Shown one piece after another: positions 1 through 64,000 of a stretch of 64,000 nucleotides of DNA. The notes beneath the pieces were generated by a model, which did not search any database, was not told the DNA's origin, and worked only from the letters and a program-made list of their open reading frames with translations. This DNA comes from Epibacterium sp. Ofav1-8. GTDB taxonomy: Bacteria > Pseudomonadota > Alphaproteobacteria > Rhodobacterales > Rhodobacteraceae. A program made the translations under genes and the position numbers. Position 1 is the first letter of the stretch, and every line of letters starts with the position of its first letter. The stretch lies in assembly GCF_022348185.1 (NCBI RefSeq), contig NZ_JAKRFD010000011.1, forward strand, positions 1 through 64,000, written 5' to 3'.

Positions 1-86
1 TGCTTGCGCCGCTCGGATACATCACGCCAATCGAAGCTGAGGAGAAATACGAGGAAGCCTTGAAGTCAGACAAAATCGCAGCTTGA
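1..86 (+). CDS. IS3-family transposase OrfB, C-terminal end (cut by window edge)
   Basis: The open frame enters from the left edge (first full codon at 3) and ends with TGA at 84-86. It encodes the tail LAPLGYITPIEAEEKYEEAL, the 'LGY-x-TP-x-E' ending typical of IS3-family DDE transposases (OrfB). It is followed within 10 bases by a sequence typical of an IS3 right terminal repeat, which supports the call. Only about 27 residues are visible, so the IS group cannot be fixed and no catalytic residues can be checked. Confidence 0.72.
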   Translation, partial: LAPLGYITPIEAEEKYEEALKSDKIAA

Positions 87-92
87 AATACG

Positions 93-128
93 AACTCAAC
101 AGTCTCCGGAAAAACCGGGGCGGTTCAA
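93..128 (+). repeat. Right terminal inverted repeat of the IS3-family element
   Basis: Directly downstream of the transposase stop. Read on the minus strand it starts TGAACCGCCCCGG, then TTTTTCCGGAGACTG, the usual IS3-family terminus beginning with TGA. The left copy is outside the window, so the match between ends and the target duplication cannot be tested. The window's chromosome or plasmid sequence proper starts at about 129. Confidence 0.6.
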
Positions 129-250
129 ACCTCCAAGGCGCGCTCCATTTGTAAAGTAAAGCTAACCACAAAGTCCAGAAATAGACCGGTACCATGGACG
201 ATCATCCCAGTCCATTTTGCGTATTGCAAGAGGCTGAAAAGGAGAAAGCC

Positions 251-973
251 ATGGAGAAGGTTATTCTGATTACCGGCGCGTCAAGCGGCATTGGAGAAGG
301 CATCGCGCGCGAGCTTGCGACGCGGGGAGCGAAAATCCTTATGGGCGCGCGCCGCACCGATCGGCTGGATGCCATCGCAGAGGAACTGCGCAGCACGGGT
401 GCAGAGGTCGAGACTCGCGCCCTCGACGTTACCGACCTCGAGTCCATGCAGGAGTTTGCGGAGGCAGCGCTCGACCTGTGGGGCCGGATTGACGTTCTGG
501 TGAACAATGCAGGCGTCATGCCGCTATCGCCTCTGTCCGCCCTCAAGTTCGATGAATGGGGCCGGATGGTGGACGTGAATATCAAGGGCGTCCTTTGGGG
601 GATCGGGGCAGTTCTGCCGACCATGGAACGACAAGGCGAAGGCCAGATCATCAACATCGGCTCCATCGGGGCGCTGCAGGCCGTGCCGACGGCTGCCGTC
701 TATTGCGGCACCAAATTCGCGGTTCGTGCAATTTCGGATGCGCTCCGCCAGGAGAGCTCCAAGCTCCGCGTGACCTGCGTCAATCCCGGCGTCGTCGAGA
801 GCGACCTTGCAGGGACTATCACCCATGAGGAAACAAAGGCGTTCATCGACGACTACCGGGCGATCTGTCTTCAGCCGGCCGACATCGCGCGGGCGGTGCG
901 CCATGTGATCGAAGCGCCAGGCGACGTCGACACCACCGAAATCACCATTCGTCCGACCGCTTCGCCCGCGTGA
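251..973 (+). CDS. SDR family NAD(P)-dependent oxidoreductase
   Basis: A classical short-chain dehydrogenase of about 240 residues, a cytosolic NAD(P)-dependent alcohol/ketone oxidoreductase of unknown substrate. Visible motifs are the Rossmann TGASSGIG near residue 8, NNAGV near 85, and the catalytic Ser (GSIGA) followed by YCGTK (Tyr-x3-Lys). I chose the ATG at 251 because AAGGAG lies six bases upstream and the protein then starts directly on the first Rossmann strand; an in-frame ATG at 194 would add 19 residues without family support. It is followed by a SnoaL-like secreted protein gene and an Atu4866-type gene, probably one transcript. Confidence 0.9.
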   Translation: MEKVILITGASSGIGEGIARELATRGAKILMGARRTDRLDAIAEELRSTGAEVETRALDVTDLESMQEFAEAALDLWGRIDVLVNNAGVMPLSPLSALKFDEWGRMVDVNIKGVLWGIGAVLPTMERQGEGQIINIGSIGALQAVPTAAVYCGTKFAVRAISDALRQESSKLRVTCVNPGVVESDLAGTITHEETKAFIDDYRAICLQPADIARAVRHVIEAPGDVDTTEITIRPTASPA

Positions 974-1041
974 GTACAGCGAGCGGCCTTGGTAGAGCAA
1001 GGCCGCTTAGCAACCACCTTGAGTTTATGAAGGATGGAACA

Positions 1042-1533
1042 ATGAGAAAGTTCAATCACTGCTTACGCTTGGCCACTTGCACGCTTGCTCTGACACTTAA
1101 CCCTCTCGTCGCACGCGCGAACGAAGCCGTCGAGAATGCTGCGATCGTCGGCAACGCATTCGAGACCTGGAGCGAGGGGACGTATATCTTCGATCAAATT
1201 CTTGCACCCGATGTCGTCTGGACTGTCCACGGCTCCGGGCCGGCGGCAGGGCGCTACACGAGTATGGCAGACTTCGTCGAGAAGGCTTCCACTCCGCTGG
1301 TCAGCCGTCTGGCGACACCCCTCATCCCCAAGGTTCACGAATTCTGGGCGGTCCGGGACACCGTGATCGTCCGCTTCGACGGCGCTGCAACTACAACTTC
1401 AGGCTCAGCTTACAACAACCAGTTCGTCTGGATTTTAAAGATGCAAGAGGGGCGCGTGGTCGAGGCCGAGGTGTTTCTTGACCTAAGGGCTTATGATGAG
1501 GTTGTGGAGAACAACGCCCCGAAACTTGACTGA
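1042..1533 (+). CDS. Secreted SnoaL-like / NTF2-fold protein
   Basis: 163 residues. The N-terminus is a clear Sec signal peptide: basic MRKFNHCLR, a hydrophobic core with LALTLNPLV and a likely cut after the alanine-rich ARA. The mature part (roughly 30-163) has the SnoaL/NTF2 pattern, with a short helix followed by 'GxAF-x-W-SEGT' and a late strand with RFDG and VWILKMQEGRVVEAEVFLD. Such folds bind small hydrophobic ligands or act as simple isomerases; no specific substrate can be assigned. The ATG at 1042 has AAGGA seven bases upstream. It lies 68 bases after the SDR gene, suggesting joint expression. Confidence 0.78.
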   Translation: MRKFNHCLRLATCTLALTLNPLVARANEAVENAAIVGNAFETWSEGTYIFDQILAPDVVWTVHGSGPAAGRYTSMADFVEKASTPLVSRLATPLIPKVHEFWAVRDTVIVRFDGAATTTSGSAYNNQFVWILKMQEGRVVEAEVFLDLRAYDEVVENNAPKLD

Positions 1534-2021
1534 CCGAAACCCATTTCGCAGCGCTCGCAATTGTCAGCCTTGGATCCCCAGGGTGGCACCCCATTCGAGC
1601 AAAAACCGCTGCCTACCGGTCGCAATTCAGAGCACGGAATCCAGTCCAAACCGGCTCGGCGAGGCCCGCGGCACCTTCACAGGAGAAACCCATGTTCAAA
1701 GAAGCACAGACTACCGAAGCGGCGGGCAGCAGGATTTCGACCAGAACTCACGCGCGGGACGAGGCGACTTGGGAGAAGAAGAGAGACGACCGCTGTCAAC
1801 AAGGCGCCGATCTCATCCCGAAGCCGATTGCAGGCGTTGCACGTGAGGTTCTGTCCCGACTGCGCCAAGGATGTCTCCGCCTCGCTGACGGCATTGAGGC
1901 CCTCGTTCCCGACGCCCTAGGGACGCGGACCTACCTTCAAGGTCGGTCCGGGAAATTTGTCGCCGCAGTTTTCTTTGCTCGGCATAAGCAAACACAACCT
2001 GTCCACCCCAAAAAACCAGGT
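1534..2021. other. Gap with no supportable gene
   Basis: About 490 bases between the SnoaL-like gene and the broken Atu4866 gene. A 133-codon frame (1692-2093) with an AGGAG-preceded ATG crosses it, but the predicted protein is low-complexity and basic without a recognisable fold, and its last codons are the signal peptide of the next gene. It may hold a decayed gene; I see no clear promoter or repeat. Confidence 0.4.
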
Positions 2022-2393
2022 ATGAGGATAAACAGACATGCAATTTTCAGGCTACTTTTTACTTGCGGGATCGCTTTCATGAGCGCGACCTGAGCCCAGG
2101 GCCAATTCATCACCACCGATTTCCCACCCGGGCCGAGGCCAGAGTCTGAGACCGAGGCTCAGGACCACCCCTACGTCGGGATGTGGGTCACTGAAGATGG
2201 TCACATCCGCCACTTGCTGCTCGATAACGGTCGCTATGACGAGGCACGCGGCACTCGCGAGAGCGCTTGGCAAGGTCGCTACCGCGTCACCGGCGACATC
2301 ATCCAATACTGGGATGACACCGGATTTTACGCTGATGGCCAGTTTCGGAACGGTGTGTTGTACCACGCAGGCTACATATTCTACCCTCGCTAG
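2022..2393 (+). pseudogene. Atu4866-domain secreted protein, interrupted by an in-frame TGA
   Basis: One reading frame encodes a signal peptide (MRINRHAIFRLLFTCGIAFMSAT), then TGA at 2091-2093, then in the same frame AQGQFITTDFPPG and the domain with HPYVGMWVTEDG, RYDEARG, YRVTGD and DDTGFYADG. That C-terminal part is the Atu4866 family (small beta-rich extracytoplasmic proteins of unknown function, often beside SDR and SnoaL genes). The stop sits exactly at the expected signal-peptidase region and could be a TGG-to-TGA change. Downstream in-frame starts (ATG 2181) have no ribosome site and would lose the export signal, so the gene is probably dead unless the stop is a sequencing error. Confidence 0.7.
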
Positions 2394-2482
2394 GAATTGC
2401 AAAACATCCAACTGAAAATCCTCCAAAATAGGCGATCATCGTTTAGAAACGTGAGCGTGACTGGAGAGTTTACAAGGCTCTT

Positions 2483-2516
2483 GAGCCAATGGGATGGTAC
2501 ACCTTCCCATTGGCTC
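2483..2516. terminator. Strong 12-bp inverted repeat between convergent genes
   Basis: Perfect arms GAGCCAATGGGA (2483-2494) and TCCCATTGGCTC (2505-2516) around a 10-base loop. It lies between the Atu4866 remnant (+) and the NmrA-like gene (-), where a bidirectional terminator is expected. No T-tract follows on either side, so an intrinsic terminator is not certain; it could instead be an mRNA-stabilising hairpin or a protein site. Confidence 0.4.
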
Positions 2517-2641
2517 GGAAGTGCTGAAGGCTGAGAAACTCGGCGCCTGCGAACCTTCTTGGTGCAAAGCGCCGAAATGATGAATGCGACCGGAAGCCCG
2601 ACACGACCTTACGGAGAGACCGCAGGACATCGGAATAGTTG

Positions 2642-3523
2642 TCAGATGGCAGGCTTTAATTCACGCTCGCACCATTGCCGGAACGTTGTCGGAGTCCTCC
2701 ACTGTCTCTGGGACACTTCGGTAGCGTACGTGGTGTCCATGCCTTCATTTTTGGCGCGCATCATCGCTGAGTAATCCCGGACCATACCCGGGCTCGTCCC
2801 AATGGCCGCCAGCATTCCTTCAAATGCGTCCGCCGACATTTGTTCAAAGCGGATCGGCTTGCCCAGAACCTCCGTCATGATCTCTGCCATCGCATCATGT
2901 GTCATATCTCCGGGACCGCAAAGCGGCATTTCGTCGACACCCGACCAGTCCCGCCCTGCGAGCAAGCCTGCAGCCACATCAGCCACGTCTGACTTAGCGA
3001 CGACCGGTAGCGCCAGATCGCCAGGAGTTGGCGCGTAGAACGTGCCGCTGTCCCGGATCGTTCCGAGTTGTCGCAACACATTGTCCATCAATGACGCGCA
3101 GCACAGCGCGCGATAGTTCACACCGGTAGCGCCGATCATGTCGTCCGTTTCCAGAGTCGCAGTCACGAGGCCCGCGGGATGGTGCCAACCGCGGCCAAGC
3201 GCGGAGATGCCGACGACATGGGAGACGCCGGACGCGGGAAGTGCCTCGACAAAGGCGCGGGAAAACTCAACGTATCCCTCGCGCGCACTCGCGGCCGTCG
3301 GGCTGCCCGGTGGCAGCCAGAACACCGCTGAAGCTCCATCTAATCCTCGGTCTATTGGGGTACGGTCCGCATGCGAACCTTCGATAACCTCTATTCGTTG
3401 CCGCACTTCGTCAGGAAGCTTGGTTGGATCGCGCAGAACGACGCGAACGTTTTGCCCGGTATCGAGGACACGCTTCAACACGCGCGATCCTATGTCTCCG
3501 GTTGGGGTGGTGATGAGTATCAT
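2642..3523 (-). CDS. NmrA-like NAD(P)-binding oxidoreductase
   Basis: 293 residues. It begins with MILITTPTGDIGSRVLKRVL, an atypical-SDR (NmrA/HSCARG) dinucleotide motif of the T-G-x-x-G-x-x-G type with the first Gly replaced (TPTGDIG). The mid-part VVGISALGRG and the C-terminal EVLGKPIRFEQMS are common to this family, which includes NADPH sensors and quinone or azo reductases; the active-site Tyr-x3-Lys of classical SDRs is absent. It is divergently arranged with an AraC-type gene across a 109-base gap holding a short palindrome, so the regulator probably controls it. Substrate unknown. Confidence 0.85.
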   Translation of the reverse strand: MILITTPTGDIGSRVLKRVLDTGQNVRVVLRDPTKLPDEVRQRIEVIEGSHADRTPIDRGLDGASAVFWLPPGSPTAASAREGYVEFSRAFVEALPASGVSHVVGISALGRGWHHPAGLVTATLETDDMIGATGVNYRALCCASLMDNVLRQLGTIRDSGTFYAPTPGDLALPVVAKSDVADVAAGLLAGRDWSGVDEMPLCGPGDMTHDAMAEIMTEVLGKPIRFEQMSADAFEGMLAAIGTSPGMVRDYSAMMRAKNEGMDTTYATEVSQRQWRTPTTFRQWCERELKPAI

Positions 3524-3554
3524 GTTTGGTCTCCCGGCTTTGTGACTGTGATAT

Positions 3555-3569
3555 CAATTAGCTAAATTG
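3555..3569. promoter_or_regulatory. Candidate operator between NmrA-like gene and araC-type gene
   Basis: CAATT-AGCTA-AATTG forms a 5-bp-arm inverted repeat about 30 bases upstream of the minus-strand NmrA-like start, in the divergent gap. AraC proteins often bind direct repeats, so this assignment is a guess from position. Confidence 0.3.
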
Positions 3570-3632
3570 GGTGTTGTGAACGGACAATGCGCAATGATAC
3601 TCATTCCTGTCGCCATCGTTCGGAACAAATAG

Positions 3633-4634
3633 ATGACACTGCCCTCTGCCGCACCGTTGGACACGCTGTCGGACATTATCGGTTTACTTCGCCCTCACGA
3701 CTGCGTGGCCGCAGGGCTCGATGCTGGTGGCACCTGGGCGATCCGATTTGGGCGGCACGAGGGCGTCAAATGCAATGCGGTCGTGAAAGGGAATTGCGAA
3801 CTTGTGCTTGGCGCACGGGAAGTAGTCGGCACAAGCGATAGCAAATTTATTCCCAACATCCCGATCCGGCTCGAGGAGGGGGATTGCTTCGTGCTTCCAC
3901 ACGGCCTCCCCTTTCTCATCTCTTCACCGAACGCAACGGGCGAGAGGGATGTCGAGACTTTCTACGCGCCGGTGCAGCATGGAGGCACGGCAGTGCATGG
4001 CGAAGGCGGTGATTTTTTTATGACCGGCGCGCGGTTTCTTGTCGCGGAACCTATGGCCCGCGAGCTGCTGGACGCCTTACCGCAGGTACTGGTCATCCGG
4101 CATGCTGCACGCAGCGAAGCGGTTCGCCGCGCGCTCGATTGGATAATTGGCGAACTACGTGTGCCTACGCCGGGGCAGGCGCTTGTTATCGCGCACCTAT
4201 CGCATATTCTGTTGATTGAAGTGATGCGCCAACACCTATCCGCAGCTCCGATTGAGGCAACCGGCTGGATGGCGGGTCTCTCAGATCCGGCACTCGCACC
4301 CGCTATTGCCGCACTACATGCGGATCCTGCTCGGTGCTGGACGGTCGCGGCGCTTGCCGGAGAGGCAGCCATGTCGCGCACGACCTTCGCGGTTCGCTTT
4401 AGGCGCGTGGTCGGGCAAACGCCTATGGCTTACCTCACTAGATGGCGCATGCTCCGCGCGGCCGATAGACTTTCCCGTACGGATGATCCCATTGCTCGTA
4501 TCGCGGAAAGGGCTGGCTACTCCTCGGAGAGTGCCTTCGCTCAAGCCTTCAGACGAGAAATGGGCCACTCGCCACGTCGCTACGCAAGCGAACGGTTGGA
4601 TGTTATTGAAACTCCCACCCCCCAGAAAAAGTAA
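3633..4634 (+). CDS. AraC-family regulator with N-terminal cupin-type sensor domain
   Basis: 333 residues. Residues about 10-190 form the cupin-like ligand domain found in 'AraC, cupin_6' regulators (GLDAGGTWAIRFGRHEGVKCNAV, then ...GDCFVLPHGLPF). Residues about 225-325 contain two helix-turn-helix units: WTVAALAGEAAMSRTTFAVRF and DPIARIAERAGYSSESAFAQ, followed by the AraC signature FRREMGHSPRRY. It is expected to sense a small molecule and control the divergent NmrA-like gene. The ribosome site before ATG 3633 is weak. A paralogue of the same architecture lies at 7772-8734. Confidence 0.88.
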   Translation: MTLPSAAPLDTLSDIIGLLRPHDCVAAGLDAGGTWAIRFGRHEGVKCNAVVKGNCELVLGAREVVGTSDSKFIPNIPIRLEEGDCFVLPHGLPFLISSPNATGERDVETFYAPVQHGGTAVHGEGGDFFMTGARFLVAEPMARELLDALPQVLVIRHAARSEAVRRALDWIIGELRVPTPGQALVIAHLSHILLIEVMRQHLSAAPIEATGWMAGLSDPALAPAIAALHADPARCWTVAALAGEAAMSRTTFAVRFRRVVGQTPMAYLTRWRMLRAADRLSRTDDPIARIAERAGYSSESAFAQAFRREMGHSPRRYASERLDVIETPTPQKK

Positions 4635-4814
4635 CACTTCAAGCATCCCCGTCTCGAGTGTACTGCTTGCCCAAGCGGACTCTCCCAACAGCCGCAGAGC
4701 GTCTTTTCTACATCGGCGCAATTGGTTCATCGGTCAGCCGACACATATCATCAATGTCATCGCTCCGTTTTTAAAGCCTTGCAGCGCGAACAAAGGTATA
4801 ATGTTATTCTGAAC

Positions 4815-5012
4815 TCAAGCTGCGTTGGTTCCAGGAAGCTGGACGTCAGCTTCTTTGAGTTGTCGAGCCATTATCTCTGTGAAGCACAAACCTGGGTTTG
4901 CTTCGGCCAGCATCCCGACCTTTATCCAAAACTCAGCTTGTGCATTGATTGATCGGCACATCACTCCGCTTGATTTGCGCAGTTCTTCATGCAGTTCATC
5001 AGTGATTTTCAC
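4815..5012 (-). CDS. ParD-like antitoxin-type DNA-binding protein
   Basis: About 65 residues, acidic C-terminus. The core CRSINAQAEFWIKVGMLAE is the signature of the ParD-like family (ribbon-helix-helix type, proposed antitoxins). Family members normally start MGIVKI; here ATG (5018-5020 on the minus strand) is followed by GG and then ATC-GTG-AAA, so one base is missing and the ATG reads into TGA after three codons. Translation must therefore start at the GTG (5012), or the gene is impaired. It is divergent from the methionine aminopeptidase gene, sharing a repeat-rich operator. Role inferred: autorepressor and possible partner of that enzyme. Confidence 0.72.
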   Translation of the reverse strand: MKITDELHEELRKSSGVMCRSINAQAEFWIKVGMLAEANPGLCFTEIMARQLKEADVQLPGTNAA

Positions 5013-5042
5013 GATCCCATAGACACTTGTCCTTCAGCAGTG

Positions 5043-5079
5043 ATACGAAACATATACGAACCATATACGAATCGTATAT
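5043..5079. promoter_or_regulatory. Iterated operator: three ATACGAA repeats ending in a 17-bp palindrome
   Basis: ATACGAA occurs at 5043, 5054 and 5065, exactly 11 bases (one helical turn) apart. The last copy is part of the perfect palindrome ATATACGA-A-TCGTATAT (5063-5079). The site lies in the gap between the divergent ParD-like and aminopeptidase genes, the expected position for a ribbon-helix-helix autorepressor operator controlling both promoters. Confidence 0.6.
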
Positions 5080-5118
5080 TGTGACGGATTGCATTCGTCA
5101 AACACTGTTGGCTTGAGA

Positions 5119-6003
5119 ATGTCGCTGATGCGGGGAGTAATTCACTTGGATACCTATATTTATGTTACTGACGCCCCCAAAGACCGAAATGTACGAAGAA
5201 CCGAGAGCATTAAACTTTACGGCCCTGAAGCGTTTGAAGGGATGCGTCGCGCAGGCGCTCTGACAGCAGTTTGCCTAGATGAAGTCGCAGATCTCGTGCG
5301 CGTCGGAACCCCTCTCTCAGACATTAACTCTTTCGTTATCGACTTCGCCAAACAACACCATGCGAGACCGGCGACCCTGGGCTACGAGGGCTACGAATAC
5401 GCCTGTTGTACATCTGTAAACCATGTAGTTTGTCACGGTTTTCCGAACGCCAAGAAGCTTCGCGACGGCGATATCGTGAACGTCGATGTCGCACTCGAAG
5501 TTGATGGTTGGTATGGCGATTCCAGCCGTATGTATTCGGTCGGACGGCCAAAGAGGGCAGCTGAACGCCTGATTAATATCGCCCATGAAGCGATGATGCG
5601 CGGCATAGAAGCAGTCCGTCCAGGCGCTCGGCTCGGAGACATAGGCTTTGCCATTCAGCATTACGCCACTTCCGAACGGTGTTCAGTCGTCCGGGATTTT
5701 TGCGGTCATGGCATCGGTCAGGTTTTTCACGACGCACCAAATATTCTCAACTTTGGTAGACCGAACACTGGCACTGAACTGCGTGAGGGAATGATTTTCA
5801 CGATAGAACCGATGATCAATATAGGTAATCCGGAGGTCAAATTGCTAGAAGACAATTGGACCGCAGTGACGAGGGACAGATCACTGTCCGCTCAGTTTGA
5901 ACATTCAATAGGCGTTACGGCGGATGGATTCGAGATATTTACACTTTCGCCCAAATGCCTCCATGCGCCAGGGGTCGATTTATTGATCAGCGCATCTGAA
6001 TGA
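5119..6003 (+). CDS. Type I methionine aminopeptidase, accessory copy
   Basis: About 294 residues; removes N-terminal Met from nascent proteins using two divalent metals. All family ligands are visible: D123 (NVDVALEVDG), D134 (YGDSS), H197 (CGHGIG), E230 (FTIEP) and E261 (QFEHS), plus the substrate-site His (VVCHG, 106). Compared with the E. coli enzyme it has an N-terminal extension of about 27 residues and a short C-terminal tail. The start is uncertain: ATG 5119 (chosen), ATG 5128, TTG 5146 (GGGGAG upstream) or TTG 5089. It stands alone, next to a ParD-like gene rather than in a ribosomal-protein or rpsB context, and the locus is AT-richer than the surroundings, suggesting a horizontally acquired special-purpose MetAP. 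Confidence 0.9.
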   Translation: MSLMRGVIHLDTYIYVTDAPKDRNVRRTESIKLYGPEAFEGMRRAGALTAVCLDEVADLVRVGTPLSDINSFVIDFAKQHHARPATLGYEGYEYACCTSVNHVVCHGFPNAKKLRDGDIVNVDVALEVDGWYGDSSRMYSVGRPKRAAERLINIAHEAMMRGIEAVRPGARLGDIGFAIQHYATSERCSVVRDFCGHGIGQVFHDAPNILNFGRPNTGTELREGMIFTIEPMINIGNPEVKLLEDNWTAVTRDRSLSAQFEHSIGVTADGFEIFTLSPKCLHAPGVDLLISASE

Positions 6004-6162
6004 CCATCGAAATTCAATGCAGATGTATAACTCCTGTTTACAACTGGGTTGTGCGGGCAGGATTAAAGTAAACTGTCCCTCCATAAAACTGAGGGATTGC
6101 ACAAAGCATTCAAGAACGCAGACACCAACGTCTGCATTCAGATTAACTCATGAGAAAAATGA

Positions 6163-6498
6163 TTAAGGGCAATTGAAGGGAACAAAGGTACTCGCCATGC
6201 CCTCATTCATGGTCATAACCGTCAGAAGATTGGCAAACTCGATCTCAGCACCTGTGACAGGGCAAATATTGCCCTTTCCCTGACAACCGCCATCGATGAA
6301 CGCTAGGTTGTCAGCCAAAAAACTCTCTCTCAGTCCATCTTTGCCAACAGATGCAACTGCCGTTTCGACGGCTCGTCCATAAAGAACGCACTTCTGTTCT
6401 CTCCAAGTTAAACCTTCCAGATCTTGCGCGATGACGGGTTGTGACCAACAAATCAATGCCGCCGATATGACCCGGGCAAAGGAAAGCACGCTATTCAT
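6163..6498 (-). CDS. Small secreted protein coupled to beta-lactamase gene, function unknown
   Basis: 111 residues with a Sec signal peptide (SFARVISAALICWSQPVIAQ, cut before DLEGLT). The mature part has four cysteines (KCVLYG, GGCQG, NICPVTG, FNCP), suggesting two disulfides and a periplasmic location. Its start codon overlaps the end of the beta-lactamase gene by eight bases (GATGAATAG), so it is translationally coupled and downstream in one transcript. I do not recognise the family. A role in beta-lactam response or as a periplasmic accessory is inference from coupling only. Confidence 0.6.
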   Translation of the reverse strand: MNSVLSFARVISAALICWSQPVIAQDLEGLTWREQKCVLYGRAVETAVASVGKDGLRESFLADNLAFIDGGCQGKGNICPVTGAEIEFANLLTVMTMNEGMASTFVPFNCP

Positions 6499-7432
6499 CG
6501 GGATAAGGCTTCAAAGGTGGAAGAAGAACATTAGTGGTTGCGATGCGAGCCAGTTCAGCATGGGTACTATCTTGAGCTTCAGCGCGGTCTGATGGACCTC
6601 TAATGTAGACCGACATCAACAAAGGCTTCCGGTCCGGCGGATAGATCGCTGCAATGGTTGAGGTCTCCCCAGACGATCCAGTTCCGGTGCGGTCACCAAC
6701 CGACCATCCCATTGGTACCCCAGCGCGGATCCTAGCCGCACCCGTCGTGTTGGCGATCATCCATGCGACAAGCTGGTCCTTACCGTTCGCTGACAGAACA
6801 TCCCCGAGCAAAAGTGAATTCATAGACTTCAACATCTGTAGCGGAGTACTGCTGTCCCTCACCTCGCCAGGAGAAACATCATTCAACTCAGTCTCGAAGC
6901 GGTCAATACGGGTAATCGGATCACCCATGTCACGCAGAATTGCGGTGAGTGCTTCGGGACCACCGAGGTTGCGTAATAGAATATTGGCCGCTGCATTGTC
7001 GCTGCGCGTCATTGCAGCCTCGCATAGTTCGCGCACACTCATGGTGCCGCCGATCGAATGTTGGACAACTGGGGACCATGAAACGATATCAGAGGCATGG
7101 ATTTCAAGTCTGTGCTCAAGGTGATGCTGCCGACGGTCTACGCGTTGAAGAACAGCTCCCGCCAGCAAGAATTTAAACGTACTGTTGAGCGGATAGAGAG
7201 AGTTTTCGTCCCACCCGCTAGAGCGTCCGGTTTCCGTGTCTAAAACAGAAACGCCGAGGTCACCCCTGACATCAAGGCTAATCACCTCGAAAGAGAATCT
7301 CGGGATAAGCCCGTTATCGTGGGTTCGAGGTTGTAGTTCTCGTGTCCCATAGGTGGATTGGTTGGCGCTCGCGAGCGAAGCAACCAAAGACGCAGCCCCT
7401 GCAGCAAAAAAACGTCGTGAGATGTTCTTCAA
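6491..7432 (-). CDS. Class A beta-lactamase with twin-arginine signal
   Basis: About 313 residues; a serine hydrolase of penicillins or cephalosporins in the periplasm. Motifs: S70-x-x-K as STFK (after PLN), SDN as SDNAAAN, the E166 region as RFETELN, and the 'KTG' box as DRTGTGS, i.e. Arg in place of Lys234, a variant known from carbenicillinase-type enzymes. The N-terminus ISRRFFAAGAASLVASL is a Tat signal (S-R-R-x-F). I favour TTG at 7432 (GAGGGA upstream, giving MKNISRRFF); ATG 7471 or 7522 are alternatives with weaker ribosome sites. Resistance spectrum cannot be predicted. Confidence 0.88.
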   Translation of the reverse strand: MKNISRRFFAAGAASLVASLASANQSTYGTRELQPRTHDNGLIPRFSFEVISLDVRGDLGVSVLDTETGRSSGWDENSLYPLNSTFKFLLAGAVLQRVDRRQHHLEHRLEIHASDIVSWSPVVQHSIGGTMSVRELCEAAMTRSDNAAANILLRNLGGPEALTAILRDMGDPITRIDRFETELNDVSPGEVRDSSTPLQMLKSMNSLLLGDVLSANGKDQLVAWMIANTTGAARIRAGVPMGWSVGDRTGTGSSGETSTIAAIYPPDRKPLLMSVYIRGPSDRAEAQDSTHAELARIATTNVLLPPLKPYPDE

Positions 7433-7771
7433 AATGCTTTCCCTCAATATTCGTCTTGCGATGAGGCTCATTCTTGGAGGCAGTGTGCCGAAGATTCCAA
7501 CTCTCTTCCAGTTGGTTTTCATAAGCTCGCGGGATGCCGCCGACGTGTGTGTCTCTCATTTGAAAGGCAGTGAAGGCCGGATTGGCATCAGCAGGGTCGA
7601 TCCTCGAAAGAGTTCCGCCAAGCAGAATGCAGATCCCTAACTTTCAAAGTCCAGAAGGAAGCCATGTAGAACTGTACTCGATGCTTGGTTGTAATCTGGT
7701 CGTGTTTGCTCCCTCTCCTCGCTGTTTGTCACTTGGGGGCGCGCAAATCAGCCCGTCGCAATAAATCATCG

Positions 7772-8734
7772 TCACGCAGACGGGATTTTTTCGTCTTCTT
7801 GTTTTGATACATTCTCTCTCCATTGAGACACGAACTGGCGTGGAGAGACGCCCTCATGACGAAGAAACGCCATCCCAAAAGCGCTTGCGGAACCATACCC
7901 GATACGCTCTGCAATTTCTGAATTGGTCAGCTCTTTCTTCATCAGAAGTTCGCGTGCCAAAGCCATGCGCCAAGCAGTCACATATTCCATTGGTGCGCAT
8001 CCGAGAGCTGTTTGGAACTTTGCATAAAATGACGACCGGGACATGCCAACCTCTTGCGCAAGCCTAGAAACCGACAGCGCTTCTCCTGTGTTGAGGTGTA
8101 TCCGGTGCAATGCGGCAGAAAGTTGTGGGTCGAACAAAGCTCTGAGCAAGCCAGGAGGGCGGTTAGGACCCGGGCTCGAACGAAACCCCTCGATCATCAA
8201 AACCTCGAGAAGACGCTGTAAGATCATATGCCTTGCGGGTCGGCTGGACTGGGTTTCCTCGTGTATAATAGTAGCCAACATCATAAGACGTTTATGGCCG
8301 GAAAGGTGGATCATGTCTGGCAAAAGGCTCACCAGTATGTCGCGTGCTGATGCGTTAAAACGGCAATGTCCGATGAGAGCTCGCATCTCCACCGGCTCTT
8401 CGCTCGGCCCTAGCCGGAAGTAACCTGGCCCCAATTTACGCGGAAAGCGGGCTGCGCCTGGCGGCGGAGTGGCCACACTTTCCATGATAAAGCTCCCGAG
8501 GTCAGGTATCAGTGCGAAATCACCCGCACCTAGCAACATGGGTGACCTCCCCTTAACGATCAGGCGGCATTGGCCCTCAAGTATGGCGGCATAAAAGGGA
8601 CTGTCTAGATCGGTCCGCTCCACGCGCCATCGCCCTCCCGCTTCAATCATCTTGGAAATCGATGGACGCGGATTCAGCAGCGCTACGACACTTGAGATGG
8701 GATCAAGAATTTCCTCGGGACTCATTTTGAACAA
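7772..8734 (-). CDS. AraC-family regulator, cupin-type sensor
   Basis: 320 residues with the same architecture as the gene at 3633: an N-terminal cupin-like domain (RPSISKMIEAGGRWRVERTD, then ...MLLGAGDFALIPD) and C-terminal double helix-turn-helix (LSVSRLAQEVGMSRSSFYAKF; LTNSEIAERIGYGSASAFGMAF, then SPRQFVSQWRE). It is divergent from an SDR gene 85 bases away, the usual layout for a regulator and its target oxidoreductase. Inducer unknown. The two such regulators here are diverged paralogues, not recent copies. Confidence 0.88.
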   Translation of the reverse strand: MFKMSPEEILDPISSVVALLNPRPSISKMIEAGGRWRVERTDLDSPFYAAILEGQCRLIVKGRSPMLLGAGDFALIPDLGSFIMESVATPPPGAARFPRKLGPGYFRLGPSEEPVEMRALIGHCRFNASARDILVSLLPDMIHLSGHKRLMMLATIIHEETQSSRPARHMILQRLLEVLMIEGFRSSPGPNRPPGLLRALFDPQLSAALHRIHLNTGEALSVSRLAQEVGMSRSSFYAKFQTALGCAPMEYVTAWRMALARELLMKKELTNSEIAERIGYGSASAFGMAFLRHEGVSPRQFVSQWRENVSKQEDEKIPSA

Positions 8735-8819
8735 TCTCTGAATCAGTTTGGACTTTCATACATAGTTCGTCCCGTGAGTTGTGTCTAACTCTCTGCTGAC
8801 ACTATCAGGAGTAACCCAC

Positions 8820-9578
8820 ATGCCTCGTATCCTTATCACCGGCTGTTCTTCAGGTTTTGGCCAGGCCATAGCTTCCCATTTCCTCAGGGAAGGTTGGGAC
8901 GTCGTCGCGACTATGCGAAACCCCTCCTTTGACATTCTATCCCCCTCAGACAAACTTCGCATCCTCCAACTCGACGTAACGAACCACGGCAGCATACAGG
9001 CAGCCATTTCCGATGCAGCACCGATTGACGCGCTTGTGAACAACGCCGGCGTCGGCATGCTGAACGTGCTCGAAGGTCTCGAAATCGCGAAAGCCCGGGA
9101 ATTGTTCGAGACGAACGTCATTGGCACCATGGCGATGAGTAAGGCTGTAATGCCTGGCATGCGTGAGCGCGGCGGCGGAGTGATCGTCAATATTAGCTCG
9201 AGCATTACACTGCGCGCCCTCCCTGCACTGTCCGTGTATTCAGCAAGTAAGGCGGCGGTTAATGCTTTCACCGAGAGTTTTGCGCTAGAAGCTGCAAACT
9301 TTGGCGTGCGCACGCGGATCGTTTTGCCCGGCAGCGCGCCAGAGAGATCCTTCGGAAAGAATGCCGTAGCCCGGATGGGCATGAATGTTCCAAGCGAATA
9401 CAGCACCTTTGTCCGGAATTATATTGAAACGCTTCAGGGCGTGACAGAGAAGACCAAAGCGCAGGATGTCGCAGCTGCTACGTGGCGTGCGGTGACCGAC
9501 CCAGATGCTCCGATGATGCTGCCCGCGGGAGCAGACGCCGAGGCATGGTTCCACGAGGCCGGTCGCACTACCGCATGA
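8820..9578 (+). CDS. SDR family oxidoreductase
   Basis: 252 residues. Motifs: TGCSSGFG at the start, NNAGVG, then the catalytic Ser (NISSSI) and YSASK. The ATG at 8820 has AGGAG eight bases upstream and puts the Rossmann strand at residue 4; the longer frame from 8781 is not needed. Proteins of this subgroup act on hydroxysteroid- or retinol-like or other carbonyl substrates, but the substrate here is unknown. A hairpin terminator follows, then a hydrolase gene in the same direction. Probably controlled by the divergent AraC protein. Confidence 0.88.
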   Translation: MPRILITGCSSGFGQAIASHFLREGWDVVATMRNPSFDILSPSDKLRILQLDVTNHGSIQAAISDAAPIDALVNNAGVGMLNVLEGLEIAKARELFETNVIGTMAMSKAVMPGMRERGGGVIVNISSSITLRALPALSVYSASKAAVNAFTESFALEAANFGVRTRIVLPGSAPERSFGKNAVARMGMNVPSEYSTFVRNYIETLQGVTEKTKAQDVAAATWRAVTDPDAPMMLPAGADAEAWFHEAGRTTA

Positions 9579-9587
9579 ACGATTGAC

Positions 9588-9613
9588 GTCGCAGCTGTCA
9601 TAGCTGCGACTTT
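9588..9613 (+). terminator. Hairpin after SDR gene
   Basis: Perfect 9-bp arms GTCGCAGCT (9588-9596) and AGCTGCGAC (9602-9610) with a 5-base loop, followed by TTT. A good but short-tailed intrinsic terminator separating the SDR from the hydrolase, or partly attenuating read-through. Confidence 0.6.
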
Positions 9614-9635
9614 ACCACAAAGGATAGCTGGCCCG

Positions 9636-10580
9636 ATGAACAGATTGATTGACCTGGCACGGCACCTGCCAACGCCTCATGCGGAGTTGACCGTTGCCTA
9701 TTCACCGATCCGGCTCCCAATGCCGGACCGTCCTCCACTAGAGTTACGCCTCACCGCCCCTGTAAAAGGAACGTCTTTGCCGCTTGTTTTGTTCTCGCAT
9801 GGGCATGGGCCATCGAACTACATCCCTTCCAAGGAGGGCTACGCTCCAATAGTGCAATTCTGGGCGGAGCGCGGGTTCGCTGTGATACAGCCAACACATG
9901 CAAATTCCCGTGTAGCGGGATTGGATGCGAATAGACCTAACGCACCGTTCTTCTGGCGCGAGCGGGTGGCCGAGATGCGATATATCCTTGACCAATTGGA
10001 CGAAGTCGAGCGCCAAGCAAGGGAAATACAAGGGCGCATTGATCACTCGCGCATAGCAGTGGCAGGTCATTCGTTCGGCGGTCATACATGTAGCTTGCTT
10101 CTAGGAGCGTCTTTCCATGGAGAGACTTTTTCAGATCCCCGCATCATGGCCGGAGTGCTCCTCGCTGCTCCAGGACGCGGTGGGAGAGATCTTAAGCCCG
10201 AGCATGCCGAGCGTTTTCCATTCTTTGACGTGGATTTCACGAAAATTAATACGCCGACCCTAGTGGTCTGCGGTGGTGAGGATAATCCGCACTTCACTAA
10301 ACGTGGCCCAGAATGGCATGCAGATGTTTTTAGTGATGCGCCCGGGGCCGAGGCCGTATTGACGATCTTGGGCATGGGTCATGGCCTCGGAGGCATTGCT
10401 GGATGGGATGCCAGAGAAACCGAGGCGGAGGTACCAGATGCTCTCGAAACAACTCGTCGCCTTAGTCTCGCGTGGCTGCGCAAGTCAATGGGATTGGGGT
10501 CTAAGGAATGGTTCGAAGGGCGCGACGCTCTCCAAGTGGCTGGTCAGGGCCTAGCAGACTTGATTGAGAAGAATGACTGA
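9636..10580 (+). CDS. Alpha/beta hydrolase (PAF-acetylhydrolase / dienelactone-hydrolase-like)
   Basis: 314 residues, no signal peptide. The nucleophile elbow is AGHSFGGHT, the oxyanion-region HGxG is SHGHGPSNY, the acid is probably in CGGEDNP, and the His is in GMGHGLGG. The layout (oxyanion HG box, long helix, GHSFGG) fits the chlorophyllase/PAF-acetylhydrolase branch of esterases. It probably shares regulation with the upstream SDR, although a hairpin lies between. Substrate unknown; ester or lactone hydrolysis is the family-based guess. Confidence 0.85.
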   Translation: MNRLIDLARHLPTPHAELTVAYSPIRLPMPDRPPLELRLTAPVKGTSLPLVLFSHGHGPSNYIPSKEGYAPIVQFWAERGFAVIQPTHANSRVAGLDANRPNAPFFWRERVAEMRYILDQLDEVERQAREIQGRIDHSRIAVAGHSFGGHTCSLLLGASFHGETFSDPRIMAGVLLAAPGRGGRDLKPEHAERFPFFDVDFTKINTPTLVVCGGEDNPHFTKRGPEWHADVFSDAPGAEAVLTILGMGHGLGGIAGWDARETEAEVPDALETTRRLSLAWLRKSMGLGSKEWFEGRDALQVAGQGLADLIEKND

Positions 10581-10700
10581 ACCGTGGCAGGCTTGTTGGC
10601 CTGATCTTCTTCCGAAGAAGTTACCGGGTATGACTTTCACTTTCTCCGGGTAGGAAGCCGTTGATCACGGACGCGATCAACATCTGTTTTTGGGAGAAAA

Positions 10701-11615
10701 CTACTCCATTTGATGGGCGCGTTGCCCCGCGACAGCAATCGCTTCGGCCAGTTGCAGAAAACTTGCAGGGTTGCCGCTTGAAACACGCCAAGCCAAACCG
10801 ACTTGGCGATCCAGTCCAGGCTTGAGATGGACGACGCAAACATCACCCTTGCGGTTGTCGATTTCTGATTGCGTGTATGAGCGTGGCAACACTGTTACCC
10901 CCATACCAAGCGCAACCATCTGGCGGATCGCATCCAAACTCGTTCCGTCAATATCATCCCGCATCCGGGCGCCTACCGATCGAGCAAGGGCCTCCACTTG
11001 ATTGCGAAGCGAGTAAGCCGGATTTAGGCTCAAGAATTGCTCTAGCCCCAACTCTCGTCGATGCGCGCTTCCAGCCTCAGCCAATGGGTGATCACGAGGA
11101 ACGACCAAATACAGCGGTTCTCTGAACAGGGGATGAAAGTGGATGTCATCCCTAAGTACCGGCGCCTGTGTGAGGATCAAATCATGTTTTCCCGCAGCAA
11201 GGTCATCTAGCAGCTCTCGCGAGGGACCGTCTCGAATGATGAGTTTAAACTCCGGATACACCTCATGCAGTCGCTTCAGAACCTGCGGAAGGATATATGG
11301 GCCGATCGTTGGGGAAGACCCGAGCCTCAGAGTACCCGTCAGTCCTTCTAGCCTGGTGGCTGACGCATTCACCAACAGGTCGCAGTCCGCCAAAATTCGT
11401 TCGGCTCTTGTCGCAATGTCGCGGCCCGTTGCGGTCAGGATCAATCCATTTCGCCGTCGCTCGACCAGTTCACTTCCGACGATCTCTTCCAAGGCGGCGA
11501 TCTGGAGGCTGAGTGAGGGTTGACTGATCCCCAATTGCCGAGCTGCGCGTCGATACTGAAGGGCGCGACTGAGTACGACAAAATAGCGTAGATGTCTCAG
11601 GCTGAGCTCGGGCAT
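10701..11615 (-). CDS. LysR-family transcriptional regulator
   Basis: 304 residues. The N-terminal winged HTH is typical (LRHLRYFVVLSRALQYRRAA, QLGISQPSLSLQI), followed by the periplasmic-binding-like effector domain (GTLRLGSSPTIGPYILP). The overall look resembles the OxyR/CatM branch, but the redox cysteines of OxyR are absent, so it is not a peroxide sensor of that kind. A paired ATAGG/CCTAT operator lies just upstream of the start. The likely targets are the hydrolase/SDR unit behind it or its own promoter. Confidence 0.87.
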   Translation of the reverse strand: MPELSLRHLRYFVVLSRALQYRRAARQLGISQPSLSLQIAALEEIVGSELVERRRNGLILTATGRDIATRAERILADCDLLVNASATRLEGLTGTLRLGSSPTIGPYILPQVLKRLHEVYPEFKLIIRDGPSRELLDDLAAGKHDLILTQAPVLRDDIHFHPLFREPLYLVVPRDHPLAEAGSAHRRELGLEQFLSLNPAYSLRNQVEALARSVGARMRDDIDGTSLDAIRQMVALGMGVTVLPRSYTQSEIDNRKGDVCVVHLKPGLDRQVGLAWRVSSGNPASFLQLAEAIAVAGQRAHQME

Positions 11616-11646
11616 GTCACTCTCCGGGAAGGGGGCTTTCAGAAGT

Positions 11647-11678
11647 ATAGGTATTTCCTATTCTACTTCCTAATAGGA
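11647..11678. promoter_or_regulatory. LysR-type operator
   Basis: ATAGG-TATTT-CCTAT (11647-11661) is a perfect 5-bp-arm palindrome, and the second half also pairs with a further AATAGGA at 11672-11678. This repeated-dyad arrangement 30-65 bases upstream of a lysR start is the usual recognition/activation site layout for autoregulation. Confidence 0.5.
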
Positions 11679-11765
11679 TTGTATTGGCCGAGAGAAGTAC
11701 CACTCCCACATTCCCTTCATCTGCAAGACATCTCTGCAGGCTTGTTTGGTAAATGGAGGTTCGAA

Positions 11766-12005
11766 ATGAAAGACAGCCCGAAGGTCAAAGCATTCTCTCT
11801 GGAGGTTCGATTGACCAAACTACGTATGAAACACCAAACGCTCAAAGCTCGGATTGCGCAGGAGATGCGGCGGCCGTCCCCCTGCAGTGCCAGTCTGCAG
11901 ATGCTGAAACGTCAGCGGTTGCGGATCAAGGATGAAATCGTCAGTTGCGCCAAACGGCTGCAGCCGATCGGACAGACCCACTTCGCACAACAGGAATGGA
12001 GCTAG
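11766..12005 (+). CDS. DUF465 (YdcH-like) small coiled-coil protein
   Basis: 79 residues, almost entirely helical and charged. The order 'LxxKHQTLKARIAQEMRRPSP ... LQMLKRQRLRIKDEI' is the DUF465 pattern (short helix, Pro-Ser turn, K-R-x-x-L-x-I-K-D-E-I). Function unknown in the literature I know. ATG 11766 has GGAGG six bases upstream; the longer frame from 11592 is an artefact. It forms a pair with the acidic small protein starting 10 bases after its stop. Confidence 0.75.
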   Translation: MKDSPKVKAFSLEVRLTKLRMKHQTLKARIAQEMRRPSPCSASLQMLKRQRLRIKDEIVSCAKRLQPIGQTHFAQQEWS

Positions 12006-12014
12006 GAGACACCC

Positions 12015-12209
12015 ATGTTTGCGACATTCATTCTCCCGAACATGCAATCACGGCGATGGCATAGTGGCGATCTCGACGACATGCGTCACGCAATCTTGGA
12101 CGAGGACGAGGACGAGGACGAGGACTGCGACGGGCCGGACGGCGGCAGCCCGTATGTTCTGTCATTTACGACTCTTGCTAAATCAGAGGCCCAGAACTCC
12201 AACAAATAA
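12015..12209 (+). CDS. Small acidic protein, unknown
   Basis: 64 residues with AGGAG seven bases upstream of ATG 12015. The middle is a DED-rich run (DEDEDEDED) encoded by a tandem GAGGAC/GACGAG hexamer at about 12100-12125, flanked by a basic N-terminal half. No family recognised. Tight spacing behind the basic DUF465 protein and the common terminator at 12246 make a two-gene transcript likely; the opposite charges suggest the products could interact, which is inference. Confidence 0.6.
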   Translation: MFATFILPNMQSRRWHSGDLDDMRHAILDEDEDEDEDCDGPDGGSPYVLSFTTLAKSEAQNSNK

Positions 12210-12245
12210 TCTATGAGCGAGAAGGATTTCTACATCCGCAAAGCC

Positions 12246-12274
12246 GGCACCCCGCCCAACCGGGGTGCCGTTCT
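12246..12274 (+). terminator. Intrinsic terminator
   Basis: Nine-bp arms GGCACCCCG (12246-12254) and CGGGGTGCC (12261-12269), 6-base loop, then GTTCT. It ends the DUF465/acidic protein transcript. Confidence 0.7.
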
Positions 12275-12407
12275 AATGCCAATGTAGCGCTTCACGAGCC
12301 CTCGAGCCTGATTGCCTAAGAACCTCTAACCGGCATTTGTTACCTGAAGAATGACCCGACGACTCCCAACGGGTTTCCAAGCTGATTTCATAAAAGAAAG
12401 ATGTACC

Positions 12408-13810
<1,403 letters not shown>

Positions 13811-13824
13811 GGATTTCTCACATC

Positions 13825-14700
13825 ATGCCAACGCTCGACATCGCACTTCTGCGTAGCTTCATCGCAGTGGCGCGTGCCGGCTCGATCCGGGCCGCTGCGG
13901 GGCGGATCGGGCGAACGCAATCAGCAATCAGCCTACAGATCAAACGTCTGGAGGAGATCGTCGGCGACACGCTATTTCACCGCACCGGCACAGGTCTGGT
14001 GCTGACACTAGCGGGAGAACGGTTTGTACTGGGGGCGGATCGCATTCTGGCGGCTCATGACGAAACAGTCGAAGGCCTGAAGGCGGAAAGCGTCGGCGGT
14101 TCAATCGCCTTCGGCTGTCCTGAGGACTATCTGACGGCCTTCTTTCCCGACCTCCTGCGCCGATATGGCCGTGCCAATCCTGGTATCGAACTGGAGATCA
14201 TCTGCGCACCAACGATGGATCTGCATCCCCTGCTGCAGAAGCGGCGCATCGACCTCGCCTTGGTCTCTCTGCCCGTCGTGCCGTCTGATACAGCCGCAGT
14301 GGATATCCGGGCTCGACAAGTGATCCGCACAGAACCCCTGGTCTGGATCGCCTCCGAGGCGAGCCCGGTGGACCTAACTGAGGGGCCTGTGCCGCTGGCG
14401 CTCTCCGCCCCCGGCACGCTCGATCACGTCGAGGCTCGAAAGGCGCTGGATGCAAGCGGCATCGCTTATCGTGTGGCCCATGCCAGCAATGGTCTGGCGG
14501 GGCTTCTGGCCATAGCACGGTCCGGTCTGGCTATCAGTGTAGCAACCCGCGCGGCGGTGCCGACGGATCTGCACACGGTCTCCACAGGACTGCCGGTATT
14601 GCCCGAGATCGGAATCTCGTTAGCCTTTGCTTCCGCGCGCCCCACCAAGCCGGTCCGGTCCTTCGGACGCTTTGTGTCCCAGGAACTGGCCCGCGACTGA
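13825..14700 (+). CDS. LysR-family regulator, DgdR-like
   Basis: 291 residues. HTH at residues 5-65 (DIALLRSFIAVARAGSIRAAA, GRTQSAISLQIKRLEE), effector domain from about 90. It is divergent from dgdA, as DgdR is in Burkholderia, where it represses dgdA until dialkylglycine is present; transfer of that role here is inference from position and family. No operon partner: a decayed peptidase fragment on the other strand follows. Confidence 0.82.
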   Translation: MPTLDIALLRSFIAVARAGSIRAAAGRIGRTQSAISLQIKRLEEIVGDTLFHRTGTGLVLTLAGERFVLGADRILAAHDETVEGLKAESVGGSIAFGCPEDYLTAFFPDLLRRYGRANPGIELEIICAPTMDLHPLLQKRRIDLALVSLPVVPSDTAAVDIRARQVIRTEPLVWIASEASPVDLTEGPVPLALSAPGTLDHVEARKALDASGIAYRVAHASNGLAGLLAIARSGLAISVATRAAVPTDLHTVSTGLPVLPEIGISLAFASARPTKPVRSFGRFVSQELARD

Positions 14701-14725
14701 GAGGGGACCCGCAGTGCGACCGGTC

Positions 14726-15052
14726 TCAGGGGGCGGAACTCACCGCGTCGAGGATGCGAATCCAGCTGCGAGTCCCCTTGTGAAACCGGCCGACGTCGTA
14801 GTGTTCGTCCGGCGCGTGGATGACGTCGCTTTCGAGGATGAACCCCAAAACCACGCAATCAACGCCGAGCCCGTCGCTGAGGGCGTCGACCAGCGGGATG
14901 GCGCCGCCAGTTCCCTTCAGCACTGTAGGTTTCCCCCATTCCACCTCTAATGATCGCGCGGTTGCCAGAAGCAGCGGGTTGTCATCTGCAAGCCGTACAG
15001 CGGCATTTCCCAACGGCCCGTCAAATTGGACGGAATAACCTCGCTTTAGAAT
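14726..15052 (-). pseudogene. C-terminal remnant of an M20 family metallopeptidase/dipeptidase
   Basis: The frame has no start or N-terminal domain but ends with the typical M20 tail: EVEWGKPTVLKGTGGAIPLV, LGVDCVVLGFILESDVIHAP, DEHYDVGRFHKGTRSWIRIL. Residues GGAIPLV and the late IHAPDEHYD (metal-site His-Ala-Pro region) are conserved, but the metal-binding N-terminal half is gone; upstream of about 15052 the frame is closed by TGA. A deletion remnant of about 105 codons. Confidence 0.7.
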
Positions 15053-15297
15053 TTTTCAGAACAGTGGCCCCATGAAGCTGACAATCTCCCGGCAACAATT
15101 GTCGTCACAATGTAAAATAGTCTCATTCATTATTTGATCATTATGTTGTCGATCGTTGGTAATTAGTTCTCTGAACACAGTATGACCGCCGCCAGTTGCG
15201 GTTGAGCCTCGACATCGTTTTCGCTTCCGTTCTCTGCGGCGCACAAGATCTCAGGACGCAGGACCAACACGCGGACCTCATCGAAAGGACACCTTCC

Positions 15298-15924
15298 ATG
15301 ACCACAGCAATAAAACTCTATCGCCACCCCAAATCCGGTCATTGCCATCGGGTCGAGTTGATGCTGGCTTTCCTGGGCCTGCCCTATGAGACCATCGACC
15401 TCGATATGGCCAATGGCGCACATAAACAGGCGGATTTCCTCGCGATCAGCCCCTTTGGACTGGTGCCTGCCATCGACGACAACGGCTATCGGCTGGCGGA
15501 CAGCAACGCGATCCTGATCTACCTCGTTCAGACCTACGCCAAGGACTCCGCCTGGTTGCCCGAGGACCCCAAGGAGGCGGCGGAGGTACAGCGCTGGCTG
15601 ACGGTTGCGGCGGATAACATCTATTCCGGCCCCTGTGCCGCGCGGCTGGTCAAGGTCTTTGGCGCCGCCCTCGATCACGCGGGCTCGGTCGCAAAGGCCC
15701 ACGCGCTGTTCAAGGTCATGGATCAACATCTGGCCAGCCGCGACTGGCTGGCAACCGATGGGATCACCGTCGCGGATGTGGCCGGCTACAGCTATATAGC
15801 CCATGCCCCCGAGGGCGGCGTCGATCTGGCCCCCTATGCCAATCTGCGGGCCTGGCTCAACCGGATCGAGGCACGGCCGAATTTTGTGCCCATGGCGACC
15901 TCGCCGATCCCGGAACTAGCCTGA
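15298..15924 (+). CDS. Glutathione S-transferase
   Basis: 208 residues, cytosolic GST. Thioredoxin-fold N-terminus (KLYRHPKSGHCHRVELML, Ser before Gly-His-Cys) with the cis-Pro loop GLVPAIDD and the SNAI glutathione-binding turn; all-helical C-terminal half with the N-capping box GITVADVAGYSYIAH. ATG 15298 has AAAGGA upstream; the 245 bases before it hold no gene. It is 70 bases before a flavin reductase fusion, a pairing seen in other proteobacteria, suggesting a joint role in detoxifying electrophiles. Confidence 0.9.
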   Translation: MTTAIKLYRHPKSGHCHRVELMLAFLGLPYETIDLDMANGAHKQADFLAISPFGLVPAIDDNGYRLADSNAILIYLVQTYAKDSAWLPEDPKEAAEVQRWLTVAADNIYSGPCAARLVKVFGAALDHAGSVAKAHALFKVMDQHLASRDWLATDGITVADVAGYSYIAHAPEGGVDLAPYANLRAWLNRIEARPNFVPMATSPIPELA

Positions 15925-15994
15925 TCCAGACAGAAGGTCGGGGCCGCAGCCGCCCCGGCACCCCAATTCACCCCTGACACGATAGGTGCTCGCC

Positions 15995-17698
15995 ATGCCC
16001 CATACCGAGACCGAGATCGAAATCGAGACCTCCAACCCGTTCCACGCGGGCGAACGGGAGGCGCAAACCCGCGCCGGCGTCGGCGATGTCGCCAAATGGG
16101 CCGGCGGCTTCATTCGCGACTACCTGCCGGAGCAGCACCGCCAGTTCCACACCGCACAGCCCTTTCTGATCGTGGCCGGCGGGGATGCAGAGGGCCGCAC
16201 CTGGATCACCCTCCTCGACGGACCGGAGGGCTTTGCCCGCTCCCCCGACCCGCGCCACCTCACCTTGGCGACACGGCTCGACCGCTCTGATCCCCTGGCC
16301 GCGCGATTTGCCGGTGCCCCGTCTGAGGCACCCTCTGCACAAGGCTCCGGGGCAGAAGGTGCCGATATCGGGGTTTTAGGCATCGAACTTGCCACCCGCC
16401 GCCGTAACCGCTTCAGCGGGCGCATCCGCCCGACGCCTGAGGGCTACAGCATCGATGTGCGCCAGAGCTTCGGCAATTGCCCTCAGTATATTCACGAACG
16501 TGCCTGGTCGCGGGTCACGGCCCGTCCGGCCCCCGAGGCCAGGCACGGCACAGCACTGACCGAGGCCCAGATCGACCGGATCCGGGCGGCGGATACGATG
16601 TTCATCGGCTCGGGCCATCAGGGGCGCGCGGGTGCCGCTTCCAACGGCTATGACGCCTCGCATCGCGGCGGCGCGCCGGGTTTTGTTCGGGTTTTGGACG
16701 GCACTCACCTGCAGATCCCCGACTACGCCGGCAACAATTTCTTCAACACCATCGGCAATCTCCTCTCCGATCCGCGGGTGGGGCTGTTGTTCGTGGATTT
16801 CGAGACCGGCGGGCTGCTGCATATCACCGGCCGCGCGACGATCGACTGGTCCCCCAGCGGGACCCATGACCCGGAGGCCTTTCGCCTCATCAATGTGGAA
16901 ATCGACGAGGTGCGCGACCGTCCCGGCGCCACCGGCCTGCGATGGGCGCGGCAGGATCACCTGTTGCGGCGGCTGAAACTGGTACAAAAGGATCGGGAGT
17001 CCGAGGCGATCACCTCCTTTTACCTCGCGCCCGCCGACGGTCGCCCCCTCGAGCCGTTCAAAGCGGGCCAGCATCTGCCGGTGGAACTGCGGATCCCAGG
17101 TCAGAGCGCCGTTGCCAAACGCAGCTATTCCCTCTCCGGCGCGCCCGGCATTGACGGGCGCTACCGGCTGAGCGTCAAACGCGAGGGCAAAGGCCTCGTG
17201 TCCCGCTATCTGCACGACCGCCTGCAGGTGGGCAGCCTGATCGACGTCGGCACACCCGCAGGCGATTTCGTGATCCCCGAGGGCGAGGACCCTCTGGTTC
17301 TGGTCAGCGCTGGCGTTGGTCTGACACCGATGCTGTCGATGCTGCACGCCGCCGCCGCAGAGAAGACCTCGGCGCGCCCGGTCTGGTTCGTGCATGGCAC
17401 CCGCAATGGCCGGCATCACGCCCTTGGCGCTGAGGTCGCGGCCCTGGTCAATAGCGCCGATCACCTGCAGCAACGGGTTTTCTACAGCAGCCCCCTGACA
17501 GAGGACGAGCGCGGCAGGGATTTCGACGTCGAAGGCCGTATCACGGCGGCGGATCTGCTCGCTCTAAGGGCCGGTTCGCAGGCTCAATATCTCCTCTGCG
17601 GGCCATCCGGTTTTGTCGCCGACCTCCGCAACGGTCTCGAAGCCGCCGGCGTGGACGCCACACGCATCCACTTCGAGACCTTCGGTCCTGCCGGTTGA
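15995..17698 (+). CDS. PPOX-like flavin domain fused to FAD/NAD(P)H ferredoxin-reductase domain
   Basis: 567 residues. Residues about 25-310 are a pyridoxamine-phosphate-oxidase-like flavin-binding domain (HTAQPFLIVAGGDAEGRTWIT; DGTHLQIPDYAGNNFFNTIG; DPRVGLLFVDFETG). From about 325 it is a ferredoxin-NADP reductase module: RSYSLSGAP (FAD), SAGVGLTPMLSML (NAD(P)H), YLLCGPSGF. It stops right after the reductase module, so the C-terminal 2Fe-2S domain that many relatives carry is absent and electrons must go from NAD(P)H through FAD to the PPOX flavin. Reaction unknown. Neighbouring GST suggests redox detoxification. Confidence 0.85.
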   Translation: MPHTETEIEIETSNPFHAGEREAQTRAGVGDVAKWAGGFIRDYLPEQHRQFHTAQPFLIVAGGDAEGRTWITLLDGPEGFARSPDPRHLTLATRLDRSDPLAARFAGAPSEAPSAQGSGAEGADIGVLGIELATRRRNRFSGRIRPTPEGYSIDVRQSFGNCPQYIHERAWSRVTARPAPEARHGTALTEAQIDRIRAADTMFIGSGHQGRAGAASNGYDASHRGGAPGFVRVLDGTHLQIPDYAGNNFFNTIGNLLSDPRVGLLFVDFETGGLLHITGRATIDWSPSGTHDPEAFRLINVEIDEVRDRPGATGLRWARQDHLLRRLKLVQKDRESEAITSFYLAPADGRPLEPFKAGQHLPVELRIPGQSAVAKRSYSLSGAPGIDGRYRLSVKREGKGLVSRYLHDRLQVGSLIDVGTPAGDFVIPEGEDPLVLVSAGVGLTPMLSMLHAAAAEKTSARPVWFVHGTRNGRHHALGAEVAALVNSADHLQQRVFYSSPLTEDERGRDFDVEGRITAADLLALRAGSQAQYLLCGPSGFVADLRNGLEAAGVDATRIHFETFGPAG

Positions 17699-17721
17699 GA
17701 CCCGAGGCAAGGGCGCACAGG

Positions 17722-18177
17722 TCAGTCGGCGGCAAAGCCCTGCATATGCGCCCGCAACACCTCGGCGCCGCCAATGGGCTTGAGCAGAAACGAGGGGTTC
17801 CAATAGTCCTTGTAATGCCGGATCCTGCCCTCCTTCAGGGTGATAACGGAGATATAGACCTGATCATAGTCTCCGGCGGCGCCACGCCCCTTGCAGGAAA
17901 ATTCAAGGATGAAGCACGCGCCGCCTTCGACCCGATGAACCACGGGATGGGACAGGCCGTCAAAATCCAGCAGCGGTCCGATCCGGGCAAGATAGGCCCG
18001 CATCCGGTCCTTGCCGCGCAGATACGCAACCGCGCCCTCCGGCGCATAGGGAAACTCAAAAACGATATCTTCGGCGCACATGGCCAGAACATCATCGCCG
18101 GCATCCTCGGCGAGGGCTTCGCCCATGGCGATCCGCAGCATTGCGCCGAAACTTGAAATCGGGTGGTCGGGGTCCAT
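17722..18177 (-). CDS. SnoaL-like / NTF2-fold protein
   Basis: 151 residues, no signal peptide, NTF2-fold pattern with the motif MCAEDIVFEFPYAPEG, YISVITLKEGRIRHYKDYWNP and an end with GGAEVLRAHMQGFAAD. It is a clear paralogue of the gene at 30728 (same MCAEDxVFE-x-PYAP and YWNP-x-GGAE blocks). Such proteins often work as polyketide cyclases, isomerases or dehydratases; activity unknown here. It is divergent from a TetR gene 255 bases away and so probably regulated by it. Confidence 0.8.
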   Translation of the reverse strand: MDPDHPISSFGAMLRIAMGEALAEDAGDDVLAMCAEDIVFEFPYAPEGAVAYLRGKDRMRAYLARIGPLLDFDGLSHPVVHRVEGGACFILEFSCKGRGAAGDYDQVYISVITLKEGRIRHYKDYWNPSFLLKPIGGAEVLRAHMQGFAAD

Positions 18178-18432
18178 CGGACTCTCCTTTTGAGGGTCGG
18201 GCTATTGTTGATGGGGCAAAGATCCACAGGTCACGCCCCTACCCCCGCAAGGCACATGGTCGAAAAGGATCGGCAAGCAGAACCCCACGTGCCGGGATTA
18301 GTGCGTCACAGCGCGTTCGGTTGGCCGGTTGCGAAACCGCAGGCCCGTGCCGCTCCAGCCTTTTCGCGATGCCTGCAAACAGCTATCGTGCCGGAACTGT
18401 AGAAGATACGGACGGAACGCAAGGGTATCGAC

Positions 18433-19023
18433 GTGAAAGGTAAGCGAAAGCCAAGCGGCGCGGCGGTGATCCGCCCGGATGTCACCCAATCGCTCTACCG
18501 TGCGCTGTTTGAGGAATGGGCCGAAACCGGATATTCCGCCATTAGCCTAGAAAGGGTCGCGACCAGGGCCGGCGCCGGCAAGGCGGCGATCTATCGGCGT
18601 TGGCCTACCAAGCTGCAATTCGCCACCGAAGCGCTGCAGTCGGCGGGCATCGCCCTGTCGGACTTCTCCGACCATGGCTCGCTGACAGCGGATCTGCAGG
18701 CCTATCTCAGGACCAGCCATGTCGCCATGCGCCACCGCCTGATACGACGAATCCTGCCAGATATCATCGCCCAGCGGATCCGGTCGCCAGAGCTCTCCAG
18801 CGCGCTTGACTTGCTGGCGTCAGAGCGGCGACAGCAGGGCAATCTGATGCTTGACCGTGCAATAGCGCGGGGCGAGCTGCGACCGGATCTGGATCGCGAG
18901 CTGGCGCTCGATGTCATTCCGGCCTTCCTATTCATGCGCATGATCGTGCGCGGCCAGAGGGTGTCCAGCGCGGAGCTGGAGCGCCAGATCAGGGCCGTGG
19001 CGGCGGCCCTGGCGGCCTGCTGA
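18433..19023 (+). CDS. TetR-family regulator
   Basis: 196 residues starting at GTG 18433 (AAGGG eight bases upstream). N-terminal HTH: TGYSAISLERVATRAGAGKAAIYRRWPTK, typical of the TetR_C_16/AcrR group, followed by an all-helical ligand domain (HVAMRHRLIRRILPDII). Likely controls the divergent SnoaL-like gene and perhaps the GST/PPOX-reductase unit. The 255-base promoter gap shows no obvious palindrome to me. Confidence 0.85.
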   Translation: MKGKRKPSGAAVIRPDVTQSLYRALFEEWAETGYSAISLERVATRAGAGKAAIYRRWPTKLQFATEALQSAGIALSDFSDHGSLTADLQAYLRTSHVAMRHRLIRRILPDIIAQRIRSPELSSALDLLASERRQQGNLMLDRAIARGELRPDLDRELALDVIPAFLFMRMIVRGQRVSSAELERQIRAVAAALAAC

Positions 19024-19267
19024 GCGCACGGCGGGCCCAATTGAAACGGAATTCTTCGGTGTTCCGAGGTATCGCCCTGGGTGAGAAGCATCAGATAGTT
19101 CTGCCTTTCTTGACAGAAGATCTGCCTCTGACCAGGCGACCTAAGCCAAAGCAGCCATTCCCTGCGGCTGTCTCAAGCGTCCCCTCATTTTTACACTGCT
19201 CCCTTTAAGGATCGAAGGATCAATGTCCACTTCTCCAATTCAGCTTTCCTTACGATGCTGCAACAAC

Positions 19268-19750
19268 TCAATATTCGTGAAGGCCGTCAAAATTAGCTTT
19301 TCCAATCTTTAAGCCACCATGACGCAACCCCGCATATGCCATCGTCAGGTGAAACAGCATGTTTGGCAGTGCGAAGCGAGCGATGTAGTCGGCGGTCGGC
19401 TGTTCAAGTAATGCCTCCCCTGCCACGTGCCGCACACGCGCCGTCCATTCGGGTTTCGGTAAATCGCTGATGCTCGTGGCAACCGCTGTATGCAACGCTC
19501 GCAAAGTTCCAATGTTGTAAGGCTCTTCAATCTCGGGCAGAGCAACGCCAGCAGGAAGACACAGTGCCCGGCTTGCAAATTTAATCGCAACGGCGAGATG
19601 AAAGCCAGTGTCAAAGCTGTCGGGCGCGAGCTGAATCGCCATCAACGCCTCGGCCTGCGGTTCGTTCTCTAAAATGCCCAGCAGGTGATCCGCTTGGCTG
19701 AGATAGTGTTGGACCGACCGAAATAGTGCAGTCTCTGCAGTGAACGTCAT
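19268..19750 (-). CDS. DUF1993 family protein
   Basis: 160 residues. The DUF1993 pattern is clear: an N-terminal helix, 'MAIQLAPDSFDTGFHLAVAIKFASRA', '..AGVALPEIEEPYN' and the end 'FALPNMLFHLTMAYAGLRHGGLKIGKANFDG'. The family has a DinB-like four-helix fold and unknown function. I start at ATG 19750 (GGAA upstream); the track allows 24 more codons up to 19822 without family support. Single gene between a TetR gene and a gap. Confidence 0.8.
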   Translation of the reverse strand: MTFTAETALFRSVQHYLSQADHLLGILENEPQAEALMAIQLAPDSFDTGFHLAVAIKFASRALCLPAGVALPEIEEPYNIGTLRALHTAVATSISDLPKPEWTARVRHVAGEALLEQPTADYIARFALPNMLFHLTMAYAGLRHGGLKIGKANFDGLHEY

Positions 19751-20133
19751 GGAAAGTTCCCTGCTGCGAACAACATTCTGCAGTTTAAATTGATAGTAGA
19801 ACAGCCTTGGTAACACAGGCATCCGTCATAACGCTCATTCGACGACTGCGCAACTTCCGACACTGCGGGTCGGTCGCTTCGGTCGAGCAGGCTGCCGGTG
19901 AGCCATGCTTCGCTGCGCCTGGACGGACGTCCGCGAAGCGAAAAAGCAGACCCTGCAAAACTGTGAACTTTGGCTACCCCTCATGGCAAACCCGGCCCGT
20001 TGCTGCCTTTCGGTTCATGGCCGAACGCCGCAGTGCAGCTTCAATAGACCGACCGTTCGTCCATCGCGCAGCATTTTTGCATGGGGAAGGTCGGCAGTGA
20101 AGGGCCTTCTTACCCTCCCCTCCTCATGCGCGC
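19751..20133. other. Intergenic stretch, no gene
   Basis: About 380 bases. Short frames only, all shadow-like. It carries GC-rich direct stretches reminiscent of Rhodobacterales dispersed non-coding repeats (for example around 19890-20060), but I could not align it convincingly to the repeat pair at 21134 and 29571. Confidence 0.4.
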
Positions 20134-20922
20134 TCAGAAATCCGTAATTGCCTTACCAAGCAGGACGAGTCCTGAAATTGTAAGAAACGGAATTAGTAGG
20201 AGTATCCAGAGTAGTATTGAGGCTATTGCCGCCTCAACGACGCTTCCTCCAAGATAATTTTTGAAGCTTATGTTGTTTGATATGATGAGCCCGCTCATGT
20301 AGCTAATCCCGCGCGGCCGCGCTGTTCCATCCAAAAAATAGGCGCTTGAATTTCTGTCGGAGCCCAAATCTCCGAGGCACAATGCCCAGCCTGCGCCAAT
20401 ATTCCAATTTGTGAGAATAAACGCTATTGCAAAACAAAACTGAGATAATGCCAAAAAACTCCATTCGATGTTTACTATAGCAAGGAGAGTGGAGAGCACC
20501 AAAGCAAAGTGGACCCAGGTTGGCGGATCTGAAATTTCAGTTTTCAACTCAAGGCTATACCTACTTTCGGTAATGGCTCCTCGATAAGTGTTTGCTCCCT
20601 TCGTGAGTATGCCGCCAGTCCTTACAATATCATCGAAAAGAGCATTGCGTTGCTTATTGCTAAGGTGGCTCCATGCGTCGGCGCAAGATCGAATAATATG
20701 CCGCGACACAAAAAAATGGACTAATGTGATCGCCCCTAAGCCGAGAACTGATCCTGCGAAGGGCAGCCGAATGCCAACAAGTGATACTCCGTCTTGGCCG
20801 AAGATTCTGGCAGCAGCGGCGGACAAAGTGAAAACTAATGCGAACCACGCCAATCGATCAATCCAAGCAATGCTGTGTTTTACTCCCGCGATCACAGAAG
20901 CCTCTTCTGGTCGATAACCCAT
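20134..20922 (-). CDS. Multi-pass membrane protein, unknown
   Basis: 262 residues with about six hydrophobic segments: IDRLAWFALVFTLSAAAARIF, VLGLGAITLVHFFV, WVHFALVLSTLLAIV, LSQFCFAIAFILTNW, and a long C-terminal one (IASILLWILLLIPFLTISGLVLL). A soluble stretch of 60 residues (CADAWSHLSNKQRNALFDDI...) lies between segments 2 and 3. Codon use is AT-richer than neighbours, suggesting horizontal origin. No family recognised; orphan between a repeat region and other debris. Confidence 0.65.
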   Translation of the reverse strand: MGYRPEEASVIAGVKHSIAWIDRLAWFALVFTLSAAAARIFGQDGVSLVGIRLPFAGSVLGLGAITLVHFFVSRHIIRSCADAWSHLSNKQRNALFDDIVRTGGILTKGANTYRGAITESRYSLELKTEISDPPTWVHFALVLSTLLAIVNIEWSFLALSQFCFAIAFILTNWNIGAGWALCLGDLGSDRNSSAYFLDGTARPRGISYMSGLIISNNISFKNYLGGSVVEAAIASILLWILLLIPFLTISGLVLLGKAITDF

Positions 20923-21133
20923 TATGCCTGCCCTTGACTTAGAATTCCCCGAAGCGACGTCTTCGTTTGCCCATCCTACCGGAACGTGCGGTCTTGACCA
21001 GACCGGGCCACAGAGTTCACTTCAGAGTGCCTCCGGTCGAACGCTATTGCCAGGCTGAATGAATGATAGACTTAAAGAGGTATCGATTCGGCCCGAGGCA
21101 ATGCAGTGATCCGTCTCAGATCGCAACGCTCTG

Positions 21134-21197
21134 AATGTCGGCTTCCCGATAGCAGCATTGCGATCTCGCACTCGCAGCAAATGACCGCTTTCCGCCC
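21134..21197. repeat. Dispersed non-coding repeat, copy 1
   Basis: The stretch beginning GTCGGCTT and ending CGCTTTCCGCCC shares the blocks GTCGGCTT, CTCGCACTCGCAG and CCGCTTTCCGCCC in the same order and spacing with 29567-29650. The two copies flank the segment that holds the IS1182 remnant, prophage remnant and defence operon. It resembles intergenic repeats scattered in Rhodobacterales genomes. Confidence 0.5.
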
Positions 21198-22729
21198 ATT
21201 CCGTGGAAAACACCCGTTCGCTGGCGCAGGATATCGACGGCTGAACGTGGCGCGAGCGCCTTTCCTGTCAGGCTTTTCGTGGTTGCTGCGGTGCAGGAAG
21301 GATCTTGGCCAGCTTGCGGAGGTTCTGGGCGGTTGCAGCGAGGAGAAATTCGTCATTGGCACCGCACGGTCCGCGCAATCGGAGCCGGTTGAGGCCGAGG
21401 ATCCGCTTGAGATGGGCGAAGAGCATCTCGACCTTCTTCCTTAGCTTGATCGAGATGACGTATTGGTCGGTTTTGGCGATGTCGCGGGCGACCTGCCGGG
21501 CATCTTCATTTTCCTCGCGGGTGATCTTGCGGGCATCTGCCTTCGGGCAGCACTTTGCCTTGGATGGACAGGCCTGACAGACCTCTTTCAGCGCCCGATA
21601 GCGGGCTGTGCCCTTGCCGGTTGGCCCGCGGTTCGGATCGGAGTAGTTCCGGCGGAACTGCTTCAACTCGTTCCCCTCAGGGCAAATGTATTGGTCGTTC
21701 TCCGCATCCCATTCAAAGTCAGCGCGGGTCCATGTCCCGTCATTGCGCCCTGACTTGTCGAATACGGGAATGTGGGGCGCGATCTTGCGGTCGACCAGCC
21801 AGCCCAGCATTGGCGCGGTGCCATAGGCGGTATCCGCGATGAGCCGCTCGGGATGAAGGTCGAACTTGGTCTTCACGCGCTCCAGCATGGTCTTGGTCGA
21901 ACCGACCTCGGCCTGGCGGATGGATCTCGTCGCCTCCACGTCCACGATGACACCGTGATCAGTGTCGATCAGGTAATTGTCGGAATAGCTGAAGAATGCC
22001 GGTCCCTTACGGGCGGCCGTCCACTGGCTGGCCGGGTCGGAATGGGACGTGAACTTGGGCTGGACCTCGCTGGCGGCACCAAAGGCAGCCTCATCCAGGG
22101 TGGCGAGATACTCACGCACAGCGCGGGGCGCGTCGACCGGATCGACCTGCGCGGGGTCCCAATCCTCATTCGGAGTCGAATTCTGCTTGTTGGCATCCGC
22201 CTCGATCAGACTTGCATCCACCGCCATGCGCTGTCCGCTGACCCGGCCCTCCTCAATGCACCGCGCGACGGTCGTCTCGAACAGGTGACGGAGTAATTCG
22301 CTGTCGCGAAAACGCCCGTGCCGGTTCTTGGAAAAGGTCGAGTGGTCAGGAACGCGGTCACTCAGATCGAGCCGACAAAACCAGCGATATGCCAGGTTCA
22401 GATGGACCTCTTCGCAGAGCCGCCGCTCTGACCGGATGCCGAAGCAATAGCCCACCAGCAGCATCCGTATTAGGAGTTCAGGATCGACCGAAGGCCGCCC
22501 CGCGTGGCTGTAGAAATCGGCGAGGTAGCTGCGGATGCCGGACAGGTCCACGAACCGGTCGATGGAGCGCAGGAGGTGGCTCCGGGGCGCATGATCCTCG
22601 AGCGAGAACTCATAGAACAGCGCTGGCTGCGCCTACTGCCGCGGTCCCATCATCGCCAATCCTCCCATCCCCTACAGGAATTGAATCAGCCGACGGCCCT
22701 CCGATCAAGCGCGAGTTTTTCAACGAAAT
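21198..22729 (-). mobile_element. IS1182-type insertion sequence, degenerate
   Basis: Contains one transposase frame read on the minus strand. Possible imperfect terminal repeats are GAGTTTTTCAACGAAAT (22713-22729) and, in inverted orientation, GTGTTTTCCACGGAAT (21198-21213). The transposase has a stop at codon 7, and the left end is diverged, so the element is probably immobile. No target duplication was identified. Confidence 0.55.
21268..22653 (-). pseudogene. IS1182-family transposase with in-frame TAG at codon 7
   Basis: Coding strand: ATG-ATG (22653-22648), GGA-CCG-CGG-CAG, then TAG (22635-22633), then the frame runs on uninterrupted to 21268 with AQPALFYEFSLEDHAPRSHLLRSIDRFVDLSG and the full catalytic region: DHSTFSKNR, MAVDASLIEADANK (first DDE Asp), LIADTAYGTAPML (second Asp), KVEMLFAHLKRILGLNRLRLRG (Glu region). 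About 460 codons if read through. Internal GTG at 22551 could start a version lacking 34 residues. Without suppression or re-initiation the full transposase is not made. Confidence 0.75.
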
Positions 22730-23215
22730 ACGCCCGACCTGTGGGTGTGACCCACTTGAAGCGGTTGGATGATCGGGTCCGCTTTGGGCTGGCTGGCGTC
22801 ATCTGGCAGCATGGATCTGGTGTGGATTCGCTGCAAACTTGCAGCCGCATCGCCGCAAGTCCGGTGTGAGCCCTCTTTGACCGATGCTGCGCCATGCATG
22901 TACGGCAGCTTTCACGGATTTCGCTACAGTGCTACAGACAATTTTAGCATGCTCTGCCCGCGCGGGCCTCGCGCACAGCCCAGCACGTTTGGCGAGGCGA
23001 GTGCCCGTCGAAATCGGCGGCTTCGCCTGGAGGTTGCGCGGCTCGCGCGTCGGGGATTAGCTCGGGTCCGGTCGGTTGAACGCTCAAAAGCCGTATTCGA
23101 AAGCGTTCGACATCATAAGGTCCGATATTTGATGCCTATGGCCAGAACGTAAAGGGAACGCCAGCCGACGGGAACGTGGATTCCTCCGGGCCGTCGCAGA
23201 AATCATGATTCTTGG
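22730..23215. other. Intergenic stretch beside the IS, no gene
   Basis: About 490 bases. Contains a small dyad GTGGGT-GTG-ACCCAC (22741-22755) immediately outside the IS end and a GC-rich segment with several short inverted stretches around 22960-23060. No credible frame, ribosome site or tRNA-like fold seen. Confidence 0.4.
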
Positions 23216-23629
23216 TCAGTCGTCGTCCTGATCATTTCCATCGCCTCCTCCGCTGCGATCAATGACCTCCACACCAGCTGCTTCGAGCAGCACCCCGAAG
23301 GCGAACAGCCCCACGGCCGTCCAGACGACCAGCGGGGTAATCTGCTCCGCACCGGGAGCGCCAAGAGCAATTCCCCTGACAGACAGGGCGCTGAAAACGA
23401 ACACGGCAAGCGAGGCCGCGATAACAGCAGTGACGATGGCCCACCACATTCGTCCGGCCGACACCTTGAGGACCACCGCCCAGATCGCGGCTCCTGCGAG
23501 CGAACCGCCAACACCCACGCCTCTGAGGAGGCGAATGTCGCTCTCGCGGAAGAACTCGGCATTGGGGATCAGCAGAGTAAGGAGGAATCCCACGCCGCCC
23601 GCGACGCCGACCAAGATCGCTTCCTTCAT
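23216..23629 (-). CDS. Four-pass inner-membrane protein, unknown
   Basis: 137 residues with four hydrophobic segments (AILVGVAGGVGFLLTLLIP; GVGVGGSLAGAAIWAVVL; MWWAIVTAVIAASLAVFVF; PLVVWTAVGLFAFGVLLE) and an acidic tail GGGDGNDQDDD. Its ATG overlaps the stop of the upstream secreted-protein gene by four bases (ATGA), so the two are translationally coupled. No family recognised. Confidence 0.65.
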   Translation of the reverse strand: MKEAILVGVAGGVGFLLTLLIPNAEFFRESDIRLLRGVGVGGSLAGAAIWAVVLKVSAGRMWWAIVTAVIAASLAVFVFSALSVRGIALGAPGAEQITPLVVWTAVGLFAFGVLLEAAGVEVIDRSGGGDGNDQDDD

Positions 23630-24585
23630 TCTTCCGCCTCCGCCCAGGGAACGTCATAGCTCCGGACCCCGATGACCAGTCGGTCCGGCGAAAACATGAC
23701 GATGCGGGTCTCGGGCCGGGCCTCTGATGGGGCGAACTCTCCCGTTTCCGCGCTGAACTCCAGCTCCAGCCCCTCGGGGCTGAAGACGAGGTAGGTCAGC
23801 TCGTCCTCCGTCACGTCGGCCACGCTCAATTCGCCCCTGCCCACGCTCGCACCGGGCTCGATCACCTCGACATCGAGACCCTCCTCCTTGATCGCGGCAA
23901 GGGCCGCTTCGAAGCTCACGGCGAGCGAGTCCGGAGACCACCCCAGGAACGCTCCACCCTCGGATCCGAACGTGGTCCTCAGGATCCCGTCGTCTGGCAG
24001 GAAGGTGAACTCGGTGGTCACAGCGATGCGGGTCTGGAAGCCCTCTTCGGTGACGGTACCCCGCCGTATGCTTCCTCCCGTCCGATAAGGCGCGTCCCCA
24101 GGTTCGGGCTGGCGCGCCTTCTCCTCCGCGTCCGGCGGGATCTCGGGGGCTTCGTAGTCTTCCTCCTTGACCTTAACATAGGCGCGCGCATTCACGCTGG
24201 CTCCCCGGCTGGTCTTGATCGGAGCATCGCTGTCGAGCGCAAACCAGCCATTATCCGTGGTGCAATCGGCCTCCCGAGATTCGATAGGCGCATCGAAATA
24301 CACGATCCACCCGATCTTCTCCCAGCGAAACGACAGCGGGTCTTCATGAAAATTCTCGACCCTGTGCCAGGCCGTCCAGTCCCCCGAGGGGCCTCCCATC
24401 GCGGTCTGTCCGGGATCGGCATCTGCCATCCACTCAAGTTGGATCTGGCTGCGGTCACCTTGGCTCTCCATGGAATAAGGAGGAAAATCGTCTGCAGGAC
24501 TCTCGGTCGGTTGCTCGGTGCAAACCTCCGCAAGCGCGGGGGAGGACAGAAGGGAGAAGGCTAGAAAAAAAATACGATACGGCAT
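23626..24585 (-). CDS. Secreted protein of unknown function
   Basis: 319 residues. Signal peptide MPYRIFFLAFSLLSSPALAEVC with a cysteine two residues after the likely AXA cut. The mature part is acidic (GDRSQIQLEWMADADPGQ; EEDYEAPEIPPDAEEKARQPEPGD) with two strand-rich segments (GWIVYFDAPIESREADC; IVMFSPDRLVIGVRSYDVPW). I recognise no domain. It is first in a two-gene unit with the membrane protein at 23216 and lies beside a prophage remnant, so it could be a phage-borne morphon or a defence/TA component, but nothing in the sequence shows this. Confidence 0.6.
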   Translation of the reverse strand: MPYRIFFLAFSLLSSPALAEVCTEQPTESPADDFPPYSMESQGDRSQIQLEWMADADPGQTAMGGPSGDWTAWHRVENFHEDPLSFRWEKIGWIVYFDAPIESREADCTTDNGWFALDSDAPIKTSRGASVNARAYVKVKEEDYEAPEIPPDAEEKARQPEPGDAPYRTGGSIRRGTVTEEGFQTRIAVTTEFTFLPDDGILRTTFGSEGGAFLGWSPDSLAVSFEAALAAIKEEGLDVEVIEPGASVGRGELSVADVTEDELTYLVFSPEGLELEFSAETGEFAPSEARPETRIVMFSPDRLVIGVRSYDVPWAEAEE

Positions 24586-24684
24586 GAACCGGTCTTTCCC
24601 AATTGACCCACGTTGAGGGTCATGCTTACGGTCAAAGCGCCCCTTGGCAAGGTTTTTTGGCCGGCTTCATCCTCAATCAACCAC

Positions 24685-24999
24685 CTAATGTCGCCATACG
24701 CTCATTGGTGATCCAATAGCACCGTGCCTTGTAGCTATCTTAAAGCCGCCAATTGTGACGCACCAGTTAAGGTCCGCTTCGTCCGCTCCTAGCCGTTCCA
24801 TGGTGGTCGGAGGCTGCACCTGCGGCGAAGGTCTGCTCTTTCCATTGCTCGTGCAGCGTGGGACCGCCGCCAGATCGTGCAGATGCCGATCCGCCGCCCG
24901 CACATAGGGCCCGGCAACAACCTCGCCAGCCTGCACTGCTTGCGCCCAGGCTGTCACCGGATCCTCGCTGGCCGAGACCCGGTCCGGGGATGCGCTCAC
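24685..24999 (-). pseudogene. Phage terminase large subunit, N-terminal fragment
   Basis: GTG start overlapping the terS stop by four bases (GTGA). Residues 1-45 (SEDPVTAWAQAVQAGEVVAGPYVRAADRHLHDL) are the typical start of phage large terminases, just before the ATPase domain. After about residue 45 the sequence no longer resembles the family and stops at 104, so the Walker motifs and the nuclease domain are missing. The cut defines one end of the prophage remnant. Confidence 0.7.
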
Positions 25000-25475
25000 G
25001 TCAGATAGCTCTCGGGGCCTTCGGGGTCGGCAAAACTGAACCCCATCTGCCCTGCCCCCGACAGACCCCGCTCCGCCGCCGGCGTCATGCCAAAGTCATT
25101 GGCCAGCCCGCGGATCTGGCGGAAGGTCTCATTGAGCTGCGCCACCTCGGGCCGCGCCTTGATCTGCACCCCGTTGCGCGTCTCGCTCTCATAGGTCTCG
25201 CCGGTCTCTTCGAGCTCGAGCTCCAGACGTTCAAACCGCAGCACCGCTTTGCAGAGCTGTGTGAACATCATCATATTGCTGGGCTTGAGCCGATCCACGG
25301 TCGGGTGACACAGCGGCAGCGCCAGCCGGTCAAAGGTCCAGCGCAGCTCGCCGGTCAGCCCCTCGGGCCGGATCTCCTCCAGGCGCAGCCGCGCCCGCTC
25401 TTCCAGATTGTGAAGCGGTGCGTCCTCTTCCGCGAGGGCCACAACTTTTTCCTCTGCCGGTCTGCGCCCTCGCAT
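24996..25475 (-). CDS. Phage terminase small subunit, P27 family
   Basis: 159 residues. The start MRGRRPAEEKVVAL and the order of helices (LEERARLRLEEIRPEGL; FTQLCKAVLRFERLELELEETG; VAQLNETFRQIRGLANDFGMTPAAE) match P27-type small terminases, which recognise phage DNA for packaging. Translationally coupled to the broken large terminase. Without the latter it is a relic. Confidence 0.8.
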   Translation of the reverse strand: MRGRRPAEEKVVALAEEDAPLHNLEERARLRLEEIRPEGLTGELRWTFDRLALPLCHPTVDRLKPSNMMMFTQLCKAVLRFERLELELEETGETYESETRNGVQIKARPEVAQLNETFRQIRGLANDFGMTPAAERGLSGAGQMGFSFADPEGPESYLT

Positions 25476-25609
25476 ATCCCGATCAACTCCTTGTTCATGT
25501 GGCTTTTTTTATTCAATTTCCACTTTGCGCAGAAAAAGGCTCCCCCTCCGGTTGCCAGTGCTTCCGGAATTCCTTCGGCCCCTCCCCCCGGGGCATTCGC
25601 TCCGCTGCG

Positions 25610-25972
25610 TCAGCGGTTGGCCGGGTGCTGTGGATCCACCGGCCAGCCATCCGCGCCGCGCTCTTCCGAGAACCCGCGCGCCTCCAGCCGTTGTTTGTTC
25701 TGATCATGATCATCCGGGCACAGCGTCTGCAGATTGCCCGGATCCAGAAACAGCGCCGGATCACCCCGATGCGGGATCACATGATCCACCACCAGGCGGC
25801 AGCGCTTTGGGTTCCCCTGTCGAGATCCCGAGGCCGTCAGCGAACCATCGTTCAGGATCCCCCGCCGCAGACACGCCCGACACAGCGGTTCCCGCGCCAG
25901 ATGCTGAGGCCGCAGCCGACGTCGCCACGCCGACAGGTTGTACAAATGGTGATACTCGCTCCGTGCCGTCAT
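25610..25972 (-). CDS. HNH endonuclease of the phage packaging module
   Basis: 120 residues. HNH/zinc motif: PLCRACLRRG (C-x2-C), VVDHVIPHRGDPALFLDPGNLQTLCPDDHDQNK (H-N-H with C-x2-H/DH). Such HNH proteins sit next to terminases in HK97-like phages and are needed for packaging cleavage. Order HNH - terS - terL on the minus strand is the usual phage order, so this is a genuine prophage segment truncated on its 3' side. 134 bases to terS hold no gene. Confidence 0.82.
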   Translation of the reverse strand: MTARSEYHHLYNLSAWRRRLRPQHLAREPLCRACLRRGILNDGSLTASGSRQGNPKRCRLVVDHVIPHRGDPALFLDPGNLQTLCPDDHDQNKQRLEARGFSEERGADGWPVDPQHPANR

Positions 25973-25990
25973 ACCATACCCCCGGAACGC

Positions 25991-26019
25991 AAAAGCGCCC
26001 GCCGGTTTCCCGTGGGCGC
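25991..26019 (-). terminator. Terminator upstream of the HNH gene, minus strand
   Basis: On the minus strand arms GCGCCC and GGGCGC with a 13-base loop are followed by TTTT (25994-25991). It would end a transcript coming from phage genes now replaced by the defence operon. The following 280 bases to 26300 contain no gene. Confidence 0.5.
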
Positions 26020-26300
26020 AATTAGTGATGATGCATATTTACTGGCATGCCGGTGACTTTGGCGTCAAGGGAGCATGTGGGGCGCTGAAATGCGCAGAAA
26101 GTGACCTTCGCAAAGTTGGCGCTCGGCAGCCACGATGCAGATTGGGTCGGCCCATACCTGCCACTCGTTAGGCGCCAAGATACCGCGACGCGGCGTCTCA
26201 CTTTGCTGCCGTACGCGCAACGTGCAGCACTTGAAACATCGCAACTGTGGAGGCGCGAAGTTTTGCCCTGCACTATTCGTGGGGTCATTACGAATTGAAA

Positions 26301-26350
26301 CTTGACCTTGTCGATTTTTTCGACCAACTTGTAGGTCAAGAAAATCGACA
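26301..26350 (+). promoter_or_regulatory. Overlapping inverted repeats upstream of the defence operon (operator or switch)
   Basis: Two perfect inverted repeats interleave: CTTGACCT (26301) with AGGTCAAG (26333), and TGTCGATTTT (26309) with AAAATCGACA (26341); inside the first lies GTCGA-TTTTT-TCGAC. The two long pairings exclude each other. The block abuts the ribosome site of the first gene. The motif GTCGA followed by an A/T run occurs three times, which suits an XRE-type operator bound by the regulator encoded second in the operon; an RNA attenuator is the alternative. Confidence 0.5.
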
Positions 26351-26362
26351 TGAGGCGCAGGC

Positions 26363-26992
26363 ATGACCGAGCATATCGAAACCAGCATTCTGCAGGAGCC
26401 CGCCGACATCAACCAGCGGCTTGCCCAGCTTGGGTTGACCCGCGAGGGGTTGATCCGCGCGGTCCAGGTGGCGCTAGCCGAACGCAACAACGCCACTGGC
26501 CTGCATCCGTCGAACGCGGCTGGCACCTTTTCCTACCATCACGGCGTGGCGGCCATCCGCCGCGAATACTTGGGGGACGATTGGGAAATTGATCGCCGCC
26601 ACGGGATCGAGGCGATCCGCAATGAAGCCCTAGGGGTCAAGGTCTCGTTCTGTAACGTCGATGAAGCATGCGGCTGCGATCACCCTAAACCGCGCTCGGA
26701 AAAGGGCGCGGGGGCGGAACGCGCCAGCGGGCCGAATCTCTTTGAGCACGCTGGAGTGGACGATCTCGCACCCCATGCGCCGAAGCCGGTTGATGGCCCG
26801 GCGCTGTTTTACCTGATGGTGGATCAGCAGGGCCGGGCAGAACTCACGCGCCCGGTGATTGCTCGCCGCACCTTCGTGGCGGCTGTGGAGCGCATCTTTC
26901 TTATCGAGGACGTTGAGGAAGACGAAACGATCCTGCCGCTCGACACCGATGATATCGCGGATGATTTCGAGCCGCAAATCGTTCGCAAGTAG
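26363..26992 (+). CDS. Unknown 209-aa protein, first gene of the defence operon
   Basis: No family recognised. The first 120 residues are helical and polar (DINQRLAQLGLTREGLIRAVQVALAERN; AAIRREYLGDDWEIDRRHGIEAIRNEALGV) with three clustered Cys/His residues (NVDEACGCDHP). The C-terminal part (ALFYLMVDQQGRAELTRPVIARRTFVAAVERIFLIE) looks like an alpha/beta domain and ends acidic. It is seven bases before the XRE-ImmA gene, so it is probably its partner: gene pairs of this shape (unknown gene plus XRE-ImmA/IrrE) often act as toxin-antitoxin or stress-sensor modules. Confidence 0.65.
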   Translation: MTEHIETSILQEPADINQRLAQLGLTREGLIRAVQVALAERNNATGLHPSNAAGTFSYHHGVAAIRREYLGDDWEIDRRHGIEAIRNEALGVKVSFCNVDEACGCDHPKPRSEKGAGAERASGPNLFEHAGVDDLAPHAPKPVDGPALFYLMVDQQGRAELTRPVIARRTFVAAVERIFLIEDVEEDETILPLDTDDIADDFEPQIVRK

Positions 26993-26999
26993 AACGCCG

Positions 27000-28073
27000 A
27001 TGTTCAACGCTGGGAGACTATCACTTGCGCGCGCAAGGCGCGGCATGACGGCCAAAGCCTTGGCCGAACAGGCCGGGGTTGGGGTGGACACGATCACTCG
27101 GCTTGAAAAAGGCCGCAATGAGCCGGAACCCGAAACCATTGAGAAGTTGGGCGAGGCCTTGGGCTATCCGCCAAGCTTCTTCATGGGCGAGGATATTGAG
27201 GAAGTTGATGTCGGGGCCGTCAGCTTCCGCTCTTTCTCAAAGATGACTGCCCGCGAGCGAAACGCGGCCATCGCTGCCGGATCACTCGGTTTGCTGCTCA
27301 ACAGCTGGATTGAGGACCGTTTCGGCTTGCCCGATCCGGATTTCCCTGAAGAGCTGTCGGAGGAAACCGACCCCGAAGTCGCCGCGACCCGCCTGCGCCA
27401 GCATTGGGGGATCGGGCAACAGCCAATCGGCAATTTGTTGGGTTTGCTGGAAACCAAAGGTATACGGATGCTGTCGCTGTCTGAAAATACGGCATCGGTC
27501 AACGCCTTCTCGTTCTGGCGTGGTGGAAAGCCCTACGTATTCCTTAACAACTTCAAAAGCGCCGAAAGTAGCCGCTTCGATGCGGCCCACGAGCTTGGCC
27601 ACCTAGTCTTGCACAGGCACGGTGATCCCAAAGGCGACCGCTCTCTTGAGAAAGAGGCCAACAGCTTTGCCTCTGCCTTCCTGATGCCTGCCGACGATGT
27701 GCGGGCGCGCGTTCCGCGCGTGAACTCGACCGAAATCATCCTCAAGGCCAAGCTACGCTGGCGCGTGTCTGCGATGGCTTTGGCCTATCGGTTGCACCAC
27801 ATAGGGCGGCTGTCGGATTGGCAATACAAGTCAATTTGCATCGACCTTTCACGCCGAGGCTATCGGTCAGGCGAGCCTGTCGGCATCGAGCGGGAAACCT
27901 CGGTACTGTGGAAGAAGGTGCTGACATTACTTTGGCAAGAAAGAGTCACTCGCGACGATATTTCTGAGGAACTGGGTCTGCCGGTCGATGAACTGGACAG
28001 CCTTATTGGGAGCCTGACGGGAACTGAACGGAGCCAGCGTCCAACTAGGCGAAGATCACTCAATGCTGTCTGA
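27000..28073 (+). CDS. XRE regulator fused to ImmA/IrrE metallopeptidase
   Basis: 357 residues. HTH at 5-60 (RLSLARARRGMTAKALAEQAG, DTITRLEKGRNEPEPETIEKLGEAL). ImmA/IrrE zinc peptidase at about 140-290 with HELGH (197-201) and the third-ligand region EKEANSFASAFLMP. C-terminal helical part 300-357. Such proteins repress an operon and cleave a repressor or partner on damage or phage signals. Start ATG 27000 removes an artefactual N-terminal extension. It lies upstream of the kwaA/kwaB-like genes and probably controls them through the operator at 26301. Confidence 0.88.
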   Translation: MFNAGRLSLARARRGMTAKALAEQAGVGVDTITRLEKGRNEPEPETIEKLGEALGYPPSFFMGEDIEEVDVGAVSFRSFSKMTARERNAAIAAGSLGLLLNSWIEDRFGLPDPDFPEELSEETDPEVAATRLRQHWGIGQQPIGNLLGLLETKGIRMLSLSENTASVNAFSFWRGGKPYVFLNNFKSAESSRFDAAHELGHLVLHRHGDPKGDRSLEKEANSFASAFLMPADDVRARVPRVNSTEIILKAKLRWRVSAMALAYRLHHIGRLSDWQYKSICIDLSRRGYRSGEPVGIERETSVLWKKVLTLLWQERVTRDDISEELGLPVDELDSLIGSLTGTERSQRPTRRRSLNAV

Positions 28074-28128
28074 CGCGCTGCTCCCGCAAGTCCACGCGAA
28101 CAAGCAGAAGGTTCTGGAAATTGCTTAA
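28063..28128 (+). CDS. Possible 21-codon coupling ORF
   Basis: ATG 28063 overlaps the end of the XRE-ImmA gene and the frame runs MLSDALLPQVHANKQKVLEIA to TAA at 28126-28128, which overlaps the TTG start of the membrane protein gene. It bridges the 47-base gap and would keep ribosomes loaded across it. Whether the peptide matters is unknown; it may be chance. Confidence 0.3.
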   Translation: MLSDALLPQVHANKQKVLEIA

Positions 28129-28642
28129 CAGCCTCGCCCGCCTTGCTCTGACTGCCACGGCTATCGCGCCCGTTGGGTACACCTATGCGTTCGTCGCCGC
28201 CTTCAACGATGCGTGGTCAACTATGGTGTGGCTGTTGCTCGGCTCAACGACATTGGTTGTGGTGTGCCTATGGGTTCTCAAGACGACCCGCTCCAACCGC
28301 GCCCCTGCCGCTGAGCAACACAAGGTCACCACGGTGGAGCCTGCTGATCGAGAGAACATGGCAATTATGCTCTTGTATCTCTTGCCGTTGTTTACGGCCG
28401 ATTTCGACAAGTTGAACTGGATCATGTGGGTGCCCACGATTGCGATTTTCGCCTTCATCGCGGTGACCAGCCACAGCTACTTTTTCAACCCCCTACTTGG
28501 TGCGTTCGGCTGGCACTTCTACCGTGTCAGCACACCACAGAACGTCACCAACATCTTGATTACCAAGCGGACGATCCGCAAAGGCGACCAGACGATCAAC
28601 GGGATCGAACTGGGGGACTATGTAATTTTGGAAACGGAGTGA
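28121..28642 (+). CDS. kwaA: KwaA-like four-pass membrane protein (Kiwa anti-phage system)
   Basis: 173 residues from TTG 28121 (AAGG upstream). Four hydrophobic segments at about 5-25, 33-52, 80-97 and 100-124, then a cytosolic tail with FFNPLLGAFGWHFYRV and LITKRTIRKG, which fits my memory of KwaA, the membrane sensor of Kiwa. It is three bases before a DUF4868 protein gene, the defining Kiwa partner. In Kiwa the membrane protein senses phage infection at the inner membrane and recruits KwaB. The family call rests on architecture, tail motif and partner, not on a database match. Confidence 0.72.
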   Translation: MLNSLARLALTATAIAPVGYTYAFVAAFNDAWSTMVWLLLGSTTLVVVCLWVLKTTRSNRAPAAEQHKVTTVEPADRENMAIMLLYLLPLFTADFDKLNWIMWVPTIAIFAFIAVTSHSYFFNPLLGAFGWHFYRVSTPQNVTNILITKRTIRKGDQTINGIELGDYVILETE

Positions 28643-28645
28643 CCA

Positions 28646-29515
28646 ATGCCGAGAACGCTTTTTGCGCTTTGTAAACAGGACGGGCAGAATGTTGTGCGAC
28701 GGGTGCCTTTGGAAGCCGGCGTGCAGGGCGAGGTCGAAGCGATCTTCGATGAACAGGAACAGTCCTTTTTTTACGGCAAGGATGAGCCCATCGAGTTTAA
28801 CGGCGATTGGAAGCCCGACGGAAACGAGTTGCTTTGCATCTCGGACGCTGATCTTCTTGCGCAATTGAATGAGACGTTGGTCAACGGCGCGGGGGCCTAC
28901 GACCGTTTGGACATCACCAACTATGATGAGGCTGGGGTCAAAGCTCTGTTCATGCACTCCGAACAGATCAAAGGGCATATTCTAATGCAGAAGTTTCGTA
29001 CGTCCCAGTATCTGCAACGCAAGGGTCTGACGCTGACGTTTAACAACAACCAGTTTGGCAAGCTTTCAGAGCAAGGGTTTTCGCTGGATGAACGGCTGGG
29101 CGCTGTTGTTCGCGGCGACACCGTCATGTTCGTCAGCTTCCACGTGCTGCGGTCGATCTTGACGGTTCAAGAGCATTTTGCCGAAGCGACCGCTCAGGAA
29201 GTCGACGACTTCGCAAAGCATCCATCTTTTCACATTGAGAATCGAGCCGCTTTCGACAGCCACATGGATGAACGCTGCCGAAAATTGATACGGGGCATCC
29301 ATAAATCGGGTGTCTTGGTCGATCACAATGCCGCAGAGATCATCGCCCGGGCAAAAAACGTAGGGCTTGCGCTGGACGAAGACCGTGGTCGCATTGTTCT
29401 ACCATCCGTCAAGCGCAACCTAAAAACGGTCCTCAGCTTCTTGGAGGAAAGCGTCTATAAGGGAGTCTTTTCTGAAGAGACCTACTTGACCAACTCCAAG
29501 CGCCCTGTGGCCTGA
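28646..29515 (+). CDS. kwaB: KwaB-like protein (DUF4868), Kiwa anti-phage effector
   Basis: 289 residues. The C-terminal two thirds show the DUF4868 pattern: LMQKFRTSQYLQRKGLTLTF, FGKLSEQGFSLDERLGAVVRGDTVMFVSFHVLRSILTVQEHF, ending KRNLKTVLSFLEESVYKGVF and TYLTNSKRPV. DUF4868 is KwaB of Kiwa, which binds DNA and blocks phage late transcription and replication with KwaA. N-terminal 100 residues are acidic and variable. Last gene of the operon; an IS5 element follows 200 bases downstream. Confidence 0.8.
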   Translation: MPRTLFALCKQDGQNVVRRVPLEAGVQGEVEAIFDEQEQSFFYGKDEPIEFNGDWKPDGNELLCISDADLLAQLNETLVNGAGAYDRLDITNYDEAGVKALFMHSEQIKGHILMQKFRTSQYLQRKGLTLTFNNNQFGKLSEQGFSLDERLGAVVRGDTVMFVSFHVLRSILTVQEHFAEATAQEVDDFAKHPSFHIENRAAFDSHMDERCRKLIRGIHKSGVLVDHNAAEIIARAKNVGLALDEDRGRIVLPSVKRNLKTVLSFLEESVYKGVFSEETYLTNSKRPVA

Positions 29516-29566
29516 ACCGCCCGCGGTGGGCACGACGCCGTCTTGCGGCAATGCAAGCCACTTTCT

Positions 29567-29650
29567 AGGTTTTACGTCTCCTAGATGTCGGCTTTCTGTG
29601 CGCGGTCATTGTTAGCTCGCACTCGCAGAGAAGTTCCGCTTTCCGCCCGG
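29567..29650. repeat. Dispersed non-coding repeat, copy 2
   Basis: Shares GTCGGCTT, CTCGCACTCGCAG and CCGCTTTCCGCCC, in order, with 21134-21197, with more divergence between the blocks. Lies between the kwaB-like gene and the IS5 element. Confidence 0.5.
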
Positions 29651-29774
29651 CCGGTAAGCAGGGGCATCTTGAGAGGGTGTATGGTCATATGAAACAGGTA
29701 GCCTCCGCCCTAGGGTCAGGACCCATTGATTTTGGGGTGTCGTCGTGATTCACGCTCCGCAAGGAGACCGATCG

Positions 29775-30134
29775 ATGAGCAACCTTTTCTGGCTGAGTGA
29801 GGCGCAGATGGCGCGATTGCAGCCCTTTTTTCCCAAAAGCCATGGTAAGTCGCGCGTCGATGATCGACGGGTGTTGAGCGGCATTATCTTCATCAATCGC
29901 AATGGGTTGAGGTGGCGCGATGCACCGAAGGAGTATGGCCCTGCGAAGACCCTCTACAACCGTTGGAAGCGGTGGAGTGACAAGGGCGTCTTCGCCCGGA
30001 TGATGGTTGGCCTGGCCTCCGAGGCCGCTGTGCCGAAGACGGTGATGATCGATGCGACCTATCTCAAAGCCCACCGCACGGCGACCAGCCTGCGGTCAAA
30101 AAAGGGGGGCCAGGCGACCAAAGGGGCCGTCTGA
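29775..30134 (+). CDS. IS5-family transposase, OrfA
   Basis: 119 residues from ATG 29775 (AAGGAG upstream). It holds the N-terminal DUF4096-like domain (FWLSEAQMARLQPFFP, RRVLSGIIFINRNGLRWRDAPKEYGP) and the first catalytic Asp region (KTVMIDATYLKAHRTA). It ends at a stop after the A6G6 run unless the ribosome shifts to the -1 frame and continues into OrfB. Confidence 0.85.
   Translation: MSNLFWLSEAQMARLQPFFPKSHGKSRVDDRRVLSGIIFINRNGLRWRDAPKEYGPAKTLYNRWKRWSDKGVFARMMVGLASEAAVPKTVMIDATYLKAHRTATSLRSKKGGQATKGAV
30098..30104 (+). promoter_or_regulatory. Slippery heptamer for -1 frameshift
   Basis: In the OrfA phase the codons are tcA-AAA-AAG, i.e. the classical A-AAA-AAG heptamer, followed by a G run (30104-30109). 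A -1 slip joins OrfA to the OrfB frame (KKGGPGDQRGRLIGRTKGGM), giving the full DDE transposase. Confidence 0.7.
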
Positions 30135-30544
30135 TCGGTCGAACCAAGGGCGGCATGAACACCAAGCTGCATGCCGTCGCCGATGCCGATGGCCGCCCGA
30201 TCCGGTTCTTCATGACCGCAGGCCAGGTCAGCGATTACACCGGTGCAGCGGCCCTGCTGGGCAGCCTGCCAAAGGCGGACTGGCTGCTGGCCGACCGTGG
30301 GTATGACGCTGATTGGTTCAGGGAAGCATTAAAAGACAAGGGAATAAAGCCCTGCATTCCTGGCCGGAAATCTCGCGAAAAACCAACCAAGCACGACAAG
30401 CGCCGCTACAAACGCCGCAACCGGATCGAGATCATGTTCGGAAGGCTCAAGGACTGGAGACGCGTCGCCACCCGCTACGACAGATCCCCCAAGGTCTTCC
30501 TCTCCGCCATCGCCCTCGCCGCAACCGTCATGTTCTGGCTATGA
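30105..30544 (+). CDS. IS5-family transposase, OrfB frame
   Basis: Continuation of OrfA after the -1 shift; a free-standing start would be ATG 30155. It contains the second catalytic Asp (DWLLADRGYDADWF) and the Glu region (YKRRNRIEIMFGRLKDWRRVATRYD), together completing the DDE triad. The frame is full length to TGA at 30542-30544, just inside the right terminal repeat, so the transposase should be functional if frameshifting occurs. Confidence 0.82.
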
Positions 30545-30727
30545 ATCAAGAACGAGTCCTGACCCTAGAGAGTAACAATCCCTATTGCGGGATTGAGGCA
30601 AACCCTTCTGACGAAGGAGGCAATCCCGGCTCAGCGCAGAGATTTCCCTCCCTGTTTTCATTAGAAATTTTTCACCCCTAAAGGTAAAACTATGTGACTG
30701 CCGCCACCGGGATGCCTTTGAAGCAGG

Positions 30728-31183
30728 TCAGTCGGCGGTGCTACCCTTCACATGATCCGGCAGGGCCTCGGCACCGCCGGCGGCCGAAAGCACCACCAGC
30801 GGGTTCCAATAGTCGCGATACTCGACAATTTTGCCGTCACGGATGCGGATCACATTGATGTAACGCTGGTCGTAGGGCAGTCCGGTTTTGACCCCATGGG
30901 CGTTCTTGGCATAAAATTCCACGACCACCAGCTCCGGATCAGTGCAGCGGTATTGCGCGGTTTCAACCAGTTCCTCGATATGGAAATACTCGGGCACTAC
31001 GGGCATGTATTTGGCAACAGTCTCGCGCCCGTGGATTTTGTTGGCGCCTCCCGGCGCATAAGGCGCCTCAAAGACCACATCCTCTGCGCACATATCCGCA
31101 AAGCTGTCCGCCGGTGCCAGAAGGTCACCAAAGCTACCGCGCAAGAGGTTGGTCAAAGGGGGAAACACATCTGGATGAGCCAT
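30728..31183 (-). CDS. SnoaL-like / NTF2-fold protein, paralogue
   Basis: 151 residues: MCAEDVVFEAPYAPGG near residue 31, YDQRYINVIRIRDGKIVEYRDYWNP and the end GGAEALPDHVKGSTAD. Same length and block order as the gene at 17722, so both come from one subfamily (ketosteroid-isomerase-like). AAAGGA precedes ATG 31183. It is last in a minus-strand set: F420-type reductase, MFS transporter, this gene. Activity unknown; both paralogues are beside redox enzymes, so a role in isomerising or dehydrating a reduced intermediate is conceivable. Confidence 0.8.
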   Translation of the reverse strand: MAHPDVFPPLTNLLRGSFGDLLAPADSFADMCAEDVVFEAPYAPGGANKIHGRETVAKYMPVVPEYFHIEELVETAQYRCTDPELVVVEFYAKNAHGVKTGLPYDQRYINVIRIRDGKIVEYRDYWNPLVVLSAAGGAEALPDHVKGSTAD

Positions 31184-31319
31184 CGATCTATCCTTTCTCT
31201 GATACAGATGGCCTTGATGTTGGGGCTCGATGGTCGAAACGCAAGCGTTCCGTTGAAAAAATCAACATCGCACAGCGAACCCTGCGTGTTTTCCGCCTCT
31301 GCAACCACCTCAGCGTGCA

Positions 31320-32495
31320 TCACTCTGATCGGGTCTTTCGACCCAGCTGCAGCGCGCCGAAAGACCCGATCAACAGTAGCACTGCGCAGACTAGATATTG
31401 CACCTCTATGCCAAATCGGTCGACCACGACCCCGCCAAGCCCGGCGCCAATGGCAATCGCCAGATTGGCGGTAGCGACAAAGACGCCGCCGCCAGTTTCC
31501 GCCTCGTCCGGCACAGTACCGGTGACCCATGTCGACCAGGACACGGGAATGATCCCGAAAGCGACGCCCCAAAGCCCCGTCAGCGTGGCATCGAGCACCA
31601 GCGTACCGCCCAGTTTCACCAGCAACAGGGCCACCACTGCCAGCATCAGAGGCAGAAGGGCCAGCACCGCCGCAAGAGATCGGGAGATGAGAAAGCTGCT
31701 GATCGAGTTGCCCAGAAAGGTCCCAAAGCCAAAGATCAGCAGAACCGCTGTCACTATTTGGGCGTCAGCCCGTGTCACGGTTTCTAGAAAGGGACGTAGA
31801 TAGGTGAAAAAGCCAAAATGCCCAGCAAAAACGGTCAAAAAGGTCGCCATCCCAAGCGCCATCCTTGGGCGCAGCAACACGGCGAAGATCGTCGATAGTC
31901 TAGCCGCCCTGTCAGCCCGCATCGATGGCAGGCAGAGAAGTTGCACCAAGAACGCCAGAACGCCCAATCCGGCGGCGCCAGCGAAGGCAGTGCGCCAGCC
32001 GTAGACTTCACCAAGGAAGCTACCCAAAGGCGCGGCAAAGACGGTTGCGGCGGTCACGCCTCCAAAATGGATAGCCAAGGCTCTTGGCAGCAAGGCCACC
32101 GGTACCAGCCGCATCATGGTAGCCGCAGAAAGCGCCCAAAAGCCGCCCAGTGACACGCCCAGCAGAACTCGTGCCACCAAAACCGCACCAAGCGAGGGCG
32201 CGATTGCCACCAAGATGTTGGAGAGCACCAGAAGCAATGTCAGAAGCAGCAGAACGGTCCTGCGATCTGCGCGACCGCTGACTGCAGTGACCAATAGACT
32301 TGAAATAAGACCGACACCGGCTGTGACAGTCACGGCCTGCCCTGCCTGACCTTCGCTGACCCCAAGGTCAGTCGCCATGGCGGTCAGCAAGCTAGCGGGC
32401 AAGAACTCCGCTCCGACGATGCCAAACACACCGAGGCTCATCGACAGGACGGCACCCCAAGCAGGCTGAACTGGGGCTTCGGACAAAAGAGACAT
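31320..32495 (-). CDS. MFS efflux transporter, DHA1-type 12-TM
   Basis: 391 residues with twelve hydrophobic segments in two six-helix halves. The loop between helices 2 and 3 has the MFS A-motif variant SGRADRRTVLLLLT, and the fifth segment carries GVSLGGFWALSAATMMRLVP, as in NepI/AraJ-like drug, sugar or nucleoside exporters. It lies 65 bases downstream of an NADP-binding reductase gene in the same direction. Cargo unknown. Confidence 0.86.
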   Translation of the reverse strand: MSLLSEAPVQPAWGAVLSMSLGVFGIVGAEFLPASLLTAMATDLGVSEGQAGQAVTVTAGVGLISSLLVTAVSGRADRRTVLLLLTLLLVLSNILVAIAPSLGAVLVARVLLGVSLGGFWALSAATMMRLVPVALLPRALAIHFGGVTAATVFAAPLGSFLGEVYGWRTAFAGAAGLGVLAFLVQLLCLPSMRADRAARLSTIFAVLLRPRMALGMATFLTVFAGHFGFFTYLRPFLETVTRADAQIVTAVLLIFGFGTFLGNSISSFLISRSLAAVLALLPLMLAVVALLLVKLGGTLVLDATLTGLWGVAFGIIPVSWSTWVTGTVPDEAETGGGVFVATANLAIAIGAGLGGVVVDRFGIEVQYLVCAVLLLIGSFGALQLGRKTRSE

Positions 32496-32560
32496 GGGCT
32501 AGATCCTTGATAAGCGTGACGACCTCGGTTGCCCGAGGTCTGTCACACTGAGTGCTGGGA

Positions 32561-33211
32561 TTATGGGCGGGGAACGGGCCGCGCCTTGGCCAGATTTTCG
32601 CGCAAGGCAGCGGCGCTGTGACGCTCCTGCTTCCAAGCGGGCTGGCCAGGGGTGATCCGCCAGGATTCCGACAGCGGGCGCAGAGCCAGGGTGTCAAAAC
32701 CGAACTGATCGTAAAGCGCGCGCACGACCGCAATCGCCTCGGGGAAATCGCTGGACGCGGCTAGCGCAAGACGGTCCGGGGCGCCCGCAGGTTTGCCCCA
32801 TGTCAGAATCCGGGGCGCCTGAATATGTGTGAAGGCTTTGACTACTTTCGACTTGGGAAGCTGTTCCTGTCGGATCTCATGCTCGGTCTTCTCAAAAGAT
32901 TGAATGATCGGCCATGGCCCGTCCCTCCAAGCCATGTAATTGTTCGTGTCGATCACAACCTTGTCGGCCAACGACTCCGTCGGCATGTCGTTTTCGCGCT
33001 TCATGGGCACCGCGATGATCACAAAATCACCCGCTTGCGCCGCTTCAACGGCTGTGGCCGCGCTGGCATTTGGGCCGAGCTCGTCGATTAAGTCCTTCAG
33101 TGTCTCCGGTCCACGCGAATTGGCCAGTACAACACGGTGGCCTGTAAGCAGCGCCGCTTGCGCGATATGACTGCCAACCTCGCCGGCCCCGATGATCCCA
33201 ATTTTCGACAT
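32561..33211 (-). CDS. NADPH-dependent F420-reductase-like oxidoreductase
   Basis: 216 residues. Rossmann motif at the very start (SKIGIIGAGEVGSHIAQAAL), NADP-preferring turn ANSRGPETL, then a helical domain (VVIDTNNYMAWRDGP, KVVKAFTHIQAPRILTWG). This is the 'NADP oxidoreductase coenzyme F420-dependent' family, members of which in proteobacteria use substrates other than F420. First gene of the minus-strand set with the MFS and SnoaL-like genes. Confidence 0.85.
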   Translation of the reverse strand: MSKIGIIGAGEVGSHIAQAALLTGHRVVLANSRGPETLKDLIDELGPNASAATAVEAAQAGDFVIIAVPMKRENDMPTESLADKVVIDTNNYMAWRDGPWPIIQSFEKTEHEIRQEQLPKSKVVKAFTHIQAPRILTWGKPAGAPDRLALAASSDFPEAIAVVRALYDQFGFDTLALRPLSESWRITPGQPAWKQERHSAAALRENLAKARPVPRP

Positions 33212-33326
33212 GCTTCACCTGATACTCTCAAAATGGAACTTCCAAAGGCCCGGCATCGGCATCACGCGAAACGGACCTCTCTTCGTATTAGGCGGACACG
33301 CACCGCGCGTCCGCCCAACTTGATGC

Positions 33327-34292
33327 TCAGACCGCCTCGATCATGGCTTGGCTTGCTGCCCAGAGTGCCTCGGCTCGCTTCTCGTTCAACGCGTAGAGGC
33401 GAACGCCGTCTGCAAAGGGGTTTTCAAGGTCATTGACCTGGGCAACGCCACAGTCCTCAAGGTATTGGCCACCAATAGTGTCGCCATCCGCAACGACAGC
33501 TGCCCACACCGAGGTTGCTGCGGCCTGCTCGACTGACTTCAATTCAGCAGGCGGCAGTCCGGCATCTTCCCTTGCCTTACCAACGGTAGCAAACAAGCCT
33601 TGCAGAGCTTCTTCCGAGAAGTTGCGTGGTAGATTTGTAAGGCTATTTCCGGGCATTACCGAAGCCGCTCGAATTCCCCGACTCCGATGACGCTTGTCAA
33701 AGGCGACAGCAAATAGAGCATTTGCTGTCTTGGACCGGCCATAGGCAACAAAGGGATCGTATTCCTGTTGCTCAAAGTTCGGATCGACCAGATCTACATC
33801 TGCTACCCGATGCGCTTGAGAAGACAACACAACGACCCGTCCGTTGTCTGCAATAAGCGAAGCAATCCGATTAATGAGTGCAAAATGCCCAAGATGGTTG
33901 GTACCAAACTGGATCTCATAGCCATCCTCGGTCAGGCCGTACGGTGTAGCCATAACTCCAGCGTTTGCGATCACCGCATTGAAGACACGATTTTCACTCA
34001 GAATATTCTTCGCCGCAGCCTCGACGTTCTTGAGGGAAGCCAAATCGATCTCAAGAAAGTCCAACTCTCCACCGCCGAGAGCCGCAGCCTGCCGCAGCAC
34101 TGTCGTTGCTTTTTCCGCCTTCTCAACGGAGCGAACTGTGCCAACAACTTTGGCACCTTTTGCAAGAAGGCTGCGCGCGGTCTCAAGCCCGATGCCCGAA
34201 GCCACACCTGTTATGAGCACGCGAAGACCCGAGACGTCCTGGCCTGCAAGGACCTCATCGGCGCTGGATTTAGCGTTGAAACGTTGTGTCAT
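33327..34292 (-). CDS. SDR oxidoreductase, retinol-dehydrogenase-like
   Basis: 321 residues, longer than classical SDRs. Motifs: TGVASGIGLETARSL, ANAGVM, catalytic Ser in VVVLSSQAH and YGRSKTANALF (Tyr-x3-Lys). The insert DPNFEQQEYDPFVAYG and the long C-terminal part match the WWOX/retinol dehydrogenase-like branch. Substrate unknown. Upstream is another SDR in the same direction across 49 bases, so both likely share the promoter controlled by the divergent TetR gene. Confidence 0.86.
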   Translation of the reverse strand: MTQRFNAKSSADEVLAGQDVSGLRVLITGVASGIGLETARSLLAKGAKVVGTVRSVEKAEKATTVLRQAAALGGGELDFLEIDLASLKNVEAAAKNILSENRVFNAVIANAGVMATPYGLTEDGYEIQFGTNHLGHFALINRIASLIADNGRVVVLSSQAHRVADVDLVDPNFEQQEYDPFVAYGRSKTANALFAVAFDKRHRSRGIRAASVMPGNSLTNLPRNFSEEALQGLFATVGKAREDAGLPPAELKSVEQAAATSVWAAVVADGDTIGGQYLEDCGVAQVNDLENPFADGVRLYALNEKRAEALWAASQAMIEAV

Positions 34293-34341
34293 ATCTATAC
34301 CTTGTTAGTTTTGTGACTTTGATTTCAGAAGTGCTGTAGGC

Positions 34342-35103
34342 CTAGATCCCTAGGCCACCAGCGACATCGAAGGTGCTGCCGGTCATGTATCCGGCTTCCG
34401 GGCCCGCAAGGAAGGTCACCATGGCCGCAACCTCGCGCAGCGCAGCGACGCGGCGGATCGGATGCATGTCGAGAAAGAAGTCGGGCGCCTCGGTGCTGCC
34501 GAGTGCCTCAGCCATCATGTCCGTCGGCATCGCCCCCGGTTGCACCACATTGACGGTGATGTTGCGCTTCCCCAAATCCCGCGCAATACCGCGGGCGTAG
34601 CCGTTGATGGCCGCCTTGCTGCCAGCGTAATCGGCAACACCCGGAAACAGTGAATGGGTGCCATTGAGCGAGCCGATGAAGATGATCCGCCCGCCGTCCG
34701 AGATCACCGGCGCCGCTGCTCGTGTGGTCGCAATCGCACCCATTACGTTGATCTGCCACAGCCGGTCGAGTTTCACAGGATCATGCCTTGGGTCGTCCAC
34801 AGGGGTACCCGGGACGACGATAGCCGCATTGTTGATCAGGATGTCGAGCCTACCGAATTCGGCAAGGACACGGTCGATCATCGGTTTTGCAGATGCCGGA
34901 TCACCTTGATCACAGCGCAGCGCCATAGCGCGCACCCCCTTGGCCCGAAGCTTTTCGGCCACCGCCTCGGCCTTCTCCTGCGCGGCGACATAGGTGATCG
35001 CCACATCAGCACCCAGCGCAGCAAAGGCTTCCGCCATCTCCGCGCCCAGACCACGCGAACCGCCAGTGATCAAGGCAACTTTGCCCGCAAATACCTGTGT
35101 CAT
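34342..35103 (-). CDS. SDR family oxidoreductase (3-oxoacyl-ACP-reductase-like)
   Basis: 253 residues from ATG 35103 (AAGGAA upstream); the frame extends upstream to 35217 without support. TGGSRGLG, NNAA in place of NNAG, Ser in IGSLNG, YAGSKAAI, and the end YMTGSTFDVAGGLGI. The FabG-like tail suggests NADP-dependent carbonyl reduction. It is divergent from a TetR gene and two operator copies lie in between. Confidence 0.88.
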   Translation of the reverse strand: MTQVFAGKVALITGGSRGLGAEMAEAFAALGADVAITYVAAQEKAEAVAEKLRAKGVRAMALRCDQGDPASAKPMIDRVLAEFGRLDILINNAAIVVPGTPVDDPRHDPVKLDRLWQINVMGAIATTRAAAPVISDGGRIIFIGSLNGTHSLFPGVADYAGSKAAINGYARGIARDLGKRNITVNVVQPGAMPTDMMAEALGSTEAPDFFLDMHPIRRVAALREVAAMVTFLAGPEAGYMTGSTFDVAGGLGI

Positions 35104-35167
35104 ATCGCAATTTTCCTTTTGTTCTTTGCACAGACCGGGTCGAAGCGCCGCATGCGATCCGATTCCA

Positions 35168-35238
35168 TAATGGTCATTACGTAATGATCGGTATGAAATC
35201 TGGACAAGGGCTGTCAAGTGGTTTAGTAATGGTCATTA
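35168..35238. promoter_or_regulatory. Two copies of TetR-type operator TAATGGTCATTA
   Basis: TAATGGTCATTA at 35168-35179 and 35227-35238, each an imperfect dyad (AATG-GT-CATT). The first copy also overlaps the perfect palindrome CATTACGTAATG. The copies bracket the divergent promoters of the SDR and tetR genes, so both are probably repressed by the TetR protein. Confidence 0.6.
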
Positions 35239-35260
35239 TGAAATAAGCTGAGGAGCCCAG

Positions 35261-35887
35261 ATGGGACGACGCCGCGAGTTTGATGTAGACAAGGCACTAG
35301 ATGCCGCGCTCTGCGTGTTCTGGCGCAAGGGCTATGAGGGGGCTTCATATGCCGACCTGACTGCAGCCGCCGGAGTGGAGCGTCCAGCGCTCTATTCCGC
35401 CTTCGGCAACAAGGAAGCCCTGTTTCGCAAGGCCCTGGACCGCTATTTCGAGACTTATATGGATTTCATCCCCGAGGCGCTGGCGCAGCCGACTGCCTAC
35501 GGCGTGGTGCGGGGCATGCTTTTCGGCGCGCTGGAGCTGCACACCCGCTTTCCCGATCAATCGGGTTGCCTCGGCATCAACGGCGCCCTGGCAGTGTCTG
35601 ACGAGGCTGAGCCGGTGAGGCGCGCCCTTATCGCAGAGCGCGCCCAAGGTGAGGCAAAGCTGCGCGCTCGGCTCGAGCAGGCACGCGCGGAGGGCGACCT
35701 GCCCGCTTCGTCAGATCCGGCGGCGCTGGCCGCCTTTGTCCTCGCGGTCTCGCACGGGATGGCGGTTCAGGCCAAGGCAGGCTTCAATCGCGACCAACTC
35801 GCAGCGGTTGCGGAACTCGCACTTTCTGCGATGCCAAATGGCACACCCGACCAGACTGGCCTGAAGGGCAAAAATGTATCGGACTGA
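35261..35887 (+). CDS. TetR-family regulator
   Basis: 208 residues; GAGGAG upstream of ATG 35261. HTH: FDVDKALDAALCVFWRKGYEGASYADLTAAAGVERPALYSAFGNKEALF, typical of the TetR/AcrR group that controls SDRs and quinone- or aldehyde-responsive genes. The ligand domain has two cysteine-poor helices after SGCLGINGALA (a single conserved Cys). It probably represses the two divergent SDR genes. It ends four bases from the convergent TetR gene. Confidence 0.88.
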   Translation: MGRRREFDVDKALDAALCVFWRKGYEGASYADLTAAAGVERPALYSAFGNKEALFRKALDRYFETYMDFIPEALAQPTAYGVVRGMLFGALELHTRFPDQSGCLGINGALAVSDEAEPVRRALIAERAQGEAKLRARLEQARAEGDLPASSDPAALAAFVLAVSHGMAVQAKAGFNRDQLAAVAELALSAMPNGTPDQTGLKGKNVSD

Positions 35888-35891
35888 GACC

Positions 35892-36497
35892 TTACCCGTC
35901 GTCGTCGGTCTGCGCGAGAACTCCGGAGGCGAGGCATTCAAAGGCGGCAATCGCCTTGGGAAGGGTCGCCTTCGCATCTTCGCTCGCCGCGACCCAGAGC
36001 GCGGCATTCAGAGCAACACCGTTCAGCAGACGCGCGATGCCCTCAATGTCCACCCGCTTGATCCGGCCCGCGGAGGCCAACTTCGTGAGCGTGGTAATGG
36101 TCGCCTGCAAGCAGCGGTTCTGGCTCGGCCATTGCGCGGGATCGCCCAGAACCGCAGGGCCGTCCAAAAGGACGATACGCTGCACTTCGGGTTCCAACGC
36201 CATTTCGATATAAGCCGCGCCCTCCGCCATCAACCCGGCCCAACCTCCACCGGCGCGCTCGCCCGCAGCTTTGGCCGTGATTGCCATCGCTGTGTCGATT
36301 TGGTCCACCACCGCCGCCATCAAGCCGCGCTTGTCACCGAAATTATGATAGAGCGCGCCGCGCGTCAGCCCCACCTCCGCCGTCAACTCGTCCATAGACG
36401 CCTCGGCAAAACCTTTCGCGGCAAAGGCTTTGCGGCCAGCCGCAATAAGCTTGGCCCGGTTTTCTTCCATTTTCTCGACGCGGGTCTGCTTGGCCAT
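35892..36497 (-). CDS. TetR-family regulator controlling the ridA-like gene
   Basis: 201 residues from ATG 36497 (AGGAGG upstream); the longer frame to 36653 runs through the operators and is not used. HTH: GRKAFAAKGFAEASMDELTAEVGLTRGALYHNFGDKRGL. Ligand domain ends with AIAAFECLASGVLAQ. Divergent from the RidA-like gene across 121 bases containing three operator copies, which strongly suggests joint autorepression. Confidence 0.88.
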   Translation of the reverse strand: MAKQTRVEKMEENRAKLIAAGRKAFAAKGFAEASMDELTAEVGLTRGALYHNFGDKRGLMAAVVDQIDTAMAITAKAAGERAGGGWAGLMAEGAAYIEMALEPEVQRIVLLDGPAVLGDPAQWPSQNRCLQATITTLTKLASAGRIKRVDIEGIARLLNGVALNAALWVAASEDAKATLPKAIAAFECLASGVLAQTDDDG

Positions 36498-36511
36498 AGG
36501 CCCTCCTTTCG

Positions 36512-36576
36512 CATACACCTCGTATGTGACTTGACATACGGGGTGTATGCGACTACTTCCACATACGCACCGTATA
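36512..36576. promoter_or_regulatory. Three tandem operators CATAC-N5-GTATG
   Basis: CATAC-N5-GTATG occurs at 36512-36526 and 36535-36549, and CATAC-N5-GTATA at 36562-36576. Start-to-start spacing is 23 and 27 bases. All lie between the tetR start and the ridA-like start, the expected place for a TetR dimer site covering both promoters. Confidence 0.7.
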
Positions 36577-36618
36577 TGGAAGCAAAGTTGAAATCCACAA
36601 GAGAACAGCGAGAGTCCC

Positions 36619-37020
36619 ATGCCCCTGAACAACCAACCCGTCTTTCCCGCCAACCGCCACGCGCTTTACGAGCAGCACGGCTATTCCGCCGCCATCAAGT
36701 CCGGCGATCTGGTCTTTGTTTCCGGACAAGTCGGCAGCCGCGAGGATGGTACGCCCGAGCCCGACTTCAAGAAACAGGTTGCGCTCGCTTTTGAAAACCT
36801 CAAGGCAGTCCTCGCCGCTGCCGACTGTAGCCTTGACGATATCATCGACGTCACCACTTTTCACACCGATCCCGAAGCACAGTTCGGCGACATCATGGAA
36901 GTGAAGGCCGGTATTTTCCCTGCAGCCCCCTACCCCAACTGGACCGCCATCGGCGTCAACTGGCTTGCGGGGTTCGATTTTGAAATCAAGGTTATCGCCC
37001 GCGCACCCGCCGCAGCCTAA
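36619..37020 (+). CDS. RidA/YjgF family protein
   Basis: 133 residues. Pattern YSAAIKSGDLVFVSGQVGSREDGT, FKKQVALAFENLKAVLAAADCSLDDIIDVTTF and the end YPNWTAIGVNWLAGFDFEIKVIARAPA. The canonical Arg of RidA (R-x-A-V near the end, used for enamine/imine hydrolysis) is not evident here: the matching segment reads TAIGVNWLAGFDFEIKVIA, so it may be one of the Rid subfamilies without imine deaminase activity. Regulated by the divergent TetR gene. Confidence 0.85.
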   Translation: MPLNNQPVFPANRHALYEQHGYSAAIKSGDLVFVSGQVGSREDGTPEPDFKKQVALAFENLKAVLAAADCSLDDIIDVTTFHTDPEAQFGDIMEVKAGIFPAAPYPNWTAIGVNWLAGFDFEIKVIARAPAAA

Positions 37021-37109
37021 CCCGTCCCGCCGCGCCACGTTTGCGCGGCGGGATCTTCGCCCCAGGTTCCCCACGCCCTGAAACCCCACCGAAACTACAG
37101 GAGGTCACA

Positions 37110-37745
37110 ATGTATCGCCCACAACAGTTTGCCGAAGACCGGCTGGAAGTGCTGGTCGCTGCCATCCGCGAAATCCAGTTCGCTGCAATTGTCACCCAGA
37201 CCCCCGAGGGGATCGAAGTGACCCATGCGCCGGTGGTTATACGCCCTGGAGATACGGTAGAAAAAACATTTCTTGAGACCCATGTCGCACGTCCAAACCC
37301 GCATTGGCGGGCTGCGGTGGATGCTCCGAGTGTGGCGATCTTCCAGGGTCCCCAGGCCTATGTTTCGCCTTCCTGGTACCCTTCAAAACAAGAGCACGGC
37401 AAGGTAGTGCCCACCTGGACATACGTCTCGGTTCACGCCCACGGCCGACTGGAGGCGGTGCAGGATGAAAGTTGGCTGGCACAACATCTCGACGCACTGA
37501 CCCAACAAAATGAAGCCACTCGAGCAAAACCCTGGGCGGTTTCGGACGCGCCCGAGGGCTTCATTCCCGCGCTGTCGCGAGGTATTGTCGGCCTTCGGAT
37601 GCGGCTAGATCGGCTCGAAGGCGCCTGGAAGATCAACCAGCACAAGAACGAGGGAGACCGCGCCGGTACAGCCGCGGGCCTCGCCCGGTCCGGAGAAATG
37701 GGTGCGAAGCTTGCCGCCCTGCTGACCGAAGCGACTCGCGGCTGA
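37110..37745 (+). CDS. PaiB-like FMN-binding protein
   Basis: 211 residues; AGGAGGT upstream of ATG 37110. Start MYRPQQFAEDRLEVLVAAIREIQFAAIVTQ and the block ATHVARPNPHWRA...AIFQGPQAYVSPSWYPSK, then VPTWTYVSVHAHGRLE, are diagnostic of the FMN-binding negative transcriptional regulator (PaiB/Yfmt) family, which despite the name behaves like a flavin-binding PPOX fold protein. Follows the RidA-like gene after 89 bases, so likely in its operon. Confidence 0.88.
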   Translation: MYRPQQFAEDRLEVLVAAIREIQFAAIVTQTPEGIEVTHAPVVIRPGDTVEKTFLETHVARPNPHWRAAVDAPSVAIFQGPQAYVSPSWYPSKQEHGKVVPTWTYVSVHAHGRLEAVQDESWLAQHLDALTQQNEATRAKPWAVSDAPEGFIPALSRGIVGLRMRLDRLEGAWKINQHKNEGDRAGTAAGLARSGEMGAKLAALLTEATRG

Positions 37746-37832
37746 GTGATCCCAACAATCACCTCCCCAAAAGAGGGTATCACACAGAGGCAGGTCCCCC
37801 AGGACATGCCTTCCCAAAGTAGGAGAACATGC

Positions 37833-38144
37833 ATGCCTGTACTCGAAGATCCTGTCCGCCTCTTCCTGATGAAGAACAATATGCACTGTGGCCTCGCGCA
37901 TCGCCTACTCGACGTTTCAAGTGAGCTTGGTGAGGTCAGCAAGGAAGTACTGAAGGCCTCGGTCTATGGCCAGACCGAGGCCCGCCTAACGGCCGAATTG
38001 CGAGAAGAACTGGGCGACCTGCTTTTTGCTGTTCACGCCCTTGCAAGCGAGGTTGATCTCGACCCAAACCACCTGCTCCAGGAGGCGCTGGCGAAATACA
38101 TCGCCCGCCTGAGTGTGAAGGGACATATCGGATCTACCCCTTGA
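37833..38144 (+). CDS. MazG-like NTP pyrophosphohydrolase
   Basis: 103 residues; AGGAG seven bases upstream of ATG 37833. The MazG core is present: SSELGEVSKEV (E-x2-E) and EELREELGDLLFAVHAL (E-x2-D Mg2+ site). One-domain MazG proteins hydrolyse aberrant NTPs to NMP and PPi. The 3' end overlaps the convergent Rrf2-type gene by 11 bases. Third gene of the RidA/PaiB unit by position; house-cleaning function inferred. Confidence 0.85.
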   Translation: MPVLEDPVRLFLMKNNMHCGLAHRLLDVSSELGEVSKEVLKASVYGQTEARLTAELREELGDLLFAVHALASEVDLDPNHLLQEALAKYIARLSVKGHIGSTP

Positions 38145-38568
38145 AAGGTTCAACAATCGACTGATCTGGTTTGACGATCTCTGCCACGGTCCGGGCTGCG
38201 AGACGTGCTTTGAAGACCTGCTTTGCCTCATAAAGGGCGTCATTCGTGGCGGCATTTGCAGCTCTGGCCAGGAGGCATGAGGGTTGGTCCTCATCCGGCG
38301 CAATGGCGAACAGCTCCGGCGCGCCGAGCGCGCTATATAAATCGAGCAGAGATATTTCAGTCAACGGCCGCGATAGGCTCCATCCTCCACCATGCCCTTT
38401 GGTCGAAGTAAGCAGCTGCGCCTCTCGAAGCCCAGCGAGGGTGCGGCGCACGACGGTGGCATTCGTGCCCAGCATTGCGGCGATTTCCTCGGACGTCGCT
38501 GGACGGTCCATCTCCGCCATATGAAGCAGGGCGTGAAGCACGCGGGGAAGGCGGCTGTCAGTTCGCAT
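38134..38568 (-). CDS. Rrf2-family transcriptional regulator
   Basis: 144 residues from ATG 38568. Winged HTH: RLPRVLHALLHMAEMDRPATSEEIAAMLGTNATVVRRTLAGLREAQLLTSTKGHGGGWSL, the YwnA/Rrf2-like layout. The three clustered Cys of IscR/NsrR (iron-sulphur ligands) are missing; a single cysteine (QPSCLLARA) remains, so a Fe-S sensor is unlikely and a thiol or ligand sensor more so. It is divergent from the MFS/methyltransferase unit and probably regulates it. Upstream ATGs at 38580/38616 are alternatives. Confidence 0.82.
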   Translation of the reverse strand: MRTDSRLPRVLHALLHMAEMDRPATSEEIAAMLGTNATVVRRTLAGLREAQLLTSTKGHGGGWSLSRPLTEISLLDLYSALGAPELFAIAPDEDQPSCLLARAANAATNDALYEAKQVFKARLAARTVAEIVKPDQSIVEPFKG

Positions 38569-38670
38569 GGGGCCTCTCATGATACTTTTGAAGATGCGAG
38601 AGTTGAGGTCTCGCATTTAATGTGTCATACGATGTTACGAAAGATTCGTTCCAAATACCAGAGTTCCAAC

Positions 38671-40065
38671 ATGACCGTGACCAACTCCCGGTCCCGATGG
38701 CTTGCCATGGGGTTCCTTTGCCTTGGCAGTTTCATCAATCTCCTTGATGTGACTATCGTCACCGTCGCGCTGCCGCGCATCCAGTCCGATTTGTCGGCGT
38801 CTCCTGCTCAACTGGCGTGGGTGGCGGCAATCTATGTCCTCGCACTCGCGGCGGGGCTGCTGCCTATGGGCCGGTTCGGTGACAGTTGGGGTCGAAAACC
38901 TCTCTTTATTTGGGGGATGATCGGCTTCACTCTTGCCTCAGCGGCCTGCGCAGCTGCTTCAAACATTGCTCTGTTGATCGGCGCACGTTTGGCGCAGGGA
39001 CTGTCAGCCGCGGTGATGGTCCCTCAAGTCCTGGCAATCTTGAATGTGACCTTCCCTCCAGAGCAGAAAGCCCGCGTTTTTGGCCTGTTTGCAGGGATCT
39101 CCAGCCTAGCCTCGGTTTCGGGGCCGGTGCTTGGTGGCGCATTGATCGCGCTGGATCTCTGGGGACTGGATTGGCGCGCTATCTTCATCGTGAACCTGCC
39201 TTTGGGCATTGTTGCCATCGTCGGCGCATCCTTCACAGTGCCCGCTGAGCGCGGCACATCGCGCGCAGTGGATTGGGTGAGCACAGCGCTCTTTGCCGTG
39301 ACAACGCTCTGCCTTGTGTTGCCCTTGATCGAGGGGCGCGCGATGGGCTGGCCATGGTGGCTCGTCGCAACTCTTGTCGCCTCTGTGCCGTTGGCTGGGG
39401 TTACTCTGAACCATATGTTGCGGCGGGGTCGCCGCGGGCATACCGCACTGATCTCCACCGATCTCTTGCGCAATAGGTCCTTCTTGTGGGGCCTTGGCCG
39501 AGTTGTCTTCGTCTTTTCCGGGATACCTGGCTTCTTCCTTGTGCTGACCGTTTACCTGCAAGCGACCCTTGGATTTACGCCCCTACAAAGCGGACTAACC
39601 ACAGCCGCGTTTCCGGTTGGCGTCATGGTGGCCTCGATGAGTGCAAACCGTTTGCGCGATTGGCCGCTGTCGAGACGGATCGGATGCAGCGCAGTGCTCC
39701 TTACTGCAGGCATGGCGCTCACTGCTCTGGGAGTTTGGCGGATGGGACGTGATATGGAGCCATGGCACCTTACCGCCCCGCTCTTGGTCTCTGGGCTTGC
39801 GATGGGGACGGTCGTGGTTGCTCTGTTTCAGTCGGTTATGGCCACTGCCGCGGCGCACGACTCCGGCGCTGCCTCAGGGGCGTTGCAAGCATTCCAGCAG
39901 ATCGGAGCGGCACTGGGGATCGCCATCGTCTCCGGCATCTACTTCAGCCTATCGGAGGGAGGGGCGCCGCGGCCCGCCATGATTGCCGCCTGCTTCTATC
40001 CGATGATCCTCTTCGCACTTCTCGGCCTTAGCAATCTGCGAAAACTCAAAAGGAAACAGAGATGA
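38671..40065 (+). CDS. MFS multidrug efflux transporter, DHA2-type 14-TM
   Basis: 464 residues, start ATG 38671 (the longer frame from 38392 overlaps the regulator and is not used). Fourteen hydrophobic segments; MFS signature GRFGDSWGRKPLFIWG after helix 2 and LDVTIVTVALPRIQSDL at helix 1 (motif D of the EmrB/QacA branch). Pumps drugs or toxic metabolites by proton antiport. Shares ATGA with the methyltransferase gene. Confidence 0.88.
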   Translation: MTVTNSRSRWLAMGFLCLGSFINLLDVTIVTVALPRIQSDLSASPAQLAWVAAIYVLALAAGLLPMGRFGDSWGRKPLFIWGMIGFTLASAACAAASNIALLIGARLAQGLSAAVMVPQVLAILNVTFPPEQKARVFGLFAGISSLASVSGPVLGGALIALDLWGLDWRAIFIVNLPLGIVAIVGASFTVPAERGTSRAVDWVSTALFAVTTLCLVLPLIEGRAMGWPWWLVATLVASVPLAGVTLNHMLRRGRRGHTALISTDLLRNRSFLWGLGRVVFVFSGIPGFFLVLTVYLQATLGFTPLQSGLTTAAFPVGVMVASMSANRLRDWPLSRRIGCSAVLLTAGMALTALGVWRMGRDMEPWHLTAPLLVSGLAMGTVVVALFQSVMATAAAHDSGAASGALQAFQQIGAALGIAIVSGIYFSLSEGGAPRPAMIAACFYPMILFALLGLSNLRKLKRKQR

Positions 40066-40697
40066 AACCGACCTTACTCGATACCGACACTCCGGAAAGC
40101 TTCTGGGATCGCCATTGGTCGGCGATGACCCAACCGAGTAGCGGAACGCCGTCTGCTGCGTTGGAGCGCCTTGTTTCAGGACGATCCTTAGGGCGCGCCG
40201 TAGATCTCGGCTGCGGGCGTGGCGATGATGCGGTGTGGCTTGCACGAAACGGCTGGCAAGTGGTCGCTGTTGATGTATCGCAAACCGCGCTCGACACCGT
40301 TCGTCACAACGCTGAAGCCGCCGGGGTCGCACAGAAGGTCACCTGTGTGCGACATGACCTCTCCCGGACATGGCCTGAGGGCTCGTTCGATCTTGTGTTG
40401 TCGATGTTTACCCATACGCCGATGGAATTTGATCGTGCGGCAATGTTGCGGTCGGCAGCAACCCTCGTTGCACCCGGGGGGCTCCTTTTGATTGCTGGGC
40501 ACGGAAGCCTTGCGCCTTGGGCCTGGAGCGATCCGGAGATTCAACTTCCCAATGCGCAGGATGTCGCCGACGCGCTTGATTTGTTGGAGTGGACTATAGT
40601 CGAGATCGCGGACTATCCACGAGAAGCACGCGGTTCTCAAGGTCAGGTCGCGCAAGTTCTTGACAGTGTCACCGCATTGGAACGCCCGCTCAAGTAA
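40062..40697 (+). CDS. Class I SAM-dependent methyltransferase
   Basis: 211 residues, start overlapping the MFS stop (ATGA). Motif I is VDLGCGRGDDAVWLARNGWQVVAVDVS, the later acidic/ aromatic part SFDLVLSMFTHTPMEF, then a Rossmann strand GGLLLIAGHG. Similar to tellurite-resistance/thiopurine-type small-molecule methyltransferases. Coupled to the efflux gene, it probably modifies a toxic compound that the pump exports; inference from coupling. Confidence 0.85.
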   Translation: MKPTLLDTDTPESFWDRHWSAMTQPSSGTPSAALERLVSGRSLGRAVDLGCGRGDDAVWLARNGWQVVAVDVSQTALDTVRHNAEAAGVAQKVTCVRHDLSRTWPEGSFDLVLSMFTHTPMEFDRAAMLRSAATLVAPGGLLLIAGHGSLAPWAWSDPEIQLPNAQDVADALDLLEWTIVEIADYPREARGSQGQVAQVLDSVTALERPLK

Positions 40698-40932
40698 CCA
40701 CAGGCGAGGTGGCGTTTGCGAACCCATTTACAATGAGTTCTGGCGCTTGTGTCGTCAGGTTTTGTGAGACGTTCATCTTTTGCTTTTGTTTGGCTGCAGG
40801 GCGAAGGAGGTTCGCCGGCCAAACGCAGGTTACTCAGGCCGCCCTACTGCTAAAGACAGGTTCCAGAACGCGGCATGATGTAACAACCGCGATAGATCTG
40901 CCCCGAGCGAAGTGTTCGGGGCAGGTGTGGTT

Positions 40933-41814
40933 TCAGTCTCGGATCACCGCCATGATGGCATTGCCAATCTCTTTGAGCGCCGCATTGCGAGTGGCGAAGT
41001 CCACTTCGGCGTCGGAAATAAAGAGGGCGACGACCCAGGGCTCGCTCCCCTCCGGTGTGACTACGGCGATGATGTTGCGCGTGTGACTGCCGCTGCCGGA
41101 TTTATCGAAGACCTGCCAGCCCTCCGGAGCCGCGGCCCGAAGCAGATCCCCAGTCACGCCGCCATGGCGCATCCACTCTGCCAGTTGATCGCGCGAGGCC
41201 TCTGAAAGCGCGTCGCCCAGAAGCAGGGTGCGCAGGGTTTCAGACATAGCAGCGGGAGTCGTTGTGTCGCGCGGATCATCAACGGCGAAAGTGTTCAGAT
41301 CAGGCTCTCGCCGATCTAGACGGCTCACTTCATCCCCTGTGCTGCGGAAGAATGCCGTCACTTCCTGCGGGCCACCCAAGTGGTCGAGAACCATGTTCGT
41401 CGCTGTGTTGTCGCTCATGTCCAGCGCGGCAAAGCATAGATCCGCCAGCGACATTTCCGCGCCGACTCGGCCTTCGGTTACCGGCGCATAGGAGAGAAGG
41501 TCGTCTTCTTTCACCAAAAGACGGTCCGAGAGTGCCATCTCGCCCGCGTCAACACGGGCTAGCACCGCAGCGCAAATGGGAGTTTTCACCGTGCTGTTCA
41601 TAAGGAACCGCTCGTCAGCGCGATAGGACCAGGCTTGCTGAGACCCAGTATCGACAAGCGACAGGCCAACACGGGCCCCAAGCCGATTTTCGACCTGTGT
41701 CACAGTATCGGACAAGGCTTCGATTGAAGTCTCGGCAGGCGCGGCCGAGGCAATGATTATGCCAAAGGTAAGCCCTGCCGCGAGGCGCGACAAAGAGGCA
41801 GCGGTGAACCGCAT
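40933..41814 (-). CDS. Class A beta-lactamase, AmpR-controlled type
   Basis: About 293 residues from ATG 41814 (AAAGGA seven bases upstream); a Sec signal peptide follows (SRLAAGLTFGIIIASAAPAETS). Motifs: STVK (NSTVKTP), SDN (MSDNTATN), E166 region RREPDLN, and KSG (FDKSGSGSHTRN). It is divergent from an AmpR-like gene, the classic inducible layout. The regulator is frameshifted, so inducibility may be lost. Distinct from the RTG-type enzyme at 6491: different export signal, different motif III, different neighbours. Confidence 0.9.
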   Translation of the reverse strand: MRFTAASLSRLAAGLTFGIIIASAAPAETSIEALSDTVTQVENRLGARVGLSLVDTGSQQAWSYRADERFLMNSTVKTPICAAVLARVDAGEMALSDRLLVKEDDLLSYAPVTEGRVGAEMSLADLCFAALDMSDNTATNMVLDHLGGPQEVTAFFRSTGDEVSRLDRREPDLNTFAVDDPRDTTTPAAMSETLRTLLLGDALSEASRDQLAEWMRHGGVTGDLLRAAAPEGWQVFDKSGSGSHTRNIIAVVTPEGSEPWVVALFISDAEVDFATRNAALKEIGNAIMAVIRD

Positions 41815-41864
41815 TGCAGTATCCTTTATGGTAAGGGCTCGGAGGGGAGCCAATCAGTAACATC

Positions 41865-41951
41865 AGCTGACGTCATGAACGCTCTATATTTGGTCTTGTT
41901 TGGCCGTCGCAAACGACAAATATTATAGCTTGCCATTAGCTGAGGTCATGA
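41865..41951. promoter_or_regulatory. AmpR-type control region with a 14-bp direct repeat
   Basis: AGCTGACGTCATGA (41865-41878) and AGCTGAGGTCATGA (41938-41951) differ in one base and lie 73 bases apart in the bla/ampR divergent gap. The region also has TTTGGCCG...AAACGACAAA, a LysR-like dyad. Likely contains both promoters. Confidence 0.45.
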
Positions 41952-41952
41952 C

Positions 41953-42812
41953 ATGGATCGCCCAGATCTACCCCTGAACGCGCTTCGAGTCTTTGAGGTC
42001 GCCATGCGGCAGGGGAGTTTTACCAAGGCTGCGATTGAGCTGCGCGTGACGCAAGCCGCTGTGAGCCATCAGGTTGCGCGGCTTGAGGATCTGCTGGGGG
42101 CAACCCTGTTCCTTCGGACCTCGCAGGGCCTTGTGCCAACTGACGAGGGACGTTTGCTCTTTCCGGTGCTGGAACATGGGTTCGATGCGATGGCCCGGGT
42201 GCTGGATCGAATTGGTAGCCGCCGCGACATCGAGGTGCTGCAAGTCGGCGTAAACACAACCTTTGCGCTTGGCTGGCTGATGCCCCGAATTGATCTGTTC
42301 CGGCAAGCTCATCCGGAAATCGACCTACGGATTTCGACCAACAACAATCGCGTTGAGATCCTGCGCGAAGGGCTAGATATGGCGATCCGTTTCGGCACTG
42401 GTGGCTGGACCGGTCATGAGACGGTCCCGTTGATCGAGGCGCCACTCTCTCCGCTCTGTGCTCCGTCCATGCAACGCGTTTGCTGGAGCCCGCCGATCTG
42501 GCGCAGGTGAGCCTGTTGCGAAGCTATCGTAGTGCCGAATGGGCAGGATGGTTTGAGGCTGCGGGCACGACCTGCCCACCTGTGACGGGCGCGATATTCG
42601 ATAGCTCAATCGCGCTGGCAGAACTTGCCGCCTCAGGCGCAGGTGCGGCTTTGCTGCCGGTGGCCATGTTCGAAGGTTGGATCACGCTGGACCGTTTGGC
42701 GCAGCCTTTTGGTGTCACAGTCAATATCGGCAGATATTACCTAGCTTGGCCGTCGGATCGACAATCAAGCCCGGCGATGCGCGTCTTTACAAGCTGGCTT
42801 ACTGGAAAATAA
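41953..42812 (+). pseudogene. AmpR-like LysR regulator, frameshifted
   Basis: Codons 1-172 (41953 to about 42470) encode the HTH (RPDLPLNALRVFEVAMRQGSFTKAAIELRVTQAAVSHQVARLE) and part of the effector domain (ISTNNNRVEILREGLDMAIRFG, PLCAPSM). The frame then changes: the remainder (LEPADLAQVSLLRSYRSAEW, FDSSIALAELAASGAGAALLPVAMFE, FTSWLTGK) lies one base out, from about 42474 to 42812. Restoring one G after ATG 42469-42471 gives MATRLLEPADLAQ and a complete AmpR. Single-base deletion or a base error in this sequence. A truncated protein ending at 42510 would lack most of the effector domain. Confidence 0.85.
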
Positions 42813-42899
42813 TCTCCATGAAGAGACACGCGGAGCACATTTTCAGGCCCCATTGTTGATCTCTCGTAAATTCCATGAGCTGCTCTAAACGGTCTGAAT

Positions 42900-43121
42900 T
42901 TACTCCGCCTGCGCCTCAAGCGGCGCACCGCAGCACTGACACACCGAGCGCTTCGCCTTCAGTTCTTCCAGGAGATGCAGCGGTGCGCTCTCCACGAAGT
43001 ACCTGACCTTCTCAGGGTCGACGCAGACCCGCCGCGAGGTACCCCGGTAGACCAGCCAGCAATGGACGGACCCCACCACGCAGATTAATATGCCAGCTAT
43101 GCAGAACATCGGACCAATCAT
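42900..43121 (-). CDS. Small membrane protein with C-terminal Cys pair
   Basis: 73 residues from ATG 43121 (AAGGGAAAG upstream). One N-terminal hydrophobic helix (IGPMFCIAGILICVVGSVHCWL), a basic linker and a C-terminal CQCCG motif. It could bind a metal or be a lipoprotein-like anchor, but no family is recognised. Probably a single-gene unit beside the AmpR/bla pair. Confidence 0.5.
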   Translation of the reverse strand: MIGPMFCIAGILICVVGSVHCWLVYRGTSRRVCVDPEKVRYFVESAPLHLLEELKAKRSVCQCCGAPLEAQAE

Positions 43122-43512
43122 GCGCTTTCCCTTTCCGAGGGTCATCCTTGTCGCGAGCGCTTGGCGCACGCCCTCAGAAGGCTGCACCCTTATCGTCGAC
43201 GTGTCAAATGTGGGCAAGCATGGTCGCGTCATAGCCCCAGCGCGCACTGCAGATCATCATGCTCGAACGCGCTGGCCATGCGATTGACCACGGCGCATCA
43301 CGCTCCGACCGACTTCGCGGTTTCACGTCAAGTAGCGGTGACCGTAGTCAGCACCCGTGCCTTGATGTCAACCGGCACCGGATTGAGAACGTAGGCTGGT
43401 GACAGCGACCATCCCGTCGACAGAAGCAGAGGCCAATTTCTGTGCCGCTCTGGAAACTGAAGACATTGCCGTGGAACTAACTGAATTCAGCCTCCGGCAA
43501 ACCCGGTGCGGC
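43122..43512. other. Gap before the IS110 debris, no gene
   Basis: About 390 bases with only short shadow frames. Part of it (about 43300-43500) is likely old IS110 border material, as it runs straight into the truncated transposase, but I cannot identify an end or repeat. Confidence 0.4.
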
Positions 43513-43950
43513 TCAATAGGCTTCTTCGACCTTCCGATACGCCGTCCGATACACCGTGAGATCAGGCCGCCAAGCTGCGAACGTGCGGATTAACTGCATG
43601 CGGGTCATCTGCCGCAACGGGTCCCCCAACCTGTCGGGCGGGCAGACAATCGTCGTTTGAATCATCTGCAAGGCGATGCGGCGCGCCTGAACGGCCGTCT
43701 TACGACAAACCCTTAGAACACCGAGACTTTCGACCATTCCATCACGGTTCCTTGGTGTCTCGGTTTGCCGCACGGCAAAGGCGGCATGAGTCGCGCTTTT
43801 TGCATCGAAGTGGTCGTTCTTTCCGCGGCGTCGTCGGTCATACTTGTCTAGGGCAGTGACCTCCGGAACCTCGACACCAGCCGCCTGCATGTAACGCAAA
43901 AATCCCGCGCCATAGCTGCCCGAGCATTCGATGCTGTTGATTGTCACTGA
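43513..43950 (-). pseudogene. IS110-family transposase fragment
   Basis: Only a central part of an IS110 transposase remains: IECSGSYGAGFLRYMQAAGVEVPEVT, DKYDRRRRGKNDHFDAKSATHAAF (DEDD-type catalytic region 'K-x-D-x-x-D-A') and RDGMVESLGVLRVCRKTAVQARR. The N-terminal part is gone at about 43950, where a second IS110-type element starts on the other strand, and the C-terminal transposase domain is missing. A double-truncated relic. Confidence 0.75.
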
Positions 43951-44035
43951 GAGCTGATGGGGTGGATACACCTCCCGACGGCATCGCAATGTGCCAAGGT
44001 GATGTGGGTCACAGCACAAGAGGGAGGAAGTATCC

Positions 44036-44293
44036 ATGACAGAAGTTACCATTGCTCGGCTGGATTTGGCAAAGCGGGTTTTCCAGGTTCATGGTGCGAC
44101 GGCCGATGGCGGCGTTGCTATTCGCAAGAACCTGTCACGGGGTCAGGTGTTGGCATTTTTTGCAGCTTTGCGGCTCTGCGTGGTTGCTATGGAGGCCTGC
44201 GCCACGGCCCACTGCTGGGCACGTGAGATCTGTGTTCTGGGACATACCATCAGATTGGTGCCGCCTGCCTACGTCAAGCCATTCGTGAAGTAA
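44036..44293 (+). pseudogene. IS110/IS1111-type transposase, N-terminal fragment
   Basis: GGAGGA before ATG 44036, then EVTIARLDLAKRVFQVHGATADGG and GQVLAFFAALRLCVVAMEACATAHCWAREICVLGHTIRLVPPAYVKPFVK, the N-terminal DEDD segment of IS1111-type enzymes. It stops at codon 86 exactly where 'RGKNDAADAEA' should begin, so the rest was lost. Different subgroup from the fragment at 43513. Confidence 0.75.
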
Positions 44294-44456
44294 TGCAGAG
44301 GTGGTCATTACTTTACTTATCATCAGGTGGCCATAATACGAAGGACCGTGGGACAGGCGCATGAAATCCCCGTATTTCTGCCATTAATCGACGGCTTTGC
44401 TCCGCATTATTTTCGGACGAACCTCTGCGGTTTTTTGACCAGCGGGGGAGCCAGCG

Positions 44457-44753
44457 ATGACAAAAGCCGATCGCCAAGTAATCACCGAACTCGAAGCCGT
44501 ACTGCCCAGCCAAGAATACAGCCCGGTGGTGGTCAGGAATTACTGCGCCTATGCGCGCGGCTTCCTTGACCATCTTGCGCAGCGGAATATCCCGGTCGCG
44601 GATGTAACCGAAGCCCAAGTGGAGCAATACCTGCGCGAAGCGGTCGCGCTGTTCCAGCGCCGTCACGGCCGCCTTCCCGGTCCACGCTGGCACCAGATTC
44701 CCTGCGCAGGTATTCACACGTTGTTGCGGCTTGTGCAGGGCCGCTGTCCTTAA
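44457..44753 (+). pseudogene. Tyrosine recombinase/integrase, N-terminal fragment
   Basis: 98 residues. MTKADRQVITELEAVLPSQEYSPVVVRNYCAYARGFLDHLAQRNIPVADVTEAQVEQYL is the core-binding (SAM-like) domain of phage/transposon integrases; the catalytic R-H-R-Y domain is absent. Upstream 44294-44456 looks like transposon border sequence. It probably belonged to the same transposon that donated the HTH tail fused to the dehydrogenase next door. Confidence 0.7.
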
Positions 44754-44771
44754 GCCCTCAGCCAAGCCCCT

Positions 44772-46247
44772 TTAATCGCTATCCTTGACTGGAATTTTGC
44801 CTTCTCCGATACGAGCACGGAGCAAATGCATCAACTCAATGCATTTTTCAAGAATCTCCTGATCACCACTGGCCACTCTTGATTCCCGCCGTTCTAACCA
44901 AGCCTTCATCCTGGCTTCCATCTTAGGCGCCAACGGGACGCGACCAGCAACCACTTTGCTATACTGCCCTTGTGAAACACCCATTTGATGAGCGACTTCC
45001 GCCTGATCCAAATCGTCATAGGCCACGACGATGGCAAGGGGGCCGAAGACCACCTCGTGGAAGGCGCGCATCTCCGGGGTCACCCCGAACAGGACCGTGG
45101 CCGGGAAAAACTTGCCATCCGCGGTGCCGCCGACCAGACATGTCGCGCCCTTGGTCACTGCATCCTCGACGATGCCCTCGATCCGCTTGGCCTCAGACTC
45201 CGCGATCAGCGGCCCCAGGGCGCAATCGCCCTTGATAGGATCGCCCACCGGCAGGTTCCGCGCCTTGGCGGCCAGCGCCTCAGCCATCTTGTCGGCCTGG
45301 GCGACGGGCACCAGGATCTTGCCGGTCGCCATGCAGATCTGGCCCTGATGCAGCCAGGCCCCCCAGGCGCAGTTCGAGGCGGCAGTATCGAGATCCGCAT
45401 CCTCCAGCACGATGATCGGATTCTTACCGCCAAGCTCCAGATTCACTTTCTTGAGGTTGCGCCCGCAGGCTTCGGCGACCTTGGAGCCGACGCCGGGCGA
45501 GCCGGTGAAGGAGACCTTGGAGATGATCGGGTTTTCGCACAGTTCGGTGCCGACATCGGCGCCGCCCGGCAGGATATGCAGCAGGTTGTCGGGCAACCCT
45601 GCCTCCTCGAACACCCGCGCCATGATGACACCGCCGGAAATTGGCGTGCGCGGATCGGGCTTGTGCACAACCGCATTGCCGGTGGCCAGCGCCGCCGCAA
45701 TGGCGCGGATCGACAGGATCAGCGGGAAGTTGAAGGGCGAAATCACCCCGACCACCCCATGGGGCACCCGGTGCAGTTCCTCGTGGCGACCGTCGTCAGA
45801 CGGGATGATCCGGCCCATCGGTTCGACGGCAGTGGCGGCGGCAGCCCGAAGGAAGGCCGCGCTGTGCTGGAATTCGATCGCCGCTTTCGGCGGGATAGAG
45901 CCGCTTTCCTGGACCAGCCAAGGCAGCAATTCGTCCCGGTGTCTTCCCATCAGGTCGGCCACCCGCAACAGCAGCGCCGCGCGCTCCGCCGCAGGGGTCG
46001 CCTGCCAGGACGGCTGGGCGGCCTCCGCAGCGCGCCGCACATCGGTAACAGACGCCATGCCGACCTCGGCCAGCGGCGCACCGGAGGCCAATGCGACCAC
46101 CTCTGCCGTACCGCCCTCCGAGGCGATCCAGCCCCCGGAAAAGATCTTGCTGCGCCAATCGGCGCCTTCGAGTATGGAGATTTCAGACGGGAGCTGCCCC
46201 CTTTTGACCGCAAGTAGACGGAGCCCGGTCGCGTCAGGATAGCCCAA
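44772..46247 (-). pseudogene. Aldehyde dehydrogenase truncated at both ends and fused to a transposon HTH tail
   Basis: 491 codons in one frame. Residues about 30-410 are a benzaldehyde/vanillin-dehydrogenase-like ALDH: VVGVISPFNFPLIL, VNLELGGKNPIIV (Glu), HQGQICMATGK (Cys nucleophile), EVVFGPLAIVVAYDD. At about 45015 the sequence switches to LDQAEVAHQMGVSQGQYSKVVAGRVPLAPKM, an XRE-like HTH, up to the end. The final 80 or so ALDH residues (oligomerisation, 'PFGG' region) are gone. The 5' end also lacks a native start: the first codons lie in an IS110 remnant. An intact N-terminus and function are unlikely. Confidence 0.7.
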
Positions 46248-46320
46248 ACTATCCGGGTCAGCTTGTTGGCCAGCGCCACGACAGATTTGTTGTGGTGCGT
46301 TCGCGCTTCAAGCGCCGAGT
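46220..46320 (-). pseudogene. IS110-type transposase C-terminal remnant
   Basis: On the minus strand the frame reads SALEARTHHNKSVVALANKLTRIVWAILTRPG, the conserved end of IS110/IS1111 transposases ('RTHHN-x-VALANKLARIxWA'). The rest is absent. It abuts and slightly overlaps the 5' end of the truncated dehydrogenase, showing where that gene was cut. Confidence 0.65.
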
Positions 46321-46518
46321 TTCGACTACGAACCCTTCGGCCAACTCCTACGGTTTCCCGTTCACATGATGCGCCAACGCCATAAAATGCTGGTCCAGCG
46401 CGCCATTGCGCTGCTGGAAGGCGACAGCCCGCCAGTCATCGAACAGGTGCAACCCGAGCTATACCGGGCGACGGCGCACCGCGCCCCCGCTCCGATACCG
46501 ATCAAGGCGCTGCTGTGA
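46312..46518 (+). pseudogene. C-terminal fragment of an unidentified protein
   Basis: The frame PSFDYEPFGQLLRFPVHMMRQRHKMLVQRAIALLEGDSPPVIEQVQPELYRATAHR runs to a stop at 46516-46518. The layout (helix with MRQRHKMLVQRAIALLEGD, then strand) resembles the end of a LacI/GalR-type regulator, which would make sense beside a sugar-acid locus, but the match is weak. Its 5' end is cut by IS110 sequence. Confidence 0.3.
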
Positions 46519-46547
46519 CGCCCCGCGGCCCCACCTCAGTGCCCACC

Positions 46548-48323
46548 TCAGTGATTGTGCTTCGGCAGCCGTTTTGACAGATTGCGCATCTCCGGCGCAT
46601 CGCGGATCACCATGCCTTCGCTTAGCGAGGTGGTGGTGCGCTGAAAGATCGCCTCCCAGGGGGTCGAAGGTGCGGTGATCTGCGCGACCGTGGCGGCCCG
46701 CCGTGCCGCCAGCTCTTCTGCTGAAACCAGTAGGTCGCAGCATCCCACAGCTAGATTCACCGACAGCCAGTCGCCGTCGCGAAGCAGCGCCAGCCCGCCG
46801 CCGGTACTGGCCTCGGGACAGACATGCAGGATCGAGGGGCTGTCCGAGGTGCCCGACTGACGCCCGTCGCCGATCGACGGCAGGCTGGCGATCCCCTTGG
46901 TGATCAGCCGATCCGGCGGCTGCATATTGACGACCTCCGCCGAGCCGGGCCAGCCCAGGGGACCGGCATGGCGCATCACCAGAATGCACTGCGCGTCGAT
47001 GTCCAGCGCCGGGTCGTTGATCCGGTGGTGATAATCCTCGCCACCATCGAAAATCACCGCCCGCGCCCGGAAGCGGTTCGGCGCCTCCGGGTCGCTCAGG
47101 AAACGGGCGCGGAACTCGGGCGAGATCACACTGGTCTTCATGATCGCAAAATCGAAGAAATTGCCGCGCATCACCACAAATCCCGCGCGCTCCGCCAACG
47201 GGGTCGAAACCGGGCGGATGACATCGCTGTTGCCGCTTTTGTGGCCCGCGAGATTGGCGCCCAGAGTCTGGCCATTGACGGTCAGGCAGTCCGGCTCCAG
47301 CAGACCGGCGGCGTTGAGTTCCGCCATGACCGCGGGCACGCCGCCCGCGCGATGGAAATCCTCCGACAGATATGTGCCCGCGGGCTGCACATTGGCCAGC
47401 AGCGGGATATCCAGCCCGACCTCCTGCCAGGCCGAGGCGGGCAGGTCGTGGCCCGCATGGGCGGCGATGGCGGTCAGATGCGGCTGTGCGTTGGTGGATC
47501 CGCCGATGGCAGAAATCACCCGGATCGCATTGCGCAGCGCGGCGGGGTTTACGATATCCAGCGGGCGCAGGTCGCGCTGCACAAGATCCACCGCTGCCTT
47601 GCCAGTGCGATATGCCATCTGCCCGCGCTCGCGATAGGGGGCGGGGATTGCCGCCGCCCCGGGCAGGGTCAGCCCCAGCGCCTCGGCCACCGCATTCATG
47701 GTGCTGGCGGTGCCCATGGTGTTGCAATGCCCCACCGAGGGCGCCGAGGCGGCGGCGCGGTCGAGGAACGCATCGCCGTCGATCTCGCCCGCCGCCATCG
47801 CACGGCGCGCCCGCCAGATCACGGTGCCGGAGCCGACTCGCTCCTCCCCCGCCCAGCCGTTCAGCATCGGCCCGCCGTTCAGAACGATGGCGGGAATATT
47901 CACCGTCAGCGCCGCCATGATCGCCGAGGGCGTGGTCTTGTCGCAGCCGGTGGTCAGAACCACCCCGTCGATGGGATAGCCGTTCAGGATCTCCACCAGG
48001 CCCAGATAGGCCAGATTGCGATCCAGCGCCGCCGTCGGGCGGCGGCAGTTCTCGAAGATCGGATGGGTCGGGAAGGACAGCGCGATCCCGCCCGCGTCCC
48101 GGATCCCGTCCCGGACCCGCCGTTCCAGCTCCAGATGCACCCGGTTGCAGGGGGACATGTCGCTGCCCGACTGCGCGATGGCAATGATCGGCCTGCCCTC
48201 GCGCAGCTCTCCGGGTGTAATCCCATAGTTCATGAAACGCTCCAGATAGAGCGCCGTCATATCCAGCCGGTCCTCGCTGTCGAACCAGTCCTGGGATCTC
48301 AGACGTTTGCCTTGCTTTGCCAT
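46548..48323 (-). CDS. IlvD/Edd family sugar-acid (pentonate) dehydratase
   Basis: 591 residues. The three Fe-S cysteines of the IlvD/Edd family are visible: C59 (DMSPCNR), C127 (TTGCDKTTP) and C200 (VGHCNTMGTASTMNAVAEALG). The length and NAYRERG...SGNSDVIRP and ARFLSDPEAPNRF blocks fit the pentonate/hexonate dehydratase branch (D-xylonate or L-arabinonate dehydratase) rather than dihydroxyacid dehydratase. Likely makes 2-keto-3-deoxy-pentonate. Last gene of the minus-strand catabolic operon, 26 bases after the nucleoside hydrolase. Confidence 0.88.
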   Translation of the reverse strand: MAKQGKRLRSQDWFDSEDRLDMTALYLERFMNYGITPGELREGRPIIAIAQSGSDMSPCNRVHLELERRVRDGIRDAGGIALSFPTHPIFENCRRPTAALDRNLAYLGLVEILNGYPIDGVVLTTGCDKTTPSAIMAALTVNIPAIVLNGGPMLNGWAGEERVGSGTVIWRARRAMAAGEIDGDAFLDRAAASAPSVGHCNTMGTASTMNAVAEALGLTLPGAAAIPAPYRERGQMAYRTGKAAVDLVQRDLRPLDIVNPAALRNAIRVISAIGGSTNAQPHLTAIAAHAGHDLPASAWQEVGLDIPLLANVQPAGTYLSEDFHRAGGVPAVMAELNAAGLLEPDCLTVNGQTLGANLAGHKSGNSDVIRPVSTPLAERAGFVVMRGNFFDFAIMKTSVISPEFRARFLSDPEAPNRFRARAVIFDGGEDYHHRINDPALDIDAQCILVMRHAGPLGWPGSAEVVNMQPPDRLITKGIASLPSIGDGRQSGTSDSPSILHVCPEASTGGGLALLRDGDWLSVNLAVGCCDLLVSAEELAARRAATVAQITAPSTPWEAIFQRTTTSLSEGMVIRDAPEMRNLSKRLPKHNH

Positions 48324-48349
48324 CGAATTACACCCGGGGTCCTATGTCG

Positions 48350-49330
48350 TTATGCCTTGGCGGGATCGTAAGCGCCGCCGGTCAGGCGGGACAGAAGCTG
48401 GCTGCGGAAGCCTTCCCGGTTCACATCCTTCACGATACGTGTGTCGGGCGTATCGGGCCATTGCTTCTCGCCGCCGTTGGAGGCGTTGAGACGCCGGTCC
48501 GCCACGGTCATGCCGCGAGTGTGGGTACCGTTTAGCTCCACCTGTACTGGCAGTTCCTCGACCTCGGTGATCAGGCTCTCATCCACAACTACGCCCACGG
48601 TCAGTGCCGAATGCATCGCACAGGCGCGCTGTTCCAGCTTGTTCTCGTAAAAGTCGATATAAAAGGGCAACATTGCCGCCAGGTATTCACCACGCGGACC
48701 GGCGGCCTTCAGGTGCGCAAGCTCGGATTCGTAGAACAATGTGTCATCGGTCACGTCCAGCCCAACCATGGTGACCTTCCAGCCGGGTTCCTGCAACACG
48801 ATCTGCGCCGCCTCCGGGTCGTGCCAGGCGTCGGCCTCGGCCACCGGGGTCACATTGCCCGGCACCCAGACGTTGCCGCCCATCCAGACCACGGATTTCA
48901 GCACCTCGGGCAGCGTCGGGTCGATCTGCATCGCCAGCGCCAGATTGGTCAGCGGGCCGAGCGCGATATAGGTGATCTCGCCGGGATGCTCATGCGCAAG
49001 ATCCACCGTCAACTGCGCGGCGTTTTTCTCCACCGGCTTGACCTTGGTGGCCTTGGGATAACCGGCGTTGCCGACCCCATCCTGTCCATGCACGAAATCC
49101 GCATAGTTCGGCGTGCCCACCAGTGCCCGCGCCGCGCCCCTGGCCAGCGGGATATCCGTGCGGTCGTAGACCTCCATCAGATAGGCGGTGTTCTCGGTGG
49201 TCAGCTCGACCGACACATTGCCGAAGATGCTGGTGAAGGCCAGAATGTCCAGCTCGGGCGATTCCAGCGCCAGCGCACAGCCAAGCGCGTCGTCGATGCC
49301 GGTATCTGTGTCAATGATGACTTTTTTCAT
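48350..49330 (-). CDS. Nucleoside hydrolase
   Basis: 326 residues from ATG 49330 (GGAG upstream). The calcium-binding motif DTDTGIDDA is at residues 7-15, and the later blocks TYIALGPLTNLALAM and EADAWHDPEAAQIVL are typical of inosine-uridine-preferring hydrolases. It cleaves the N-glycosidic bond to base plus pentose in the cytosol. Placed directly behind the nucleoside-type ABC permease genes, it processes the imported nucleoside. Confidence 0.9.
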   Translation of the reverse strand: MKKVIIDTDTGIDDALGCALALESPELDILAFTSIFGNVSVELTTENTAYLMEVYDRTDIPLARGAARALVGTPNYADFVHGQDGVGNAGYPKATKVKPVEKNAAQLTVDLAHEHPGEITYIALGPLTNLALAMQIDPTLPEVLKSVVWMGGNVWVPGNVTPVAEADAWHDPEAAQIVLQEPGWKVTMVGLDVTDDTLFYESELAHLKAAGPRGEYLAAMLPFYIDFYENKLEQRACAMHSALTVGVVVDESLITEVEELPVQVELNGTHTRGMTVADRRLNASNGGEKQWPDTPDTRIVKDVNREGFRSQLLSRLTGGAYDPAKA

Positions 49331-49366
49331 AGTATTCTCCATAGTGCCGCGCAGAGCCGCGCGGGA

Positions 49367-50332
49367 TTAACGTTGACCTTTGGTGTAAGGTTTGCCGCCT
49401 GCCAGCGGTGCCTCGCTCTTGCCGGCGGTGATCGCCAGAAGCAGGATCGCCAGCACATAGGGCATCGCCTGTATGGCTTGCACCGGCACATCGACCTCCG
49501 CGATGCTCAGCCCCTGAAGACGGCTTTGCAGCGCATCCGTCGCCGCGAAGAGCTGGCAGACCAGAAGCACCCGCACCGGTTTCCAGTTGCCGAAGATGAG
49601 GGCGGCCAGCGCCAGATAGCCCTGCCCCGCCGTCATGTCGCGGTAGAAGGCCCCGCCCTGCACGATGGCGAGATAGGCCCCGGCGGCGCCGCACAGAAGC
49701 CCGTTGATCACCATCGCCTGATACCGCATCCGGTAGACCGACACCCCTGCCGAATCCAGCGCCTCGGGCTTGTCGCCACAGGCATACATGCGCAGGCCAA
49801 AGCTGCTGTGATACAGCACCAGATAGGTGACCGCGACGGCGACAAAGGCGCCCAGGGTCAGGATCGTATGGCCCCCGGCCAGACCCGCCAGCGCCGACTG
49901 CAGCGCCGGAACGCCCTCCAGCCAGGAAAACTGCGGCGCAATCGCCGAGAACCGCGCGCCGTCCGGCAAGGGCGGCGTCTGGCCGCCCCGGGCATAAAGC
50001 GCGATGCCGACAAAGACCGTCAGCCCGGTGGCGATGATATTGATCGCCAGCCCCAGCACCAGCTGGTTGCCACGGAACCGCACCGAGGCGACGCCCTGCA
50101 CCAGCGAAACCATCACGCCCACCGCCATCGCGCCGAGAAGGCCGACATAGGGGTTGCCCGCGACCGAGGCCACCGCCCCGGCGGCAAAGGCCCCCAGCAG
50201 CATCTTGCCCTCCAGCCCGATATCGATGATCCCGGAACGTTCCGCGTAAAGCCCCGCGATCGCCGCGAAGATCAGCGGAATCGACAGGCGGATGGCCGAG
50301 GCCAGCAACAGGGGAATATCTGCAAAATCCAT
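49367..50332 (-). CDS. BMP-type nucleoside ABC transporter permease 2
   Basis: 321 residues, about 8 hydrophobic segments. IDIGLEGKMLLGAFAAGAVAS and RFRGNQLVLGLAINIIATGLT are signatures of the second permease of purine-nucleoside/simple sugar ABC systems (NupQ/BmpC type), and the closing stretch LAALIFGNWKPVRV is the usual EAA-like loop. Two bases separate it from the first permease gene. Confidence 0.9.
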   Translation of the reverse strand: MDFADIPLLLASAIRLSIPLIFAAIAGLYAERSGIIDIGLEGKMLLGAFAAGAVASVAGNPYVGLLGAMAVGVMVSLVQGVASVRFRGNQLVLGLAINIIATGLTVFVGIALYARGGQTPPLPDGARFSAIAPQFSWLEGVPALQSALAGLAGGHTILTLGAFVAVAVTYLVLYHSSFGLRMYACGDKPEALDSAGVSVYRMRYQAMVINGLLCGAAGAYLAIVQGGAFYRDMTAGQGYLALAALIFGNWKPVRVLLVCQLFAATDALQSRLQGLSIAEVDVPVQAIQAMPYVLAILLLAITAGKSEAPLAGGKPYTKGQR

Positions 50333-50334
50333 GC

Positions 50335-51450
50335 TCAGGCTCCTTCTGTTTTAGCCGTGGACCGCGACAAGAGCGCCCCGGTCAATGCGTCCGCATAGGG
50401 GCGCAGCATCGTCGCCAGGCCCCCCGCGAAGAAGATGACCAGCCCTTGCAGCACCACCACCACCTCGCGCGAGACGCTCGGGAAGAGGAACACCAGCGAG
50501 GCCCCGCCCTGATAGAGCGCCCCGAACAGCACCGCCGCCGCCACGATGCCAAGGGGCGTATTGGCCCCGATCAGCGCCACCGCGATGCCGATGAACCCGT
50601 ATCCCAATGCGAAATCCAGCGTCAGGCGATGCTGGGCGCCCATGATCTCGTTCACCGCCATCAGCCCGACCAGCGCGCCCGACAGGCAGATCGCCTGCGC
50701 GGTCATCCGCCCGATCGGCACCCCGGCCACCCGGGCCGCACGGTCGTTGGCCCCGGCAGCGCGCAGCTCATAGCCCCATTTGGTGCGCCACAGCGCCCGG
50801 TAGACCGCATAGCTGACCGCCAGCGCCACGAAGATCATCACGTTCAGCGGCGCGGGCTGGAAGCGAAAGCCGAAACTGTTGATCATGTCGATGATCTGCG
50901 GCAGCCGCTGCCCCGGTTCCAGCCCCGGTCCGGCAGGCGCCATCGACCCCGCCGGGCGCAGCACGCTCACGATCAGGTAGATCATCAGGAGCGAGGCGAT
51001 GAAGTTGAACATGATGGTGGTGATCACCAGGTGGCAATTGCGCCGCACCACCAGATAGGCGGGCACCGCCGCCCAGGCCGCCCCGAAGAGCGCCGCCCCC
51101 GCAACCGCCAGCGGCAGCAGCGCCCACCAGGGCATCCACGGCAGCCAGATGCACAGCACTGCCACGATCAGCCCCGCGAAATAGGCCTGCCCTTCGCCGC
51201 CGATATTGAACTGGCGCACATGCGCCGCCAGCGCGAAGCCGAGGCCGGAAAAGATGAAGTTCGTCGCGTAATGCAACGTGTAGCCGATGCCGTCGACGGT
51301 GCCAAAGGCCCCCTCCAGCACCGCCGCATAGGCGCGGAACGGGTTTTCGCCGACCGCGAGGATCAGCACCCCGCCCAGGAACAGGGCAGCGGCGATATTC
51401 AGGAGCGAGGCCAGCAGGCCGCCGAGTGCGGATTGGGTATGTGCGGTCAT
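50335..51450 (-). CDS. BMP-type nucleoside ABC transporter permease 1
   Basis: 371 residues, about 10 hydrophobic segments. NIGGEGQAYFAGLIVAVLCIWLP and LVVRRNCHLVITTIMFNFIASLLMIYLIV are typical of the larger permease (NupP/BmpB type). Its ATG overlaps the ATPase stop by four bases. Forms the membrane channel with the neighbouring permease. Confidence 0.9.
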   Translation of the reverse strand: MTAHTQSALGGLLASLLNIAAALFLGGVLILAVGENPFRAYAAVLEGAFGTVDGIGYTLHYATNFIFSGLGFALAAHVRQFNIGGEGQAYFAGLIVAVLCIWLPWMPWWALLPLAVAGAALFGAAWAAVPAYLVVRRNCHLVITTIMFNFIASLLMIYLIVSVLRPAGSMAPAGPGLEPGQRLPQIIDMINSFGFRFQPAPLNVMIFVALAVSYAVYRALWRTKWGYELRAAGANDRAARVAGVPIGRMTAQAICLSGALVGLMAVNEIMGAQHRLTLDFALGYGFIGIAVALIGANTPLGIVAAAVLFGALYQGGASLVFLFPSVSREVVVVLQGLVIFFAGGLATMLRPYADALTGALLSRSTAKTEGA

Positions 51451-53018
51451 TCTGCCACCTCCTGGGACATTTCGGCGGTGGCTTCCTTGCTGTAGCCCGC
51501 CATCATCATGCCGATCCGGCGCTCGGAGAACTCGGATTTGTCCAGCACCCCCATGGAGCGCCCCTCGAACATCACCAGCACCCGGTCCGACAATGCGATC
51601 AGTTCCTCCAGCTCGACCGAAACCACCATCAGCGCCTTGCCCTTGTCGCGCTCCTGGCGCAAGTGGTCGTGGATGAACTCGATAGCGCCGATGTCGACGC
51701 CCCGGGTCGGCTGGCCGATCAACAGCACATCCGGGTCGAAACTCAGCTCGCGCCCGATCACCAGTTTCTGCTGGTTGCCGCCGGAAAAGAAACTCATCCG
51801 CCGCGCCGGGTCGGCGGGGCGCACATCATGGTCCCGCATCAGGTCGCCGCACCACTCGCTGTGCATCTCCGCGCCAGGATAACGCGCGGTCAAAGTGTCG
51901 TAGAACGGGGTCCGGGTCAGCCCCAGCACCGCGTTTTCCGAGGCCGGCCAGGCGCCGACCAGCGCCTCGCCCAGCCGATCCTCTGGCACCAGGCCGACAC
52001 CGCGCTGGCGCAGCTCCGCCAGACCGATGCTGTCGCCCGCCCCGATCTCGATATCGCGCATGCGGATCCTGCCGGAGGTGACCGGCATCAACCCCGCCAT
52101 CGCCCGCAGGATTTCTGACTGGCCGTTGCCCGAAACCCCGGCGACCCCGAGGATTTCCCCCTCGCGGATCTCGAAGGACACATCCCGCACCAGCCGGATA
52201 TCGCGGCTGTCGCAGACCGTCAGGTTCTCGACGCTCACCTTCACCGCCTCGCCGCAGGGCTTGCGCTCCACCGGCCGCGCCCGCAGCGCCCGGCCCACCA
52301 TGCCCTCGGCCAGCGCCTCGCGGCTGGTCTCGGCGGTGCGCAGGGTATCGACCACCTCGCCATGGCGCAGGATGGTCACATTCCGGGTCGCCTCCATCAC
52401 CTCCTGCAACTTGTGGGTGATCAGCACCACGGTTTTGCCGTCCGCCACCAGATCACGCATCACATGAAACAGCAGCTCCACCTCGGGCGGCGTCAGCACG
52501 CTGGTCGGCTCGTCCAGGATCAGCAGCTCCGCCCCGCGATAGAGCGCCTTCACGATCTCGATCCGCTGCTGGATGCCGACCGCCAACTGACCCACTGGCA
52601 CATCTAGCGGGAATTCCAGCCCGTAGCGCTGCTGGATCGCCTCGATTTCGCGGCGGGCCTGGCCATTGCGCCGCCCCAGCCAGAAGCCCCCTTCGCTGCC
52701 CAGCATCAGGTTTTGCAGCGCCGTCTGCCGCTCCACCAGCATGAAATGCTGGTGCACCATGCCGATGCCGAGGCGGATGGCATCGCTCGGCGTCTTGATA
52801 TCGGCCCGCGCGCCATTGATCAGCACCTCGCCACCGTCGGGATCGTACAGCCCGAAGAGCATCGACATCAGCGTGGTCTTGCCGGCGCCGTTCTCGCCGA
52901 TCAGCCCGTGAACGGTGCCCCGTTCGACCTTGAAGGACACGCTGTTGTTGGCGACGACCGGTCCGAACGATTTGCTGATATCGCGAAATTCAAGGTGACT
53001 TGCCTCCTGATCCGTCAT
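51447..53018 (-). CDS. ABC transporter ATPase with two nucleotide-binding domains
   Basis: 523 residues. First domain: Walker A GENGAGKTT, signature region LAVGIQQRIEIVKALYRGAELLILDEPTS. Second domain: degenerate Walker A GVSGNGQSE, signature SFFSGGNQQKLVIGREL, Walker B LLIGQPTRGVD. The degenerate second Walker A and Walker B is normal for BMP/ribose-type ATPases. Drives nucleoside import. Its start overlaps the end of the DMFase-like gene by 29 bases. Confidence 0.9.
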   Translation of the reverse strand: MTDQEASHLEFRDISKSFGPVVANNSVSFKVERGTVHGLIGENGAGKTTLMSMLFGLYDPDGGEVLINGARADIKTPSDAIRLGIGMVHQHFMLVERQTALQNLMLGSEGGFWLGRRNGQARREIEAIQQRYGLEFPLDVPVGQLAVGIQQRIEIVKALYRGAELLILDEPTSVLTPPEVELLFHVMRDLVADGKTVVLITHKLQEVMEATRNVTILRHGEVVDTLRTAETSREALAEGMVGRALRARPVERKPCGEAVKVSVENLTVCDSRDIRLVRDVSFEIREGEILGVAGVSGNGQSEILRAMAGLMPVTSGRIRMRDIEIGAGDSIGLAELRQRGVGLVPEDRLGEALVGAWPASENAVLGLTRTPFYDTLTARYPGAEMHSEWCGDLMRDHDVRPADPARRMSFFSGGNQQKLVIGRELSFDPDVLLIGQPTRGVDIGAIEFIHDHLRQERDKGKALMVVSVELEELIALSDRVLVMFEGRSMGVLDKSEFSERRIGMMMAGYSKEATAEMSQEVAE

Positions 53019-55182
53019 CTAGTGACCTCCTTGTCGGTTCTTGTTCTGTAGTTTTTTGTGTTTTTGTTGTCCTGTGGCCGGACCGCTCCAGCATGTCGTG
53101 CAGCGCCGCCGTCAACAGCGCCGCACAGGACCGGCGGTCCCCCGAGTCGCGCAGCCCCTCGGCCCAGCGGATGGACCCGATGGAGAGGCCGAGGCCCCCC
53201 GCAGCATGCTCCACCAGCACGATTTGCCCCCGCACCGCGGCGCGCAGCTTTGCCTCCGCACCGGTAGAAAAGCCGTCCAACGACGGGAAATCTTCGATGG
53301 CCGGGACATAGCCCGCGGGTAATTCAACCGCTTGCGCCAGCACATGCCGCCGCCCGGCGCGGAACCCCTGTGGACGCACCCCATCAAGTTCCAGCCCCGC
53401 AACGCCGAAGGGCGCATCGCCGAGATCTGCCAACACCTGCGCAATCCGGGGCGGCAGAGACCCGCTGTCCAGATCCGGCGCTCGCTGGTAAGAACCGTCG
53501 CCGGAGAACCCCATGGCGCAGAAGCTGTTGCCGAAGATTGCCTCTGGCGCGGGGGCGAAATTGCGGCTCAGCCCGCCCGGCCTGCCGTCGAGGGCATGGC
53601 AGGCCTCGCCCGGCTCGGCGTCCCAGGTGCGCACACCCTCGCGGCGGGCCACTTCGATCAGATGCGGCGCCTGCGGAGCACGCGCGATGCGCCAGTAGAA
53701 CCCGTTACCCCCCGCATAGAGGATCGAACCGCCGCGCTGCCGGTGCCGGTCATAGGCGCCGAGCGAGGCGCGGGTGCAATATTCGGGATGCGATCCGGTG
53801 ATCGCCACATCGTACCCTGCCAGAACATCCGCGGTCTCATCGTCGAGGCATTCGTCGGTCAGGACATCAAACGCAGTTCCGCTGACCCGCAACCAGTCGA
53901 GGATCGCAAGATCGGCAGCGAATTGATGCGGCATACCCAGAAGCTGCGAGTGGAAATCCGCCCGCACCGTCAACTGCGGCCGCCGCGCCGAGGCCAGCGC
54001 CACGCCGCTCCCATCGCCATGCTGGCAATAGAGCGATTTCAACCCCATCTGCGCCGCCGCCTCATACAGGGGCGCCGACTGCGTCGGCCCCGCCTGCGGG
54101 AACTGCTCGGGGTCTTCGGGTTGCCAGAAACTGTTGTTGGCATAGGCGCGATAGCTGAAGGTCGGCATCACCAGCGCGACCCGTGCGCCTGTCGCCGCAC
54201 CGGGGGTCACGAACAGAGGCAGCGCGTCGAAACTCTCGCGATCCGCCCAGTTGACCTCTGGCCCGGTCGACAGGATCGCGGAATAGACGCCCGTCTCCTC
54301 CGGCGCGGTCAGGGTGGTCAGCACAGGCCAGCCCGCGTCCTCCAGATCGTCGCCGCTCAGGTCGACCGCGTTGAACTGCTCGGGTGCGGTGCCAGGGACA
54401 TGCTCACCGGTCCAACCGCGAGCGGGGACCGCCCTGCGCGGGGCACCGTGCAGCCAGCCGTCGAAAGCGCCGAGCTGCCTATCAGAAACCGCCATCGGAT
54501 GCGCCGCCGCACGCGCTAGATCCCAGCATGCCAACTCGCGACCCATGGCGTCATGCAACACAGGATGGCCGATGCGACAGCGGCTCGCGGGCCAGCCCGG
54601 TAGCGCGCCGAGGATCAGGCGGTCGAGCCGCGCTGTCGGCACAGACAGCGCCATATCAAACGCGGCTCCCTGCCCTTCCGGCCCGAGCACTCGAACTTCC
54701 AACGCATCATTGCGCAAACCTAGGGTGCAGCGATTCCACCGCATCGGGTCCAGTCGCAGATCGACCTCCTGCGCAGCCACCACACGTTCATCCTCGATCC
54801 ATTCCAGTACCGGGGTAAAACGGTCGGTAATCGACATCCTCAAACCCGCACTGCCACCGATCAGAGCCGCTATCCCACCGCAAGCCGCGCCCGAGGCGGG
54901 CAGCCGGAGATCGAAGCCGAGTTCGAACCCGGCCTCCAGTGCAGAACCGATCCTGACCTCGAACCACGACCCCGACGGCACCGAAAGCTCCGTCTGGTCG
55001 CAACGGAGTGCCTGCACATCCGTCACCGCCTTGCTGGTCTGAGGCCAGTCACAGGGTGTCGACACCGGCCCTAGATGTTGTCTCAGATGCAGATAGACGA
55101 GACCTGAGACAGAGGCCGCATGCACCGTGAAAGGGGCGCCGGCCTTGACGCTCCAATCGGGAATGTAACCTGTGACTTGCAT
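52990..55182 (-). CDS. N,N-dimethylformamidase large-subunit-like hydrolase
   Basis: 730 residues from ATG 55182. N-terminal LamG/carbohydrate-like beta region (about 20-210), then the dimethylformamidase-beta core: FAADLAILDWLRVSGTAFDVLTDECLDD, AGYDVAITGSHPEYCTR with H465 and E467 matching the iron-binding His-x-Glu of DmfA2, and SILYAGGNGFYWRI. The family splits amides such as dimethylformamide using mononuclear iron. The substrate here is likely a different formyl or ring amide, since it lies inside a nucleoside transporter operon (between binding protein and ATPase). The small DMFase subunit gene is not seen. Confidence 0.78.
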   Translation of the reverse strand: MQVTGYIPDWSVKAGAPFTVHAASVSGLVYLHLRQHLGPVSTPCDWPQTSKAVTDVQALRCDQTELSVPSGSWFEVRIGSALEAGFELGFDLRLPASGAACGGIAALIGGSAGLRMSITDRFTPVLEWIEDERVVAAQEVDLRLDPMRWNRCTLGLRNDALEVRVLGPEGQGAAFDMALSVPTARLDRLILGALPGWPASRCRIGHPVLHDAMGRELACWDLARAAAHPMAVSDRQLGAFDGWLHGAPRRAVPARGWTGEHVPGTAPEQFNAVDLSGDDLEDAGWPVLTTLTAPEETGVYSAILSTGPEVNWADRESFDALPLFVTPGAATGARVALVMPTFSYRAYANNSFWQPEDPEQFPQAGPTQSAPLYEAAAQMGLKSLYCQHGDGSGVALASARRPQLTVRADFHSQLLGMPHQFAADLAILDWLRVSGTAFDVLTDECLDDETADVLAGYDVAITGSHPEYCTRASLGAYDRHRQRGGSILYAGGNGFYWRIARAPQAPHLIEVARREGVRTWDAEPGEACHALDGRPGGLSRNFAPAPEAIFGNSFCAMGFSGDGSYQRAPDLDSGSLPPRIAQVLADLGDAPFGVAGLELDGVRPQGFRAGRRHVLAQAVELPAGYVPAIEDFPSLDGFSTGAEAKLRAAVRGQIVLVEHAAGGLGLSIGSIRWAEGLRDSGDRRSCAALLTAALHDMLERSGHRTTKTQKTTEQEPTRRSLDDGSGGKSP

Positions 55183-55208
55183 GATCTCGCCCAAGTTTCC
55201 GCGTGCCG

Positions 55209-56228
55209 TTACTTCGGGCAGCTATCGGTTTCGAAATAGCTGGGCACCTTGATGTCGCCCGCTACAATGGCGTCACGGATTCCGTTCACCTTGGCTTCGG
55301 TCTCGGCCGACACCAGGGCGCGGTTGTTGTCATCGATCACCCAGCCGACGGCCTCTTCAGCCAAACCCAGTGAGTTCAGACCCGGTTCCCAAGTACCGTC
55401 TGCAGCGGCCTTGAAGGCGAGATAGACCGCCCGGCCAACTTCCGAGGTAGCCGAGGTCAGCACATGGCCGGGCTGAATGCCGTTCTGGTTGACGCCGACT
55501 CCGATCGACAGCTTGTCCGCATCGGCAGACGCCTGAAGGATGCCCATCGTGGTGCCGCCCGCCGCCGCGAAAACGATATCCGCGCCCCGGTCGTATTGCC
55601 CCAGTGCCAGTTCTCGCCCGCGCGCCGGATCGGCCCAGGCCGACGGCGTGGTGCCGGTCATGTTTTCCAGCACCGCGACCTCGGCATTCACCGATTCCGC
55701 CCCGTGGCGATAGGCGCAGGAAAAGTCGCGTATGATCGGGATATCCATGCCACCGACAAAGCCGACGGTACCGGTTTCAGTGGTCAGCCCGGCTAGCGCG
55801 CCGACCAGATAGGCGCCCTCGTTATAACGGAACTCCACCGACTGCACGTTGGGCAGGTCGACGAATGTATCCACCACGACGAATTTTGTATCCGGGAAAT
55901 CCGGCGCCACCTTCTCCATCACCGCCGCCCAGCTAAAGCCGATGGTGACGATGGGATCGCCGCCGCTGCTGGCAAACCGCCGCAGCGCCTGTTCGCGCTG
56001 CGCTTCGTTGGTGGGTTCGAAGTCGCGGAAGGCGATGCCGGTTTCCTCCTGGAATTCCACCGCGCCGTAATAGGCGTTCTCGTTGAAGGACCGGTCGAAT
56101 TTGCCGCCTAGATCGTAGAGCAGCGCCGGGGCGATGTCCTCGGCCATTGCGGCGGAGGCGGTCAACCCCGATAGCGCCAGCGCCAAGGCTGCGGCGACCC
56201 GGAGGGGAGCTTTGCTCAGGTTGGTCAT
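55209..56228 (-). CDS. BMP-family nucleoside ABC transporter substrate-binding protein
   Basis: 339 residues with a Sec signal peptide (VAAALALALSGLTASAAMAE). Core: YDLGGKFDRSFNENAYYGAVEF, TIGFSWAAVMEKVAPDFPDTKFVVVD, RYNEGAYLVGALAGLTTETGTVGFVGG, VGVNQNGIQPGHVLTSA. This is the Bmp/Med/PnrA family, whose known members bind purine nucleosides. AGGAGACTG precedes ATG 56228. Periplasmic receptor for the transporter. Confidence 0.9.
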   Translation of the reverse strand: MTNLSKAPLRVAAALALALSGLTASAAMAEDIAPALLYDLGGKFDRSFNENAYYGAVEFQEETGIAFRDFEPTNEAQREQALRRFASSGGDPIVTIGFSWAAVMEKVAPDFPDTKFVVVDTFVDLPNVQSVEFRYNEGAYLVGALAGLTTETGTVGFVGGMDIPIIRDFSCAYRHGAESVNAEVAVLENMTGTTPSAWADPARGRELALGQYDRGADIVFAAAGGTTMGILQASADADKLSIGVGVNQNGIQPGHVLTSATSEVGRAVYLAFKAAADGTWEPGLNSLGLAEEAVGWVIDDNNRALVSAETEAKVNGIRDAIVAGDIKVPSYFETDSCPK

Positions 56229-56264
56229 GTTACAGTCTCCTGTTGGTTATCTGTGGCGCGGGTT

Positions 56265-57197
56265 TTATTCCGCTTTTGTTATCCGGATCACCGCGTCGGA
56301 CGCGGTGATCAGAATTTCGTCATCGCCCTCCCCCCCGGAGGCGAAATTCGCGACGGGCTTGTCGAAGGCGAGACAGCCGAGCCGGGCGCCGGTTGCGTCG
56401 AACCGTTCCAGCCCCGCGCCGCTGGCCACCCAGAGCCCGCCTTCGGGCGCGGTGCGGATGCCGTCAGGCACGCCCTTCAGCACCCTGCAAAACGGCTGCC
56501 CCCGACCCGCGACCCGGCCTTCGGCGCTAAGCGCATAGCGGAAGACATCGCGCGGTCCCTCGGCATCGAATGCGACCTCCGGTCCCATGTCGGCACCGCT
56601 GTCGGCCACATAGATCCAGCGCCTCTCGGCGGAGATGCTGAGGCCGTTGGGCATCTTCAGATCGGCGATTTCGGCGCTGACCGTGCCATCGGGGGCGATC
56701 CGGTAGACCCGGTTCTGCGCCTGTTCGGCCTCGGCCCGGGCGCCCTCGTAATCGGTCAGGATGCCGTAGGTGGGATCGGTAAACCACACCGCCCCGTCCC
56801 AGGCCTCGATCACATCGTTGGGCGAATTGAGCCGCCCGCCGCCGTAGCTGTCACAGAGGGTCTGCCACTGACCGTCCGGGGTCTGGCGGGTCACGCTGCG
56901 GCTCAGATGCTCGCAACACAGGATCGTGCCGCCCGCAGTGGCGAAATGGCCGTTGGCGTTCTGCGCCGGGGCGCGAAACAGGCCGAGGCCATACGCCGCA
57001 CTATAGGACAGGACCCGGTTGTTGGGGATGTCGGAAAAGATCCACTGCCCCGCGCCGGGACACCAGCAGGGCCCCTCCGACCAGGCCAGATCGCGGGCAA
57101 TCACCTTTGCCCCGCCCTCTGACACGAGATCGTCGATACCACGCCCCAGATGGCGCATCAGGATCGCATCCGCCGCTGCGCTCAACCCGGCCATCAC
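56265..57197 (-). CDS. SMP-30/gluconolactonase family lactonase
   Basis: 310 residues. The metal-site residues of the six-bladed propeller are visible: ARDLAWSEGPCW (Glu), YGGGRLNSPNDV (Asn) and GVPDGIR (Asp). Such enzymes hydrolyse sugar lactones (pentono-lactones) to the acid. It fits between the aldose dehydrogenase and the dehydratase in an oxidative pentose route. Start codon GTG 57197 or ATG 57194, overlapping the dehydrogenase stop. Confidence 0.87.
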   Translation of the reverse strand: MMAGLSAAADAILMRHLGRGIDDLVSEGGAKVIARDLAWSEGPCWCPGAGQWIFSDIPNNRVLSYSAAYGLGLFRAPAQNANGHFATAGGTILCCEHLSRSVTRQTPDGQWQTLCDSYGGGRLNSPNDVIEAWDGAVWFTDPTYGILTDYEGARAEAEQAQNRVYRIAPDGTVSAEIADLKMPNGLSISAERRWIYVADSGADMGPEVAFDAEGPRDVFRYALSAEGRVAGRGQPFCRVLKGVPDGIRTAPEGGLWVASGAGLERFDATGARLGCLAFDKPVANFASGGEGDDEILITASDAVIRITKAE

Positions 57198-58072
57198 TCC
57201 GCCTCCTCCTGCCGGAACCGCAGGGCATAGCCGCTGTGGTCGGTCTCCGCATGGCCGTTCCCGGCCAGATCGGCAAAGGTGCGCGCCACCGCATTCGCCA
57301 CCTCCAGCCGCGCGAAAGCGGCGGGATCCGCCGCCTGCGCCAGCCCCAGGTCCTTCAGATGCAGGCGGATAGGCCCGGCGCTGCCGTATTCCTCCGCCAC
57401 GATCTTCGGCCCGTGCACCTGCAATACCCGGCTGTCGGCAAAGCCCCCCGCCAGCGCAGTCAACAGACTGGCGCGATCGACGCCGAGGGTTCTGGCGAAT
57501 TCCAGCCCCTCGGCCACCGCCGCGATGGTGTCGGCCACGATGATTTGATTGGCCAGTTTGGCCGCTTGACCCGCCCCGGTCTCGCCCAGGTGATGCGGTG
57601 TGCCGCAGGCGCGCAGAATGTCGGCGGCGCGGGCCACCGCCCCCGCGTCACCACCCAGGAACAAGGTCAGGCGTCCCGCTTCGGCCCCCACCACGCCTCC
57701 GGAGACTGGCGCGTCCACCAGGTCGATGCCGCGCGCTGCGCATTCCCCAGCCAGCCAGCGAGTGCCCTCCAGCCCGGTGGTACCCATGTCGATCACCAGC
57801 CCCCCCGATGCGAGACTGTCCAGCACCTTCGTCTGCGCCAGCGCAGCCCGGATTGCGGCGGCGTCGGGCAGGCAGAGAATTAACACCTCTGTCCCGCCCT
57901 CCGCTGCTCGACCCCAGGGCGTCTCCATCGGGCGCACCGCGACGGCTCCGTCCAGCCCCGGACGGCGGTTCCCGTCGCGGGTCAGGCCGCAGACCTCATG
58001 GCTGGCAGACGCCAGCCGGTTGGCAATCGGCACGCCCATATACCCGAGGCCGAGGATCGCGATCCGGCTCAC
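57194..58072 (-). CDS. Beta-hydroxyacid dehydrogenase (3-hydroxyisobutyrate dehydrogenase family)
   Basis: 292 residues. GLGYMGVPIANRL (Rossmann), DAPVSGGVVGAE (substrate loop), GAGQAAKLANQIIV with the catalytic Lys. Oxidises a beta-hydroxyacid (tartronate semialdehyde/6-phosphogluconate family) with NAD(P). Its role in a nucleoside-pentose pathway is unclear; it could act on a side product or the unusual base side chain. GTG start overlaps the aldo/keto reductase stop by four bases. Confidence 0.87.
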   Translation of the reverse strand: MSRIAILGLGYMGVPIANRLASASHEVCGLTRDGNRRPGLDGAVAVRPMETPWGRAAEGGTEVLILCLPDAAAIRAALAQTKVLDSLASGGLVIDMGTTGLEGTRWLAGECAARGIDLVDAPVSGGVVGAEAGRLTLFLGGDAGAVARAADILRACGTPHHLGETGAGQAAKLANQIIVADTIAAVAEGLEFARTLGVDRASLLTALAGGFADSRVLQVHGPKIVAEEYGSAGPIRLHLKDLGLAQAADPAAFARLEVANAVARTFADLAGNGHAETDHSGYALRFRQEEAE

Positions 58073-59094
58073 CGCATTACCTCCGGCAAGCTGTCCGGGT
58101 GGATCAGCGACAGATCGCGCAGCCGGGTCCAGAACCCCCGCGGAATCGCCACATCCAGCAGCGCCGCATTCTCGCGCGCCTGCTCCGGGCTGCCCGCGCC
58201 GGACACCACGGTGGCGACAATCGGGTTGAGCAGCGGAAACTGGAACGCCGCCGCCTTCAGCGGCACGTCGAATTCGTGGCAGACCCCCTCGATAGCGCGC
58301 ACCTTGGCGACCATCTCCGGCTCTGCAGGCACGTAGTTATAAAAGGGTGTCTCTACCGTTGTGCCGGTGGCCAGGATGCCCGAGGCGAAGGGAGAACCGA
58401 TCACGATACCCACGTCGCGCGCGGCGCAGGCGGGGAATTCCGCCTCCAGCACCTCCTGATCCAGCAGCGTATAGGGCATCGCCACCAGAAAGAAATCGAG
58501 GTCGAACCGGCGCAGCATCTCCGGGATGGTGCCGAGGATATTGACCCCTGCGCCGATGCCCTTGATCTCGCCATAGGTGCGCAGCATCTCCAGCGCCCGC
58601 CAGCCGGATTTCTCCAGATCGCGGAAATGAGCATCGACCAGATCCTGAGAGCCGATCTCGGCCACGTCCAGATCGTGGATCAGCAGTAGGTCGATGCTGT
58701 TGATGCCCAGCCGCATCATGCTCTGCTCGTAAGAACGCATGATGCCGTCATAGGTGTAGTCGAACCGGTAATCGAACGGTAGGCCGCCTTTCCAGAATGT
58801 CGGACGATAGGTCTCCGGCTCCTGCGGGCGAAAGAAAGTGCGGCCGATCTTGGTCGACAGCACGAAGTCCTGACGCGGCTTGCTGCGCAGCATCTCGCCG
58901 AACCTCAACTCGCTCAGCCCGTGGCCGTACCAAGGCGAGGTGTCGAAATAGCGGATTCCACTGTCCCAAGCAGCCTCCAGCGTGGCGCGCGCTACATGAT
59001 CCGGCACCGGCGCGTAGATCTCGCCCAGTGTGACCCCGCCCATGCCTACGCAGGAGGGATGCGCGCCAGTCTGTCCAAGTTCACGTGTGTTCAT
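58069..59094 (-). CDS. Aldo/keto reductase, aldose-dehydrogenase-like
   Basis: 341 residues. AKR tetrad: D and Y in RYFDTSPWYGHGLSE, K in VLSTKIGR, H in LLLIHDLD. The N-terminus TGAHPSCVGMGGVTLGEIYAPVPD and the order of insertions resemble D-threo-aldose/L-fucose dehydrogenases, which oxidise the C1 hemiacetal of aldoses to the lactone with NAD. That would supply the lactone for the SMP-30 enzyme. Its end overlaps the next gene by four bases. Confidence 0.85.
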   Translation of the reverse strand: MNTRELGQTGAHPSCVGMGGVTLGEIYAPVPDHVARATLEAAWDSGIRYFDTSPWYGHGLSELRFGEMLRSKPRQDFVLSTKIGRTFFRPQEPETYRPTFWKGGLPFDYRFDYTYDGIMRSYEQSMMRLGINSIDLLLIHDLDVAEIGSQDLVDAHFRDLEKSGWRALEMLRTYGEIKGIGAGVNILGTIPEMLRRFDLDFFLVAMPYTLLDQEVLEAEFPACAARDVGIVIGSPFASGILATGTTVETPFYNYVPAEPEMVAKVRAIEGVCHEFDVPLKAAAFQFPLLNPIVATVVSGAGSPEQARENAALLDVAIPRGFWTRLRDLSLIHPDSLPEVMR

Positions 59095-59755
59095 CGCTCT
59101 TGATCTCCGGGTGGTTTTTCAAGATGGGGCCGATCAAATGGTGCTTCAGCTCGGCGGCAAGCCCAGTCGGATCCTCGAAGATCGCCTGCACCAGTCGGCG
59201 GTGATCCTCAATCGACTCCTCAAAGTCGAAGACGTCGCTGCGCTCATGCAGCAGGAAGACGAAGACGTTGCGCGAAATCGACTGCCAAAGCGACATCAGC
59301 ACCGAACTGCCGCTCAGCTCGATAAGGGTCCGGTGAAACGAAAGGTCGGCCCGGCAATAGGCGGGCAGATCGTCCAGTAGCGCGCATTTCTCCAGCTCTC
59401 GTACGCAGCGGTCCAGCGCGGCCCGGGTCTGGGCGCTGCGGTCGGGGTCGCTCAGAACGCGGCGGATCGCGATACCCTCGACGGTCTCGCGCACCTCCAG
59501 CATCTCCATCGTCTCCGACATGCTCGGCGCGTTGACAAAGACGCCCCGGTTCGGCTTGGCATGCAACAGCCCCTGCGCCTGCAACAGCCGCATAGCCTCG
59601 CGCACCGGCACCCTGCTGACCTGAAGGCTTTCGCAGATCTCCCGCTCCGCAACCTTCTCGCCGGGTTTCAGATTGCCGGAGGCCACTTCCATCACGATGA
59701 AATCCGCCACCTGATCGGTGACACTGATATGGGTGATCGCGGGTTTGAGGGTCAT
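59081..59755 (-). CDS. GntR-family regulator (FadR subgroup)
   Basis: 224 residues. Winged HTH with ISVTDQVADFIVMEVASGNLKPGEKVAEREICESLQVSRVPVREAMRLLQAQGLL, then a helical FCD ligand domain with DLSFHRTLIELSGSS (His metal site) and later EDHRRLVQAI. Probably responds to a sugar acid and represses both arms of the locus. Candidate operator at 61143. It overlaps the aldo/keto reductase start by 14 bases, so it is in the operon. Confidence 0.88.
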   Translation of the reverse strand: MTLKPAITHISVTDQVADFIVMEVASGNLKPGEKVAEREICESLQVSRVPVREAMRLLQAQGLLHAKPNRGVFVNAPSMSETMEMLEVRETVEGIAIRRVLSDPDRSAQTRAALDRCVRELEKCALLDDLPAYCRADLSFHRTLIELSGSSVLMSLWQSISRNVFVFLLHERSDVFDFEESIEDHRRLVQAIFEDPTGLAAELKHHLIGPILKNHPEIKSDEHT

Positions 59756-59776
59756 GTCGTTTGCGTCCTTTGGAAA

Positions 59777-61075
59777 TCAGATCAGATGAGCCCAGCGTTT
59801 GAAAAACGCGCGCACGGACTCGACGATATGGTCTGCATCCTCAGGGGAAATGGCCAGACTCATATTGATCTGACTGCGCCGCGCCAGATAGACGCCGGAC
59901 AGGATCATTTCGAGCTGGAACAGCTTATACGTGAGGCGCGGCACTTCCCGCAGGTCCTCCGGCCCGTGGATCTCGCCCCCGGTGAAATGCAGGTTCATGA
60001 TCGATCCCAGACCGGTGAACTGCGCCGCCGCATTACTCTCGCGCACCACCGCGTTCAGCCGGGCGCGCAGGGCATCGCCCGCCTCGGTCAGCTGCACCGC
60101 GCGCGCGGGCGTGAAGACCTGCGTCAGACCAGCGTGACCGGCCAGCATGGTGAAGAGATTGTTGTTGAAGGTCCCGGCATGGGGCAGCGCCCCCGGACGC
60201 GACGGATCCATATGCGCCATCAGCGCCACCCGCCCGCCAAAGGCGCCGAAGGAGAACCCCGCGCCCAGATATTTGCCTAGCGTCGTCAGATCCGGCATCA
60301 CATCATAGAGCGCCTGCATCCCGCCCGCCCCGATCCGCGAGGTCACCACTTCGTCGAAGATCAGCAGCACCCCGCATTCGTCGCAGGCCGCGCGCAGGCC
60401 GCGCAGGAAGTCGCGGCTGGCGGGCAGCGACCCGGCGTTGCTCATCATCGGTTCGACAATGACGGCGGCCAGATCCTGCGCCTGCTCGCGGATCATCGCC
60501 ACCGATCCCTCGATGTCGTTATAGCGGCCGAACACCCAGTCGAATGGGGCATTCATCGCATTGTCGACATCGGAGAACACAAAGACGCCGCCATGATAGG
60601 CGCCATGGAAGGCCATCAGCTTGTTGCGCCCGGTCGCATGGCGCGCCAGTTGCAGCGCATAGAGATTGGCCTCGGTGCCCGAATTGCAGAACCGCACCTG
60701 CTCGATGGCTGGGAAACGGGCGCAAACCACCTCGGCAAGGTCGATCTCGGAGGCCCCCGGCGCGCCATTCGACGCCCCCAGCTCCAGCGCACGCTGCGCG
60801 GCGGCCAGGATTGCCGGTTCCTTGTGGCCGTACAGCCCCGCGGAAAATTCTCCCAGCGCATCGATATAGCTGTGCCCGTCCACATCCGTGACCCGCGATC
60901 CGGTGCTGCGCACCACATAGAGCGGGAAAGGATCGAAATGCAGCGCGGTCCGGGTATTGCCTCCGGGCATCGCCGCCTGCGCCCGCCGGTGCAGCGCAAG
61001 GCTTTCGGGATTGGCCTCGCTATAGCGCTGCTCCAGCTCGGCCACGGCTTGCTCGATTTCACTGGTGACGGGCAT
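59777..61075 (-). CDS. Class III aminotransferase (glutamate-1-semialdehyde-aminomutase-like)
   Basis: 432 residues. PLP lysine in TLGKYLGAGFSFGAF, FNNNLFTMLAGHAGLTQV and the start block ALHRRAQAAMPGGNTRTALHFDPFPLY are typical of the HemL-like branch of fold-type I enzymes, many of which are ordinary omega-aminotransferases. As first gene of the minus-strand operon it may remove an amino group from the imported compound or its base-derived side chain; unproven. It is preceded by the divergent promoter region. Confidence 0.85.
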   Translation of the reverse strand: MPVTSEIEQAVAELEQRYSEANPESLALHRRAQAAMPGGNTRTALHFDPFPLYVVRSTGSRVTDVDGHSYIDALGEFSAGLYGHKEPAILAAAQRALELGASNGAPGASEIDLAEVVCARFPAIEQVRFCNSGTEANLYALQLARHATGRNKLMAFHGAYHGGVFVFSDVDNAMNAPFDWVFGRYNDIEGSVAMIREQAQDLAAVIVEPMMSNAGSLPASRDFLRGLRAACDECGVLLIFDEVVTSRIGAGGMQALYDVMPDLTTLGKYLGAGFSFGAFGGRVALMAHMDPSRPGALPHAGTFNNNLFTMLAGHAGLTQVFTPARAVQLTEAGDALRARLNAVVRESNAAAQFTGLGSIMNLHFTGGEIHGPEDLREVPRLTYKLFQLEMILSGVYLARRSQINMSLAISPEDADHIVESVRAFFKRWAHLI

Positions 61076-61142
61076 CCTTCTCTCCCCGTTAATTCTGCCA
61101 GAGCCGACATCCTCTGGTCAGAGGCTTATTGTATTTTCGTCA

Positions 61143-61165
61143 GATTGTAATACGATAAGACAATC
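61143..61165. promoter_or_regulatory. Candidate GntR operator in the divergent promoter
   Basis: GATTGT-N11-ACAATC (61143-61165), a 6-bp-arm dyad in an AT-rich patch between the two operons. FadR-type GntR proteins bind short dyads of this kind. It lies 83 bases upstream of the FAH-family start and 68 upstream of the aminotransferase start. Confidence 0.5.
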
Positions 61166-61247
61166 AACATTGCAAGTCCGAACTGCCGTGGGGCCCCGAC
61201 CGGGGGCGCGGGGCAGCACAAAGGGCGGCAACAACCGGAGGAAAAAA

Positions 61248-62357
61248 ATGAGCGATGCGAACACGCCCCTGATGATAGGCAGGGTGCAGACCGAGGCCGG
61301 CCCCTGCGTGGTGACAGAGCGCGACGGGCGGGTGATCGACATCACCACCAAAGGCGCCGCGCTGGTCAGAGATATCTTCGAGATGGAACGCCCCGCCGAA
61401 TATGTGCAGCAGGCGACGGGCCGCGATCTCGGCCCGGTGGCGGAGATCACCCGCGCCGGGGCCTGGCTTGCGCCTTGCGACCTTCAGGCGGTGAAGGCCT
61501 GCGGCGTGACCTTCGCCGAATCGCTGATCGAACGAGTGGTCGAGGAACGCGCAGCAGGCGATGCCACTCTGGCCCAGAGCATCCGCCTGCAGATTGAGGA
61601 GGAAATCGGCACCACCATCGAAGGGCTCGTCCCCGGCTCCGAAGCCGCGATGAAACTGGCCCGCCAACTTAAAGCCGCTGGCCTCTGGAGCCAGTATCTG
61701 GAGGTCGGCATCGGCCCTGACGCTGAAGTCTTCACCAAGGCGCAGGTGCTCTCCGCCGTCGGCACCGGGGCGCTGATCGGCGTGCACCCCGGCTCGGCCT
61801 GGAACAACCCGGAGCCGGAGGTGGTGCTGGCGGTGAACTCCCGCGGCGAGATCCTCGGCGCCACCCTCGGCAACGATGTGAACCTACGCGATGTGGAAGG
61901 CCGCTCCGCCCTGCTGCTGGGCAAGGCCAAGGACAATAACGCCGCTTGCGCCATCGGCCCGATGATCCGGCTGTTCGACGACGGTTTCAGCCTCGACGAC
62001 GTGCGCAGCGCGGTGATTTCCTTGCGGGTGGAAGGGCCGGACGGCTTTGTGCTGGAAGGTCAGTCCGACATGCGCCGGATCAGCCGCGACCCCGCCGATC
62101 TGGTGGCCCAGACCCTTGGCCACCACCATCAATACCCGGATGGGCTGATGTTGTTTCTCGGCACCCTCTTCGCCCCCACCCAGGACCGCGACGCGCCGGG
62201 ACAGGGTTTCACCCATCACATGGGCGACGTGGTGGAAATTTCCTGCCCCGGCCTCGGCACCCTGCGCAACACGGTGGCCGCCACCGATGCCTGCCCGCCC
62301 TGGACGTTTGGCACCCGCGCCCTGATCGCCTCTCTGGCGACCCGCAACCTACTCTGA
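61248..62357 (+). CDS. FAH-family dehydratase, XylX-like (2-keto-3-deoxy-pentonate dehydratase)
   Basis: 369 residues from ATG 61248 (GGAGG seven bases upstream). A fumarylacetoacetate-hydrolase-fold C-terminal half with GVHPGSAWNNPEPEVVLAVNSRGEILGATLGNDVNLRDVEGRSALLLGKAKDNNAACAIGP (Mg-binding Glu-x-Glu and Asp) and QFLGTLFAPTQDRDAPGQGFTH. Such 370-390-aa proteins are XylX-type enzymes of the Weimberg route, converting 2-keto-3-deoxy-pentonate to 2-oxoglutarate semialdehyde. The next gene is the matching semialdehyde dehydrogenase. Confidence 0.83.
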   Translation: MSDANTPLMIGRVQTEAGPCVVTERDGRVIDITTKGAALVRDIFEMERPAEYVQQATGRDLGPVAEITRAGAWLAPCDLQAVKACGVTFAESLIERVVEERAAGDATLAQSIRLQIEEEIGTTIEGLVPGSEAAMKLARQLKAAGLWSQYLEVGIGPDAEVFTKAQVLSAVGTGALIGVHPGSAWNNPEPEVVLAVNSRGEILGATLGNDVNLRDVEGRSALLLGKAKDNNAACAIGPMIRLFDDGFSLDDVRSAVISLRVEGPDGFVLEGQSDMRRISRDPADLVAQTLGHHHQYPDGLMLFLGTLFAPTQDRDAPGQGFTHHMGDVVEISCPGLGTLRNTVAATDACPPWTFGTRALIASLATRNLL

Positions 62358-62373
62358 AGGATTTTGAAGGAAG

Positions 62374-63915
62374 ATGACAATGTTGCATGGCGGAAGCCTG
62401 ATCGACGGAACCTGGCACAGCACCGGTCCCCGCTTCACCAACGCGCCGGTGGACGGCGCCCCCGATACGTTCCATGCCCCCGGCGCGGCGGACCTGGACC
62501 AAGCGGTCGTGGCGGCCGAGGCGGCCTTTGCCACCTATGGGCGCCTGCCGGGCAGCGCCCGCGCCCGTTTCCTGCGCCGTATCGCCACCGAACTAGAGGC
62601 CCGCGGCGCGGCTCTGACCGAGATTGGCACCCGCGAGACCGGTCTACCCGCCGCCCGGCTTGAGGGCGAGCGCGGGCGCACCGTCGGCCAGTTGCGCATG
62701 TTCGCCGATCTGGTGGCGCGCGGCGACGACCTGATGCCGCGCCATGTGCCCGCCGATGCCAGCCGCACGCCCCCCCGGCCCGATCAGCAGCTGCTGCACC
62801 GCCCCATCGGCCCAGTGGCGGTTTTCGCCGCCTCGAATTTCCCGCTGGCCTTCTCGGTAGCGGGGGGCGACACCGCCTCGGCGCTGGCGGCGGGATGTCC
62901 GGTGGTCTTCCGTGCCCATTCCGCCCATCCCGGCACCTCAGAAGTGGCGGCTCAGGCCATCCAGGCCGCGATTGTCGCCGAGGGGCTGCCCGGCGGCGTG
63001 TTCTCGCTGTTGCAGGCGGGCAGCCGCGAGATCGCCACGGCACTGGTGCAACATCCGCTGATCAATGCCGTCGGCTTCACCGGATCGCTTGGCGGCGGGC
63101 GCGCGCTGTTCGACCTCTGCCACCGCCGCCCGATGCCGATCCCCTTCTTCGGCGAGCTGGGCTCGGTGAACCCGGTCTATGTCTTCGAGGCCGCCGCCAG
63201 CGCCCGCGCCGCCGGGATCGCCAGCGGCTGGGTCGCCTCACTGGGCCTCGGCGCGGGGCAGTTCTGCACCAATCCCGGCATTATCGTGCTGCCCGATCGG
63301 GACGATGTGGTCGCGACCTTCACCCAGGCCGCCATCGCGGCGGCCAAGGACACCGCCCCCCAGACCATGCTGACCGAGCGCATCGCCAGCGCCTATCACA
63401 CCGGCGTCGCCCATCTGGCGCGGCTGGCCGAACAGGTCTACGGCAACACCGACGGCACCGGTCGCAGCGCCGACATGGCGCTGTTCCAGTGCAGCGACGC
63501 CGAGCTGATCGACACCCCGGCCCTGGCCGAGGAAGTCTTCGGCGCCGCCGGGCTGATCGTGCGCGCCAGCGGCACCGATGCCTTTGCTCGAATCGCCGCC
63601 GCCCTGCCCGGCCAGTTGACCGCGACCCTGCATCGCGATCCCGCCGACCACGCCGCCGCCGAGGCGCTGCTGCCGCTGCTGGCGCGCAAGGCGGGGCGGG
63701 TGCTGTTCAACGGCTTCCCCACCGGGGTCGACGTTTCCGCCGCGATGGTGCACGGTGGCCCCTACCCGGCCTCGACCAATTTCGGCGCGACCTCAGTCGG
63801 AGAATTGTCGATCCACCGCTGGCTGCGTCCGGTCTGTTTTCAGGACATGGGCGCGCCTGCGCAGGACATACTGATCCTGCCCGACCCGAACCAGAGCGAG
63901 GCCCCGCAAAGATGA
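62374..63915 (+). CDS. NADP-dependent aldehyde dehydrogenase, 2-oxoglutarate-semialdehyde type
   Basis: 513 residues. Nucleophile in LGAGQFCTNPGIIVLP, Glu in FGELGSVNPVYVFE, N-terminal nucleotide loop VFAASNFPLAFSVAGGDTASALAAGCPVVFRAHSAHPGT. This is the subgroup of alpha-ketoglutarate-semialdehyde dehydrogenases with the 'GELGSVNP' motif, the last step of Weimberg-type routes. Coupled (ATGA) to the adenine-deaminase-like gene and 16 bases after the FAH-family gene. Confidence 0.88.
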   Translation: MTMLHGGSLIDGTWHSTGPRFTNAPVDGAPDTFHAPGAADLDQAVVAAEAAFATYGRLPGSARARFLRRIATELEARGAALTEIGTRETGLPAARLEGERGRTVGQLRMFADLVARGDDLMPRHVPADASRTPPRPDQQLLHRPIGPVAVFAASNFPLAFSVAGGDTASALAAGCPVVFRAHSAHPGTSEVAAQAIQAAIVAEGLPGGVFSLLQAGSREIATALVQHPLINAVGFTGSLGGGRALFDLCHRRPMPIPFFGELGSVNPVYVFEAAASARAAGIASGWVASLGLGAGQFCTNPGIIVLPDRDDVVATFTQAAIAAAKDTAPQTMLTERIASAYHTGVAHLARLAEQVYGNTDGTGRSADMALFQCSDAELIDTPALAEEVFGAAGLIVRASGTDAFARIAAALPGQLTATLHRDPADHAAAEALLPLLARKAGRVLFNGFPTGVDVSAAMVHGGPYPASTNFGATSVGELSIHRWLRPVCFQDMGAPAQDILILPDPNQSEAPQR

Positions 63916-64000
63916 CCCAATCCGCCACTCCGTCGCTGTCGCGGCTGATCCGCAGTGCCCGTGGCCTTGAGGAGGCGGATCTGGTGATCCGCGGCGGCCA
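63912..64000 (+). CDS. Adenine deaminase, N-terminal part (cut by window edge)
   Basis: ATG 63912 overlaps the ALDH stop (ATGA). The visible 29 residues MTQSATPSLSRLIRSARGLE then EADLVIRGGQ show the adenine deaminase start (LIRxARGxEEADLVIRGG). Converts adenine to hypoxanthine and ammonia. It indicates that the nucleoside handled here has an adenine-type base. The metal site lies beyond the edge. Confidence 0.7.
   Translation, partial: MTQSATPSLSRLIRSARGLEEADLVIRGG

Follow-up and report, generated by a model that had tools for sequence, protein, structure and literature searches.

A divergent gene locus that may serve the catabolism of sugar-modified nucleosides to 2-oxoglutarate

Introduction

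What substrate would call for a nucleoside-type importer, a nucleoside hydrolase and enzymes of sugar-acid oxidation in a single locus? The locus lies in the window, by which we mean the whole 64-kb stretch of DNA analyzed. A preliminary description proposed that nucleosides are turned into 2-oxoglutarate here by direct oxidation of the released pentose, bypassing ribose-phosphate. The nucleoside-type families and the Weimberg end-step enzymes behind this proposal held up; plain D-ribose as the sugar found no support.

We tentatively propose, at somewhat less than even confidence, that the locus serves the catabolism of sugar-modified nucleosides to 2-oxoglutarate, the likeliest being 3'-amino-3'-deoxyadenosine or its N-acyl derivatives. 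This reading is based on gene content, protein families, gene packing, residue changes and a partial related locus, L164; each substrate, the order of the steps and the regulation are what we infer from these.

Results

The locus comprises 12 tightly packed minus-strand genes, with overlaps or gaps of at most 36 bp by gene coordinates, and a XylX-ALDH-adenine deaminase group that runs in the opposite direction across a 172-bp region (Table 1). This packing and divergent arrangement count in favor of amino-nucleoside catabolism. All locus genes are open frames with family matches, close to where the preliminary description had placed the locus. Its IlvD/Edd dehydratase, hydrolase, permeases, ATPase, BMP protein, SMP-30 lactonase, AKR, XylX-like protein and ALDH were confirmed in this way, and the adenine deaminase, of which it had noted the start, proved to be complete just past the window (TIGR01178, 586 bits, above the cut-off of 472.5). 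Four operon genes had been overlooked, namely those for the aminotransferase, the GntR factor, the reductase and the acylase. The GntR/FCD factor likely regulates both divergent operons, and the search for an operator common to the window and L164 gave nothing convincing.

Table 1. Features of the locus, with positions in the window
Feature	Position	Strand	Match or note
IlvD/EDD dehydratase, D-xylonate type	46548..48323	-	PRK13017, 937 bits, above cut-off
Nucleoside hydrolase, altered active site (D171, S245)	48350..49342	-	PF01156, 301 bits
ABC permease 1	49367..50332	-	NF047928, 157 bits, below cut-off
ABC permease 2	50335..51450	-	NF047929, 109 bits, below cut-off
Double ABC ATPase of importer	51447..53018	-	NF047930, 413 bits, below cut-off of 670
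DMFA2_C-family amidohydrolase (acylase-like)	52990..55194	-	PF20254, 176 bits
BMP/PnrA-type periplasmic binding protein	55209..56228	-	PF02608, 175 bits
SMP-30/gluconolactonase-type lactonase	56265..57197	-	PF08450, 112 bits
Beta-hydroxyacid-dehydrogenase-like reductase	57194..58072	-	TIGR01505, 172.7 bits, below cut-off of 340.75
Aldo-keto reductase (AKR), proposed aldose 1-dehydrogenase	58069..59094	-	PF00248
GntR/FCD transcription factor	59081..59755	-	PF00392 and PF07729
Class III aminotransferase, beta-transaminase subfamily	59777..61075	-	best solved 2yku/6iz9, 419 bits
Divergent region between both operons	61076..61247		172 bp, from gene starts
XylX-type FAH-family protein, proposed 2-keto-3-deoxy-D-pentonate dehydratase	61248..62357	+	54.6% identical to 9kkt
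Aldehyde dehydrogenase (ALDH), proposed 2-oxoglutarate-semialdehyde dehydrogenase	62374..63915	+	best solved relative 3v4c, 539 bits
Adenine deaminase, start in window	63912..64000	+	complete at contig 63912-65621

In the proposed pathway, the BMP/ABC importer would take up the nucleoside, and the DMFA2_C enzyme would strip an N-acyl group, either on the nucleoside or later on an N-acyl-beta-amino-acid. The altered hydrolase would release the base, to be deaminated by adenine deaminase. AKR and SMP-30 would convert 3-amino-3-deoxy-D-ribose to 3-amino-3-deoxy-D-ribonate, a beta-amino acid, from which the beta-transaminase would form a 2-hydroxy-3-oxo acid. An enzyme of the 2-hydroxy-3-oxo-acid-reductase type would bring C3 to the S form, yielding D-xylonate (2R,3S,4R), which IlvD, XylX and ALDH would carry on to 2-oxoglutarate. 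Every enzyme of the locus would thus get a role, and the stereochemical mismatch described below would be resolved. Beta-keto acids decarboxylate spontaneously (PMC9850050), which the pathway would need to avoid and which counts against it.

The XylX-type protein, the dehydratase and, less clearly, the ALDH fit the end-steps of the Weimberg pathway, two marks of which, an IlvD/EDD-type D-pentonate dehydratase and XylX, are present at the sequence level. The XylX relative 9kkt is presumably Caulobacter XylX; XylX matches occurred in 60 of 198 genomes of the family (its own counted), and the relatives were at most 70% identical. The ALDH scored only 90 bits against the solved 2-oxoglutarate-semialdehyde dehydrogenase 5x5t, and an ALDH relative lay near XylX in 15 of 92 XylX neighborhoods. 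Solved relatives of the lactonase are the gluconolactonases 3e5z and 3dr2, and that of the AKR is at best L-galactose dehydrogenase 7ezi (113 bits). By motif position the AKR carries Asp51, Tyr56, Lys83 and His140, which we take to be the AKR tetrad. The dehydratase is classed as an orthodox D-xylonate type enzyme, being 64.5% identical to 5oyn and retaining the residues named in PMC5770437.

This dehydratase bears on the main rival, itself doubtful, that ordinary ribonucleosides are hydrolyzed and D-ribose is oxidized through ribonolactone and ribonate to 2-oxoglutarate, with either the AKR and dehydratase shifted to the ribo configuration or the beta-hydroxyacid dehydrogenase of the locus epimerizing ribonate at C3 to xylonate. 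According to PMC9314677, sugar-acid IlvD/EDD dehydratases are restricted to (2R,3S) acids and reject D-ribonate, which argues against a D-ribose route and for amino-nucleoside catabolism. The same paper reports one dihydroxy-acid dehydratase of the superfamily that used both D-ribonate and D-xylonate; the superfamily can therefore take ribonate, a point for D-ribose and against our proposal. The oxidation of D-ribose to 2-oxoglutarate has itself already been reported: Haloarcula, as far as the available text of PMC8551123 goes, performs it via lactone, pentonate and 2-keto-3-deoxypentonate, the same intermediates as proposed for the locus. This precedent favors the rival, but according to that text Haloarcula needs a special ribonate dehydratase of the enolase superfamily, unlike the IlvD/EDD enzyme here, and no nucleoside link was found in it.

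Plain D-ribose oxidation fits poorly in other respects as well: it leaves the transaminase and acylase with no role, the hydrolase and binding protein are altered, and the AKR relatives are located in L-fucose/D-arabinose-type clusters (clusters named by eye). Such AKR-XylX clusters (L070, L085, L090; PMC6336799 cluster 4) hold an AKR 46-52% identical to ours near XylX, and an ALDH of the locus type in two of the three, but they contain a mutarotase, different dehydratases and a lactonase of the amidohydrolase type (all assigned by eye), and have no nucleoside genes.

The importer and hydrolase are assigned to nucleoside-type families, which, like the presence of adenine deaminase, suits D-ribose oxidation. 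So does the lack of ribokinase, a gene present in 7 of 27 hydrolase neighborhoods: tblastn with the ribokinase of L113 (E 1e-3) found no match in the window, contig positions 61001-81000 or L164, in agreement with the bypass of ribose-phosphate claimed earlier. The model names of NF047927-NF047930 pointed to a pyridoxine importer, an option rejected on scores far under the cut-offs. Alphaproteobacterial ribokinase-NH-BMP-ABC clusters (L113, L118, L136, L137, L139) have hydrolases 36-42% and importer parts 43-51% identical to ours; in contrast to these, the locus is without ribokinase, shows altered hydrolase and BMP residues, and has extra oxidative genes, a transaminase and an acylase.

By motif position, Ser245 replaces the third Ca2+-ligand Asp of the hydrolase and Asp171 the water-holding Asn, so that it departs from the canonical inosine-uridine nucleoside hydrolase pattern of three Asp Ca2+ ligands plus Asn. 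Asn and Asp are retained at both columns in all 33 other hydrolases compared (27 from frames and 6 by translating the matched stretch, including L131 and four frameless loci), and among the hydrolases compared only those of the window and L164 have the Asp/Ser pair. In RihA, the Ca2+ contacts the 2'- and 3'-hydroxyls; the loss of a ligand of this Ca2+ counts for amino-nucleoside catabolism, although the hydrolase might alternatively be inactive or repurposed. In the binding protein, G245 and S262 occupy positions that are Asp and Lys in 87 of 91 relatives and Arg and Gln in the remaining 4; L164 has Gly and Ala there. The changes at these positions in the window and L164 likewise count, if tentatively, for our proposal. 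A hydrolase structure predicted from the single sequence was uninformative (mean pLDDT 30.6).

The aminotransferase belongs to the beta-transaminase (MesAT/VpAT) subfamily by its closest relatives, which include beta-phenylalanine aminotransferase 4ao9 (378 bits; best GSA aminomutase, 232 bits), and by a carboxylate-binding Arg. In PMC9850050, Arg41 and Glu75 bind the carboxylate, and V43 and Y76 face the aromatic ring. Matched by offset from table ranges with a 20-residue tag assumed, which is not a residue alignment, R42 and E76 correspond to the first pair, and A44 and F77 stand where V43 and Y76 are expected. Retention of the carboxylate pair with a changed aromatic pocket counts for amino-nucleoside catabolism.

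The nearest solved relative of the acylase is N-acetyl-(R)-beta-phenylalanine acylase 8huy (211 bits; dimethylformamidase 6lvb, 164 bits); a genome-contig scan with the acylase as query returned no relative. The reductase is nearest to the named family 2-hydroxy-3-oxopropionate reductase, with 9rb2, 4dll and 1yb4 as solved relatives; its score below the family cut-off counts against our proposal. For transaminase, acylase and reductase alike, the nearest known relatives act on the compound types that the proposed pathway needs, which supports it. Against it, among the 10 acylase-relative loci besides L164, just L156 pairs transaminase and acylase (28% and 33% identity).

The reductase gene is nested between those of the AKR and SMP-30, overlapping each by 4 bp, which suggests that it belongs to the sugar branch. 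This speaks against another reading, which we judge unlikely. In that reading, the substrate would be some other modified nucleoside or N-glycoside, its sugar would be processed by the Weimberg end-steps, and the acylase, beta-transaminase and reductase would handle a separate beta-amino acid, derived for example from an aminoacyl side group or the ring of a pyrimidine. A further point against it is that the locus genes include neither a dihydropyrimidinase nor any other gene for ring opening. The residue changes of hydrolase and binding protein, which argue for an unusual ligand, would suit it, as would a 49% identical transaminase relative in a cluster of the beta-keto-acid cleavage type and the cytidine deaminase that accompanies acylase and hydrolase in L164.

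L164 is a Rhizobiales locus (UCEZ01000051.1) in which the BMP protein is 62%, the ATPase 58%, the permeases 55 and 58%, the hydrolase (also with the D/S changes) 55%, the GntR factor 45% and the acylase 41% identical to those of the window, the GntR gene sitting between the acylase and binding-protein genes. This joining of acylase, GntR, BMP importer and altered hydrolase counts for amino-nucleoside catabolism. In the L164 stretch examined, whose contig ends 431 bases past the hydrolase, nothing matched the AKR, reductase, lactonase, transaminase, IlvD, XylX and ALDH. The occurrence there of acylase and altered hydrolase with a cytidine deaminase and without these other genes counts against amino-nucleoside catabolism. 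Three XylX relatives lie elsewhere in the L164 genome. A search with the L164 hydrolase turned up no additional close relative, with hits in 1 of 199 in its family (itself) and 4 of 264 in its order (itself and three at 39-41%).

The co-conservation of nucleoside and Weimberg genes that the preliminary description offered as a check was not found in the neighborhoods searched. Neither hydrolase, binding protein nor permeases occurred in any of the 92 XylX neighborhoods, which cover all 62 family places (the window's own omitted) and 30 of 76 class-level places (75 of the 92 at least 19 kb long, the shortest 3.4 kb; matches counted at 50% query coverage or more). The two halves were also not together in the 27 hydrolase neighborhoods (one being that of the genome's own second hydrolase) or around the best 80 BMP loci. 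The finding of no second complete cluster in the neighborhoods examined counts against our proposal. Relatives in the 92 XylX neighborhoods were beta-hydroxyacid dehydrogenase (12), ABC ATPase (12), GntR (9) and class III aminotransferase (2). One candidate, L181, was rejected: XylX sits there in a divergent group of genes next to a BMP importer and a gene assigned by eye as purine-nucleoside-phosphorylase-like, and the hydrolase has no match.

A patchwork on a mobile segment, with nucleoside salvage and D-xylose/D-arabinose/L-fucose-type sugar-acid oxidation sharing no common flow, would suit this separation of the halves, the IS6-family transposase downstream, the IS110-like fragment (below its cut-off) ahead and a GC content above most of the window, but is very improbable, given the dehydratase directly after the hydrolase, AKR-reductase-lactonase directly before the binding protein in one packed run, and no separate pentose importer among the locus genes.

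Discussion

The locus resembles the Caulobacter D-xylose Weimberg sets in its D-xylonate dehydratase, XylX, lactonase family and the ALDH type near XylX. It differs in the proposed use of an AKR as sugar dehydrogenase, and its operon adds a nucleoside importer and hydrolase, transaminase, acylase and reductase. In the open literature, with few subscription journals, a search on nucleoside and amino-nucleoside breakdown, including puromycin and cordycepin, found no such pathway described, nor a nucleoside hydrolase combined with the Weimberg pathway.

Some microbes make amino-nucleosides as antibiotics. If amino-nucleoside catabolism is correct, bacteria could consume such compounds, and a ribo sugar would enter the xylose pathway by taking its amino carbon through a ketone. 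The locus would also define a new subfamily of nucleoside hydrolase and binding protein, and mark hydrolases and binding proteins for which an annotation as ordinary nucleoside salvage would be misplaced. Were only the plain D-ribose route to hold, bacterial oxidation of nucleosides to 2-oxoglutarate would still be unusual.

On other contigs, the same genome carries a second, canonical nucleoside hydrolase and a PfkB/ribokinase-like gene, the latter below the ribokinase cut-off; we counted this on the side of amino-nucleoside catabolism.

Gene organization and borders of the locus

The locus comprises a run of twelve genes, which overlap or are separated by gaps of at most 36 bp, and a divergent group lying 172 bp away from it, made up of the genes for XylX (the proposed 2-keto-3-deoxy-D-pentonate dehydratase), an aldehyde dehydrogenase (ALDH) and adenine deaminase. 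The preliminary description had captured part of this gene content; the operon is bigger than it described. The adenine deaminase gene is complete, and an IS6-family transposase lies 3' of it. Past the left end of the locus, we observed a weak IS110-like fragment and a further aldehyde dehydrogenase frame, whose C-terminal end is probably cut short. The GC content, calculated in 2-kb steps, was 62-70% at 46-64 kb vs 51-66% at 1-46 kb, which fits acquisition by transfer without proving it.

Past the IS6 transposase, contig C2 of the window's genome carries a same-strand gene run with the appearance of a small cluster for biosynthesis or catabolism. Its 320-aa protein was methyltransferase-like by eye.

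Features of the locus, its borders and comparable clusters
Feature	Position	Content
Twelve-gene run, first six in order	leftwards from about 61 kb	aminotransferase, GntR, aldo-keto reductase (AKR), beta-hydroxyacid dehydrogenase, SMP-30, periplasmic binding protein (BMP)
Twelve-gene run, last six in order	leftwards	DMFA2_C acylase, ATPase, two permeases, nucleoside hydrolase, IlvD/EDD dehydratase
ALDH of the divergent group	62374-63915	
Adenine deaminase, end	contig base 65621	
Aldehyde dehydrogenase frame past left end	44772-46247	414 of 461 Pfam model positions covered; near IS-related sequence
C2 run, first members	67161-73742 (L016:6161-12742)	433-aa protein without Pfam match, AMP-binding ligase, 320-aa protein without Pfam match
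C2 run, remaining members	67161-73742	acyl-CoA-dehydrogenase-C-terminal protein, cupin-like frame (by eye), MFS transporter
Isopenicillin-N-synthase-like gene	L113:9975-10814; L118:8541-9407; L138:10527-11549	2OG-Fe(II) oxygenase-like, by eye

Conservation of the nucleoside and oxidative halves

XylX is widespread, occurring in 60 of 198 family genomes including the window's own. Outside the window, 138 XylX places were listed (62 in the family, 76 in the class), and 92 were examined with their flanks. These contained an IlvD relative in 26 cases, ALDH in 15, AKR in 6, an aminotransferase relative in 2 and an SMP-30 protein in 1; the hydrolase, BMP, permeases, acylase and adenine deaminase were each found in none of the 92. 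Likewise, XylX, IlvD, AKR and SMP-30 were each absent from all 27 hydrolase neighbourhoods, nine of which held a BMP protein and seven a ribokinase, counted as the enzyme of the nucleoside cluster L113 itself or one with at least 43% identity to it. In searches of 198 genomes of the family (cut-off 1e-45) and 385 of the class (cut-off 1e-52), the hydrolase had no non-self match with more than 43% identity. The acylase had matches in 9 of 149 family genomes including its own, the other eight at no more than 35% identity, and in none of 17 congeners.

We also scanned the genome contigs with a pattern from the BMP alignment and examined the best 80 of 575 relatives. Among these 80, the only acylase carrier was the Rhizobiales locus L164, together with GntR, the importer and the hydrolase, and the only XylX carrier was L181, where the XylX gene lies apart, in a divergent group. 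From these surveys, therefore, acylase, GntR, importer and hydrolase were found together as a nucleoside module one further time, and the junction of this module with the oxidative set in the window only, among the neighbourhoods examined.

In the hydrolase-BMP clusters L113, L118 and L138, the isopenicillin-N-synthase-like gene sits between the hydrolase and binding-protein genes.

Altered residues in the hydrolase and binding protein

According to PMC2898832, E. coli RihA binds calcium, which contacts the 2'- and 3'-hydroxyls, through Asp10, Asp15 and Asp241, and holds the attacking water with Asn166 and Asp10. When the two enzymes are matched through the E-x-N and H-D motif positions, Asp241 is replaced by Ser245 and Asn166 by Asp171 in the window hydrolase. 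Both Asn and Asp were kept in 33 of 33 other hydrolases, including the second hydrolase of the same genome (L119, on another contig), and the Asp-Ser combination was common to the window and L164 only. The binding protein was compared at columns 245/262, which are Asp/Lys in 87 of 91 others, Arg/Gln in the remaining four, Gly/Ser in the window and Gly/Ala in L164. Because these two loci share the changes in both proteins, the sequences suggest that their ligand may differ from ordinary ribonucleosides; alternatively, the hydrolase may have lost or changed its function. The four Arg/Gln proteins (L174, L212, L221, L241) perhaps represent a further ligand class.

Expected substrates of the dehydratase and AKR

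It had been stated, correctly in terms of known pathway chemistry, that the identical 2-keto-3-deoxy-D-pentonate would arise from D-ribonate and from D-xylonate. The window IlvD/EDD dehydratase shares 64.5% identity with 5oyn, taken here as the D-xylonate dehydratase from Caulobacter that PMC5770437 describes. Of seven residues checked from that paper, placed with a nine-residue offset, six (Leu26, Glu29, Arg30, Arg174, Ser490 and His591) land on the expected type of residue in 5oyn and are conserved in the window enzyme; the seventh, Asn92, lands on Glu in 5oyn and the window enzyme alike, with an adjacent Asn. Compared with 13 clade sequences, the window enzyme differs at nine columns invariant in the rest, which leave the recognition helix untouched; one (S483 for Thr) lies within a few residues of the Ser that acts in catalysis.

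PMC9314677 reports that sugar-acid IlvD/EDD dehydratases take (2R,3S) acids only, and that one assayed on four D-pentonates used only D-xylonate; for a dihydroxy-acid dehydratase belonging to that superfamily, D-ribonate was an equally good substrate. D-xylonate is the expected substrate of the window dehydratase. In Haloarcula, D-ribose is reported to be oxidised with the help of a dedicated ribonate dehydratase, a member of the enolase superfamily (PMC8551123).

AKR relatives adjoin XylX in L070, L085 and L090, taken by eye to be L-fucose/D-arabinose-type clusters, and PMC6336799 describes a COG0667 AKR active on D-arabinose and L-fucose, with a D-KDP dehydratase beside the AKR gene. Neither the window dehydratase nor the AKR points to D-ribose.

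Aminotransferase, acylase and the proposed route

Three enzymes had been overlooked in the preliminary description. The aminotransferase matched beta-transaminases best (419 bits, vs 232 for GSA aminomutases). In the Variovorax enzyme, according to PMC9850050, Arg41 and Glu75 bind the carboxylate, and the aromatic ring is bound by Val43 and Tyr76. Placed by offset, Arg41/Glu75 are kept in the window enzyme, which has Ala44/Phe77 at the Val43/Tyr76 positions. The nearest relative of the acylase is N-acetyl-(R)-beta-phenylalanine acylase. The beta-hydroxyacid dehydrogenase, whose gene is flanked by those for AKR and lactonase, is nearest to 2-hydroxy-3-oxopropionate reductase, with a score below the cut-off.

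A second aminotransferase and DMFA2_C pairing, in a different setting, was seen on a Palleronia sp. LCG004 plasmid (L156), where a class III aminotransferase gene is directly followed by DMFA2_C-family, class II aldolase and TRAP transporter genes.

Our best reading, put forward tentatively from gene content and residues, is that the locus may encode an amino-nucleoside pathway. A 3-amino-3-deoxy-D-ribose nucleoside would be hydrolysed, oxidised and lactone-opened to a 3-amino-2-hydroxy acid, which is a beta-amino acid; transamination would give a 2-hydroxy-3-oxo acid, and reduction to the 3S form would give D-xylonate, the expected dehydratase substrate. Puromycin is a natural product, as are 3'-amino-3'-deoxyadenosine and its N-acyl forms; because the locus holds adenine deaminase, adenine is favoured over puromycin's dimethyladenine as the base. 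In the literature searched, with most subscription journals outside it, we found no paper describing the amino-nucleoside or the ribonucleoside combination.

The earlier interpretation, in which nucleoside-derived pentose is oxidised to 2-oxoglutarate, is likely to hold in that respect. Its choice of plain ribose is not favoured by the dehydratase, the AKR or the changed residues, and an ordinary ribonucleoside substrate seems somewhat less probable than an amino-nucleoside. Other modified nucleosides appear rather improbable, and a patchwork of genes unlikely.
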